Positions 1-64,000 of a stretch of 64,000 nt of DNA are shown here, piece after piece. The stretch comes from Primulina eburnea. Lineage: Eukaryota > Streptophyta > Magnoliopsida > Lamiales > Gesneriaceae. Positions within the stretch are counted from its first letter, which is position 1, and the number at the start of each line of letters is the position of its first letter. The notes below the pieces were generated by a model, which saw only the letters and a list, made by a program, of their open reading frames with translations, made no database searches and had not been told where the DNA came from. The stretch lies in contig NW_027331510.1 of assembly GCF_022965805.1 (NCBI RefSeq), positions 945,001 to 1,009,000 on the forward strand. The letters run 5' to 3'. Both the position numbers and the translations under genes were made by a program.

Positions 1-1
1 A

Positions 2-3000
2 AGGCTTCATGCCCATGTTAAAGAAAAGAGAGTCAAGATCTTGGCTATTTTGGAACCCATGATTGATTTGGATGTTCGATTTATGACTCGTCGTTTTGGT
101 TTTTCGCGAGTTATATCGAACTCCTCGGGTCATATCTGGGTTTTCTTTGCTGAGGACGTGATGGTTGAGTGTCTCCTTGATCACACTCAATTTCTTCACC
201 TCCAGGTTTCTGCTAGTTTTTAGCCGAACACTGTTTTTTGTTCCTTTGTTTATGCTAAATGTGATTACATTGAGCGCAGACAGCTCTGGACTTCTTTGAT
301 TCAGGTTAAGTCTGATCAGGGTCCTTGGCTTGTTGGTGGCGACTTTAATGTAGTTAGAAATTCGTCGGAGTGTTTGGGTTCTTCTGGTGGGAGGGTACTT
401 CCCATGGAAGAATTTAATCATTTTATTTTGGATTCTGGGTTAGTGGACGCTGGTTTTGAGGGGTCTTCGTTCACGTGGACGAACAAGACCATTTGGAAGC
501 GTCTTGATCGGGTTTTTGTGTCTGTTGATTGGGGTGACCATTTTCATTCTATTCGTGTGGAGCACCTCATTCGTACAGTCTCTGATCATTGTCCTCTTTT
601 TGTGTCAGTCCCGGTATTTGCTAGTGGGCCGAGTTCTTTTCGTTTTCAAAGCATGTGGCTCAGGCACCATGGTTTTTTGCAGACGGTGCGGCTTAATTGG
701 AATTTGCCGTGTCATTTGAACGGCATGCACCGTCTTTTTGTGAAATTGAAGCGCCTCAAGAGCCATCTGAAATGGTGGAATAAGAGTGTTTTTGGTGATC
801 TTTTTGACAAACTTGCTGAGGCGGAGCAGGCTGTCCGGGTCGCTGAGGCAGTTTGCGAGGCTGATCCTTCGGATTTGCATTGGACTAGTTTGTCCAATTG
901 CAATGCAGATCTTGCTCGGGTTACCGCCATGGAGGTGGATTTTTGGCGGCAAAAAGCCGCTTGTAGGTGGTTAGAGGATGGTGAGAGGAACACCAAACTC
1001 TTCCACAATATGGTGAAGAAAAAACGGGTGGCTAATAAAATTTTCCGTATTTGGGATAATGGCTCTTGCCTTACTTCCCCTGATCTTATTCAGCAGTCTG
1101 GGGCCGCCTTTTTTCAAAACCTGCTTACTGGGGATCCTTTTGTGCTTTCTTGCCCAGATTTTTTTGATTTTCCCTTGGTGATCTCTGATATGGAGAACGC
1201 CAATATTGCTGCCCCCCCCCTCTTTGGAGGAGGTGCGGGCGACTGTTTTCTCCATACATCGTGATAGTGTAGCGGGGCCTGATGGTTTCTCTTCGGCCTT
1301 CTTTCAGCATTGCTGGGAGATTGTCCATCAGGATGTTTTGGATGCGGTTCTTGATTTCTTTCGGGGTAGTCCCATGCCACAGGGGTTTACTGCCACTACG
1401 ATCACATTGATTCCCAAAGTCATGGGTGCTCAGGCTTGGTCGGACTTTCGTCCTATCAGCTTGTGTAATGTGACCAATAAGATAATTTCCAAACTTTTGT
1501 ATTCTCGGCTGAAGGTGGTGGCGGAGAGTCTTGTTTCGTGGAATCAGAGTGGATTTGTTCCAGGGAGGGTGATTTCAGATAATATCCTCCTTGCTCAAGA
1601 GTTTACTCATAGTCTTTCTCTCCCCACCCGTGGTGGCAATGTCATTTTGAAATTGGACATGGCCAAAGCCTATGATAGGGTCCAATGGTCTTTTCTGTTG
1701 GATGTTTTGAGGCATTATGGCTTTTCAGAGCAGGTAGTATCGATGATATCTGCCTGCATTTCTCATTGCCAATTTTCAGTTAATATCAATGGTTCACTCA
1801 CCGGATTTTTTGGATCCACTAGGGGTCTCCGGCAGGGCGACCCTTTGTCCCCACTTCTTTTCATTCTGGGGGCTGAGTACCTTTCGCGTGGTCTTGATCG
1901 TCTTTATCGACATCATCCTGCGATTAGGTACCGATCTGGTTGTGATCTCCTTATTTCCCACCTGGCCTATGCTGATGATATCATTATATTTGCTAATGGT
2001 GGGACTCGTGAGATGAACAGTCTTATGGAATTTTTGAATCACTATGAAAACTGCTCGGGGCAGTTGGTGAATGCCGTTAAGAGCGTTATTATTTTGCCTC
2101 CGAGGTGTTCTGGTCGTACTCGTTCCCGTCTCCTTCGTATCACTGGGTTTGGGGAGGGTCATTTTCCTATCAAATACCTCGGAGTTCCTTTGTTTCGTGG
2201 GAATAGAGTTTGCTCTCTTTTTGATCCCCTTGTGCAGATGGTGCGTAAGAAATTGGAGGGTTGGGAGCTTAAAACTCTTTCCCTGGGGAGCCGTATGACC
2301 CTCCTTAGGAGTGTTCTTCTTTCGGTTCCCATTTATATGTTCCAGGTAGTCCAACCACCTCTGGCAGTTATAGAGAGGCTTGAGAATGTTTTCAATGGCT
2401 TCCTGTGGGGATCCAGACCCTTGGATAAGAAATGGCATTGGGCGAGGTGGTCTCGTGCATGTATTCCTGTATCTGAAGGGGGTCTTGGATTTCGCAGGCT
2501 CAAAGATATTGTGGAAAGCTTCCCCATTAAATTATGGTTTCGTTTTCGTCAAGGTTCATCCCTTTGGGCCAAATTCATGATGAGAAAATACTGCCAGTTG
2601 GTGCATCCAGCTTATGTTTCATCTACTGGGTTCGTTTCTCCCACTTGGCGTCGTTTGCTTAAGATTAGGCCTCGTGCTGAATCTGGCATTCGATGGAGAC
2701 TTGGTATGGGAGATGTTAATTTTTGGGATGACATCTGGTGTGGGGATGTTACCTTGTCTAGTCAGGTTCTGGTTAGGGGGGATCGTGGTGTCTGTGTTTC
2801 TCACTTTATTTCAGATGGGGCTTGGGATTTTGACCTCCTCTGCTCAGTTGTCCCTCCCTCTGTTGCTGAGAATATCACTCTGATCCCTATTGCTTTGGGG
2901 GAACCCGATTTGGCTATTTGGGTACATAGTTCTGACGGTGTTTTTTCGCTGAAATCTGCTTGGGAGCTTGTCCGCTTGAGAGACCAAGTTTCTGATATCT

Positions 3001-4045
3001 TCACTCCTTGCTGGGGCAGTTGGCTGAGGCCTACTATGTCTTTCTTCCTCTGGAGGTTTTGGCATCAATGGCTTCCAGTTGATGATGTGCTTCAGCGTCG
3101 TGGCTTCGAGCTGGCGTCTAAATGTCAGTGCTGTGAGATGCCTGAGACATTCCCGCACATTTCATTGATAGCCCTCTTGCCAGGTCTGTATGGCATTACT
3201 TTGGGGCTGTTTTTCATGTCCGTATTCCCCTTACCAGTGATTTCAGACTCTTCCTCAGTGCTTGGAAGAGGCATACGGGGTGGACTCCTAGGGGCCACGT
3301 GAAGGAGTTTTTGCCTTTCATCATTTTATGGTTTCTCTGGACAGCTAGGAATGATGCGAAACACCGTCATTTGCACATTTCTGGGGAGACTGTTAAGTCT
3401 CAGATTTTGTCGTATTTGCGTCTCGCTCATGCTGCATCTACTGTTAAGCCCATGCATTGGCGGGGTGTTTTGCAGGCTGCGAGGACGCTGGGGATTTTTG
3501 TTGAGTTGCGTAGGGTTCATAGGATGGCGATTGTTCGTTGGTTGCGGCCGCCGTTCGAGTGTTTTAAATTGAATGTTGATGGGAGTTCTAGAGGTAGTCC
3601 TGGGGCTTCTACTGTTGGTGGTGTTGTTCGTGACTCCTCTGGGCATGTGGTGGTTTCTTTCAGCGAGTTCATTGGAGTTGGGACCAATGTTCGGTCAGAA
3701 TTATGGGCTATTTGGAGGGGTCTTCTCATTTCTTCTGATCTTCATCTCTTCCCTCTTTGGATTGAGACTGACTCTTGGATTTCCATTCTTTTACTTCGTT
3801 CTCGTCGGTGCTGCTGGGACCTTGAACATCTTGTTACACGGATTCTTTTGTTGATGAGGGGGCGATCAGTTCATTTATCGCATATTTACCGGGAAGGGAA
3901 TTCGGTGGCGGATGCCTTGGCGGCGAGGGCTCCTACTCTTAGGCAGTATACCTTAGAGTTAGGTCCTTCCCTACCTCCAGACATATCCATCCTTGCTAGA
4001 TCTGATCGTTCTGGGCTTCCATACCTCAGAAACAGATCTTCTTAG
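2..4045 (+). pseudogene. LINE ORF2 remnant (endonuclease-RT-RNase H), unit 1
   Basis: Encodes the L1 ORF2 polyprotein that nicks target DNA and copies the element RNA in place. Visible in order: APE endonuclease (LEPM near the start, GGDFN, TWTN, SDH), reverse transcriptase (LDMAKAYD, GLRQGDP, YADD near 1970), zf-RVT cysteines near 3120, and an RVT_3-type RNase H (NVDGSSRG near 3570). Three lesions are visible against unit 4. A nonsense TAG stands at 221-223 where unit 4 has TTG. A one-base expansion of a C run shifts the frame near 1210-1221. A one-base loss shifts it again near 3160, in the zf-RVT region. The stop at 4043-4045 is at the normal family position. The protein cannot be made intact. 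Confidence 0.92.
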
Positions 4046-4835
4046 CCATTTGCAGCCCCTTCTTCTTTTTTGGATCTCTTTCTTTATGATCTCTGGCTCA
4101 ATATCTATTTCTATCTATATATATATATATGTATAATTTTCTTGCAGGTTAGTGTTCTTGGAGGTTGTTTTTCACTTCCATATGGTCTGAGCAAGTGGGT
4201 CCAGACACTTGCACATGATGTGTGTATTATTGTGGGTTCCGAGTGGGTTTCTGCCCTATTTCTGATGGTGCTTTCCTTTGGCACATTCATGGTTCCTGGC
4301 GGTCGTTTACTACTGGTTCTCCTTGGCCGTCGTATCAGTTTTTGTAGAGATGTTTGCTGGATATCATGGTGGATTCATGGGGTGTTTTCTACAGGATCCT
4401 ATGGTTTTTATGCCATGTTCGTCAGACTCCTACTTCATGGGATCGAGGTCTCTGTTCTTTTGATTCAGATGCTGGATATCTTGTGCTCTGGCGGGATTGC
4501 GATCTATATCTTGCTCAGTGATCGCCATTGTATAGTGACTTCCTGGCCAGAATTTCTTTTGACTAGTGGGTTTGGTACAGTTGCCAGCTACCAGATTATA
4601 TTTACATTGCCAGATTGGACTCTCCAGGATGATAGCTCTGGGATGAACGCTTTTGCATGGACTCTGCGATCATCTCGCTGTTATCATTTTGTCTTCTTCA
4701 GCATGTGGCTCATAGCGCTTCTCGTGTTTTATTAGTTGTGGTCGCTTATTTGGTAGTCTTCTAGGGATCGTTTTGCTTTTGTAATTCCTTCCCTAGGTTG
4801 CTTTGTTTTTATGTATCTACTGCTTTAGCCTTTTT

Positions 4836-4971
4836 GAGGAGGTTTTGGTTTTCTCCACCTCCTCTTTTAGGTTTTTTATTCTGTATTCTGTTTTTTGTTA
4901 CTGTTTATTTTGTGGATATGTACAGGTAGGGGTCTGCCTAACCCCCCCGCATCCGGCGGTGTTTTCCGGGG
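4836..4971 (+). other. LINE 3' UTR conserved hairpins, unit 1
   Basis: Arm GAGGAGGT (4836-4843) pairs with ACCTCCTC (4857-4864). About 60 nt on comes the block shared by all units, starting TACAGGTAGGGG. It contains a possible stem GGTAGG/CCTAACC (4925-4943, one bulged A) and a stem CCGC/GCGG with a 5-nt loop (4947-4959) just before the poly(A). Probably the recognition structure for the element's own reverse transcriptase. Confidence 0.7.
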
Positions 4972-4983
4972 AAAAAAAAAAAA

Positions 4984-5200
4984 CCCTAAACCCTAAACCC
5001 TAAACCCGAAGCCCTAAACCCGAAACCCTAAACCCTAAACCCGAAACCCTAAACCCTAAACCCTAAACCCGAAACCCTAAACCCGAAACCCTAAACCCTA
5101 ACCCGAAACCCGAAACCCTAAACCCTAAACCCGAAACCCTAAACCCTAAACTCGAAACCCTAAACCCGAAACCCTAAACCCTAAACCCTAAACCCTAAAC
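4984..5200 (+). repeat. Telomeric repeat tract (CCCTAAA with CCCGAAA variants), between units 1 and 2
   Basis: About 30 heptamers of CCCTAAA directly follow the unit 1 poly(A). Roughly nine are CCCGAAA or close variants (CCCGAAG, CTCGAAA) scattered through the tract, and some units lack an A. The next LINE starts at 5201 with CATTTGCCCC. This is the longest telomeric tract in the window. Confidence 0.97.
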
Positions 5201-5277
5201 CATTTGCCCCTATATTTTTTTCTCTCTTTTTTGAATAGTGTCCAAAAAAGCCTATTTTCGCCTGAAAAATCGCCACC

Positions 5278-7765
5278 ATGTCGGCGCCGGTTTCCGGCCG
5301 ACCACCTGTACGATTAGGTTCGCCTCGTCGAGACGAGGCTACTGTCCAAATTTCATGCCAAAAGGAGGTCACCTGCCCGGCCAAATCGACGTTCAAATGT
5401 CCAGAAATTGTGCAGATTCCGGCGACCGGAATCGCGACCACCTCCGATCATCGTCCGGCGACGATTTGTATACCATTAGAATCGTCTTCTCAAGGCGCAC
5501 CTACAGTCCAAATTTCAGAGCAATCGGAGTTCGTTTGCTTGCCCAAATTGACCGGAAAAGTCGCGAAAATACTGTTCACCGAATCGCCATCAACGATTTC
5601 TTCGATTCCGGCCGACTCCGACGTTGTTTCTCCGATCGGGACCTCGATCTGGAATGCCCAGGAAGAGGCGCTTCCATTGGTTCAGCCCCCGTCACCAGAA
5701 GTAGCCGGAGGGAGCCGGAATTTCAGATCTACCGATCGGGTCCATCAAACCCTAGCGGCGCCGGAGTTTTTCTTCAATTCCGGTGGCGTCGCTGCTCCAA
5801 AATCAAATTCCTTTTTACAGTGTGATCCTCCGGTCATGGGTAACATTTCTACACCTTTAATTTCATTTAATTCGTTGCCGATCAAAAACGCCCAAATTCA
5901 AGTTAGTGAACCGATTTTGCGTGATTCTTCCGTCGATTTTGGCCGTTTTCCGACCGGTTCTTTTTGCTTCACTACCGGTTCTGACCTCCCACCACCTTCG
6001 CCGGCCCACGCCTCAACTCCGACCGGTCGCCGCCGAGTCAACTCGGCCGGTTTCACCGGTTCAAACCGGTCTTCCACCCGCTCCGGCTCCTCGTGCGAAT
6101 ACTCCTGGCATTTCAGGTACTTTTCTTACTCCTACCGTCTCTTTTAAGGATGCTTTAACACCTCCCTCGCCCCGTTCTATTAAAAAAAGTTTTGATGATG
6201 TTCGAAATGGTATGTCTGAGATACCAGCTCCGACTCTCGTCAACGGGAAACCTGGTATTCGGTTTCCCGACTCAGTTATTTCATCCTTGGCCGCTCCCTA
6301 CAAGTTTGCCCTTGTTGGTAAAATCAATGGGAATCGGTCGATTGTTCCTAACTCCTCTATTTCTGCTTCCTTGGCGACTACCGGCTTCTCGAGACCTTAT
6401 GATTTAAAGTTCCTCCCTCGTGGCTTCCTTGTCATTATTCTGTCGTGTGAGGAAGATTATGCGCGACTTTGGTCGCGTGGATCCATGCATTTTGGTCCTC
6501 TCAGTGTTCGATTTTCCAAATGGACCCCTGAATTCCAATTCCAAGCTGAATCTCCCATTGCTCCAGTCTGGGTCCGCTTCCCTGAACTCCCCCTTCGCCT
6601 TTACGATAAGACTAGTCTATTTGCGTTAGCCAAAATTCTAGGGAACCCAGTTAAAATTGATGATTTCACTGCTGATGTCTCCCGAGGTGCCTTTGCTCGG
6701 GTTTGCGTTGAACTTAATGTTTTGGATACTCCAATCAAGCAGATCTGGGCGGGTTGGGGTGAACATACTCTAGACATAGATGTTGTTTATGAAAAGTTCC
6801 CAGACTACTGTACTGATTGTAAGATGTTGGGGCATTCTACTTCTGTTTGCTATTCCCATGGCAAGAATCCTAGGCCGGTTCGTCCCACCCGACCTTCTGC
6901 GTCGGCCTTTCAGCCTCCCAAAGATTCCCGGGGTCCCCAACCCGAAGTCCATCCTTCCTCCTCTTTCCCCTCTGTGGTTCCCTATCAGAAGGATGGCAGT
7001 CCGTCTTCCCCCTTGATCCCTCCTTTGGGTCCTCAGGCTCCGGCAGTCCCTGCTGTTAGACGACCCCGTTGTCGTAACAGAAGAACTGCCCAGCATGTCC
7101 CTAACATCCCATCCCCTGCTTCTGGGAATGCCTTCGAGGTTCTTAGGAATTTAGAAGAAGCTGATTCCACTTGTTTTCCTCCTCCTGTTCAGTCCCCTCA
7201 GGCGGTCGCTGAACACCTTTCTGATCTGACCCCAGTTGCCCCTTCGCCCCCCCGTGTCATCCCTCTCCCTGTTGCCAATGACTTTTCGCTATCTAGCCCT
7301 GCCCAGTCATCCCTCTCGATTAAATGTGCCCCTCTAGCTCAGCCATGGGCCAAGGAGGTGGAGGAGGAGGATGACGTTCTTTTTACTGACTGTGCTGAGG
7401 ACCTTGGTTCTCCGCAGGTCGGTGCTCCCTTGGGCGTGAATCACACTTCTCTTTGTGTGGAAAACCATAGCAGTCATTCCATTCCTTCTAGTCCCTCTAC
7501 TCAGGATGATGTTTCCTCCAAACTCCTTGAGAACCTAATTTCCCAGCAAGGATTAGTTTCCTCCGAGATCAGTCTTTTGGTTTCTGAGTCAGACCGGGAT
7601 CTTTCCCTCCACTCTCCTCGCGGCTCTGTTTCTTGTGATGGCAGGGATTCTGTCGAACATGATAGGGACTCTGACATGCCTGACACCACCAAAAAACGTC
7701 AGTTTCAACAGCTATCTGATTATGCAGTTAAGAAACGGCATCCTTCTCGTGGCCGTTCCCCATGA
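5278..7765 (+). pseudogene. LINE ORF1 (DUF4283 / CCHC zinc knuckle), unit 2, one frameshift
   Basis: ORF1 protein of plant L1 elements, expected to bind the element RNA. The start at 5278 has a strong context (GCCACCATG). The first ~260 codons are a low-complexity Pro/Ser-rich region with FRST-type motifs also seen in the other units. The frame is lost at about 6050-6100 and resumes in the frame open from 5906. The second part holds VSFKDALTPPSPR, a DUF4283 core (about 6180-6780), and a zinc knuckle CX2CX4HX4C (YCTDCKMLGH near 6806-6855). A long variable tail ends in a basic stretch. The stop TGA (7763-7765) overlaps the ORF2 ATG. With the single frameshift repaired by nature or sequencing error it would be about 829 codons; as read it is broken. 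Confidence 0.9.
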
Positions 7766-10700
7766 ATTGCCTCATTTGGAATATCAGGGGTCTTGGGAAC
7801 CCGAGCTCCCAACAAAGGCTCCATGCCTATGTTAAGAAGCATCGTGTCAAAGTCCTAGCCATCTTGGAACCTATGATCCTGCTTGATCCGCGTTTCATGT
7901 CTCGTAGGTTGGGATTTCGTAGTGTCATCTCTAATATTTCTGGTCACATCTGGGTCTTCTCTTCTGAGGATGTTCAGGTTGAGTGTGTCTTTGACCATGC
8001 TCAGCTTTTAAACGTCCGCGTCTCTTCTTCTTTTCTCCCTACTTCTGTCCTTTGCACTTTTGTTTATGCCAGGTGTGATTACATTGAAAGGCGCGATCTT
8101 TGGGCTACGTTGCTTCAGATCAAACCTGACATGGGTCCTTGGCTTGTTGGGGGGGACTTCAATATCGTTCGGGATGCCAGTGAGTGCCTTGGTACTTCTG
8201 GGGGGCGTCGTCTTCCCATGGACGAATTTAATGAGTTCATTATTGAGTCTGGTTTAGTTGACGCTGGGTTTGAAGGGTCGTCATTCACTTGGACGAACCA
8301 AACCATCTGGAAGCGTCTGGATAGAGTCTTTGTTTCGAATGACTGGTGTGATTTTTTTCATTCTATCCGAGTTCAGCATCTTCCTCGTACTGTTTCCGAT
8401 CATTCCCCCCTCTTTATCTCCACTCCCATCAGTGCTCGTGGGCCGTGTTCTTTTCGGTTCCAGAGCATGTGGACGCGGCATCACAATTTCCTTCAGACGG
8501 TGCGCTTGAACTGGCATAATCCTTGTCAGCTTACGGGTATGACTCGGCTCTTTGTCAAGCTCAAGCGCCTCAAGAGTCACCTCAAGTGGTGGAATCAGGA
8601 TGTCTTTGGCAACATTTTTGATAAAATTTCTGCTGCTGAGTCTGCTGTGAAAATAGCGGAAGTTGCTTGTGAGACTGATCCTTCTGATTTACACTGGACT
8701 CGCTTGTCCAAGTGTAATGAAGATCTTGCCAAGGTCACTGCCATGGAGGCGGATTTTTGGAAACAAAAATCTGCCTGCAAATGGTTAGCGGATGGTGAGA
8801 AAAACACCAAACTCTTCCACAACATGGTCAAGAAGAGGCGTGTGGTTAATAAGATTTTCCGTATTTGGGAGGATGGGGTGTGTCTGACCTCCCCTGAACT
8901 CATCCAAAGCTCTGGTGCCGCCTTCTTTCAGAACCTGCTTAATGGGGAACCTTCTGTTCTGAGTTGTCCTGATTTTTCTGATTTCATCCCTCTGATCTCG
9001 GACTCAGAGAACCATCATCTTACTTCAGACCCTTCCTTGGAAGAGGTTCGTGCTGTCGTCTTTTCTATCCACATGGATAGTGTTGCGGGACCCGATGGGT
9101 TCTCCTCGGCTTTTTTCCAGCACTGTTGGGACATTATTCAGCATGATGTTCTCGATGCGGTGTTAGACTTCTTTCATGGGTCTCTGATGCCCCAGGGCTT
9201 CACTGCCACCACCATCACTCTGATTCCGAAAGTTGAGGGAGCTCATTCCTGGACTGACTTTCGTCCCATTAGCCTCTGTAATGTCACGAACAAGATCATC
9301 TCGAAGTTGCTATATTCGCGTATGAGCAAGGTTGTCGAGAAGATCATCTCTCTGAATCAGAGTGGCTTCGTTCCTGGCAGACTTATTTCTGATAACATCC
9401 TTCTTGCCCAGGAACTCGTTCATAGTTTCAACCTTCCCTCTCGCGGGGGTAATGTCATCATCAAGTTGGATATGGCTAAGGCTTACGACAGGGTCCAATG
9501 GCCTTTCCTCCTCCAGATTCTCAATAAGCTTGGCTTTTCGGATACAGTTGTCGGCATGGTATCGGCTTGCATTTCCCATTGCAAGTTCTCTTTGAATATC
9601 AATGGCAATTCTGCCGGCTTCTTCAGTTCCTCCAGGGGTCTTCGTCAAGGAGACCCCATATCTCCGCTCCTCTTCATTCTGGGAGCAGAATATCTCTCTC
9701 GGGGGCTGAACCGTATTTCTCTGCATTTTCCGAATTCTCGTTTTCGATCGGGATGCGACACTCTGGTTTCCCATTTAGCCTATGCTGATGATTTCATTCT
9801 TTTTGCTAATGGTGGGACCCGTGGCATTCGGCGCATTATGGATTTTCTTGGGCATTATGCCAACTGTTCGGGACAGATGGTCAATGTCTCCAAGAGTGCT
9901 CTCTTTCTTCCTCCTAGCTGCCCTGCGAGTTCTCGGCTTCGGCTTCTTCGTTTGACAGGCTTTAGAGAGGGGCAACTTCCCACCATATACCTTGGAATCC
10001 CTCTTTTCCGAGGGAATCGCAAGTGTTCTCTTTTTGAGCCTCTTCTTAAATCTGTTAGGATGAAATTAGAAGGTTGGGACTCCCGTACCTTGTCTCCTGG
10101 GAGTCGTATGACTCTTATTCGCAGTGTGCTCCTTTCCCTCCCCATCTATCTCTTCCAGGTGATCCAGCCTCCTTTGGCGGTCATCGAGCGTCTTGAGCTG
10201 ATTTTTAATGGTTTCTTATGGGGGTCTCGCCCCCTTGAGAAGAAATGGCATTGGGCCAGATGGTCTCGTGCTTGTCTCCCTGTCCTTGAAGGGGGCCTCG
10301 GGTTCCACAAGTTGAAGGACTTGGTCGATGGCTTTCCGATCAAGTTATGGTTCAGATTCAGGCATGGCATTTCCCTCTGGGCGAAATTCCTCCTGAATAA
10401 GTATTGTAGGACTGAGCATCCGTCTTATGTCCCCATTCGGGGGCTCATTTCTCCTACATGGCGCAGGATGATCCATATTCGTTCTAGGGCTGAGTCTGGC
10501 ATCCGTTGGCGGGTCGGCACTGGGGAATTATCCTTCTGGGATGATACCTGGTTCGGCGATGCACCCCTATCCTCTCTGCGTCAGGTCTGTGGTGCCCGTG
10601 GCGTTCGTATCTCTTACTTCTTTTTGGATGATGGATGGGATTTTGATAGGCTCTCTCTTGTTGTTGGTCCAGTTCTTGCCGAGGATATTACTATGATCCC

Positions 10701-11853
10701 CATTGCTCGTGGTGAGCCAGATGTAGCTCGCTGGATTCTGAGCCCGGATGGCGCTTTTTCTTTCCGTTCTGCCTGGGAGTTCGTGCGTGCGAGAGCTCCC
10801 ATTCAGGATATTTTCACCCCCTGCTGGGGTAGTTGGCTGAGACCTACTATGTCTTTTTTCCTATGGAGATTTTGGCATAAGTGGCTTCCTGTTGATGAGA
10901 TGCTTCAACAGCGTGGGATTACTCTGGTGTCTCGGTGTCATTGTTGTGACATGGCAGAGACGTTTTCCCATTTATTCCTTGACGGCCCGATTGCTCGTTC
11001 TGTGTGGCATTTCTTTGGGGCCATCTTCAGGGTTCGTATTCCTCGAACCCGTGACTTCAGTTTGTTTCTCGGTGCTTGGAAGAAGAACCTTAACTGGTCA
11101 CCTGGTGGTCATGTGAAAGAGTTCCTCCCCTTTATCGTTCTGTGGTTCCTTTGGACTGCTAGAAATGATGTCAAGCATAGACAGTTGCATATCTCTGCTG
11201 CGACTGTTATTTCCCAGATCACGTCTTACCTTAGACTGGCTTTTTCTGCCCACATCATCAAGTCTAGCCATTGGCTGGGCTTCTCTCATGCTGCCAGTCT
11301 CATGGGCATTTCGGTTCGTCATATGAGAACCCGCAAAATGACGATTGTCAGATGGCTTCGTCCCCCTGCGGGTTGTTTCAAATTGAATGTGGATGGTAGC
11401 TCTCGTGGCAACCCCGGTGATTCTTCTGCAGGTGGCATTGTTCGAGATTCTTCAGGCAGGACCATCCTTTCCTTCAGCGAGTTCATTGGTGTCGGGACCA
11501 ATGTCAGAGCAGAGTTGTGGGCCGTGTGGAGGGGTCTCCTTATCTGTACTGACTTCAGTTTTTTCCCTCTTTGGATTGAGACCGATTCCATGATTACTAT
11601 TCAGACTCTCAGATCTAGGAGGTGTAGTTGGATCGTGGATCACATTGTTACCAGGATTGTTTGTCTTTTGAGTGGGCGACAGGTTCATTTTTCCCACATA
11701 TTCCGCGAGGGGAACTCGGTGGCGGATGCGTTGGCATTGGAGGCTCACACGTTCAGGCGATTTTCCCAAGTTTTAGGACCCTCCCTCCCCGACCATGTTT
11801 CCGCCCTAGCCCGTTCTGATCTCTCTGGGCTCCCTTACCTCAGAGCCAGATGA
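7762..11853 (+). CDS. LINE ORF2 polyprotein, intact (endonuclease, reverse transcriptase, RNase H), unit 2
   Basis: Uninterrupted 1363-residue ORF2, the only intact one in the array. Endonuclease (about 1-220): WNIRG at 6-10, Glu36 in LEPM, GGDFN with Asp132 and Asn134, SDH at 212-214, so the APE catalytic residues are present. Reverse transcriptase: LDMAKAYD at about 568-575, GLRQGDP near 630, YADD at 674-677. A zf-RVT zinc region (C-H-C-C) lies near 1058-1075. A C-terminal RNase H of the RVT_3 type starts near 1207 with Asp1211 in NVDGSSRG. The ATG lies inside ATGA with the ORF1 stop, which points to termination-reinitiation. It carries out target-primed reverse transcription. Whether it is still active cannot be read from sequence, but all visible catalytic motifs are kept. 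Confidence 0.95.
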   Translation: MNCLIWNIRGLGNPSSQQRLHAYVKKHRVKVLAILEPMILLDPRFMSRRLGFRSVISNISGHIWVFSSEDVQVECVFDHAQLLNVRVSSSFLPTSVLCTFVYARCDYIERRDLWATLLQIKPDMGPWLVGGDFNIVRDASECLGTSGGRRLPMDEFNEFIIESGLVDAGFEGSSFTWTNQTIWKRLDRVFVSNDWCDFFHSIRVQHLPRTVSDHSPLFISTPISARGPCSFRFQSMWTRHHNFLQTVRLNWHNPCQLTGMTRLFVKLKRLKSHLKWWNQDVFGNIFDKISAAESAVKIAEVACETDPSDLHWTRLSKCNEDLAKVTAMEADFWKQKSACKWLADGEKNTKLFHNMVKKRRVVNKIFRIWEDGVCLTSPELIQSSGAAFFQNLLNGEPSVLSCPDFSDFIPLISDSENHHLTSDPSLEEVRAVVFSIHMDSVAGPDGFSSAFFQHCWDIIQHDVLDAVLDFFHGSLMPQGFTATTITLIPKVEGAHSWTDFRPISLCNVTNKIISKLLYSRMSKVVEKIISLNQSGFVPGRLISDNILLAQELVHSFNLPSRGGNVIIKLDMAKAYDRVQWPFLLQILNKLGFSDTVVGMVSACISHCKFSLNINGNSAGFFSSSRGLRQGDPISPLLFILGAEYLSRGLNRISLHFPNSRFRSGCDTLVSHLAYADDFILFANGGTRGIRRIMDFLGHYANCSGQMVNVSKSALFLPPSCPASSRLRLLRLTGFREGQLPTIYLGIPLFRGNRKCSLFEPLLKSVRMKLEGWDSRTLSPGSRMTLIRSVLLSLPIYLFQVIQPPLAVIERLELIFNGFLWGSRPLEKKWHWARWSRACLPVLEGGLGFHKLKDLVDGFPIKLWFRFRHGISLWAKFLLNKYCRTEHPSYVPIRGLISPTWRRMIHIRSRAESGIRWRVGTGELSFWDDTWFGDAPLSSLRQVCGARGVRISYFFLDDGWDFDRLSLVVGPVLAEDITMIPIARGEPDVARWILSPDGAFSFRSAWEFVRARAPIQDIFTPCWGSWLRPTMSFFLWRFWHKWLPVDEMLQQRGITLVSRCHCCDMAETFSHLFLDGPIARSVWHFFGAIFRVRIPRTRDFSLFLGAWKKNLNWSPGGHVKEFLPFIVLWFLWTARNDVKHRQLHISAATVISQITSYLRLAFSAHIIKSSHWLGFSHAASLMGISVRHMRTRKMTIVRWLRPPAGCFKLNVDGSSRGNPGDSSAGGIVRDSSGRTILSFSEFIGVGTNVRAELWAVWRGLLICTDFSFFPLWIETDSMITIQTLRSRRCSWIVDHIVTRIVCLLSGRQVHFSHIFREGNSVADALALEAHTFRRFSQVLGPSLPDHVSALARSDLSGLPYLRAR

Positions 11854-11875
11854 TTCTAGACTTTGTTCCAGGTTT

Positions 11876-11930
11876 AAAAAAAAAAAAAAAAAAAAAATCG
11901 AAAAAAAAAAAAACGAAAAAAAAAAAAAAA
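11876..11930 (+). repeat. Internal A-rich tract just after ORF2, unit 2
   Basis: Three long A runs separated by TCG and CG, starting 23 nt after the ORF2 stop and followed by TTTATTATTATTA. No other unit has it; they have a TA-rich stretch and a TTGCAGGT motif in this part of the 3' UTR. It may mark an earlier 3' end of this subfamily. Confidence 0.85.
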
Positions 11931-12572
11931 TTTATTATTATTACTGTTTGAGTGCGTGAGTGTGTGGGTGTGACTGTGTGCGAGGTTTCGTGTGCGCCTT
12001 CTGCATTTTTTACTTTCTGGGTGTGTGCGTTTTTTGTGTGTGTTTCGTGTGCTTTTATTTTCTTAGGTGTGTTGCTTCCTTAGATGAGCTTCTACCCCCG
12101 ATTCATCTACGGTGTCTGGGTTGATATTCTTGACCCAGCTGCGGAGTCATTTTCTGGACTTGGAGTTACTATTGATCTTCATTGTTGGAGTGTTGTCTAC
12201 TTGCTCCTTCTGGTAGTTCTATCATCTCCTGGATTTATCAGAGGTTTTTCAGAGGTTTTACAGTACCAGCCTACCGGCTTCTGCCCCTTCTTTGTTGGTG
12301 ATTATCTCTACACCACTACTGCTATCTGGCGAGCGTTCTCTGCAGGCTTCTCCTTGCTCTCCAGCATTTTTCTTTTATGATTCTCTTGATGCGTGTTATA
12401 GCAGCTCCGGATGATTTATCTCAGTGGTATTTCTGGCCCCGAGCTACATTTATTATAATTTTTACGGTTTCTATGTTGCTTTATTATTATGCGCTTTTCC
12501 TAGGGTTTAGCTTTTGCTGATGTATTTGCTACCTTAGGTTTTATTTGTTGTTATCTCTTTAGTCGCCTTTTA

Positions 12573-12682
12573 GAGAGGTCTTGGTCTAGTCCCCCTCTTC
12601 ATTTAGGATTTTATTTTTGTAATGTTTTATTTGGTGGTATATACAGGTAGGGGTCCGCCTAACCCCCCCGCTTACGGCGGTG
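12573..12682 (+). other. LINE 3' UTR conserved hairpins, unit 2
   Basis: GAGAGG (12573-12578) pairs with CCTCTT (12594-12599, one G-T pair). The terminal block from 12643 repeats the family sequence, with hairpin loop TTACG instead of ATCCG between CCGC and GCGG. So the stem is kept while the loop changes. Confidence 0.65.
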
Positions 12683-12707
12683 CTTTATTAAAAAAAAAAA
12701 AAAAAAA

Positions 12708-12779
12708 CCTAAACCCTAGACCCTAAACCCTAGACCCTAGACCCCTAGACCCTAAACCCTAAACCCTAAACCATAAACC
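12708..12779 (+). repeat. Telomeric repeat tract with CCCTAGA variants, between units 2 and 3
   Basis: About ten heptamers. The first repeat after the poly(A) is CCTAAA, with only two C. Four units read CCCTAGA or CCCCTAGA. It ends at CCATAAACC, followed by a 4-nt GACT before the unit 3 start. Confidence 0.95.
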
Positions 12780-12876
12780 GACTCATTTGCCCCCAAAAAA
12801 TTTTCTCTGAAAAACACACAGTAAAAGGTGCGAAAAAACACACTACAATTTGACACTATTCACGTCCAAACCCGCC

Positions 12877-15326
12877 ATGCCGCCGCCGTCGGATCCCGGC
12901 CGGAATAATATACCATTAGAACCGCCTCCTCACGCTGATCAACATACTCAAATTTCAGGTCATTCGGAGACCGTTTGCCCCGTCAAATCGCCGATCGAAA
13001 ATACTGTATTTCCGACCGTTTCTTCGACGTCGCCGGTTTCTCATTTTTCCGGCGATGACTGTCCTCCACTTTGTTCACCTACTCCTCCCCTTTCTTTTCC
13101 GACCCTTGCCGTGACGTCTTGTGCTACCATTTCGCCGGAAATTTCGAAAAACCAGTCGCCTCCACTGTTCATCGTCTCCTCCACTGGTTTTTGTCCGATT
13201 CCGGCCATCTCCGGTAATCTCGTTTCAAATGGAACCCCGATCTGGAATCCTCATGTTCAGACGATGATAATGCCTCAGGTTGGAGCCCCAACGCCGTTCT
13301 ATAGCGGCGGGAATTTTAGATCTACGTTTCAAGGTCACTATTCATCGTCTGCGATTTCTTCGTCGTCCAATTACTCCGGCGATATGGCTCCGTTCTTCAA
13401 TTCCTCTTCAGCGTACACTCCTCATGTGATGGGTAATGTTTTCCTTCCGTCAATTTCAGCTAACTCGCCGGAAATCGAAAATGCCCAAATTCCGATTTCC
13501 TCCCCTTTTCCGGCTACTGTTTTCCCCGATTTCAGCCCTCCGCCGCCCGGTTCTGCTGGTTCCGACACCGGTTTCTTGTTCACTGCATCGTCGCCGGCCC
13601 TTGGTGGTGCTCCGATGGGTAAGGACCGAGTCAACTCGGTGGAGTCTCCTAGTCGAGTTCAGTGGGTCAACTCGGCAGTCAAACATGGTGCTTCTGCGGT
13701 CAATGTAAGTCCAAAAATTGCTGTTTCACCTCATGTGTCTTTTAAGGATGTTTTGGCTCCCCCGTCTCCTCGTACGATGAAGAATAGCTTTGACGATGTT
13801 CTGAACTCGATGGAGGAGATACTCGAGCCTTCTTTTTTGGATGGGAAACCGGGTATTCTATTCCCGGATAAGGTAATTTCCTCCCTTGTTGAGCCATTTA
13901 AATTTGCATTGGTGGGTAAAATTTCTGGGAATCGGTCTGTGGTCCCCAATTCGATGATATCTGTTGCCTTTGGCAAAGTGGGTTTGGTCAGACCGTTCAA
14001 TTTGAAATTTTTACCCCGTGGTTTTATGGTCATTACTCTCTCTTGTGAAGAGGATTACGCCCGCCTTTGGGCGAGGGGTAATATGATGGTTGGCTCACTT
14101 GGTATCCGTTTTTCTAAATGGACACCAAAATTCAAGTTTCAGGCGGAGTCGCCTGTTGCCCCAGTTTGGGCTCGACTTCCGGAATTGCCCTTGCATTTAT
14201 ATGAGAAAAAAAGTCTTTGTGCTATTGCCAAGCTCTTGGGTAAGCCTATCAAAGTTGATGACCACACAGCTGAGGTGTCTCGTGGGGCCTTTGCTCGTGT
14301 GTGTGTGGAAATTAATGTGTTGGAGCCTCCAGTCAAGCAAATTTGGGTGGGCTGGGGTGATCACACTCAAGAGATTGAGGTTATGTATGAGAGGATCCCG
14401 GCATATTGCACTGATTGCAAAATGCTAGGACATGCGACGAGTGTTTGTTACTCGCATGGCAAGAATCCCCGGCCGATCCGGGCTAAGTCTAGTGGTCCAG
14501 TCCCTCCGTCACAGACGGTTGCTTCGGGTCAGTCACTCCAGGAGGGTGTCATTTCTGGTGATGTCCAGGGATCTCAGGACCCCACTGCTGAGACTTTTGT
14601 TGGTCCTAAACGTCGCAGAAGGAGACGGCCAGCGAGTCGTGTCCCACCTGCTGCTGTTCCCCCTCAAGGACAGGCTCCTTCACAGTCCAAGAGTAATTCG
14701 AATACTTTTGCTGTCCTTTATCCTTGGCAGAAGGAGGCGCAGCTTTTTGATTCCACTTCTGAGTTTGGGACCACCTTGGGGGATGTGGGTGTTGATACCA
14801 CCGGGGGTCCTCCTTTGGAGCACGCCCCTTCTGAGGGTAGGGATACTGCAGGTTTGAGTTCACCCACCGTTGTTGTTTCTCCGTTGTCTTTAGGTGGTGT
14901 GTCAGCCTTGTCTGGGGCTAAAGATTTGGAGGAGGAGGATGTCACTCCTTTTGTTGATTGTGCGGAGGTTTGGGGTCTCCGCATGCTGGCATTGACACGG
15001 TATTTTCTGAACCCGTAATTTGTTTGGAGAATCATAGTTCTCACTCGATTCCTTCTTACCCTCCGTCCCCTGCTGATTCGTCTTCTTTGTTCCCTCAGTT
15101 GATTGATAGGCAGGGCTCTGCTGTTTCTGAGAGGGTTGTCTGTGAGAGGTTAGGTGAGGATCTTGACCAGAGTTCTGATAGACATTCTGAACCGGGTGAT
15201 GGCCGTGCGTCTGAGGACGGCGTTCTAGACTTAGATATGCCAGATGTTAAGAAAAAGAGGGGGAGGGATGATCCCCCTGGGTCGCTCAGGAAGCGATCGG
15301 GCATTTCTGCTGCCCGTTCCTTATGA
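12877..15326 (+). pseudogene. LINE ORF1 (DUF4283 / CCHC), unit 3, one frameshift
   Basis: The first ATG of the family frame is at 12877 (CCCGCCATGCCG). The frame is open 27 nt further upstream, but without an ATG. Pro/Ser-rich N-terminal part, then VSFKDVLAPPSPR near 13736, a DUF4283 core, and zinc knuckle YCTDCKMLGH with the CX2CX4HX4C spacing near 14403-14455. Next comes a basic patch (KRRRRR) and an acidic tail. One base is missing near 14965: the first frame ends at 15018, while the true C-terminus (ENHSSHSIPS) continues in the frame of 14958-15326. The stop overlaps the ORF2 start as ATGA at 15323. Broken as read, by one frameshift only. Confidence 0.9.
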
Positions 15327-18300
15327 ATTTCCTAATCTGGAATATCCGGGGACTCCGGGGTTCGGAGTCCCAACAGAGGCTTCATGCTTTTGTTAAGGAG
15401 AAACAGATTAAGGTTTTGACTGTTTTGGAGCCGATGATCGATTTAGATCAGAGATTCATGACTCGTCGTCTTGGTTTTTCTCGAGTCATCTCGAATCTTT
15501 CTGGTCATATTTGGGTGTTTTTTGCTGCTGATGTGCAGGCTGAGTGTCTTCTTGATCATGCTCAGTTCCTTCACGTTAAGCTTTCTGCTCCTTTTTTGCC
15601 CACATCTGTTTTTTGTTCCTTTGTATATGCCAGATGTGATTATATTGAGCGTCGTGATCTCTGGTCTTCCCTGCTTCACGTCAAGCCTGTTCTGGGTCCT
15701 TGGCTGGTTGGTGGGGATTTCAATGTTGTTCGTGATCCGTCTGAGTGTTTGGGCACCCGTGGTGGTAGGTTACTACCCATGGAGGAGTTCAACACTTTCA
15801 TTATGGATTCTGGTTTGATTGATGCTGGTTTTGAGGGGTCTTCGTTCACTTGGACGAATAAGACCATTTGGAAGCGGTTGGACAGGGTTCTGGTTTCCGT
15901 TGATTGGGGTGATCATTTCAGCTCCATTCGAGTTGAACATCTTCCCCGTACTGTTTCTGACCACTGTCCGCTTTTGGTTACCGCTCCGGTTTTTGCCCGT
16001 GGGCCGAGCTCGTTTCGCTTCCAGCGTATGTGGCTTCGGCATCATGGTTTTTTGCAGACTGTTAGGCTCAATTGGAATTTGCCTTGCAGTCTGATTGGTA
16101 TGTCGCGTCTTTTTGTCAAGTTGAAACGTCTCAAGAATCACCTCAAGTGGTGGAATCGGGATGTTTTTGGTAACATCTTTGATAAAATCACCGAGGCTGA
16201 GAGTGCAGTTCGTTCTGCTGAGCTTGTCTGTGAGGCCGATCCTTCTGATGCGAATTGGACTGTCATGTCTGATCGTAATGCAGATCTGGCTCGTGTCACC
16301 GCCATGGAGGCGGATTTTTGGAAACAGAAAGCTGCATGCAACTGGCTAGAGGATGGTGAGCGGAACACCAAACTCTTTCATAACATGGTTAAGAAGAAGC
16401 GTGTGGCTAATAAGATATTCCGCATATGGGAGGATGGGGTTTGCCTGACGTCTCCTGAGTTGATTCAGCAGTCGGGTGCCTCGTTTTTTCAGCACTTACT
16501 CACTGGAGATCCCTTTGTGCTTGATTGTCCTGATTTTTCTGGGTTTCCTTCGGTGATCTCTGATGAAGATAATTATGGGATTACTGCTACCCCCTCCCTT
16601 GAGGAGGTGCGTGCGACAGTTTTCTCCATTTCCCCTGACAGTGTGGCAGGCCCTGATGGCTTCTCTTCGGCGTTTTTCCAGCATTGCTGGGAGATCGTTC
16701 ATCAGGATGTGTTGGATGCAGTTTTGGATTTTTTCCGAGGCTCTCCCCTGCCTCAGAGCTTTACTGCTACCACGATTACTTTGATCCCAAAAGTCGAGGG
16801 TCCTCGGGCTTGGTCGGATTTCCGTCCGATCAGCCTGTGTAATGTCACGAACAAAATCATTTCTAAGTTGTTGTACTCTTGTTTGCGGGCTGTGGCGGAG
16901 AGACTTATTTCTTTGAATCAGAGTGGTTTTGTTCCAGGACGGATGATTTCTGATAACATCCTCCTTGCCCAGGAGCTCACTCATAGTCTCACTCTTCCCA
17001 CTCGTGGTGGTAATGTTATTTTGAAGTTGGATATGGCCAAGGCCTATGATCGGGTCCAATGGCCTTTCCTTTTTGCTGTTTTGCGCCATTTTGGTTTCTC
17101 TGAGCAGGTTGTGGCGTTGGTCTCGGCCTGTATTTCTCATTGTCATTTCTCTGTTAATATCAATGGCTCTCTTTCGGGGTTCTTCGGCTCTACCAGGGGC
17201 CTCAGGCAGGGAGATCCATTGTCCCCCCTTCTCTTCATCTTAGGGGCGGAGTATCTTTTGCGTGGCCTTGACAGACTCTACTTGCGTCATCCTGATATGA
17301 GGTACCGTTCTAGTTGTGATCTTTTGATTTCCCACCTGGCTTATGCTGATGATATTATTATTTTTGCCAATGGTGGGTCTCGTGGGATGCAGCGTCTTTT
17401 AGATTTTCTGCATCACTATGAGAATTGTTCGGGACAGCTGGTGAATGCTGTCAAGAGTTCCCTGATTTTACCTCCGCGATGCTCTGAGCGCCTTCACTCT
17501 AGACTTTTGCGTATCACTGGCTTTGCGGAGGGTCATCTGCCGATCACGTACCTCGGAGTTCCCTTATTTCGGGGCAATAGGACGTGTTCTCTTTTTGAGC
17601 CCCTCTTACAGTCTGTTAGGAGGCGGCTGGAGGGTTGGGAGATTCGTACTCTTTCTCCGGGGAGCCGCATGACCCTCATTCGTAGCGTGCTCCTCTCGAT
17701 GCCCATATATTTGTTTCAGGTTGTTCAGCCTCCTTTGGCTGTGATGGAGAAACTTGAGAGAGCCTTTAATGCCTTTCTTTGGGGGTCTAGGCCCTTGGAG
17801 AAGAAATGGCATTGGGCTCGTTGGTCTCGGGCTTGCCTCCCTGTGGAAGATGGGGGTCTTGGCTTCCGCAGATTGAAAGATCTCGTGGATAGCTTCTCTT
17901 TAAAACTGTGGTTTCGGTTCAGGCAGGGATCTTCCCTCTGGGCCAAATTCTTGATGAGGAAATATTGTCTCTTGGCACACCCAGCTTGTGTTTCTTCTAG
18001 TGGTTTTATATCTCCCACTTGGCGGCGTTTGCTTCAGATCCGGCCTCGTGCGGAGAGTGGTATTCGCTGGCGTGTTGGCCATGGAGAGATTTCATTTTGG
18101 GATGATTGTTGGTTCAGGGATGTTCCCCTGTCCAGTCAGACTGAGGTCTGTGGGGATCGTGGAGCCCGGGTTTCCCATTTTCTTTCTGAGGGTGCCTGGG
18201 ATTTTGATCTCCTATGTTCAGTAGTTGCTCCTTCTATTGCGGAGCAGATTGTGTTGGTCCCGATTCTTTCGGGAGAGTTGGATTCGCCTCGTTGGATCCA

Positions 18301-19421
18301 TAGCTCCGATGGAGTTTTTTCTGTCAAGTCCGCTTGGGAGTTGATTCGCTTTCGCGCCCCGATCTCTGATATTAATCGCCCCTGTTGGGGTCGTTGGTTG
18401 AGGCCTACGATGTCATTCTTTCTTTGGAGATTTTGGACATCACTGGCTCCCAGTTGATGAGGTGCTTCAGCGCCGTGGCTTTGCGTTAGCTTCTCGTTGT
18501 CAGTGTTGTGACATGTCTGAGACTTTCACGCATGTGTTTATTCGCAGCCCGGTGGCTCGCCCTGTTTGGCATTTTTTTGGTGCGATCTTTGGGGTTCGTA
18601 TCCCTGACACTGAGGATTTCAGGTTATTCCTTAGTGCGTGGAAGAGGGATCTGGTCTGGGCTCCAGGGGGCCACGTGAGGGAGTTTCTCCCTTTCATTAT
18701 TTTGTGGTTTCTCTGGACTGCTCGGAATGATGCGAAGCACCGCCAGCTCTCCATTTCTGGAGAGACGGTGAAGTTCCAGATCTTGTCTTACCTGCGCCTT
18801 GCCCACTCTGCGCGTACTGTCAAACCCAAGCATTGGGTGGGTTTTTTCCAGGTGGCGCGATCTCTGGGGATTTCGGTTTGCTTATTCAGATATCATCGGA
18901 CGGCGATTGTTCGTTGGCTTCGGCCGCCGTCTGGTTGTTTTAAGCTTAATGTGGATGGGAGTTCGAGAGGGAATCCAGGGGATTCTTCGGCTGGTGGCGT
19001 CGTTCGTGATCATTCTGGGCGGGTCTTGCTATCGTTCAGTGAGTTCATTGGAGCTGGGTCTACTATACGGGCGGAACTTTGGGCGGTCTGGAGGGGTCTT
19101 ATTCTTTGTTCTGATCTTTCTCTATTCCCTCTTTGGATCGAGGTTGATTCTCAGATTTCTATTCAGATCCTCCGTTCTCGTCAGTGTCGTTGGGGGTTGG
19201 ATCACATTGTGTCTAGAATTTTGGTTCTCTTGAGGGGGCGTATGGTTCATATCTCGCATATATACCGGGAGGGTAATTCGGTGGCGGATGCTTTGGCGGC
19301 TAGGGCTCATGAACTTCGGCAGTTTACCGTAGAGTTAGGTCCTTCCTTACCCAGCCACATCTCCATCCTTGCCCGTTCGGATCGTTCAGGGCTTCCATAC
19401 ATCCGATCCAGATATTCTTAG
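15323..19421 (+). pseudogene. LINE ORF2 polyprotein, unit 3, one frameshift
   Basis: Same domain order as in unit 2: endonuclease (WNIRG, LEPM, GGDFN, SDH), reverse transcriptase (LDMAKAYD near 17025, GLRQGDP, YADD near 17345), zf-RVT, RNase H (NVDGSSRG near 18950). The frame is open for 1044 codons to 18457. A single extra A near 18437, inside the conserved FLWRFW(H)xWLP motif, shifts it, and the remainder reads from 18462 to 19421. With just one base in excess this copy lost function recently. The endonuclease and RT could still be made as a truncated protein lacking the zinc region and RNase H. Confidence 0.93.
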
Positions 19422-20270
19422 CCATTTGCAGCCCCTTCTTCTTTTTGGCTCTACTTCTTTATCTATATATATGTATGTTTTTATTTTTTTTGCAGGTTGT
19501 TTGTTCTTGGTGGTTGTTTCTTATCTCTCTTTTGAGCTGTGCAAGTTGGCCCAGACACTTGCACTCTCTTCATTTTGTTCCTTTGGATTTGGGTGGTTCC
19601 AAGCACTTCCTCCGTCGGTGTTTTTCTGTGGACCATTCTTGTTATCCGGCAGGCGATCACTGCAGGCTTCTCCTTGCCCGCCGCTTTCTTACTTTTATGC
19701 TCTCTTGCCGATTGTTATGGTGGCTCTGGATATTTCATTTCGGTGATCTCTTTGGCCCAGAGCCTCATTCATGTCGGGATTTATCGGTGCTTTGGTGGCT
19801 CTGGATGTTCTCTATTGGATCCATCTTTTTTCAGAGTTACCGTCATGCTTGGGTTTCTGATTATATGAGCTCCGTCATATTTCCCCTTCTCCTTGGGTCT
19901 TGGAGCTTTTCTGACTCGAGCTGGATTACGGTCCTCTTTTTGTGTTTTGACCGTTTTTGCACAGTGACTTTCCAGCTGCATACTCTTTTTACTGCTAGAT
20001 CGTGTACAGCAGACCGATCTTGGATTAGGATGTATTCTTCAGTTTGGCATTACACTGGCAGATGGCTCAGAGATGGGTACCATCGATGGTCTTTTGCACT
20101 TACTTCTGAGCCGGATCTCTACTGCTTAGATAGGTTACGATGTATTTTCATGTATTTAGCGTTGTTTCTTGTTGTTCATCTGTATTACGCGCTTTTCCTA
20201 GGGATTAGTTTTTGGCTCATATTTTTGCCACCCTAGACTTTGTCTTTTTTATGTTGTGTGGTAGCTTTTC

Positions 20271-20375
20271 GAGAGGTCTTGGTATAGTCCCCCTCTCGTT
20301 AGGTTTTATGTTGTATCTCTGTTTTGATGTTATATACAGGTAGGGGTCTGCCTAACCCCCCCGCATCCGGCGGTG
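20271..20375 (+). other. LINE 3' UTR conserved hairpins, unit 3
   Basis: GAGAGG (20271-20276) pairs with CCTCTC (20292-20297). The terminal block TACAGGTAGGGG... with CCGC/GCGG stem starts at 20335. This GAGAGG/CCTCTC type is shared with units 2, 5 and 6. Confidence 0.68.
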
Positions 20376-20402
20376 TTTATTTTTTAAAAAAAAAAAAAAA
20401 AA

Positions 20403-20432
20403 CCCTAAACCCTAAACCCTAAACCCTAAACC
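20403..20432 (+). repeat. Telomeric repeat tract between units 3 and 4
   Basis: Four perfect CCCTAAA heptamers plus CC, directly after the poly(A) and immediately before AAAC and the unit 4 start at 20437. Confidence 0.95.
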
Positions 20433-20529
20433 AAACCATTTTGCCCCAAAATTTTTCTCTGAAAAAACACACACTAAAAGCGTGAGAAAAAACACACTAC
20501 TTTGTCACTATTCACCACACCTTGCTGCC

Positions 20530-22890
20530 ATGTCATCGCCGCCGGATTCTGACCGGCGAAGTATACCACCGGAACCGCCTCCTCATGGCGATCATCATAT
20601 CCAAAAATCCGATGCATCGGAGTCCGGCAACTCCTCCATTTTTCAGGTCGAAAATCACCAATTTCCGTCCAAAACTTCGCCGGCGCCGGTTCCTGCTCCT
20701 CCCGGCGCCGGAGTACCATCACTCGACTCGCCTCAGGCTAACGATTCGAATGGTACCAGCCCCGCACTCTTTACCGTCGTCTCTCAGCCGCAATCGACGT
20801 TCAAAGTTCCGTGTTCACTGTTCAAAAACTCGCCGGAGTTTCAGACTTCGATTCCGGCCGATCCTTGCAACATGGCTTCTATCCAAGACCCGATCTGTAA
20901 TACCCACTCCAAGACGATCCTAGTGGCACCGGTCTCAGTCCAAACGCCGTTCACCGTCGCCGGGAATTTTAGATCTGAGAATTCTGTGCCGGTATCGCAT
21001 TTCACGTCAGCTTTTTCTTCCGATTCCGGCGCCGTTCCGGCGTATTTCTTCAATTCCTCTTCACATGTTGATCGTCCAGCTATGGGTAGAGTTTTACCTC
21101 CGTCAATTTCAGGTTTCCGGCCACCGGTCGGAAACCCCCAATTTGTAGGGCAAAATCGATTTTCATCGTCTTCTTCAGTTCAATTCACCCCTCCAATGGC
21201 CGGTTCTGTCAAGTTTGGTCCCGGTTCTGGACTCTCCTCGACGTCGGCGTCTCACGGTGGTGCTCAAGTCGGTGGTCCGACAGTCAACTCTGGAAAGTCA
21301 ACGGTTCGGGTTGACCGAGTTGACTCGGCAGTCAAACCAGGTGATGCTGCGGCCAACTCAGGTACACGTGTTCCTACTCAACTTACTGTGTCGTTTCACG
21401 ATGCTTTGGCCCCGCCGTCCCCTCGCACGACTAAAAAAAGCTTTGATGAGTTGCACAACTCAATGGAGGATATACATGTGCCGACTCTTCGGAATGGCAA
21501 ACCGGGTATTCTATTCCCGGAAGAGGTGATTTCTTCTCTGGCAGAGCCTTTTAAATTTGCTCTGGTTGGCTAGATTTCAGGCAATAGATCTCTAGTTCCT
21601 AATTCTAGTATTTCTGCGGCTTTTGCTAAGTTGGGATTAGTTCGATCTTTTGATTTGAAGTTCATGCCTAGAGGTTTTCTAGTTCTTACATTGGCTTGTG
21701 AAGAAGACTACGCGTTATTCTGGACTAAGGGGATTATGCAAGTGGGGCCTTTGTCGGTCCGCTTCTCTAAGTGGACGCCAGAGTTTAATCTTCAGGAGGA
21801 GTCCCCTATCGCCCCTGTTTGGATCCGTTTCCCCGGTCTTCCCCTGCATTTATTTTCTAAGAAAAGTCTTTTTGCTTTAGCCAAGATTGTGGGAAAACCG
21901 GTGAAGATGGATGATCATACTGCGGATACTTCTCGGGGTGCTTTTCCCCGAGTTTGTGTTGAAATGAATGTTTTGGAAACGCCAGTCAAAGAAATTTGGG
22001 TCGGTTGGGGTGATCATGCTCAAGAAATTGAAGTCATTTATGAGCGAATCCCCGGGTACTGCACGGATTGCAAAATGCTGGGTCATTCGACCAGTGTTTG
22101 TTATTCCCATGGCAAAAACCCAAAACCTATTCGTCCTAAGCCTGCTGACCGTGCTCCTGGTCAGTCTCGCACTTCTACAGAGCCTGCCCCACCAGGGGGT
22201 GTTGCTCCTGGTTTTAATCTGGGGACCCAGCCTCAGCTTCAGAAAAATGGTACGGGTCCCAGGCGTAGAGGGAGAAAGAGGCCAGTTCGGCAGGTTCTTC
22301 CAAGGAAGAATCCTCTTGAGTTGAATCCTTTTGAGGTTCTCTCGCATGGGCAGGATGTGGAGACTGATCCTGTTGGGTTAGATTGTGTTGATACGGATAC
22401 TCCATGTGGTACTCTGGAGGATGCCGGTGTTGGGTCTTCTGGGAAGGATCACTTGGAGTCTGTTCTTGTTGAGGATGTGATCCTCAGTGATGAGGTTATT
22501 GCTGGAGGGGTTCAGTTGGGTGATTGTGTGGATGGTATTGGGCTACCGTCTATGTCTGAGTTGCCTGTGTTTGGTTCTCTGGGACCTTGCACTTTGAATC
22601 ACAGTAGTCATTCCATCCCCTCTGTTCCTTTATCTCCTGATGATGCTTCCTCTACGGTAGAGGAATTGGTTGCTAGGCAGGGTCCTTCTGTCAGTGAGTT
22701 GGTCTTCCGGCTGGAATCTGCTGGAGATTCTGATCATGAATTTGATCGGCATTCGGAGTCGGGTGATGGCTCTAGGTCTGAAAGTCGCATTCTGGATGCG
22801 GATATGGGGGACATTAAGAAAAGAAAGGAGAATGCTTTTCATAGGTCGCGTAAAAAGCGACAGGGCGGTTCTGGTGCCCATTCTCCATGA
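20530..22890 (+). pseudogene. LINE ORF1 (DUF4283 / CCHC), unit 4, one in-frame TAG
   Basis: The natural start is the ATG at 20530 (MSSPPDSDRR, as in unit 7), not the open frame upstream. One frame is kept to the end, interrupted only by TAG at 21571-21573 inside the DUF4283 core, where other copies have Lys (VGKISGNRS). The zinc knuckle YCTDCKMLGH is intact near 22058-22110, followed by a basic patch and an acidic tail. The stop overlaps the ORF2 ATG at 22887 as ATGA. Without the TAG the protein would be 786 residues. A downstream restart at 21631 would give a 419-residue fragment with the zinc knuckle but only part of DUF4283. Confidence 0.9.
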
Positions 22891-25800
22891 ATTTTCTCAT
22901 ATGGAATGTCAGGGGGACTCCGGAGCTCGGAGTCTCAACAGAGGCTACATGCCCTCGTTAAAGAAAAGAGAGTCAAGATCTTGGCTATTTTGGAACCCAT
23001 GATTGATCTAGATGTTCGTTTTATGACTCGTCGTTTTGGTTTTTCTCGAGTTATATCGAACTCCTCGGGTCATATCTGGGTTTTCATTGCTGAGGATGTG
23101 ATGGTTGAGTGTCTCCTTGATCACACTCAATTCCTTCACTTCAGGGTTTCTGCTAGTTTTTTGCCGACCACTGTGTTTTTGTTCCTTTGTTTATGCTAAG
23201 TGTGACTACATTGAGCGCAGACAGCTTTGGACTTCTTTGCTTCAGGTTAAGCCTGATCAGGGTCCTTGGCTTGTTGGTGGCGACTTTAATGTAGTTAGGA
23301 ATTCGTCGGAGTGTTTGGGTTCTTCTGGTGGGCGGTTGCTTCCCATGGAAGAATTTAATCACTTTATTTTGGATTCTGGGTTAGTGGATGCTGGTTTTGA
23401 GGGGTCTTCGTTCACGTGGACGAACAAGACCATTTGGAAGCGTCTTGATCGGGTTTTTGTGTCTGTTGATTGGGGTGACCATTTTCATTCTATTCGTGTG
23501 GAGCACCTCATTCGGACAGTCTCTGATCATTGTCCTCTTTTTGTGTCAGTCCCGGTTTTGCTAGTGGGCCGAGTTCTTTTCGCTTTCAGAGCATGTGGCT
23601 CAGGCACCACGGTTTTTTGCAGACGGTGAGGCTTAATTGGAATTTTCGTGTCAGTTGGATGGCATGCACCGTCTTTTTGTGAAATTGAAGCGCCTCAAGA
23701 GCCACCTGAAGTGGTGGAATAAGAGTGTTTTTGGTGATCTTTTTGCCAAACTTGCTGAGGCGGAGCAGGCTGTCCGGGTGGCTGAGGCAGTTTGCGAGGC
23801 TGATCCTTCGGATTTGCATTGGACTAGTTTGTCCAATTGCAATGATGATCTTGCTAGGGTTACCGCCATGGAGGCGGATTTTTGGCGGCAAAAAGCCGCT
23901 TGCAGGTGGTTAGAGGATGGTGAGAGAAACACCAAACTCTTCCATAATATGGTCAAGAAAAAACGGGTGGCTAATAAAATTTTCCGTATTTGGGATAATG
24001 GCTCTTGCCTTACTTCCCCTGATCTTATTCAGCAGTCTGGGGCCGCCTTTTTTCAAAACCTGCTTACCGGGGATCCTTTTGTGCTTTCTTGCCCAGATTT
24101 TTCTGATTTCCCCTTGGTGATCTCGGATTTGGAGAACGCCAATATTGCTGCCCCCCCTTCTTTGGAGGAGGTGCGGGCGACTGTTTTCTCCATACATCGT
24201 GATAGTGTGGCGGGGCCTGATGGTTTCTCTTCGGCCTTCTTTCAGCATTGCTGGGAGATTGTCCATCAGGATGTTTTGGATGCGGTTCTTGATTTCTTTC
24301 AGGGTAGTCCCATGCCACAGGGATTTACTGCCACCACGATCACATTGATTCCCAAAGTCATGGGTGCTCAGGCTTGGTCGGACTTTCGTCCTATCAGTTT
24401 GTGTAATGTGACCAATAAGATAATTTCCAAACTTTTATATTCTCGATTGAAGGTGGTGGCGGAGAGGCTTGTTTCGTGGAATCAGAGTGGCTTTGTTCCA
24501 GGGCGGGTCATTTCGGATAATATCCTCCTTGCTCAAGAGCTTACTCATAGTCTTTCTCTCCCCACCCGTGGTGGCAATGTTATTTTGAAACTGGATATGG
24601 CTAAAGCCTATGATAGGGTCCAATGGTCTTTTCTGTTGGATGTTTTGAGGCATTATGGCTTTTCAGAGCAGGTAGTGTCGATGATATCTGCCTGCATTTC
24701 TCATTGCCAATTTTCAGTTAATATTAATGGTTCACTCACCGGATTCTTTGGATCCACTAGGGGTCTCCGGCAGGGAGATCCTTTGTCCCCTCTTCTTTTC
24801 ATTCTGGGGGCTGAGTACCTTTCGCGTGGTCTTGATCGTCTTTATCGTCAGTATCCTGCGATTAGGTACCGATCTGGTTGTGATCTTCTTCTTTCCCACC
24901 TGGCCTATGCTGATGATATCATTATTTTTGCCAATGGGGGGACTCGTGAGATGAGCAGTCTCATGGAATTTTTGCATCACTATGAAAACTGCTCGGGGCA
25001 GTTGGTGAATGCATTTAAGAGTGTCATTATTTTGCCTCCGAGGTGTTCTGCTCGTAATCGTTCCCGTCTCCTTCGTATCACTGGGTTTGGGGAGGGTTGT
25101 CTTCCTATCAAATACCTCGGGGTGCCTTTGTTTCGTGGGAATAGAGTTTGCTCTCTTTTTGATCCCCTTGTGCAGATGGTGAGGAAGAAGTTGGAGGGTT
25201 GGGAGCTTAAAACTCTTTCCCCGGGGAGCCGTATGACCCTCCTTAGGAGTGTTCTCCTTTCGGTTCCCATTTACATGTTCCAGGTAGTCCAGCCACCTCT
25301 GGCAGTTATGGAGAGGCTTGAGAATGTTTTCAATGGTTTCCTGTGGGGATCCAGATCCTTGGATAAGAAATGGCATTGGGCGAGGTGGTCTCGTGCATGT
25401 CTTCCTGTCTCTGAAGGGGGTCTTGGATTTCGCAGGCTGAAAGATATTGTTGAAAGCTTCTCCATTAAATTATGGTTTCGTTTTCGTCAAGGTTCATCCC
25501 TATGGGCCAAATTCATGATGAGAAAATACTGCCAGTTGGTGCATCCAGCTTATGTTTCATCTGCTGGGTTCATTTCTCCCACTTGGCGTCGTTTGCTTAA
25601 GATTAGGACTCGTGCTGAATCTGGCATTCGATGGAGAATTGGGATGGGAGAGGTTAATTTTTGGGATGACATCTGGTGTGGGGATGTTCCCTTGTCTAGC
25701 CAGGTTATGGTTAGGGGGGATCGGGGTGTCAGTGTTTCTCACTTTCTTTCAGATGGAGCTTGGGATTTTGACATCCTCTGCTCAGTTGTTCCTCCCTCTG

Positions 25801-26984
25801 TTGCTGAGACTATTACTTTGATTCCTATTGCTTCGGGGGAGCATGATTCAGCTATTTGGGTGCATAGTTATGACGGTGTTTTTTCGCTGAGATCCGCATG
25901 GGAGCTTGTCCGCTTGAGAGACCAAGTTTCTGATATCTTCACTCCTTGCTGGGGCCGTTGGCTGAGGCCTACAATGTCTTTCTTCCTCTGGAGGTTTTGG
26001 CATCAATGGCTTCCAGTTGACGATGTGCTCCAGCGTCGTGGTTTCGAGCTGGCGTCTAAATGTCAGTGCTGTGAGATGCCTGAGACATTCACGCATATTT
26101 TCATTGATAGCCCTCTTGCCAGGTCTGTATGGCATTACTTTGGGGCTGTTTTTCATGTCCGTATTCCCCTTACCAGTGATTTCAGACTCTTCCTCAGTGC
26201 TTGGAAGAGGCATCCGGGGTGGACTCCTAGGGGCCACGTGAAGGAGTTTTTGCCTTTCATTGTTTTATGGTTTCTCTGGACGGCTCGTAACGATGCGAAG
26301 CACCGTCATTTGCACATTTCAGCGGAGACTGTTAAGTCTCAGATTTTGTCTTATTTGCGCCTCGCTCACGCTGCGTCTACTGTTAAGCCCATGCACTGGC
26401 AGGGTGTTTTGCAGGCTGCGAGGGCTATGGGGATTTTTGTTCAGCTGCGTAGGGTTCGTAAACTGACGATTGTTCGTTGGTTGCGGCCGCCGTTCGGGTG
26501 TTTTAAATTGAATGTTGATGGGAGTTCGAGAGGTAGTCCTGGGGCCTCTACTGTTGGTGGTGTTGTTCGTGACTCCTCTGGGCATGTGGTGGTTTCTTTC
26601 AGCGAGTTCATTGGAGTTGGGACCAATGTCCGGGCAGAATTATGGGCTATTTGGAGGGGTCTTCTCATTTCTTCTGATCTTCATCTCTTCCCTCTTTGGA
26701 TTGAGACTGACTCTTGGATTTCCATTCTTTTACTTCGTTCTCGTCGGTGCTGCTGGGATCTTGAACATTTTGTTACACGGATTCTTTTGTTGATGAGGGG
26801 GCGATCTGTTCATTTATCGCATATTTTCCGGGAAGGGAATTCAGTGGCGGATGCCTTGGCGGAGAGGGCTCATACTTTTAGGCAGTATACCTTAGATTTA
26901 GGTCCTTCCCTACCTCCAGACATCTCCATCCTTGCTAGATCTGATCGTTCTGGGCTTCCATACCTCAGAAACAGATCCTCTTAG
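22887..26984 (+). pseudogene. LINE ORF2 polyprotein, unit 4, several frameshifts in endonuclease
   Basis: The ATG at 22887 is followed within 25 nt by a one-base gain in a G run (near 22906). Further shifts lie near 23176 (gain in a T run), 23556 (loss) and 23645 (loss), all inside the endonuclease domain. From 23637 to 26984 the frame is open for 1115 codons covering the end of the endonuclease, the complete reverse transcriptase (LDMAKAYD, GLRQGDP, YADD near 24907), zf-RVT and RNase H (NVDGSSRG near 26515). The RT and RNase H halves are therefore intact while the endonuclease is destroyed. Confidence 0.92.
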
Positions 26985-27051
26985 CCATTTGCAGCCCTTC
27001 TTATTCTTTGGATCTCTTTCTTTATGATATATAGCTCTATATCTATTTATT

Positions 27052-27082
<31 letters not shown>

Positions 27083-27774
27083 TTATTGCAGGTTAGTGTC
27101 CTTGGAGGTTTTTCACTTCCATATGGTCGGTGCAAGTGGATCCAGACACTTGCACATGATGTGTTTATCCTTGTTTGTTCCGAGTGGGTTTCTGATCTAT
27201 TTCTGTTGGTGCTTTACTTTGGCACATTCATGGTCCCTGGCGGGCGTTTTCTACTGGTTCTCTTTCGCCGCTGTATCAGTTTTTGTAGAGGTGTTTGCTG
27301 GATGTCATGGTGGATTCATGGGGTGCTTTCTACAGGATCCACTGATTTTATGCCATGTTCGTCAGATTCCTACTTTCATGGGTCGAGCTCTCTGCTCTTT
27401 TGATTCAGATGCTGGATATATTTTGCTCTGACGGGATTGCGATCTATCTTTTGCTCTGTGATTGCCATTGTATAGTGACTTCATGGCCAGGCTTTCTTTT
27501 GACTAGTGGGTGTGGTACAGTTGTTAGCTACCAGATGACATTTATACTGACACATTGGATTCTTCAGGATGATAGTTTCGGGATGAGAGCTTTCGCATGG
27601 ACTCTGCGATCATCTCGTCGTTATCATTTTGATTTCCTCAGATGGTTGCTTATAGTGTTGCTCGTATTTGATTAGCAGTTGTCGCATATTTGGTAGCCTC
27701 CTAGGGTCGTTTTGCTTTTGTATTTCCTTCTCTAGGTTGCTTTGTATTTATGTTTCTACTGCTTTAGCCTTTTT

Positions 27775-27893
27775 GAGGAGGTTTGGTATGTTCCACTTCC
27801 TCTTTTAGGTTTTCTTCATTCTGTATTTGTTACTGTTTATTTTGTGGATATATACAGGTAGGGGTCTGCCTAACCCCCCCGCATCCGGCGGTG
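27775..27893 (+). other. LINE 3' UTR conserved hairpins, unit 4
   Basis: GAGGAGGT (27775-27782) pairs with ACTTCCTC (27795-27802, one G-T pair), the same type as units 1 and 7. The terminal block starts at 27853, identical in plan to unit 1, and ends ...GTTTTCCGG before the poly(A). Confidence 0.68.
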
Positions 27894-27918
27894 TTTTCCG
27901 GAAAAAAAAAAAAAAAAA

Positions 27919-28038
27919 CCCTAAACCCTAAACCCCTAAACCCCTAACCCGAAACCCGAAACCCCAAACCCCAAACTCGAAACCCCAAACCCGAACCCTT
28001 AACCCCTAAACCCTAAACCCTAAACCCTAAACCCTAAA
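27919..28038 (+). repeat. Degenerate telomeric tract between units 4 and 5
   Basis: CCCTAAA repeats with CCCCTAAA, CCCCAAA and CCCGAAA variants. The CCCGAAA type is otherwise seen only after unit 1, the closest relative of unit 4. Order returns to perfect CCCTAAA in the last four units. Confidence 0.93.
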
Positions 28039-28066
28039 TCACATTCTAATAATAATAATATATTTT
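28039..28066 (+). other. Filler between telomeric tract and truncated unit 5
   Basis: 28 nt that are neither telomeric nor LINE: TCACATTC followed by an AAT triplet run and TATATTTT. It sits exactly at the 5' truncation point of unit 5. Confidence 0.6.
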
Positions 28067-30925
28067 GATTTTTCGGGCTTCTCCTCCGTTATTTCTGCTG
28101 TGGAGAATGAGGGTATTGTCGCGGCCCCTTCTTTGGAGGAGGTTCGTGCGACCGTCTTCTCCATACATCCTGATAGTGTGGCTGGGCCTGATGGCTTCTC
28201 CTCAGCGTTCTTTCAGCATTGTTGGGAGATTGTTCATCAGGATGTTTTTGATGTTGTCCTGGATTTTTTCAGGGGTTCTCCCCTCCCCCAGGGTTTTACG
28301 CTGTCCTGGATTTTTTCAGGGGTTCTCCCCTCCCCCAGGGTTTTACCGCCACCACTATCACTCTGATCCCCAAAGTCGCGGGTGCACATGCTTGGTCGGA
28401 CTTCCGTCCGATTAGTCTGTGCAATGTCACGAATAAGATCTTATCTAAGCTGTTGTACTCTCGGCTGAGGGTTGTGGTGGAGAGACTTATTTCACCGAAT
28501 CAGAGTGGCTTCGTTCCGGGTCGGATGATCTCCGATAATATTCTCCTCGCCCAGGAGCTCACTCACAGTCTCACTCTCCCCACTCGTGGCGGTAATGTTA
28601 TCCTGAAGTTGGATATGGCCAAGGCCTATGACAGGGTCCAGTGGCCTTTCCTCTTCGAGGTTTTGAGACACTTTGGTTTCTCGGAGCGGGTTGTGGAGAT
28701 GGTCTCGGCTTGCATATCTCATTGTCATTTCTCCATGAACATCAATGGCTCTCTCTCGGGGTTCTTTGGTTCCACTAGAGGCCTCAGACAGGGCGATCCC
28801 TTGTCCCCCATGCTTTTCATTTTGGGGGCGGAGTACCTATCGCGCGGCCTTGATCACCTCTACCTGCAGCATCCTGCGCTCAGGTACCGCTCTGGTTGTG
28901 ATATCCTGATTTCCCATCTGGCTTATGCTGATGATGTCATTATTTTCGCCAATGGTGGGTCTCGTAGTATGCGGCGCCTTATGGGTTTACTGCATCATTA
29001 TGAGAATTGTTCGGGACAGCTGGTGAACGCTGTCAAAAGTTCTGTTATCTTGCCTCCGAGGTGCTCTGATCGACTTCGCTCTCAGATTTTGCGCATCACC
29101 AGGTTCGCGGAGGGTCATTTGCCCTCAAGTACCTCGGAGTCCCCTTGTTTAGGGGTAACCGAGTATGTTCCTTTTTTGAGCACCTCCTACAGTCTGTTCG
29201 TAGGAAGTTAGAGGGTTGGGAGATCCGGACTCTCTCTCCGGGTAGCCGCATAACCCTTATCCGCAGTGTGCTCCTCTCCATGCCGATTTATCTGTTTCAG
29301 GTGGTACAACCACCGCTTGCTGTCATGGAGAAGCTTGAGCTGGTTTTCAACGCGTTTCTCTGGGGGTCGCGGACACTGGAGAAGAAATGGCACTGGGCAA
29401 AGTGGTCTCGAGCCTGTCTCCCAGTGATGGAGGGTGGTCTTGGCTTCCGCAGATTGAAAGATCTGGTGGATAGCTTTTCTATTAAGTTGTGGTTCCGGTT
29501 TCGACAGGGCTCCTCTCTCTGGGCGAGATTCCTTTTACGGAAGTATTGCCAGATGGATGCTCCTGCCTCTGTTCTCCCTCGTGGTTTAATATCCCCCACC
29601 TGGCGTCGTCTCCTTCGGATCAGACCTCGCGCTGAGCCCGGCATTCGCTGGCGCGTTGACCTTGGAGACGTGTCCTTTTGGGATGACATATGGTTTGGGG
29701 ATACTGCTTTGTCCAGCCAGTGTGAGGTCCGTGGGGGCCGTGATGTTCGGGTTTCTCACTTTTTGTCGGAAGGGGCCTGGGATTTCGATCTTCTTTGCGC
29801 TGTGGTGGCCCCTTCTGTTGCTGAGGCGATTACTCTGACCCCGATTGCCTTTGGCGAGCCTGATTTGGCGCTTTGGATTCACAGTTCTGACGGTGCGTTT
29901 TCGATTAGGTCTGCTTGGGAGCTTGTCCGTTTGAGAGAGCATGTTTCTGATATCTTCACTCCTTGTTGGGGCCGTTGGTTGAGGCCCACGATGTCTTTCT
30001 TTCTTTGGAGGTTTTGGCATCAGTGGCTCCCGTTGGATGATATGCTCCAGCGTCGTGGCTTTGAGTTGGCTTCTCGATGCCAGTGTTGTCATATGTCGGA
30101 GACATTTACACACGTCTTCATTGATGGCCCGATAGCCCGTTCTGTCTGGCATTTCTTTGGGGTCATATTTCGTGTCCGGATCCCCTGCACTGGGGGCCAC
30201 GTCAAGGAGTTTCTGCCCTTCATTGTTTTGTGGTTTCTCTGGACGGCTCGTAATGATGCGAAGCACCGTCAGTTGCGTATTTCTGGGGAGACTGTGAAGT
30301 CTCAGATTTTGTCTTACCTACGCCTTGCCCATGCTGCTTTCATTGTTAAGCCCAAGCACTGGCTTGGTGCCTTTGAGGCGGCGAGATCGCTGGGTATCTT
30401 TGTTGGCTTTCAGCGGAACCATAGGTTAGCGATTGTCCGGTGGCTCTGTCCACCTCCTGGGTTCTTTAAGCTGAATGTTGATGGGAGTTCGAGGGGCAAT
30501 CCTGGGGAGTCGTCTGTCGGTGGTGTTGTGCGTGATTCTTCTGGCAGGGTGGTGCTCTCCTTGAGCGAGTTTATCGGAGTCGGGACCAATGTCCGGGCGG
30601 AGCGTTGGGCGGTTTGGAGGGGCCTTTCTTATATGTACGATCTAGGTTTTTTTCCCCTTTGGGTTGAGACCGATTCTCAGATTTCTCTTAAGATCCTGCG
30701 TTCTCGTCGGTGTCATGGACCTTCATATACCGTCACTAGGATCTGCTTTCTTTTGAGGGGGCGGCGGTTCATTTTTCACATATTTTCCGAATCGGTTGCG
30801 GATGCGTGGCGGCGGATATCCTTAGGGTGGTATATACCTTAGAGTAGGTCCTTCACTACCCAGACCACATCTCCATCATACCCGTGCGATATCCGGGCTC
30901 CCTACTTATAACAGATGTTTCTTAG
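28067..30925 (+). pseudogene. LINE ORF2 fragment (RT, zf-RVT, RNase H), unit 5
   Basis: Starts at the sequence matching DFSGF...VISAMENEG of other units. A 47-bp tandem duplication (28255-28348) breaks the frame. RT motifs LDMAKAYD and GLRQGDP lie in the frame 28453-29211, with YADD near 28924. A frameshift near 29130 moves to the frame 29145-30842, which holds zf-RVT and RNase H (NVDGSSRG near 30473). About 50 nt are missing in frame between RVRIP and GGHVKEFLPF near 30190, relative to units 3 and 4. The C-terminal 60 codons are badly scrambled and the family stop is at about 30923-30925. Confidence 0.9.
28255..28348 (+). repeat. 47-bp tandem duplication in unit 5 ORF2
   Basis: Two near-perfect copies with a period of 47, beginning TGTCCTGGATTTTTTCAGGG at 28255 and 28302. 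The period is not a multiple of three, so it breaks the RT reading frame. Other units have one copy. Confidence 0.92.
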
Positions 30926-31741
30926 CTATTTGCAGCCCCTTCTTCTTATTGGATCTTTTCTATTTATATCTATATATATATTACTATATATATATATATT
31001 ATATGATATATATGTATTTTTCCTTTGCCAGGTACCATCTCTTTGGAGGTCGATCTTTTTCCTTTTTTCCAGCTGTGTTGAGTGGTTACAGACACTTGAT
31101 TCCTAGTGCTTGATTCTTTGGCTCTGGGAGGACTCTCTCTCCTTCTCCATTGGCTGCTTTTATTGGACCACCCCTGTTCTCTGGCGGTCGCTCTCTGTAG
31201 GCCCAGAGCACCATTCATGTTGGGATTTATATGTTTCTGCTTTTACTGCGTGCATTGGTGGCTCTCCATGTTCTCTCTTGGCTACCTATTATATCAGCGT
31301 TCCAGTCACGTTTGGATTTATGACGTTATGAGCTCCATACGTTTTCACCTTATTCTGGGGATTTGGAGTTTCTCTTATTTCAGCTGGATTGCGGCCCTCC
31401 ATATGTGCTTCTACTGTTTTGGTACAGTGCTTCTCCAGCCGGATACTATTTTGATTGCGGGATCATTTACTGCAGACCGATCTCGGACTAGGATGCCCTT
31501 TTCATGTTGGACTTACAGCGACAGACGGCTCAGAGATGGGTACAATTGGTTGTCTTTTGCACCTACTTCTGAGTCGGACATTTATAGTTTAGACATGATT
31601 CGATTTGCTTTTATGTATTTAGCGATGCTCTTATATGTTCGTTTTTATTATGCGCTTTTCCTAGGGCTTACATTTTGGCCATGTATTTGCCACCCTAGGT
31701 TTTATGTTTCTATGTTTTATGTGTTGTCAGACTAGCCTTTC

Positions 31742-31845
31742 GAGAGGTCTTGGTATAGTCCCCCTCTCTTTAGGCCTTACCTTGTATTTATTTTGTGTTT
31801 ATATATACAGGTAGGGGTCCGCCTAACCCCCCCGTTTCCGGCGGT
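31742..31845 (+). other. LINE 3' UTR conserved hairpins, unit 5
   Basis: GAGAGG (31742-31747) pairs with CCTCTC (31763-31768). The terminal block starts at 31806. In the last hairpin the arms read CCGT/GCGG, so one C-G pair became a U-G wobble and the stem is kept. Confidence 0.65.
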
Positions 31846-31871
31846 GTTTAAAAAAAAAAAAAAAAAAAAAA

Positions 31872-31896
31872 CCTAAACCCTAAACCCTAAACCCTA
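31872..31896 (+). repeat. Telomeric repeat tract between units 5 and 6
   Basis: Starts CCTAAA (two C) after the poly(A), then three CCCTAAA units, ending CCCTAG. The LINE sequence of unit 6 follows with no spacer. Confidence 0.93.
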
Positions 31897-32463
31897 GGCG
31901 AGATCGATGAGTATTTCGGTTGCTCTCCACAGATTACATAGGACGGCGATTGTTTGCTGGCTGCGACCGCCGTCCGGGTGCTTCAAGCTTAATGTGGATG
32001 GGAGCTCGCGTGGTATATCTAGGGACTATGCTGCTGGTGGCGTTGTTCGGGATGATTCCGGGAGGGTTGTGCTCTTATTCAGCGAGTTCATTGGAGCTGG
32101 GTCTTCTCTCCGGACTGAGCTTTGTGCGGTTGGAGGGATCTTCTCCTTTGTTCCGATCATTCTTTTTTCCCTCTTTGGATCGAGCTTGATTCTCTGACTT
32201 CTATTTAGCTCATTCGTTTCCGTCGATGTTGCTGGGGTCTTGATCACATTGCATCTAGGATTCTGGTCCTTTTGAGGGGGCGGTCTGTTCATATTTCGCA
32301 TATATTTCGGGAGGGTAATTCGGTGGCGGATGCGTTGGCGGCGAGGGCCCATGACCTTAGGCACTTTACCTTAGAGTTAGGTCCTTCCTTACCCAGTCAC
32401 ATCTCCATCCTAACCCGCTCTGATCGTTCAGGGCTGCCATACCTTCGATACAGATTTTCTTAG
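31897..32463 (+). pseudogene. LINE ORF2 C-terminal RNase H fragment, unit 6
   Basis: Covers the last ~185 codons of ORF2: the basic TAIVCWLRPP segment, RNase H start NVDGSSRG near 32000, and the C-terminal REGNSVADALAARA motif near 32308. The frame breaks near 32130, where one base is missing in the sequence corresponding to AVWRGL. The same break, with the same downstream reading, is present in unit 7. The last part resumes in the frame 32272-32463 and ends at the normal stop. Non-functional. Confidence 0.9.
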
Positions 32464-33260
32464 CCATTTGCAGCCCCTCCTTTCTTTTGGATCTCTTTTT
32501 TTTATCTCATGTTATATATGTATGTATGTATTTTTTATTGCAGGTCTTTAGTTCTTGGAGGTTGTTCTCTACTCTTATTTGTTCTGTGCAAGTGGGTCCA
32601 GACACTTGCACCCTCCTTGTTTTGTTCATTTGGGTTTGGGTGGGTCCCAGCACTTCCTCCGTTTGTGCTTTTCTTTGGACTACCCTGTTACCTGGAAGGC
32701 ATTCACTGCAGGCTTCTCCTTGCTCGCCGATTTCTTACCTTATGTTTTGCCGACTGCTATGGTGCATCTGGATGTTTTATCTCAGTGATTTCTCTGGCCT
32801 GGAGCTCCATTTATAGTTACAGTCGCGTGATTCATGCTTGCATTTCTGACGTGATGAGCTCCGATAGTTTTCTCTCTCCTCTTGGGATTTGAAGCTTTTA
32901 TGACTTGAGCTGCATTGCGGTCCTCCTTCCGTGCTTCGACCGTTTTTGCACAGTCACTTCCCAGCTGCTTGCTATTTTTCCTGCGCAATCCTGTACAGCA
33001 GTCAGATCTTGGACTATGATGTATTTTTCAGTTTGGCCTTACATTGACAGACGGCTCAGAGATGGGTATCATCGGTGGTCTTTTGCACATATTTCTGAGC
33101 TGGATTTTTATTGGTTAGATCGGTTTGGATTTATTTTCATGTATCTAGCGCTGCTCTTAGGCGTTCATTTGTATTATTCGCTTTCCCTAGGGATTAGTTT
33201 ATGGCTTATGTATTTGCCACCCTAGGTTTTTGTTTGTATGTTTAGTATGACTAGCCTTTA

Positions 33261-33365
33261 GAGAGGTCTTGGTCTTGTCATCCTCTCTTTAGGTTTTATC
33301 TTGCATTTCTATTATTGATGGTATATACAGGTAGGGGTCTGCCTAACCCCCTCGCTTCCGGCGGT
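33261..33365 (+). other. LINE 3' UTR conserved hairpins, unit 6
   Basis: GAGAGG (33261-33266) pairs with CCTCTC (33282-33287). The terminal block starts at 33326. The final stem is CGC/GCG extended by a T-G pair. Confidence 0.62.
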
Positions 33366-33386
33366 GTTTTATTTTTAAAATAAAAA

Positions 33387-33439
33387 CCCTAAACCCTAAA
33401 ACCCTCAAACCTTAACCCCTGAACCCTAAACCCTAAACC
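33387..33439 (+). repeat. Degenerate telomeric tract between units 6 and 7
   Basis: About seven imperfect heptamers (CCCTAAAA, CCCTCAAA, CCTTAACC, CCCTGAA) ending in two perfect CCCTAAA. More eroded than the tracts to the left. Confidence 0.9.
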
Positions 33440-33520
33440 AAGTTTGCAACCGGAAAAATTCTCTCCAAAAATATCCCAAAATCACCCCCATTTTGTTACT
33501 ATTCACGTGTTCACGCCGCC

Positions 33521-35861
33521 ATGTCATCGCCGCCGGATACTGACCGGCGAAGTATACCACCGGAACCGCCACCTCAAGCCGACCAATATACTCAAAAATC
33601 AGATGCATCGGAGTCCGGCAACACCTCTTATTTTCCGATCGAAAATCCACCATTTCCGTTCAACTCTTCGTCGGTGCCGTACACAGCTCCAACCGGCGCC
33701 GACCACCCACCCTTACACTCGCCTCAACGAGACCGTTTGTTTGGTACAAGCCTCACCTTCACCAACCCCGTAAATCCACCGCAATCGACACTCAAAGTCA
33801 CGCCATCACTGTTCACGAGCTCGTCGGAGTTTATATCTTCGATTCCGGCCGATTCTTGCATCATCAATTCAATCCAAGCCCCGATCTATGATGCCCAGGC
33901 ACAGACAATCCCGATGACACCAGTTTCAACCCAAACGCCATTCACCGTCGACGGCAATTTCAATTCTAATATTTCAAGGCCGACCGTGAGTTTAACGTCC
34001 CATTCATGTCCAAATTCCGGCGCCGTTCCGGCATTATTCTTCAATTCCTCTGGCCCAGCCCTTCGTCCAGTCCTGGGTAGAGTATTACCATGTTCAATTT
34101 CTGGTTTCTGACCACCGGTCGGAAACCCCCAAATTCCAAGGTATAATCGATTTTCTCCTTCTTCTTTGGTTCAATCGAATCCTCCATTGCCCGAGTCTGC
34201 TCGAATTGGTCCCGGTTCTGGGCTCCCCTCACCGTCGCCGATCCATGGTGGTGCTCCGGCAGGTGACTCGCGAGTCAACTCGGCCGAGTCAAACCGCCGA
34301 GTGGAACGAGTTGACTCGACAGTCAACCCTTGTGCTGAAACGGTCAAACCAGGTACGCGTGTTCCTATTCCGCTTACCGTGTCATTTCGTGATATCCTGA
34401 CTCCACCGTCCCCTCGGACGGCCAAAAAAAGCTTTGATGAGTTGCATAATTCTATGTATGATATGCATGTGCCAACTCTTCGGAATGGAAAACCGGGTAA
34501 CCTATTCCCGGAAGAGGTCATTTCTTCCCTGGCAGAACCTTTCAAATTTGCTCTGGTTGGAAAAATTTCAGGTAATCGATCTCTAGTTCCAAATTCTGGT
34601 ATTTCTTCTGCTTTTGCTGAATTGGGACTAGTCAGATCTTTTGACTTAAAGTTCATGCCTCGGGGTTTTCTTGTTCTCACACTTGCTTGTGAGAAGACTA
34701 TTCGTTCTTTTGAACTAAGGGGATTATGCAGGTGGGACCTCTGTCGATCCGCTTCTCTAAGTGGACGCCAGAGTTTAATCTTCAGGAGGAGTCACCCATT
34801 GCCTCTGTTTGGATCCGCTTCTCGGGTCTTCCCCTTCATTTGTTTTCCAAGCAAAGTCTCTTTGCTTTGGCAAAAATTGTGGGGAAATCGGTGAGATGAT
34901 CATACTGCAGATTCTTCTCGGGGCGCTTTTGCTCGAGTCTGTGTTGAAATAAATGTGTTGGAACCGCCAGTCAAAGAAATTTGGGTGGGTTGGGGTGATC
35001 ATGCTCAAGAAATTGAAGTCATTTATGAGCGAATCCCTGGATACTGCACGGATTTCAAGATGCTGGGTCATTCGACCAGTGTTTGTTATTCCCATGGAAA
35101 AAATCCAAAACCCGTTTGTCCTAAGCCTGCTGACCGTGCTCCTGGTCACATCTACAGAGCCTGCACCACCAGGGGGTGTTACTCCTGGTTTTCATTTGGG
35201 GACCCAGCCTCAGCTTCAGAAAATTGGCACGGGTCCCAGGCGTAGAGGGAGAAGGAGACCAGTCAGGCAGGTTCTTCCAAGAAAGAATCCTCTTGAATTG
35301 AATCCTTTTGAGGTGCTCTCGCATGGGCAGGATGCGGAGCCTGATCTTGTTGGATTAGATTGTGTTGGTACGGATTCTCCATGTGGTAATCTGGAGGATG
35401 CAGGTGTTGGTCATTCTGGTGGGGTCCAATTTGGTTCTGTTCTTCATGAGGGTGTGGACCCCAGTGTTGGAGACGTTGAGGAAGGGTTGCCTACTGCTGA
35501 ATGTGTGGATGCTATTGGGGTTCCGTCTTCCAGTGTAATGACGGTTCTTGATACGCTGGTGCATTGTACTTTGAATCACATTAGTCATTCCATTCCCTCT
35601 TTTCCTCCGTCTCCCGATTCCTCTATGGTTGAGGAATTGGTTACTCGACAGGGACCTTCTGTTAGTGAGATGGTTTTCCGGCTGGAGTCTGCTGGTGATA
35701 CTGATCAGGAATATGATCGCCACTCTGAGTCGGGTGATGGTTGTAGGCCTGACAGTCGTGTTCTAGACTACGATATGAGTGATATCAAGAAGAGGAAAGA
35801 GAATGCTTTTCATAGGTCACGTAAAAAGCGACAGGGCGATTCTTCTACCCATTCTCCATGA
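33521..35861 (+). pseudogene. LINE ORF1 (DUF4283, broken zinc knuckle), unit 7
   Basis: Starts MSSPPDTDRR like unit 4. A TGA at 34109-34111 replaces an Arg codon (unit 4 has CGG). The frame then stays open through VSFRDILTPPSPR and the DUF4283 core to about 34690, where a small deletion shifts it. Further small deletions lie near 34890 and 35150. In the zinc knuckle the second Cys is changed to Phe (YCTDFKMLGH, near 35043-35060), which removes a metal ligand. The C-terminal half is open to 35861, where the stop still overlaps the ORF2 ATG (ATGA at 35858). Confidence 0.88.
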
Positions 35862-38800
35862 ATCTTCTCATATGAAATTTCAGGGGGCTCCAAAGCTCGG
35901 AGTCTCAACAAAGGCTTCATGCCTATGTCAAAGAGAAGAGAGTTCAGATTTTGGCTGTTTTGGAGCCCATGATTGATCTGGATCAGAGATACATGACTCG
36001 CCGTTTGGGGTTTTCTGGAGTCATCTCTAATCTCTCCGGTCATATCTGGGTATTTTTTGATGCTGATGTGAGGGCGGAGTGTGTTTTTGATCATGCTCAG
36101 TTCCTCCACATCAGAGTCTCTGCCTCTTTCTTGCCGACAGAGATATTTTGTTCTTTTGTCTATGCTAGATGTGATTATGTTCAACGTAGGAATCTTTGGG
36201 CTTCTTTGCTTTTGGTTAAGCCTGTTTTGGGTCCCTGGCTGGTTGGTGACGACTTTAATGTCGCCAGGGATGCGTCTGAGTGCTTGGGCTCTCGTGGTGG
36301 TAGGTTGCTACCTATGGAGGAGTTCAACACTTTTATTCTTGACTCTGGCCTGATCGATGCTGGTTTTGAGGGGTCTTCGTTCACTTGGACGAATAAGACC
36401 ATTTGGAAGCGGTTGGACAGGGTCTTGGTTTTTGTTGATTGGGGAGATCATTTCAGCTCGATTCGGGTTGAACATCTCGCTCGTACTGTCTCGGATCACT
36501 GTCCTCTTTTGGTCACCGCTCCTGTTTTTGCCCGTGGACCGAGCTCGTTTCGCTTCCAGCGTATGTGGGTTAGGCACCATGGTTTTTTGCAGACTGTGAG
36601 AATTAATTGGAATCTGCCTTGCAGTCTGAGCGGCATGCCTAGGCTTTTTGCCAAGATGAAGCGTCTCAAGCATCACCTCCGGTGGTGGAATCGGGATGTT
36701 TTTGGCAACATCTTTGATAGACTCACTTAGGCTGAGAGGGCTGTTCGTCAGCCGAGACTGTCTGTAAGGCCGACCCTTCTGACGCGAATTGGACTTCGCT
36801 GTCCGATTGCAATGAGGATCTGGCCCCGCTCACTGCCATGGAGGCAGATTTTTGGAAACATAAAGCGGCTTGCCATTGGCTTGAGGATGGTGAGCGGAAC
36901 ACCAGACTCTTCCATAACATTGTGAGGAAAAAGCGCGTTGCGAATAAGTTTTTCCGCATTTGGGAGAATGGGGTCTGCCTGACGTCTCAGAATTTGATTC
37001 AGCAGTCGGGAGCCTTGTTTTTCCAGGATCTTCTTACCGGGGAGCCCTCTGCGCTCGATTGCCCTGATTTTTCGAGTTTTCCCTCGGTTATCTCTGCTAT
37101 GGAGAATGAAGGTATTGTTGTGATTCCCTCTTTGGAGGAGGTCCGCGCGACCGTCTTCTCCATTCACCCTGATAGCGTTGCTGGCCCTGATGGCTTCTCT
37201 ACGGCGTTCTTTCAGCATTGCTGGGAGATTGTCCATCAGGATGTTTTTGGTGTTGTTCTTGATTTTTTCTATGGTTCTCCTATGCCTCAGGGTTTTACCG
37301 CCAGCACGATCACTCTGATTCCCAAAGTCGAGGGTGCACGTGCTTGGTCGGACTTCCGTCCGATCAGTTTGTGCAATGTCACGAACAAGATCATCTCGAA
37401 GCTTTTGTACTCTCGGATGAGGGATGTGGTGGAGAGACTTGTTTCTCCGAATCAGAGTGGCTTACGCTGATATTGTCATTATTTTTGCCAGTGGTGGGTC
37501 TCGTGGTATGCAATGTCTTGTCGATTTTCTGCATCACTACGAGAACTGTTCGGGGCAGCGTGAGAATGCTGCCAAGAGTTCTTTGATTTTGCCTCCCAGG
37601 TGCTCTGGGCGCCTCCGCTCCCGGCTTTTGCGCATCACCGGGTTCGCCGAGGGTCATCTGCCCCTCAAGTACCTCGGAGTTCCCCTTTATCGGGGTAATC
37701 ACACATGCTCCCTTTTTGAGCCCCTCCTACAGTCTGTTCGTAGGAAGTTAGAGGGTTGGGAGATTCGGACCCTCTCCTCGGGTAGCCGCATGACCCTGAT
37801 ACGTAGCGTGCTCCTCTCCATGCCGATTTATCTTTTTCAGGTGGTTCAGCCACCCCTGGCTGTCATGGAGAAGCTTGAGCGGGCCTTCAATGCCTTCCTC
37901 TGGGGGTCGAGACCCTTGGAAAAGAAGTGGCAATGGGCCCGGTGGTCCCGGGCTTGCCTCCCCGTGCTTGAGGGGGGCCTTGGATTCCGCAGATTGAAAG
38001 ATCTCGTGGAAGGTTTTCTATAAAATTATGGTTCAGATTTAGGCAGGGCTCCTCTATATGGGCGAGATTCCTTTTCCGGAAGTATTGCCGGCTGGATGCT
38101 CCTGCCTGTGTCCCCGCCCGTGGTTCTATATCCCCATTTGGCGTCGTCTCCTTAGGATCCGCCCTTGTGCAGAGCCTGGCATTCGCTGGCGTGTTGTTCT
38201 TGGAGATGTATCCTTTTGGGATGAGACTTGGCTCGGGGACGCTCCCTTGTCCTCCCGTTGTGTGGTCCGCGGGGGCCGTGATGTTCGGATATTTCAGTTT
38301 TTGTCTGAGGGGTCATGGGATTTTGATCGCCTTTGTGCGGTAGTTTCTCTTTCGGTTGCCGAGGAGATCGTTTTGATTCCTGTTCTTTCGGGAGAGCCCG
38401 ATCTAGCACGTTGGATCCATAGATCCGATGGTGCTTTTTCAGCGAGATCTGCTTGGGAGCTGATCCGTCAGCGTGCTCCGTCTTCTGATATCTTCCGCCC
38501 GTGTTGGGGGAGCTGGTTGAGGCCTACCATGTCGTTCTTCCTCTGGAGATTCTGGCTTCAGTGGCTCCCAGTTGATGAGGTACTCCAGCGTCGGGGTTTT
38601 GCGTTAGCTTCGAGATGTCAGTGTTGTGATATGTACGAGACATTCACACACATATTTTTTCGCATCCTAGTAGCTCGGTCTGTTTGGCGTTTCTTTGGTG
38701 CCGTTTTTGGGTCCGTATTCCCGATTGAGGATTTCAGTTTGTTCTTCAGTGCCTGGAAAAGAGACTTGGTCTGGTCCTAGGGGGCCATGTGCCGGAGTTT

Positions 38801-39533
38801 CTCCCCTGCATCGTTCTGTGGTTCTTCTGGACTCACGGAACGATGCTAAGCACCATCATCTTCCCATCTCTAGGGAGACGGTGAAGTACCAGATTTTGTC
38901 TTACCTGCGTCTCGCCCACTCTGCACGTACTGTCAAGCCCCGACATTGGCTGGGTGTGTTTCATGTGGCGAGATCGATGGGTATTTCGGTTGCTCTCCAC
39001 AAATTACATAGGACGGCGATTGTTTGCTGGCTGCGACCGCCGTCCGGGTGCTTCAAGCTTAATGTGGATGGGAGCTCGCGTGGTATATCTAGGGACTCTG
39101 CTGCTGGTGGCGTTGTTCGGGATGATTCCGGGAGGGTTGTGCTCTCATTCAGCGAGTTCATTGGAGCTGGTTCTTCTCTCCGGACTGAGCTTTGTGCGGT
39201 TGGAGGGATCTTTTCCTTTGTTCCGATCATTCTTTTTTCCCTCTTTGGATTGAGCTTGATTCTCTGACTTCTATTCAGCTCATTTGTTCCCGTCGATGTT
39301 GATGGGGTCTTGATCACATTTGTTCCAGGATTCTAGTCCTTTTGAGGGGGCGGTCTGTTCATATTTCGCATATATTCCGGGAGGGTAATTCGGTGGCGGA
39401 TGCGTTGGCGGCGAGGGCCCATGACCTTAGGCACTTTACCTTAGAGTTAGGTCCTTCCCTCCCTAGGCACATTTCCATACTTGCTCGCTCGGATTCTTCC
39501 GGGCTTCCCTACCTGAGATATAGATCTTCTTAG
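35858..39533 (+). pseudogene. LINE ORF2 remnant, unit 7, RT core deleted
   Basis: ATG at 35858, but codon 6 is TGA (Trp in other units). The endonuclease frame is otherwise open to 36730, ending at a TAG, with a frameshift near 36750. At about 37464 the sequence jumps from NQSG to AYAD: about 410 bp present in unit 3 are absent, including RT motifs A (LDMAKAYD) and B (GLRQGDP). Further shifts lie near 38015, 38100 and 38770-38830. The RNase H start NVDGSSRG is near 39060, followed by the same one-base loss as in unit 6 (near 39205). The C-terminus resumes at 39342 and stops at 39533. Long dead. Confidence 0.9.
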
Positions 39534-40526
39534 CTGTTTGCAGCCCTTCCCTTCACTTGGATCCATTTCTTCTGTCTTTCTATATGTATATGTATATTTT
39601 TTCTTTGCAGGTACTGTTATTTAGGGGGTTTCTCTTTTTCCCCGTTTTGCTAGTCTGGTGTGAGTGGGCTCAGACACTCGCACACTACATATTTGATCTC
39701 CTCGGGATTGGGTGGGCTCTTGCACTCACCCTATTGGTGCTTTTCTTTGGTCCTCTCATATTCCCTGGAGGGCGTCTTCAGCTCCATTCATGTTGGGCTT
39801 TACACACTACAAAAAAAAAGTGTTTCTAGAAGCAGTTTTTGAGGAGCACTTCTTAAACCGCTCGTGCAAACTGAACCACAAAATCACTTTTACTTAAACC
39901 GTTTCTATTTTCTTACTTTTAGGAGTGGTCGTATAACCGCTTTAGTAGCGCAAATTTTAGTACCGATTTGTATCAACCGCTGTTATAAATTGTTCCTATT
40001 GATTTAACTATTAGAACCATTCTGGAAACTACTCTAATTGATTATTTTTAACAGTGGTTTCACAAAACCGATTTTGTGGACCGCCCTTATAGCTCTGTTT
40101 TTTAGGTTTGATTTGAAAATTGCACCTATTAAATATATTTATGAACCGTTTTTCTGCATTGCACTTATTAATATCCTCCTCAGGATTTGATTAGCGACGG
40201 TTTTCGAAACAACCGTCGCTAATATTTGCGACGTTTTAATCATAACTGTCGCCTTGTTCAAAAGGCGACGGTCTTAATGACACCGGTCGCTTTATTTAGC
40301 GACCTTTTTATCAAACCGTCGCTGAATTTAGCGACGGGCAAAGCCAAACAGTCACATGTATTATCTTAGCGACGGTTTACATAAACATGCCGCTAATATT
40401 AGCGACGGTTTTTTGTATATCGTCGCTAACGTTAGCGACGACGAAAGGTAAACCGTCGCATAATTTAAATTTTGAAAAACCCGCCGTACATAGCGACGGT
40501 CAGCGATAAACCGTCGCCAAATATTC

Positions 40527-40534
40527 TATAAATA
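40527..40534 (+). promoter_or_regulatory. TATA-like box inside the CACTA element
   Basis: TATAAATA followed by a C/T-rich, ACTTCACAAC-containing stretch that looks like a plant transcription start region. It may be what is left of the transposase promoter of the autonomous parent. No reading frame follows. Confidence 0.4.
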
Positions 40535-40570
40535 CCTCTACTTCCGATCCCTTTTCTCACACTACTTCAC

Positions 40571-40790
40571 AACACTTCAAATTTTTCTCTCTTACGCAAT
40601 TTTACCACTTCACGATAATAAAATTTTTTTTACACGATTTTATTTTGAATTTAATGTAAATTTTTTTCCCCTTTTCTCACAACACTTCAAATTTTTCTTT
40701 CTTACACAATTTTACCACTTCACGATAATAAAAATTTTTACACGATTTTAATTTGGATTTAATGTAAATTTTTTTCTTTAATTTTTGGTA
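40571..40790 (+). repeat. 110-bp tandem duplication inside the CACTA element
   Basis: Two copies (40571-40680 and from 40681) beginning AACACTTCAAATTTTTC and containing TTTTACCACTTCACGATAAT, differing at a handful of positions. The second copy fades near 40785. Confidence 0.85.
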
Positions 40791-41837
40791 CATTTTTAAG
40801 TGTTAGTTTAAAATCAAGAATTATATTCATAGTAACATTGTAAGTGTTTTTAGATTTATTAAATTTTTTTCACCGAAAATATTAGCGACGGAAATTATGA
40901 AATAACTGTCGCTAAAATAGCGACGGAATGTATGAAAAGGTTGTCGCTAATTTTAGCGACGGTTTGCTTGCTCTGTCGCTAAATATGTAGACGCCGGTAT
41001 ATTAATCTGTCGCTAAATTGCGACGGTTGCGCATAAATCCGTCGCAAATCTTGAAGGCGACGGTTGCGTATAAACCGTCGCAAATTGTAGCTACAATACC
41101 AAAAAAAATACCGTAACGGGGTAATGGGTACGAGTATTATCAAACCGCACCTAAAATAAACAATAGAAGCGATTCTTCAACTTGTACCACCGGTTGAAAA
41201 AACCGCTTCTATAAGATATAGGGTCATCAATAAGAGGAGCGATTTTGAAACCGGTGGTACAAGTGCTGGAGCGGTTAAAAACCGATCTTAAAATTGAAAA
41301 AAACCGCTCTTGTATGAGTATTTTTTTGTAGTGACAGGATCTATATTTTTGCGGTGTGTGTTTGTTCCCCGAGATGCAACATCCTCGCAGCTTGTTGCTT
41401 CAGGGTTCTATTCACATTAGGGCTTTTGACTTGGGCTGGATCGCGGTCTCCATTTTGTGTTTTGACTCCATTTGCACAGTGGCTTTCCAGCCAGACAGTA
41501 TTTTGTTCATGGGTTCTTGTACAGTTGTCAGAATCCTGATTTTGACAGATTGGACTTACCAAGGTGATGGCTACTCTAGTCAGCTATCCTATCAGATTAG
41601 TTTCGTTTTGACAGATTGGATTTACCAGGGTGATGGCTATGGGATGAGAGTTTCTGCTTGGCTTCTGTTTTCATCTCGCAGTCATCATTTTGTCTTCCTC
41701 AGCATGTGGGGTCATTAGCGCTGCTTTTATTTGTTTAGTTTTTGGCGTTCATTAGTAGTATTCTAGGGTTAGATTAGCTTTTGTATTTACTTCCCTAGAT
41801 TGCTTTGTTTTTACGTTTCTACTGCTTTAGCCTTTCT

Positions 41838-41963
41838 GAGGAGGTTTTGGCTTTATCCACCTCCTCTTTTAGTTTTTTATTCTGTATTATGTTACTGTTT
41901 TTTTGTGGATATATACAGGTAGGGGTCTGCCTAAACACCCCCCCCCCCTCGCATCCGGCAGTG
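41838..41963 (+). other. LINE 3' UTR conserved hairpins, unit 7
   Basis: GAGGAGGT (41838-41845) pairs with ACCTCCTC (41859-41866). The terminal block starts at 41914 and reads CCTAAACACCC where other units have CCTAACCCCC. The last stem (CGC/GCA) is damaged, in line with the age of this copy. Confidence 0.6.
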
Positions 41964-41981
41964 TTTTCCGGAAAAAAAAAA

Positions 41982-41996
41982 CCCTAAACCCTAAAC
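41982..41996 (+). repeat. Terminal telomeric repeat of the array (two heptamers)
   Basis: CCCTAAA twice plus C, directly after the unit 7 poly(A). It is the right boundary of the array and abuts LTR-retrotransposon DNA with no transition. Confidence 0.85.
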
Positions 41997-42690
41997 GAGT
42001 GGATACTACTCGAACTGGTCTGGAAATTCCACACATCCTCAGTTCTGATAAAGGCAAGGGCAAATTGATTGAAGAGTCCAGGCCATCCAATGCCATTCAA
42101 ACCCACATTGACCTTGTTTGGGATAAGTTTAATAATTTTGCAGCATCAAAACTTCAACTCTATGATGCTTGGACAGCCTATCGTACTCATATTTTTGCCA
42201 AGCAACTGAGAAAGAAACCCCAGCTGAACAAGTTCATCAAACTAGAAGCTTTTGTCCTCAAGATGGTCAAAGCTGTCACAATTGTTCAAGCTCTGGAGAG
42301 AAAAACATATTTGTTTGATCATATGAGAGTCAAGAAGTTAGCACAAATTGTTGACAAACTGAAGGCTAACTACGTTCCAACAAACACTCGTAGTTGACAG
42401 TGTCGAGACACTCGTCTCCAGAAAGATAGATTTCCTACAAGTCGCAATGACCTCTGCTGTCGAAATCTACTGACGTTCGGAAATTATCTATCAAGATGGA
42501 GCTGTTTGACAAAAAGGGGAAGAGCTCAAAGAGATTTTAGAACAGCAGAAGAAATCTCAATAAGCAGCAGTATTTCTTGTATTTGTGAAGAATATGAGTT
42601 CAGTTGTTGTACTTGTTATTTTATCTACTATGAGTTCAGTTATTCGATTTTCTTTTACTCTAGTTTTTTCAAAACACCATAAAGGGAGAA
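41997..42690 (+). mobile_element. 3' internal fragment of an LTR retrotransposon
   Basis: Opens inside a reading frame (to 42397) with a Lys-rich helical protein containing DLVWDKFNNF and a stretch on Leu/Lys (LEAFVLKMVKAV). I do not recognise its function. After the stop comes non-coding DNA with GACAAAAAGGGGAAG and finally the polypurine tract AAAGGGAGAA at 42681-42690, which directly precedes an LTR start. Most likely the last non-coding and accessory part of a plant copia-type element truncated at 41997, where the LINE array begins. Confidence 0.6.
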
Positions 42691-42692
42691 AT

Positions 42693-43655
42693 TGTTGGAA
42701 ACTTAATTCCGGTGTTTGACAAAAGATAAACCAACTGAACTAAGCAACTGAATCCAGCTAACTGATCGACGCAACTGAAATATAACTTCAAGCTGCTCTT
42801 TCAGCTGAACATCTCTTCAGTCATTCTCGTCAACTGACTCTTTACCAGCTGATCCCTCAGCAGTACACGTCATCAGTTGAAAACGACAACCGACAAATAG
42901 TACAACTACCTGCAACTGATAGTGGAACGCCGCATTTCAGAATGAGCAATGTACGACTGTCAGAGTATATCGACGTGGAAATCAACGGTTAGAATATTCA
43001 AATATCCTTTAATGTTACCGTTGAGAGAGAAGCCTATAAATAATCGAAGGTAGCAGCCGAAGATAATACGACTGATTTCAGCTATTACATTCTACTTGCT
43101 GTTACGCTGCTAAAATATCTACTCACATTCAAAAGCAAAAAGCTCACGTTTACTAGTTATATCAGTAGCATTCAAGGCTACATTCTCGAACTTAAATAGC
43201 ACTTTGTAATCTTTGATAGTTTTTCTAAGTTGTGCTAAGATCAGTTACCATCTGTAAAAGTGTTATTTACTAAGAGTTTCAGTTGTGGCAAAGTGATAAG
43301 TCCAAACTGAAGTGGGTCAGTACAGTATCTTGTATTTGATCAAAGTCTTTTAGTGAATATCATATCTTCGTGATAGAAGGGGTGACGTAGGAGTTATTCA
43401 ATTCTCCGAACATCTAGAAACAAATTGTGTTATCTTTACTTCAGTTATTACTTTTCAGTTAGATACTCTATCTTTCAGTCAATTTGTTTTTCGCAACTGC
43501 TTCATTCAGTTTAACTGATTGTCATTGACCGACGGAATACCTAGTATCATTTTGTAACAAAACTGAACTCATATTGTCGAAGAATATTTAAATTTGAGGA
43601 GTGTTTATTCAAACCCCCTTCTAAATACTCTTTATTCGTTTAACCGTTCCTTTCA
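42693..43655 (+). mobile_element. 3' LTR of an LTR retrotransposon (about 963 bp)
   Basis: Begins TGTTGGAAAC right after a polypurine tract and ends ...CCGTTCCTTTCA, so it has TG/CA termini. Inside are many AACTGA/CAGTT motifs and a TATAAATAA box near 43034. The right end abuts hAT transposase sequence. The matching 5' LTR is not in the window. Confidence 0.7.
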
Positions 43656-45579
43656 CTCTATTATGACAGATGCATGGAGCGATAGAAAAAGAAGAAGCAT
43701 ATTAAATTTGTGTTATAATTGGAAGGAAGGTACTTATTTTTAGAGTCTAAGGAGTCTTCGAACGAGGCCCATATAGCTAGACTTATTTTTGAGTATGTTG
43801 ACAAGTGTGTTGAACAAGTAGGACATAATGTTGTTCAAATTGTAACAGACAATGCCACCAAAAATATGACTGCGACTAAATTGATTAAAGAAAAACGGCC
43901 TGGGATTTTTTGGAATTCATGTGCAACTCATACTGTTAATTACATGCTTGAAAGTATTGGTAAGCTTCCAAGATTTAAAAAATTATCGACCAAGACAAGT
44001 CTTTTACAATTTTCATTTATGATCACCATAAGACTTCCTCATTCATGAGAAGTTTTAAGAAGAAAAGAGACATAGTTCGGCCAAGAATTACTAGGTTTAC
44101 ATCAAACTTCCTCACATTGCAAAGTTTGATTGAGAAAAATTCTAGTTTAAGGGTCATGTTTACAAGTGATATGTAAGAAAACTATAAATGGTCAAAGACA
44201 AACAAAGAGAAATTTGCGTAGTCTACTGTGATGAGCATGAGTTTTTGGAATTGTGTGACACTTTTTTTGAAAATATTTGCTCTTTTGGTAAGATTTCTCC
44301 GACTGGTTGACAGAGATAGAAAGCCATTCATTGGGTTTCTATATGGGGAGCTTCTTCGAGCTAAAGAAGATATTAAGGTGGCCCTGAACAATTTCGAATC
44401 AAATTATCAACCTATCATAGTGATTATTGAGTCAAAAATGAAGGATAGATTTGATACATTATTGCATATCACAGCCGCTTTGTCGAATCTCTACTTCTAC
44501 TACAAAGATAGTTCTATTGCTCTTTATGGAGTGGTTGCAGCAGGTATTTTTGAATGCATGGAAGTTTGGCATGCCGATGAGTTTGAACTGCAAGATACAA
44601 TTATTAATAAAGAATTTGCAAAATATAGAAATAAGACTTAGTTATTTGGGAAAGCATTGGCTGCAAAAGCATGTGAAAAAAATGACGATACATTTGATCC
44701 ATGTACATGGTCGAGTACCTATGGTATTCACACACCCAACTTGCTAAGAGTGACATAGAAGATTCTTTCATTAACTACAAGTTCTCTGGGTGTGAAAGAA
44801 ATTGGAATGTTTTGAAGGAGTAAGTTTAAACTTTAATTAAAATAAATTATTACTTTTTAAAGTGTATGTTCATATTCCTAACTATACAAATTACTTTATT
44901 GGTTTTTTAGATTCATACAAAGAAAAGAAATAGGTTGGATGTCAATAGATTGAACAATCTAGTATTTGTCCAGTTTAATGCTAGATTGTTTAACAAGCAA
45001 AAAAAAAAAAAATGAAAGGAACTTCGACGTCCTTCTTGAAAAAGATGCTTCAAATGCACAAGGTTGGATTGTAGATGGTGGGGAAGAAAATGAATTTGAA
45101 CCAGGTTTGGGGCTCATGCAAATTAGTTGATGAAGCAACTGGGGCAGATGAAAATCTACAACCCCGAAGAATCTCTACACTTTACGATGATGATTTTGAA
45201 TCTGAAGAAGAAGATGATTATCACAATGATGATATTGATTTTATGTCCGATGAAGAACAAGTTGTTAAAAATTTCGGAGAAGAAGAAGTGTAATAAATTT
45301 GTGATATTCAATTAGCAGTGTAATCATTAAATTAAAGATTCCTACATTTAGATGTGAATTTTGGAAGAAATCTGGATTCTTTTTTATTTTATTAAGATGG
45401 CACGTTAGACTATGTTTGGAATATTTTGAACGTATTTTAAATTTGATGTTATTGTGTTGAAGTTCTAGTATGTGATTTATTATGTTTTGATACCATAGAA
45501 TCCGATTAGTGGCGCCTAGGCGAGACACAAGGCATTGGGCAAGCGCCCGACTAGCACCTAGCAAATTTTATAACCTTGA
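43656..45579 (+). pseudogene. hAT-type transposase remnant (DUF659 and dimerisation regions) with 3' terminus
   Basis: Starts inside the DUF659-like region: TDAWSDRKRRS near 43668, TDNATKNMTA near 43848, and WNSCATHTVNYMLESIG near 43912, the usual hAT catalytic-core signatures. Several frames must be joined. Stops or shifts lie near 44045, 44178, 44220, 44640 and 44755. The frame 44228-44641 carries the central helical part, then a C-terminal dimerisation-type segment (ALAAKACEKN, FDPCTWSS) near 44650-44760 and an acidic tail (DDFESEEEDDYHND) to about 45296. At 45495-45579 the GC-rich GCGCCTAGGCG motifs and CAAATTTTATAACCTTG resemble a hAT 3' end. The N-terminal BED finger and catalytic start are missing, cut off at the LTR. 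Inactive. Confidence 0.8.
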
Positions 45580-45599
45580 GGATAATTTAAGTTTCAGTA

Positions 45600-46490
45600 A
45601 TTTAACAAACGGTTACTGATCAAAGAATAATATTACAAATCGAGCCAAACCGAATTCATAAGTAAGCTGATTAATCAAGAGTTAATGCTTCTAGATACGA
45701 ACTGATATTAAAGATAACGTATATCAATTCTAGCTGATGGAAGATAAATGATTTAAGGGTCACTGATTCAAGGACAACTGATGACCATACCTAACTGAAT
45801 TAGTTAGGCTTTCCAGTGGATAATCTCTGAAGAATTACATAACATTCTCTAAGGACCAAAGCTTAACTGATATATTGGATAAGATCGTATAACAGCTTTC
45901 TCGGCCCATTAAACTCCACAATTTTCTAAATCATCAAGTATTATCAAGCAAGTTTTTGAGAACCTATCTGATCAAACAATTCTTCAGCACACACTTAATA
46001 GTTTTATATATGATCATTGAAGGTTAATTTGTGCTTAGTATTTTGATTCGAAAATACATATGATTGACAGTAAAAGTCTTACTGGTCATTTATTTGAAGT
46101 ATGTGAGTGTTCTAGGAGTTTTCAGTGGGCAAGATATAGTTATACCGAATCGCGTTTTTTGCAAATTGCTTGTAATTACCAAAGTCTTCTAGTGAATTCT
46201 TGAGTAGAAGAATGAGTAACATAGAAGTTGTTCAAATCTTCGAACATCCAGAAACAATTCTGTTTTTTTTTTTTTACTTTCTGTTTTCATATCAATTTCA
46301 TAGTCAGCCGTTCTTTTTTATTAGTCATTTTCATTGTTCAAATGTTTGAGTGAACCTATTTCCATGCAGTGCATAACTGTTGGTTTATTGATACCCAATT
46401 GACGATCATTCTAACTTTATGTTGCTAAATCAACCGAGTTAATTTTGAAATTGTTGATTCACCCCTTCTAAAGCAATCTTCGATCCAACA
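45600..46490 (+). repeat. Degenerate LTR related to the LTR at 42693-43655
   Basis: No gene. Near 46130-46290 the order AGTGGGCA, CAAAGTCTTCTAGTGAAT, a GTAACATAGAAGTTGTTCAA stretch and TCGAACATCCAGAAACAA matches the corresponding part of the upstream LTR (near 43310-43440) with many substitutions. The end CCCCTTCTAAAG...GATCCAACA parallels the LTR end. Its 5' limit is uncertain, close to the hAT terminus. Confidence 0.5.
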
Positions 46491-47060
46491 TTCATTACAT
46501 TATATTGTTCAACGAAGTTGTGTCATACGATATTTTAAAACATAAAATTCATCAATAATAGAAGTTACATCTATATTCAAAGTTAAATCTTTTTCAATAT
46601 AGAGTATCAAGCAACCAACAAATAATAGTCAATCAATAATTCAATAAATAATAATCAAGATCAAGAATCAATGGTTTATTAACAAATATTTAAGCAATAA
46701 TCAAAAAAACAATCTTCACGGTTGTCTGTATAATATATTTTAAAACTCATTAGAGAATTTCATGAATTTAGAATAATACAGCAATAAATACAACTTTAAA
46801 TTTTTTTCCCCAAATCTTATAATCTAGTTTGATCCAACAACGAATACTTGATTAAAATTAACCAATTAAATTTTCGTAATTTTTAAGAATTGGGATTGTT
46901 AATATCTAATCTAATCATGAAAAAAGTCTCACTTTTTTAATACATTCATAGCATATGATGATTTTAATATTTAAAAATTAATCTGAAACAAAAAAACATT
47001 TCGTGTGTGCTTATATTTGAGACTTGAGAGAGACAACGTATGCAAGAGGCAATAATTTTA
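46491..47060 (+). other. AT-rich intergenic sequence
   Basis: About 570 bp with many TCAATAATAATCAA-like runs and no reading frame, repeat or signal that I can name. Confidence 0.6.
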
Positions 47061-47061
47061 T

Positions 47062-47712
47062 GTTTGGTTTAAATGATAGGATTACCGAATGATTAATACA
47101 TAAATGATATAAAAAAATGATTGAAGTAGATAATGATAAAATAATATTATATTGGGTATGATTATTAAGAATGAGATAACTAATAATCTTTTGATGAATT
47201 GACGAAATTGCACTTCCACTTTTGCGGGAGTGGTGGTCGGTCAGCAGTGTGATTGCCGATCGGAGGCGGCGGCGGCAGGAAGAGGGGGTGGTCGGCAGTG
47301 GCGGCGTCAGGGGACAGCCGCCAGTGGCCGTCGGGGGTCGGAGGGGGTGATCGGCGTCGGGGGTCGGCGGTGATCAGCGGTGGTCGGCGGCCGACGGAGT
47401 CGGAGCGTCCGGTGACGGTCGACGGCGGAGGTCAGTGGTCGGCGGCGGGCGACGGGGGTCGGAGGGGGTGATCGGCGTCAGGAGGCGGCGGTGGTCGGCG
47501 GCGTCCGGCGAAGGCCGGCGGTGGTCAGTTTGTGGAGGAAAGTGGTGGTGAGTTTGGATTTAGGAGAAAGGTAAAATTGAAAAAATATGATAGATTAAGA
47601 GTAGGATAAATAATCCTTGAGGGTGAGGAGTAATTATTTTATCCCAATTAATATAACCTAATCATTCATAGGAAGGATTGACTTGATTAAATAATCACTC
47701 GTACTAAACAAA
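47062..47712. mobile_element. Candidate non-autonomous DNA element with imperfect inverted ends
   Basis: The left end reads TGTTTGGTTTAAATGAT. The right end, read on the other strand, is TGTTTAGTACGAGTGAT; the two match at about two thirds of positions. AT-rich arms enclose a very GC-rich core. I see no clear target duplication and cannot assign a superfamily. Confidence 0.35.
47225..47545 (+). repeat. GC-rich GGCGG/GTCGGCGG repeat island
   Basis: About 320 bp dominated by short irregular repeats of GGTCGG, CGGCGG and GTGGTC in otherwise AT-rich DNA. An open frame at 47253-47471 is a composition effect: Gly/Arg-rich, no domain. Confidence 0.75.
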
Positions 47713-48121
47713 GAGATATGGTGGGTTAAAATTCATAAACCTACTTTATCACCCCTGGCAAACATTGCCTAGTTTACAGTATTATTATTATTATTTGGGT
47801 CTTGTAGGTAAAATAATAATTGGGCCGGGCTATAGCCCGCTATATCCCTAAAGAAGATATCTCTGATCTATATAAAAATATCCAAAAATTCTAAACTGAT
47901 CAAAACTCGTGATCAAATTGGAAATTCTCAATTAATCAATAAATTAAGCGTATCCCTTTACACAAAAATCGAAGGGAAAGAAACTAGACAATTATGAAGA
48001 TTTAGCCCAAATATGAAGGCAATGGAATTGGACCAAATAATTTTTTTTTCCTTTTGAAAAATAAAAAATAAACAATACACGTCACATAAAACAAAGAATT
48101 TCAACGCACATGTACAAGATT

Positions 48122-51100
48122 TCACGCTGATATTGAGGAGAGCTCTTCAATAACTTGTCGGATATTAGGCCTATCGTTCACAGGAAGAATGCACCTCAAT
48201 GATACATCAAGCATGTCATCGATGGCTTTTGACTGTTCTCCACCTGCAATATCTCCGTCCATACACTCCATTCTACGTCCTTCTTGATTATACAGGCGAA
48301 CCCAATCAGTAAGATCAACAGCTCCAGATTGACCTGATATGATATCGCCAGCACTTCTTCGGGTCAATATCTCCATCATGATAACACCAAATGCATAAAT
48401 GTCGGCTTTACATGATGGGATGGCTTTGGCTGCACTGGCTAGTTCTGGGGCTCGGTACCCAAGTGCTCCAAGATTCAATATCTGCTCTGCAACGCCTGCG
48501 GGTGTCATTAGGCGGTGGAGGCCATAGTCAGTTAGCCGAACAATGTATTCAGGGCCTGCTAAGAGTATGTTAGTCGGTTTTAGGTTCCCATGAGGCTGGC
48601 CTCTGTCATGAAGAAACATAAGATTCCTAGCAACATCAACTGCTACTTTCAACCTTTGGCTGAATGATAATGGAGGGTATCTTCGTGGACTTGTCTCTGC
48701 AGAACACGTGGACTCGTAAAAATATCGTACAAAAGAAAAATACCATAGACGTCCATTTAACTATGAAGTACAACATAAATTCACCCATGCAATTGTAGAA
48801 GAAGCCGATATTGAAATCTTCAAGCTGACTGCTGAATTTCAAAAGGCCATTTCAACTATTTGAGAAAATGAAACTTATAAGTGAATCTTTTAAAAAACCA
48901 AAAGCAGTTTGTGGAACAAGTATACAGAAAAATGTTGTTAGACTAGCTGCCATTTGCTCTGGTGGAAGGAAAGTGCAAAGAACTAGAAGATGGTTAAAAA
49001 TAATGAAAGTACCAAGAACCAAATAAGCAATGGAAATAAAGTACCAAGAACACCAAAACTAGACATATTCGCTAATCTGACGGAACGAGTGTACCAATAA
49101 CCAAATACGCAATGTTGAGGGACCTTACCATAAAGATGCAAAGCCAAGCTATCCCCCAGAACATAATCTGCTAAAATAAGCCTTTCTTGTTCTCTAGGCC
49201 CCCAATAATAACCACGAAGAGGAACGATATTTGGATGTCTCAATGATCCTAGCTTTTTTACTTCCTTCGCAAACTCTTTCTTGTGTTTGACCAAGCCAAC
49301 CCTCAACCACTTCACAGTTAGCATATGCCCATTATCTAACATTGCTTTATACATTGTGCCGTGACTACTTCTGCCAAGTACTTCCGCTGGAGCTCGAGAT
49401 AATTCTTCAGCTGTAAATTTTAGCGAGGCATCCAAGAAGAACAGCTCACCAGCTAATCTATCAGGTGAATAAACATCCAGTGAAACAGGTTCTATTGTGT
49501 CAACCACATGGAGTGAGGATGCTATTGGACACCCTGGTGGAGATTTTCTTCCAGATGATTTTGGATGGTTAGCTTGTTGACTTGGACTTATGAACACCGC
49601 ACCAGCTGCCACTCCTTCAGGTATTATGTGCTCAACAATTTCAGTACAAGATTCCATTTGTCCAGGCAATGATCTTGAGTTTGAAGTCAATAAATGATCA
49701 TTAGAAAAGCTTAATGAAGTCGAAGGATGCTCCATGTTGCTATGGAAACTGAAAAGTGGAGGACGACTAAACCTTCCGGCTTTTATATCTCTACCACCGG
49801 TTTGGCCACAAAATCCACTTCGAGCGCGGAATTCTTGAAAACGTGCCCGGTGATAGGCTAAAAGAACAAATGCAATCATAACAGCAGCTCCAACAGAAGC
49901 AACAATAATGGCAACTCTGATACTCGATTTCGAGCTGTGATTCCTTCCTTTATCTTGAATTCCAACAGGACCATTATTGCCACCCAGAAAGCCGTTGCGA
50001 TATACAAGAAGCCCATTCCCAGGATAAAATGATGAAATGGGAAACCTATTTTCCAAGTTTTCGGGAATGTTTCCTGACAAATTATTGTAAGCCACGTCAA
50101 ACAACTTCATACTGGATGGTAGTCTATCAGGTATACGACCGTTGAAGTTATTGTGGGATATATTAAGGTACTCCAAGCCACTGAGTTTGCTCAATTCATT
50201 TGGTAATAGTCCAGATAGATTATTATATGAAAGATTCAGTAAGTTGAGCCTCCCCCAGTTTCCTATATCGGAAGGCAACTCACCCATCAATAAATTATTT
50301 GAAAGATCGAGAAACTCCATAGGTGGAACAGATGGCAGAACCAACAATTCGCTTGTATGAGCACCTTCAAGAGGAATTGATCCTGTCAATTGATTGCTTG
50401 ATAAGTTCAAATTTGTCAAGGTTGTAGAAGTAAAGAAGCTCGGTGGGATAGGACCATCAAGTCTGTTAGAGCTGAGATCAACTGTGGTGATCTTTGGATA
50501 TGAACCCAACGTCGAAGGTAAATTAGCGTATAGAAAATTGTTTCTTACATTAAGAACAGTCAATCTTTGGAACTGTGTCACATTGGGAATGCTTCCAGTC
50601 AAGTTATTGAAGCTCAAATCTAAAACTTCCAAATAGGCATTCCAAGTTTTCAGAACAGTTATGTCGTCAGATAGAAGGTTTTTGCTCAGATCAACAATTC
50701 TGCAATTTCCTAACGATGGTGGCAACAGGCCTGAGATTAAATTTGATGAAAGATTCAGGATATCCAAAGTTGTCGAATTGATTTTTGGAATGGAACCTAA
50801 ACACATAAATTTGTCAGAATTTCTTCAGATGAAAGAACGGTAACAAATATGTCATGGAGAGGGAAAATGTGGAAACTTGAAGAAATAAATACAGCTATAA
50901 AAGACATCAAACCATTTATGCAGGGAAGGATTTTATAGTTTAATTAAAGATGTGAGCTGGAAATATAATATAACTATAATTGCATATAATCAATGCAATT
51001 AGCAAGAACACGATATTCTTTTCAGGACGCAAGTAAAATTCTGTACTCTATCATCCACATGCACCCAAATTACCATAAACAGCCACATATCTACCGGAGT

Positions 51101-53642
51101 CCAGTATGACATTCCTATGAACAGAAAAGAAAATCAGGCGGTTAAATTTTAGAGAATACTCAAATTTCTCAACAACAGAGATAGTGTTCCGTCATAATCA
51201 TTCTTATAATTGTTCTTAGAAATGTTTCATAAACTCAAGACATCAATATTATAGAACGAAGATGGTGAAATTGGAGTGAAAAAAAAAAACAATGTAATTA
51301 GAGATTAAAATGTGACTTTCGGCTAGCTATCAACTCGATCCTACTAAAAAACTTGGACAAAAAGAGTTGTACACTCAAAGTGATATTGAAAGTTGAAATA
51401 TTTTCAAAGTGATACTGATATAACATGCAGTGAAAAAGGTTGGTAGTTTCTTGAGACTATATTTGGATGAAAGTCGGACGTAAAGAAGTAATATTGAATA
51501 ATAATCGGTAAACAAACAAGTAAAATAAACCGATGATATTTTGAAGACTTGAACCAAAAAATGTGTCAATTGTATATTATTAGTCTTTAAATGGTTGATT
51601 TCCAATTTACTAGTATAATAATTTGACTGAAAATTTCAGAAAGAATATGTTAGATTGGATTTGAAATCATATTCGTAAAAATTTTAAATGAATTGACTTT
51701 GGCACCCAAGTAAATATGGTTATAGTGTTTTGATTCAAGCTCTCCGGTGATGGTGTTAACATTGGCTCTCGACTACGAGTAGTGCCTAGTGAGAGTTGGA
51801 TCACCAAGCAGGTACTGTTGGCTTCGGTTCTGGTCCATGTATCTCGTCTTATGGAAGATTGTGATTCGGACTGTAATGTAAGTGAGAGATCAGGATAACC
51901 TTAAAAACAAATGGGAACAGTCTGGTAGGATAGGGCAACAGATTTCTCCTTAGACCAAGCTACAAGCCATACAATGCATTTAGATGGAGAAACTCTTCCC
52001 AAAAAGTGCTTAAAAAGCCAAAATCCAGAATCCATAAATTGGGACTTTTGGGCTTCTATTTCCCTCTTAAAACGGCAAAAATAGAATTGTTTCACTATCG
52101 CATCCAAACAATAAAATTGTTCGTCTTTTTCTAGAATAAAAATAAACAGTTAAAGAAGCTGACCTTAGTAAAGTGTTTTTTATGTCAAGAATTACGTATC
52201 CAAATGAGCCTTTAATCTAGAGTAAGATACAACTTGATTCATATATACCCTAGGTTGCCCTAAACTTAATTCGAAATTTACAAATTTAAAACTTCATCGT
52301 TAAATAAAGTCTTCCAACTAATTCTGAGAGTGAGGACCACAAGGTCGAGGTTTAACCATATGATGGAGATACTAGTTTCTCAGCCAGTTAGCAGACAAAA
52401 TTAAATGGAGGCTGAAGTTCTAACTTGAGAAGAATTCCAACTAAACCAACGCCTGCAATATTGATAATGGGATAGAGTCGAACAAATAAGCAAATATTAT
52501 GTTCCATATGTAACTAAAAGATCCATAAAAGTTCCAACTTCCCGACTACAACCACAATTATCAATGTAGAAGGCAGTGAATGCTGCAAAAAACAAAAAAA
52601 CAAAAAAATCGTGTAAAGGTTCTTTCAACGTTAAAGTAACTAAAATCACTGCAAAAGGTGGGAAACGTTGAAAATAAAGGGTAAAAAATTATTTAAAATG
52701 AAAAATCTGACCTGAAAATCCGTTAAGACTGAGATCTAACTCAACCAACGGTACTACCGCCTGCAAGAGACCCTCTGGCACCGACCCATAAAGCCCATTA
52801 TTTCCCAGCCGCAGTATCTGAAGATTTGGCAATTGCCTGAAGTCAGGTAACTGGCCACCGATCCCATTGTCACCCAAATCCAAAATTCTCAAGTTCCGAA
52901 ACAACATCATCACATCGCTCCCCCAAAACCCGCCCGTTAAACCATTCCCACTTAAATTTACATACTTGACAGTGTTAGCTAAGCTGGATACATTCTCCAC
53001 ACTCAATTCCAAGGATCCAGAAAACGCATTCCTGCTCAAATCCAAGTATTCCACATTCCTCAGTTCAAGAATCAACTCCCCCACACTCCCATGGAAGTTA
53101 TTCAAATGCAAATCCAACACTTTCAACTGCTGCAAATTCTGAATTCCAGACGGAAACGCCCCAGAAAAATGATTATTTGAGAAATTAACAAAATGCAGCG
53201 CCCAGAGATCATTCAAGCGAGCAGGAATAGGCCCATAAAACTGATTTCCTGAGAGATCCAAGACTTGGAGCGACGACATCTGACCTAGAGTTGGAACGAG
53301 GCGGCCGGAAAGAAAGTTCCCAGATAGAGTCAGGTTTTGCAGGAACTTTAAAGGAACGAGAGTGCTGAATTTGAGGTCTCCAGATAAGCCGAGCTGGTCT
53401 AGGGAAATGGCTACGATCAAGTCGGCGGAGGGATCGCAAGCAACCCCATGGAAGGCAGCAGGGCAGGCAGAGTAATTGGAGGGAGGCATCCAAGTGGAGA
53501 AGATGAGATTGGAGGGATCAGATTTAATGCCTTTTCTGAACTCTAAAAGCGATCGAACTTCTTCCTCAGCGGCGTAGGCGTGAGGGAGGAGCAGGTGGAA
53601 GGTGAGGAAGAGAGTGAGAGAGACAGTGGGAGGGATAGTCAT
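48122..53642 (-). CDS. SIRK1: SIRK1-type LRR receptor-like kinase, three exons, 1057 residues
   Basis: Exons 53642-52712, 50796-49129 and 48696-48122, joined at GT/AG sites (NGFS-G-SIPK; HLY-E-TSPRR), give 3174 nt in frame. The ATG at 53642 opens a signal peptide (about 1-24, ending HAYA), then an N-terminal LRR cap (LLEFRKGI), about 20 leucine-rich repeats, a transmembrane helix near 606-628 (VAIIVASVGAAVMIAFVLLAY), a Ser-rich juxtamembrane region and a kinase domain (about 775-1052). Throughout it resembles Arabidopsis At5g10020 (SIRK1), known as a sucrose-induced plasma-membrane kinase acting on aquaporins; the symbol is by homology. The Lys of the ATP site is kept (LTVKW, about 805). The catalytic HRD is HGN (PHGNLKPTN, about 902) and DFG is DYG, so it is an atypical kinase or pseudokinase, as in its Arabidopsis relative. 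No disabling lesion is seen. Confidence 0.93.
48697..49128 (-). other. SIRK1 intron 2
   Basis: Donor GTAAGG at 49128, acceptor CTGCAG ending at 48697. 432 bp, T-rich on the coding strand, phase 1. Reading through it from exon 2 meets a stop at 48983. Confidence 0.9.
50797..52711 (-). other. SIRK1 intron 1
   Basis: Donor GTCAG at 52711, acceptor TGTTTAG ending at 50797. About 1.9 kb, AT-rich, inside the leucine-rich repeat coding region. I see no gene or obvious transposon in it. Confidence 0.88.
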
Positions 53643-53948
53643 CTAGTGAGAGGGAGTGAGGGAAAGTAGACGGTTAGGGGTTGGACATTTGAGGTTTTGG
53701 GGGAAATGGGGGTGTCAATTAGGGTTTCTGTAATTGGGAGATTTGAGAAGATGAGATGATGAACTTGTCTTACAGATGCTGCGTGTGTGAGAGAGAGGAG
53801 AAATTAGGGCTTATATTATATGTGGGAAAGTAGTAAAGGAAGGAATTGAGGATCACATCAATATTTTTTGAAAAAGAAATGTGTTAAATTTATTGTAAGT
53901 AAAGTCCTTTGTGTTAAAAACTAAAAATTTATGTAAAAAAATAAAAAT
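53643..53948 (-). promoter_or_regulatory. SIRK1 5' UTR and proximal promoter
   Basis: On the coding strand, TATAATATAA (53811-53820) lies about 170 bp before the ATG and is a likely TATA box. Between them are CT-rich stretches (complement of GAGAGAGAGG at 53788-53799 and of GTGAGAGGGAGTGAGGG at 53646-53662), typical of plant 5' UTRs. The upstream side is cut at 53949 by a copia LTR. Confidence 0.5.
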
Positions 53949-54211
53949 TGTTGAAAATTAATATTTAAAATGTGTGTATTAATATTTGAATGTTGAATAT
54001 TTGAAGATTGAAAATAAGAATTGTAAATATTGAAAATTAGTGTGTGATGATATAGGTAATGATGTATTTTATTTTTGGATTATTTGTAAAGAAATTATAT
54101 AAATAGGCTCACCATTTGTGAAGAAATTCACAATTGAGTAGAGAGAAAAATATTATAAAGTATGTAGTTTGGTAAATTTTGAGAGTTTGAGATTTTTACT
54201 TTTTCAAAACA
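53949..54211 (+). repeat. 5' LTR of outer copia element
   Basis: TG...CA terminal repeat with the promoter box TATATAAATAGG at 54096-54107. Right after it, CGTTATCAGCACGA (from 54212) is at the place of the tRNA primer binding site. Confidence 0.85.
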
Positions 54212-54925
54212 CGTTATCAGCACGAAGCTCTAAAAGTCCTTCATACTTTTCCAAGCTCCAAACAGAAGAAAAAAGTAACAAAAGTAATAATATTTATTTT
54301 ACTGTTATTTATTTATTGTGTATATATTTAATATATAATATAATGTTATTATTAGAAATAATAAAAATAAATTTTTCGAAAACTTGTTATAAATCCTGGG
54401 AGGATGTTAAGACGACATCCCACACTCCCGGTAAGGGATACGACAAGTATAAAACCCTATAAGATTTTTAAACAAAATAACTTATGACACATCATTATAA
54501 TAATATGATATGATATACATAATTATTTAAACATGATTAATAATATATACACCATATTATTACCATAAAATTATACAAATACATACATTTATTTTTTTGT
54601 ACACCAACGACCATAAACGGTAACAAAACGGCTAGTTTTTGCCCTATAAATATGATCTCACAAACTCTTTCAATCACTCCAACTTTCTCCTATTCTCTAA
54701 AAATTATTTTTCATCAAATTTTCGAAGAAAGAAGAAGATGGATTTCTCAAGGTTATTTTTAATTATTTTGGTTATCATACTCACGAGTCTTTTATTTATC
54801 GGAGAATATCCTACTCGTGTGTTTTCTTTATTTTTACAAATACTTGTACTTGTTGTTTATCCATTACTTTGTATTGAAATATTCATTAACTAATAAAATG
54901 CATCGTAATTTTTTTTAGTACCACA
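54212..54925 (+). other. Untranslated leader of outer copia element
   Basis: About 700 bp between LTR and gag, starting with the primer-binding-site-like CGTTATCAGCACGA. No convincing gene. A short hydrophobic frame at 54739-54893 has no recognisable domain. Confidence 0.6.
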
Positions 54926-55981
54926 ATGTCAAATTTGACAAAGCTCGAATTTTTTGCGCTCGATATCACGGAAAAAAATTATATGACATGGACTCTCGAT
55001 GTAGAAATGCATCTTGAGTCATTGGGTCTAAGCGAGACCATTAAAGAAAATGGTATATCTTCATCACATTAAAAAGAAAAAGCTATTATATTTTTGCGTC
55101 GACTTCTCGATGAAGGTTTAAAATGTGAATATCTCATCGAAAAATATCTCATGGCTCTGTGGAAAAGATCAAAAGAAAGATTTGAACATATAAGGGAAGT
55201 TATACTTCCGACCGCCTTTGATGAATGGAATATGTTAAGCTTCCAAGAGTTTAAGAAAGTCAGTGATTATAATTCAGCGATGTATCGAATAATCTCGCAG
55301 CTAAAATTTTGTGGACATGAGGTCACAGAATCTGAAATGATTGAAAAAACATTTTTCACGTTTCATGCATCAAATATTACTCTACAGCAACAATATAGAG
55401 TACGTGGATTTGCGAGATATTCTGAACTCATCGCCTGTCTTCTTGTGGTGGAAAAGAACAACGAGCTATTAATGAGAAATCATCAGTCTCGACCCACTGG
55501 ATCAACAGTATTTCCAGAAATAAATGCTGTAAGTAAAAATGAATATAAACCTCGAAACCAAAATCAAATTCAAAGACAAAATTTTGGTCGAGGTCGTGGA
55601 CGTGGACGTAGAATTGGTCGTGGTCGTGGTCGTGGTCGAGGCCGTGGTTTTGAAAACAATAGAGATAGTTATTTTTATAACTCATCTCAAAAGAGCGTCC
55701 CAAACCGTCCACTGAAAAAGCATCATGAGAATACAAGTGTTAATGAGAATCACTCAAAGAGATATGAAAGTTCTTGTTTCAGATGTGGTACTCCAGGACA
55801 TTGGTCTCGTATTTGTCGAGCTCCTGAGCATCTTTGTAAACTTTATAAAGAATCATTAAAGGGGAAAGAAAAGGAGACCAACTTCACTGAACGCAGCGAC
55901 CGTTTGAGTGATTCAACTCATTTTGATGTTGGTGATTTTATAATGATTTCTCTGGAAATGATCAATATGTTGGTGGGATAG
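54926..55981 (+). pseudogene. copia gag (nucleocapsid), outer element
   Basis: Starts MSNLTKLEF at 54926 with a DUF4219-like opening (FFALDITEKNYMTWTLDVEMHL). An in-frame TAA at 55070-55072 interrupts it after 48 codons. The same frame then stays open from 55073 to 55981 through the UBN2-type capsid region, an Arg/Gly-rich linker (GRGRGRR, near 55590-55650) and a CCHC zinc knuckle CFRCGTPGHWSRIC near 55776-55817. A single nonsense codon disables it. Confidence 0.87.
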
Positions 55982-56311
55982 AAAAGAACAATATTGATGC
56001 TACAGATTTTCTCAATGATTTATTTGAAAATGAACAATATAGTAGTAGAATATAAATATACAATAATTTATTTTTCATGTATTCATATAATAATGTTTTA
56101 TTGTATACTTATGATATGTGTTATATTTAAATATATATTGTCAGTAATTTTATTTCATTTCAAATTTTTTTGAAGTTCAAAAATGGAAAATGCTATGAGA
56201 AAAGCTAAAGTTTGCATACCCGATAGTGGTACAACGCACACTATCCTCTGAGATAAAAGATATTTCTTGGAACTAAAACCAACAAAAAAATGGTGAATAC
56301 AATATCAGGTC

Positions 56312-56780
56312 TGTTGGGGAATTACACTGAAGCGATGCCGATCACGATGATAATAGCACCCCAAAAATTACGGAATAAAACAACCAACAAGAACACAAAG
56401 ATTTACGTGGTTCACCCAATATAGGCTACGTCCACGGAGCACTGCAACTTTTTTAACTGGAAGAAATATTACAACAAGTGTATACACCAATACACTCAAT
56501 ATCTCACGATCCCAACCCCGAGTATACCGAGAAAATAATTTCTCTAACTCACAAAAGAGAATTCCTGCACTCAAGAAAAAAATATACTCTTTTTTTCTAT
56601 GCACTCTCTTTTTATCAAAGCTGAAAAGCTTTTGATTTTGGGATACAATAACTGAAGGAATTGAGCTCTATTTATAATTGATTAATTCATTCAGTTTTGT
56701 AAATTCTTTCGATGTGGGATACGTTATTTTGTATTATTTAATTTAATGTGGGTCCCACCCCATTAAATTCTTACCTAACA
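56312..56780 (-). repeat. 3' LTR of nested copia element
   Basis: 469 bp, on the + strand reading TGTTGGGGAATTAC...ACCTAACA. Same length as its partner. Confidence 0.92.
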
Positions 56781-56851
56781 ATTCTCCCACTTGAAGACTT
56801 GATTCCAATCATGTCTTTACACCATCAATGCAGCAGCTCATACCTCATTTG

Positions 56852-57310
56852 TTAGTCCAGGAGACCAACTGAAGTCAAACACAACTCCAGTTTTTCAATG
56901 ATAACAGCCTTTGTGAGCACATCAGCTGGATTCTTGCTTCCAGGAATCTTCTCAAGCTTCAAGACTCCATTCACCCGATCTCTCAGGATCTCAAGGATTT
57001 GTTTTGCAGCACCCAAATCCTTCAAAGCAAATTCCTTTGATAACTCTTTCTCGAGTTTATCAATATCCTCCAGACAAGCTCCTGCTATCAACATATCATC
57101 TACATATATCAGTAGTATGATATAATAACCATCAAGCTTCACATGACAACAGTGATCAGCCTGATATCTCAGAAAACCATCATTATTCATTACACCATCA
57201 AACTTCTTGTACCACTGTCTTCGAGCTTGTTTGAGACCATACAAGCTCTTCTGAAGTTTGCACACCATTTTCTCTTTCCCTCGTACTTCAAATCCCTGTG
57301 ATTGATTCAT
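56852..57310 (-). pseudogene. RT fragment fused to pol C-terminus, nested copia
   Basis: Contains the RT second half: KSLYGLKQARRQWYKKF and IYVDDMLIAGA (YVDD catalytic motif), then KDLGAAKQILEILRDR. From there it passes in frame to KIPGSKNPADVLTKAV, the usual end of a copia pol. The whole RNase H domain is therefore missing by an in-frame deletion. A frameshift and stop codons near 57311-57330 separate it from the upstream RT start, where the expected sequence around LDVKTAFLHG is scrambled. Confidence 0.87.
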
Positions 57311-57326
57311 TTATTCATCAAGCTCA

Positions 57327-59186
57327 TCATGAAGAAACGTCGTCTATTACATCTAACTGTTCCAGATGTAAATCTTCTTTTACCATCAATCCAAGTACAG
57401 TCCTGATAGTAGTTAACTTTACCACCAGAGAGAAAATATCAGTGTATCCAATGACTTCCTTTTCACCTTTTACAACAAGTATTTCTTTGTACCGCTTGCT
57501 ACCATCATGTTCTAACCGGTACTCCCACTTGCTATGTAAAACCTTTTTACCTTCAGGAAGTTCTGACAACTCCCACATGTGATTGGATGACAGTGAATCC
57601 ATCACATCTTCCATGGCAAACTCCCACTGTTTAAAGGTCTCATAAACATCCGATTTATTTTTCGAAAAATAAACCCAAAATTTCCTGCTCGAATCATCAA
57701 CAGTAGTGCCATAATATCTTGAGTGATCTCCAAGGGATGTCACAAGAGATGGTCCACATACATCAGTATGTACCAGCTCCAAATCAGCTGATTTCGGTTC
57801 TCTATCCTCTTTTGAAAAGCTCACCTTTTTCTGCTTTCCAAAAAATACAGCTTCACACAGCTTGTGTTCAACGATCTTTAATTCCGGTAGCATTCCGTTA
57901 GAAACAAGCATTTTCATTCCCTTCTCACTCGTATCCCCAAGCCTACTATGCCATAGACTTGAATTAGCTCCAGCATCCACAGCCGCTAATTTATTTCTCA
58001 AACTGAAAGTCATATAAAGTGTTCCAGTTTTCTTTCCTCGAGCAACAATCATGGCTCCCTTTTTCACTTTCCAAGAACCATCACCAAAGGTCACCTTATG
58101 ACCTTCGTCATCAAGCTGTCCCACTGAAATCAGATTGTGTATCAACTTTGGTACATGCCTTACTTTGTTGATTTTCCAGACAGATCCATTTGTCATCTTC
58201 ATCCGGATATCACCCATACCAACAATTTCCAAGGGTTTTCCATCAGCCAGGAAAACTTTTCCGTAATCGCCAGCGATGTAATTGTCAAACACATCGCGAT
58301 CACCAGTGGTATGAAACGAAGCTCCCGAATCCATAACCCAAGAATCAACAGGGCTTTCCATGGATAACAACAGAGCATCATGTACTTCCTCAGTGACAGC
58401 ATTTGCATTATTCTTCGTTGATCTGCAGTTCTTTTTCAGGTGACCAGTCTCACCACAGCTCCAGCACTTCAAATTCTTTTCAAAGTTACTTTTGTCTTTA
58501 CCATTTCTTGACTTGGATCTACCGCGCCATCGGTTGGAACTCCTTTCACCACTCCTGCCTCTTCCTCTGTTATCAAGATTTAGAGCAGATCTCGATGATG
58601 TTGCTTCACCCGAGTCTTTCCTGCGAACTTCTTCAGCAAGGATTTGATCTCTAACATCATTGAGTTGTAGTTTCCCTTTTCCAACAGAGTTGCTAACCGC
58701 TGCCCGCATCGGTTCCCAACTATCTGGTAAAGACGCCAGAAGAATAAGTGCCCGAATCTCATCATCAAATTTGATGTCCACCGATGTCAGCTGAGAGACA
58801 ATCGTGTTGAATTCATTTATGTGTTTTGCCACCGAAGCACCTTCTCCCATCTTCAAGTTGAATAACCTCTTCATGAGATGTACTTTATTGTTTGCTGATG
58901 GCTTCTCGTACATGTCTGATAAAATAGACATCATCTCCTCCGTGGTTTTTGCCTCCGCTACGTTATGTGCCACATTCTTTGTTAGGGTCAATCGTATGAC
59001 ACCTAAAACCTGTCGGTCAAGAAGCTCCCAATCATCATCCTCCATCTTTTCTGGTTTCTTTCCTGATAGAGGTTGATGTAGCTTCTTACTGTACAGATAA
59101 TCTCTTATCTGTAACCGCCAGAACGAAAAATCTGTTCCGTCGAACTTGTTGATTCCCGGCCCCGATCCGTCATCTCCGGCCATCAC
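57327..59186 (-). pseudogene. gag-protease-integrase (deleted) fused to RT start, nested copia
   Basis: 619-codon open frame. Gag with UBN2-like capsid (FDGTDFSFWRLQIRDYL; LPDSWEPMRAAVS), Arg/Ser-rich linker, CCHC knuckle CWSCGETGHLKKNC, aspartic protease WVMDSGASFH, GAG-pre-integrase (LWHSRLGDTSEKGM) and the integrase start (VHTDVCGP, first catalytic Asp). After FKQW it jumps in frame to EFAMEDVMDSLSSNHMWELSELP, the N-terminus of RT, so the second Asp and Glu of the integrase are gone. The frame being open across the deletion suggests the deleted form was itself transcribed and copied. It ends near LDVIDDVSS. Confidence 0.88.
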
Positions 59187-59307
59187 TTCTCTAGCCTTAA
59201 CAGAAAATCAAAAAAATCTTTTCTGATGTGGAAGATCAGACAAAGCTGCAACCACAGAGCATACTCAGAATTTTTAAGAATTTTCACAACATTGCTCCGA
59301 TACCAGT

Positions 59308-59776
59308 TGTTGGGGAATTACACCGAAGCGATGCCGATCACGATGATAATAGCATCCCAAAAATTGCAGAATAAAACAACCAACAAGAACACAAAGATTT
59401 ACGTGGTTCACCCAATATAGGCTACGTCCACGGAGCACTGCAACTTTTTTAACCGGAAGAAATGTTACAACAAGTGTATACACCAATACACTCAATATCT
59501 CACGATCCCAACCCCGAGTATACCGAGAAAATAATTTCTCAAACTCACAAAAGAGAATTCCCGCACTCAAGAAAAAAATACACTCTTTTTTTCTATGCAC
59601 TCTCTTTTTATCAAAGCTGAAAAGCTTTTGATTTTGGGATACAATAACTGAAGGAATTGAGCTCTATTTATAATTGATTAATTCGTTCAGTTTTGTAAAT
59701 TCTTTCGATGTGGGATACGTTATTTTGTATTATTTAATTTAATGTGGGTCCCACCCCATTAAATTCTTAACTAACA
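59308..59776 (-). repeat. 5' LTR of nested copia element
   Basis: 469 bp, + strand TGTTGGGGAATTAC...AACTAACA. On the minus strand the promoter box TATAAATAG is at 59664-59672. Confidence 0.92.
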
Positions 59777-62700
59777 ATGTCCTGTAGACTTGATTAAAGG
59801 ATGTGGTAAAGCACATTTTTTGTTACCTAATAGTACAAATTTTTTTATCAATGATGCTTTATATTCACCACAATCGAAAAGATATTTGTTGAGTTTTAAT
59901 GATATATATTCCCATGGGTATGATACTCAAACAATGAATGAAGGGAATGAGAAATATATGTGTCTTATCACATTTAAATCAGGAAAGAAATATGTGATTG
60001 AAAAATTACCAATGCTCCCTACTGGATTGCATTATACACATATAAGTCCGATTGAATCAAACATGGTAGTTGATAATTCTTCATTATTAACCAATTGGCA
60101 TGATCGATTGGGACATCCTGGTTCAACAATGATGCGAAGAATTATAGAAAATACACATGGTCATCCGCTGAAAGACCAGAAGATCTTTCAGAATAATAAG
60201 TTTCAATGTAAAGCATGTTCTCTTGGAAAACTTATTATAAGACCATCACCAGCCAAAAACCAAACTGAATCACCAATGTTTCTTGAACGTATTAAGGGTG
60301 ATATTTGTGGACCAATTCATCCACCATATGGACCATTCAGATACTTCATGGTATTGATTGATGCCTCCAGCAGATGGTCACATGTATGTTTATTGTCAAC
60401 TCGAAATGTTGCATTTGCAAGATTACTTGCTCAAATAATAAAATTGAGGAATCAATTTCCCGATTATACAATCAAAAAAATTAGACTTGATAATGTTGGT
60501 GAATTTACTTCCCAGAATTTCAATGATTATTGTATTTCTGTGGGAATCATTGTTGAGCATCATGTTGCTCATATACATACACAGAATGGATTGGCTGAAT
60601 CATTGATTAAACGTCTGCAACTGATTGCTAGACCAATGATTATGAAAACAAAGCTACCTATTTCTATATGGGGACATGCAATTTTACACGCTGCTTCATT
60701 AATTCGCATCAGACCAAGTGTATATCATAAATACTCCCCATTGCAGCTTGCATTTGGCAAAGAACCAGACATTTATCATCTGAGATTTTTTGGATGTATG
60801 GTGTATGTGCCTATTGCACCACCGCAACGAAAGAAAATAGGACCTCAAAGAAAGGTTGGAATTTATATCGGTTATGATAGTCCATCAATCATTCGATATC
60901 TTGAACCTCAGACAGACGACGTGTTCACAGCACGTTTTGATGATTGTCATTTTAATTAGGAAATCTTCCCAATGTTAGGGGGAGAACAGAAACATACCGA
61001 AAAGGAAATTACATGGTATGTATCATCATTGTTACATCTGGATCCAAGAACACAACAATGTGAAAAATATGTATAACAAATTGTGCACTTGCAAAGAATA
61101 GCAAATCAAATACCAGATTCATTTACAGATGCAAAAGGGGTAACTAAATCATATATACATGCTGTAAATGCTCCTGCTCGAATTGAAATTTCAAAGAAAC
61201 AAATTGAACAAAGTCATGATGTCGTAAAATGCCTGAAGCGTGGAAGGTCAGTCGGTTCCAAGGATAAAAATTCTCGAAAAAGAAAATTCATAGAGAAACA
61301 CAATGATCACAAAATAGAGAATGATGTTCCTGAAGAAACACATGATGATCACAAAATAGAGAATGGTGTTCCTGAAGAAACACATGACGATAAAAATGTT
61401 CTGTCAGAACCACAAACTGACGAGAATCATGAAATCTCTATCAATTATATTAATACGGGAAAAATATGGAACCGAAAAGATATAGAAGAAATCGATGATA
61501 TATTTTATATAATGTGGCAATCGACATCATAAATGATAATGAAGATCATGAACCAAAATCTTTTGGGGAATGTAAAAATCGGCAGGATTGGATAAAATGG
61601 AAAGAAGCCATCCAGGTTGAATTGGATTCGCTAAATAAACGTAATGTTTTTGGACCTATAGTCCTTACACATGAAGGTGTAAAACCTGTTGGATACAAAT
61701 GGGTTTTTATTCTAAAGCAAAATGAGAAAAATGAAATAGTAAGATATAAAGCTCGACTTGTTGCACAAGATTTTTCTCAAAGGCCTGGAATTGATTATGA
61801 AGAAACGTATTCTCCCGTGATGGATGCAATTACGTTTCAGTATTTGATTAGCTTGGCGGTATCTGAAAATTTAGAAATGCGTCTTATGGATGTTGTTACA
61901 GCTTACTTATATGGATCACTTGATAGTAATATATATATATGAAAATCCCTGAAGGATTTAAGATGCCTGAAGCACAAAGTTCAAAACCCAGAGAATGTTA
62001 TTCTGTGAAATTACAAAGATCGTTATATGGGTTGAAGCAATCCGGTTGAATGTGGTATAATCGACTAAGTGATCACTTGATGAAAAAGGGATATGTAAAT
62101 AATTCAATATGCCCTCGTGTTTTCATTAAAAAAACAACATCCGGATGCGTAATTATTGTTGTATATGTTGATGATTTAAACATCATTGGAACGAATAAGG
62201 AAATTCAATAAGTTGTGTCATACTTGAAGGAAGAATTTGAAATGAAGGATCTTGAAAAAACCAAGTATTGTCTGGGTTTACAAATTGAAAAAAAAAAAGA
62301 ATGCAGAATGTTTGTTCACCAGACAAATTATACAGAAAAGATCCTTAAACATTTTAATATGGATAAATCATATATTTTAAGTACTTCAATGGTTGTTAGA
62401 TCATTAAACATAGAAAATGATCCATTCCGTCCATGTGAAGATGATGAAGATATTCTTGATCCAGAAATACCATATCTAAGTGCTATCGGTGCCCTTATGT
62501 ATCTTACAAATTGTACAAGGCCTGATATATATTTTGCCGTAAATTTGTTGGCAAGATTTAGCACATATCCAAAAAAGAGACACTGGAACAGAATTAAACA
62601 TATATTCCGTTATCTACGAGGAACGACAGACTTGGGACTTTTGTATTCAAAAGATGTTAATCCAAGTATAATTGGTTATGCCGATGTTGGATACTTATCT

Positions 62701-63326
62701 GATCCACACAAGGCACGTTCTCAAACTGGATATATATTTACTCGTGGAGGCACTGCAATTTCTTGGCGTTCACAGAAACAAACGCTCGTAACAACTTCAT
62801 CAAATCATGCCGAGATTATTGCACTACATGAAGCAAGTCGTGAATGTGTGTGGTTAAAATCAAAGACCCAACATATCCAAATCTCATGCGGATTATCATT
62901 CGACGAGAAGCCTGTGATACTATATGAAGATAATGCTGCATGTGTTGCTCAAATGAAAGAAGGATACATAAAAAGCGACAGAACTAAACATATTTCTCCT
63001 AAGTTCTTCGCATTCACCAAGGAGCTTGAGAAGAATAAATGTATTGATGTTCGTCACATTCAATCAAGTGAAAACTCATAAGATCTCTTCACAAAGGCAC
63101 TTCCTACGACAATATTCAGAAAGTACATATATAATATTGGGATGCGCAATCTACGAAATTTGTGAAGAATTGTTCATGTCAACATCAGGGGGAGTTTACG
63201 TGACTGCACTCTTTTTCCCTTACTATGGTTTTTATCCCAATGGGTTTTTCCTAGCAAGGTTTTTAACGAGGCAGTACAAAAACACGTAATGAAGACAATC
63301 ATTATGATCATCATCACAAGGGGGAG

Positions 63327-63595
63327 TGTTGAAAATTATTATTTAAAATGTGTGTATTGAATATTTGAATGTTGAAAATAAGAGTTGTAAATATTGAAAA
63401 TTAGTGTGTGATGATGTAGGTAATGATGTATTTTATTTTTGGATTATTTGTAAAGAAATTCTATAAATAGGCTCACCATTTGTGAAGAAATTCACAATTG
63501 AGTAGAGAGAAAAATATTATAAAGTGTGTAGTTTGGTAAATTTTGAGAGTTTGAGATTTTTACTTTTTACCATAATTTTTTACTTTTTCACAACA
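63327..63595 (+). repeat. 3' LTR of outer copia element
   Basis: Follows the polypurine tract ending at 63326. Carries CTATAAATAGG. Compared with the 5' LTR it has an extra ACCATAATTTTTTACTTTTT near its end and lacks a short duplication near its start. Confidence 0.85.
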
Positions 63596-64000
63596 AAATT
63601 TCAAACTCACAAAATATATTAAACTACCTACTTTATAAAATTTTGTCTACTCAATGGTGTTTTTCTTCACAAATTGAGACATGTATTTATAAAATTTCTT
63701 TGGAAATAATTAAAAACTAAATACATCATTACATACATCATCACACACTAAATTTTCAATATTTACCACCCTTATTTTAAATACTCAATCTCTTATTTTC
63801 AACAATCTTCTTTGTGATGATGATCGTGATACAATGATTGCCTTCATTATGTATTTGTATATTGCCTCGTTAAAAACTTTACTAAGAAAAATCATTGGGA
63901 TAAAAACCATTATAAAAGAAAAAACTATAGTCACGTGAATTTTCCATCATGTTAATGCGAACGATTCTTCACAAATTAAGTAGATTGTGCATCTCAATTT
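63596..64000 (-). mobile_element. Inverted, diverged copy of the outer copia family (3' LTR and 3' end)
   Basis: 63596-63804 read on the minus strand is an LTR starting TGTTGAAAATAAG and resembling the one at 63327 with many differences. 63805-64000 (minus) matches the non-coding tail just before the 3' LTR of the outer element (AACGAGGCA near 63871, ATGATGATCGTGATAC). The element continues beyond the window. The two LTRs lie tail to tail. Confidence 0.78.

What the first reader, a model, noticed from the sequence alone, without database searches (positions are those of the whole stretch)
1..41996. Seven-copy tandem LINE array punctuated by telomeric repeats in a plant
Every one of seven L1-type LINEs ends in poly(A) joined directly to CCCTAAA repeats, all in one orientation, and each telomeric tract is followed by the next LINE. 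At a left chromosome end the G-rich strand is the 3' end. If it primes reverse transcription on the LINE poly(A), the + strand must read LINE, poly(A), CCCTAAA, exactly as seen. Telomeric repeat addition onto the new end would then give the tract on which the next copy lands. Comparable LINE/telomere associations are known from Chlorella (Zepp), silkworm (TRAS/SART) and Drosophila (HeT-A); I know of no well-described flowering-plant case. The alternative is repeated insertion into internal telomeric repeat.
Basis: partly seen in the sequence, partly recalled or inferred. Interest (0 to 1): 0.92.

Follow-up and report, generated by a model that had tools for sequence, protein, structure and literature searches.

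The report
Telomere-specific LINE arrays in Primulina
In the flowering plant Primulina eburnea, most assembled chromosome ends carry copies of an L1-type jumping gene, often stacked and separated by short telomere repeats, an arrangement known from silkworm but one I did not find described for any flowering plant.

Summary
The window (scaffold C980 of an 812-Mb assembly matching Primulina eburnea, Gesneriaceae) carries seven L1 LINEs in one orientation, and all seven poly(A) tails run into CCCTAAA repeats. Copies are about 68-93% alike, so this is not one segmental amplification.

The LINE 3' motif has 207 exact matches genome-wide. Of the 100 listed, 77 lie within 250 kb of scaffold ends; at left ends 38 of 41 read +, at right ends 36 of 36 read -. 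The other 23 form two internal blocks. Poly(A)-CCCTAAA junctions number 268; the opposite junction, 0. Copies occur at 26 of 36 ends of the 18 large scaffolds. Endonuclease and RT are under purifying selection. A TERT domain is present, yet the longest perfect telomeric run assembled is 238 bp.

The junction register (TTT^AGGG) and conserved endonuclease fit TRAS1-like nicking of telomeric repeats better than priming from the free chromosome end; neither is proven. This window's array lies head-to-head with an opposite array inside a separate 4.2-Mb scaffold, so it is not a clean left end as assembled.

The parts
1..4983 (+). LINE copy 1 (5' part outside the window), 3' end and poly(A)
   Evidence: ORF2 with 1 stop and 2 frame breaks
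4984..5199 (+). telomeric tract 1 (CCCTAAA with CCCGAAA variants)
5202..12707 (+). LINE copy 2, full length, open ORF2
7732..11853 (+). ORF2 of copy 2: APE-type endonuclease, RT, zf-RVT, RNase H
   Evidence: Pfam PF03372, PF00078, PF13966, PF13456; RT region matches LINE-1 ORF2 chains of solved structures
12708..12779 (+). telomeric tract 2 (CCCTAGA variants)
12780..20402 (+). LINE copy 3, full length, one frame break in ORF2
12811..15018 (+). ORF1 of copy 3: DUF4283 plus a zinc knuckle below the curated cut-off
20403..20432 (+). telomeric tract 3
20433..27918 (+). LINE copy 4, full length, 1 stop and 3 frame breaks in ORF2
27919..28038 (+). telomeric tract 4
28039..31871 (+). LINE copy 5, 5'-truncated
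31872..31895 (+). telomeric tract 5
31897..33386 (+). LINE copy 6, 5'-truncated
33387..33439 (+). telomeric tract 6
33440..41981 (+). LINE copy 7, most decayed ORF2 of the window (4 stops, 6 frame breaks), interrupted by a CACTA-type element
39805..41333 (.). CACTA-type DNA transposon inside copy 7, 3-bp ACA duplication
   Evidence: terminal CACTACAAAA and its complement; class name recalled
41982..41995 (+). telomeric tract 7 (two units), boundary to ordinary chromosome

Best explanation
A plant L1 family has become telomere-specific. Its ORF2 protein probably nicks the G-rich strand of telomeric repeats at TTT^AGGG. The exposed GGGTTT-3' end pairs with the element's poly(A) tail and primes reverse transcription, so on the C-rich strand a copy reads LINE-poly(A)-CCCTAAA with its 5' end toward the chromosome tip. 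Telomeric repeats, original or added by telomerase, lie distal to the new copy and are the target for the next one, so copies pile up at the tip and the oldest lie nearest the centromere. Shown: end localisation and orientation in the listed places, junction register, diverged copies, a decay gradient in one array, purifying selection. Inferred: that the nick is made by the element's endonuclease rather than the chromosome end itself serving as primer, and that the process is ongoing.
For: Location and strand: 77 of 100 listed 3' motifs (207 in all) within 250 kb of scaffold ends, 74 of 77 in the expected strand. Junctions: 268 A10(CCCTAAA)2, opposite orientation 0; 57 of 69 motifs on the listed part of C1-C8 have the strict junction within 130 bp; in held DNA 24 of 24 distinct 3' ends run into telomeric repeats (21 A|CCCTAAA, 2 A|CCTAAA, 1 after a degenerate stretch). 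Independence: copies about 68-93% alike; among the DNA held, copies 1, 3 and 7 are closest to copies at other scaffold ends. Tip-to-base decay of ORF2 in the C980 + array: Spearman 0.83 on 12 copies. Selection: ORF2 omega median 0.13; endonuclease 0.10 (33 of 45 pairs), RT 0.09 (41 of 45); the E of (L/F)EP, GDFN and SDH kept in 10 of 10 copies. Stubs: two LINE 3' ends of about 35 bp and one poly(A)-only insertion inside telomeric tracts. TRAS1 endonuclease is reported to nick TT^AGG (PMC7265360, passages).
Against: Target duplications cannot be read inside repeats, so free-end priming stays open. Twelve of 69 motifs lack the strict junction. Three end-located listed copies are in the unexpected strand, and C9's left tip also starts with a - LINE. 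Two internal blocks (C5 27.9-28.1 Mb, C7 37.3-37.45 Mb) and the head-to-head C980 array are not at assembled ends. No copy was seen at 10 of 36 ends. Only the first 100 places of each list were shown. Copy 5's closest held relative lies in the same C980 array, and copies 1 and 4 are 93% alike, so some local duplication is possible. Copy 2 is intact in the middle of the gradient. No non-telomeric L1 family was recovered as a control: two distant queries returned only array copies, with 25 of 3278 and 32 of 3532 candidates scored.
Confidence: 0.7

Rival explanations
1. Terminal extension: the free G-rich 3' end of the chromosome primes reverse transcription without a nick (as in Drosophila HeT-A or endonuclease-independent L1), and telomerase then caps the cDNA end.
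For: Gives the same strand and register; the decay gradient fits accretion at the tip; variant repeats differ between the two sides of a copy, CCCGAAA before copy 2 and CCCTAGA after it, as if each tract formed separately; a TERT domain is present.
Against: The endonuclease is about as strongly conserved as the RT. The copy at C17's right tip looks 5'-inverted, with sense and inverted parts meeting at neighbouring element positions; C8's left tip is a less clear case. Such inversions (recalled) need a second target-strand end; but no upstream flank is seen at either tip. Full-length 5' junctions mostly leave the repeat in one register, 16 of 19 after AAACC (four in-tract rows dropped by hand), as a second-strand cut could give, although CC could belong to the element or to a telomerase start.
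Confidence: 0.25
2. Insertion into old interstitial telomeric repeats (chromosome-fusion relics), not at chromosome ends.
For: The window's own array is internal to C980 and head-to-head with a - array; further internal blocks on C5 and C7.
Against: 26 of 36 ends of C1-C18 carry copies; on C1-C12, 77 of 100 listed motifs lie in the terminal 1.1%.
Confidence: 0.04
3. Segmental or tandem duplication of one LINE-plus-telomere unit.
For: Many spacings of 7.5-7.8 kb between neighbouring listed 3' ends, although that is also the length of one full copy.
Against: Window copies are only about 68-93% alike; copy 1 is 95-96% identical to copies on C4, C14 and C10 and up to 97% to one on C16, against 93% to copy 4; truncation points differ.
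Confidence: 0.03
4. Assembly artefact: misplaced or chimeric contigs create the arrays.
For: Head-to-head switches at the tips of C2 and C3 and inside C980; two internal blocks.
Against: The poly(A)-CCCTAAA junction occurs 268 times in one orientation only, in copies of different subfamilies on many scaffolds. Artefact may explain the internal blocks, not the junctions.
Confidence: 0.03

Closest known systems
TRAS elements of silkworm (Bombyx mori)
   Same: Endonuclease-bearing LINE at telomeric repeats; the inferred nick between T and A of the G-rich strand matches the TRAS1 nick; the host keeps a (weakened) TERT (PMC7265360, passages).
   Different: TRAS is an R1 family (PMC10088271, passages) in TTAGG repeats; this is a plant L1 with RNase H and a DUF4283 ORF1 in TTTAGGG repeats.
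SART elements of silkworm
   Same: LINE in telomeric repeats, poly(A) at the junction (PMC7265360, passages).
   Different: SART inserts in the opposite orientation to TRAS (PMC7265360, PMC10088271, passages); here the opposite junction was not found.
Zepp of Chlorella (green alga)
   Same: Listed as the Viridiplantae case of a telomere-associated LINE (PMC10088271, passages); its L1-like affiliation is recalled.
   Different: Green alga, not a land plant; no sequence comparison made here.
HeT-A/TART/TAHRE of Drosophila
   Same: LINE arrays at chromosome ends; the shared strand relation is recalled.
   Different: Drosophila lacks telomerase (PMC7265360, PMC7658794, passages); here a TERT domain is present and telomeric repeats separate the copies.
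FoTeR (Fusarium) and MoTeR (Magnaporthe)
   Same: 5' end toward the chromosome tip; FoTeR not seen at non-telomeric loci (PMC12857005, passages).
   Different: FoTeR has RT and a restriction-enzyme-like endonuclease domain (PMC12857005, passages); here an APE-type endonuclease.

Membership tests
L1 LINE | APE-type endonuclease, RT related to LINE-1 ORF2, poly(A) tail | tested here: met
   Pfam PF03372 and PF00078; phmmer to LINE-1 ORF2 chains E 2e-48 to 2e-47, R2 far weaker; poly(A)
Plant L1 LINE | RNase H domain at the ORF2 C-terminus and DUF4283/zinc-knuckle ORF1 (recalled as plant-L1 traits) | tested here: met
   PF13456 and PF14111; zinc knuckle below its cut-off
TRAS (R1 clade) telomeric LINE | R1-clade RT | tested here: inconclusive
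   Evidence points away: LINE-1 ORF2 is the best solved relative and the named listed hits are plant proteins; no R1 or TRAS sequence was compared directly
TRAS-like mode of insertion | Nick between T and A of the G-rich telomeric strand, poly(A) joined to the C-rich repeat | tested here: inconclusive
   Junction agrees in 23 of 24 3' ends; the nick itself is not testable here
HeT-A-type end extension without endonuclease | No need of an element endonuclease; host without telomerase | tested here: not met
   Endonuclease under purifying selection; a TERT RNA-binding domain is present and open; telomerase activity unknown
Telomere-specific retrotransposon (general) | Copies confined to telomeric repeats at chromosome ends | tested here: met
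   77 of 100 listed motifs at ends; the 23 others lie in two internal blocks, 17 of 23 with the strict telomeric junction. Met for the listed part only; 107 of 207 motifs were not listed

The most novel reading that the evidence does not exclude
Chromosome ends of Primulina are built mainly from LINEs: telomerase supplies only short spacer tracts, no long canonical telomere exists, and retrotransposition carries much of end maintenance. The lineage could be an old angiosperm one, since the closest sampled relatives are ginger-family L1s that may also be telomeric.
Probability: 0.3. Interest if true: 0.96.

Novelty: new variant of a known kind. Interest (0 to 1): 0.88.

Why it matters
A 2020 review says that even unusual plant telomeres characterised so far are telomerase-made (PMC7658794, passages), and a 2023 paper's list of telomeric retrotransposons names a green alga but, in the passages I saw, no land plant (PMC10088271). 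A flowering plant whose chromosome ends are LINE/telomere mosaics, with a TERT gene present, would be a plant counterpart of the silkworm case. It would make the division of labour between telomerase and retrotransposons testable in a growable plant, and would show that L1, usually thought to insert widely (recalled), can become telomere-specific.

Tried and rejected
Looked for a non-telomeric L1 family in the same genome as a control, with Coffea and Carya proteins: only array copies came back, because only the best 25 and 32 candidates were scored; control not obtained. RNA folding of five 3' ends: none folds better than its shuffles (z 0.40 to 1.94), so no structure is claimed. The constant 5' register was considered as proof of second-strand cleavage and rejected, since CC may be the element's own start or a telomerase start site. 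A segmental-amplification origin was tested and rejected for the array as a whole. The ORF1 search (19 hits, Primulina, Sesamum and a few distant or unnamed) did not bear on the mechanism. A variant of the 3' motif, meant to list places past the 100-row cut (C13-C18 and unplaced contigs), did not complete.
Full report
WHAT WAS CHECKED IN THE WINDOW. CCCTAAA tracts of two or more units lie at 4984-5199, 12721-12770 (with a fused start at 12708), 20403-20430, 27919-28038, 31878-31891, 33387-33437 and 41982-41995, all on the + strand, each after a run of A. Self-comparison shows seven LINE copies, all +, about 68-93% alike. TTTAGGG occurs only as single units on the + strand. Copy 2 has one open ORF2 of 1373 codons with APE-type endonuclease, RT, zf-RVT and RNase H; its RT region matches LINE-1 ORF2 structures. 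ORF1 of copy 3 carries DUF4283. Six tracts are followed by another LINE; the seventh, two units long, is followed by non-LINE sequence that further right holds LRR-kinase and Copia pieces. The gap in copy 7 is a 1.5-kb CACTA-type element with a 3-bp duplication.

WHERE IT COMES FROM. Of the best 20 ORF2 relatives (61-74% identical), 19 are named Primulina or Henckelia (Gesneriaceae) and one is unnamed. The window is G000:C980:945001-1009000 of an 812-Mb assembly of 1224 contigs, and contig lengths of G000 equal those of Primulina eburnea protein records (for example 33437426, 38893887, 88483). A paper on this species speaks of 18 assembled chromosomes (PMC10778706, passages). C1-C18 sum to 735.5 Mb, 90.5% of the assembly.

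GENOME-WIDE POSITION. The 22-base LINE 3' motif has 207 exact matches, its reversed-letter control 0. One hundred places were listed (C1 to part of C12). Of these 41 lie within 250 kb of a left end (38 +), 36 within 250 kb of a right end (36 -), and 23 in two internal blocks: C5 27.88-28.08 Mb (14, all -) and C7 37.28-37.45 Mb (6 +, 3 -). The terminal 250 kb are 1.1% of C1-C12. Of 24 ends of C1-C12, 18 have a listed match (the right end of C12 came after the cut). Counting all evidence for C1-C18, 26 of 36 ends carry at least one copy. None was seen at C4R, C5L, C5R, C7R and C11R (2-10 kb read and no listed motif within 250 kb), nor at C15R, C16L, C17L, C18L and C18R (only 2 kb read, no motif listing). 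Other contigs (C326, C399, C400, C401, C414, C683, C1133) also carry copies.

JUNCTIONS. A10(CCCTAAA)2 occurs 268 times (115 +, 153 -), reversed letters 0. Of the 100 listed, 37 are near left ends (35 +), 33 near right ends (33 -) and 30 in the C5/C7 blocks. The opposite junction A10(TTTAGGG)2 occurs 0 times. Of 69 listed motifs on C1-C8, 57 have the strict junction within 130 bp; 12 do not, and one of these (C2:1772) was read and has an imperfect telomeric tract after its poly(A). In held DNA 24 of 24 distinct 3' ends lead into telomeric repeats: 21 as A|CCCTAAA, 2 as A|CCTAAA, 1 after a degenerate stretch. This register is what a GGGTTT-3' primer gives. At full-length 5' ends the tract leaves the repeat after AAACC in 16 of 19, after AAACCC in 1 and after AAACCCT in 2 (four of 23 rows, inside tracts, were dropped by hand). 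Truncated copies vary: 3 of 7 after AAACC. Two LINE stubs of about 35 bp joined at CCTAACCCC, and one poly(A)-only insertion, sit inside telomeric tracts. C17's right tip looks like a 5'-inverted insertion; C8's left tip less clearly so.

AGE AND ACTIVITY. In the C980 + array, ORF2 damage per codon rises from the side taken as the tip to the base over 12 copies, four of which cover under 1000 codons (Spearman 0.83). The four tip-most copies have none, copy 7 has ten lesions; copy 2 is an exception, intact in the middle. Among 15 copies the median omega of ORF2 is 0.13; the closest pair (on C3 and C2) differ by dS 0.03. In ten copies omega is 0.10 for the endonuclease (33 of 45 pairs), 0.09 for RT (41 of 45) and 0.15 for RNase H (45 of 45). 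Of 25 ORF2 places scored, 21 had no stop.

TELOMERES. A run of 12 perfect units occurs at 83 overlapping places, which merge into 14 tracts; the longest is 238 bp (C14:33416498-33416735). All 14 lie at LINE-bearing ends or in contigs C400 and C1133, which carry copies. C7's left end starts with about 0.6 kb of imperfect telomeric repeat next to a LINE, and C12's right end closes with 2 kb of it, distal to a LINE. No long perfect telomere is assembled; assembly loss cannot be excluded, and long imperfect tracts were not searched for. A TERT RNA-binding domain is present once, without stops, at C14:17.63 Mb.

THE WINDOW'S OWN ARRAY. C980 has LINEs in - orientation at 880 and 895-899 kb, + from 910 to 987 kb, none at 850 kb (500 bases read) or in the window right of 987 kb. 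Stretches 905001-910000 and 940001-945000 read N. This looks like two chromosome ends joined tip to tip, by fusion or mis-assembly. The C5 block has non-LINE sequence on its distal side, again a fusion or mis-join.

RELATIVES. In a tree of copy 2 and 44 proteins (of 45 that I chose), the 20 Gesneriaceae rows form one group (100/100) and join the 7 Zingiberaceae rows (98/99) rather than the other Lamiales L1s sampled; the root is the midpoint. Gene numbers suggest neighbouring copies in ginger; its DNA could not be read here.

MECHANISM. The best account is TRAS-like nicking and target priming inside telomeric repeats near the tip, followed by the next insertion in distal repeat. Free-end priming remains a serious rival.

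LITERATURE. In the listings and passages I saw from eight searches that bear on it there was no report of telomere-specific LINEs in a flowering plant; the library lacks most subscription papers and all preprints.

Noticed in passing
window 39805-41333: CACTA-type DNA transposon inserted in LINE copy 7 with a 3-bp ACA duplication.
   Followed up: partly
window 48122-53642 and 55073-63081: LRR receptor-kinase pieces and Copia gag/pol pieces next to the array; a 96% identical repeat pair at 56312-56804 and 59308-59795.
   Followed up: no
L024 (reverse complement 900-1470) and L013 2400-2520: LINE stubs of about 35 bp and a poly(A)-only insertion inside telomeric tracts.
   Followed up: partly
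L047 (C17 right tip), L014 1-2200 (C8 left tip): A copy that looks 5'-inverted (twin-primed) at C17; a less clear case at C8.
   Followed up: partly
3' ends, e.g. window 27857-27890: The conserved LINE 3' motif itself contains telomere-like CCTAACCCC, which could pair with the G-rich strand.
   Followed up: no
G000 C5 27.88-28.08 Mb, C7 37.28-37.45 Mb: Internal blocks of the same family; possible chromosome-fusion relics or scaffold mis-joins.
   Followed up: partly
protein hits P0051, P0053, P0054, P0058, P0062 (Zingiber, Curcuma): Ginger-family L1s group with the Gesneriaceae ones, and some have neighbouring gene numbers; may be telomeric too.
   Followed up: no
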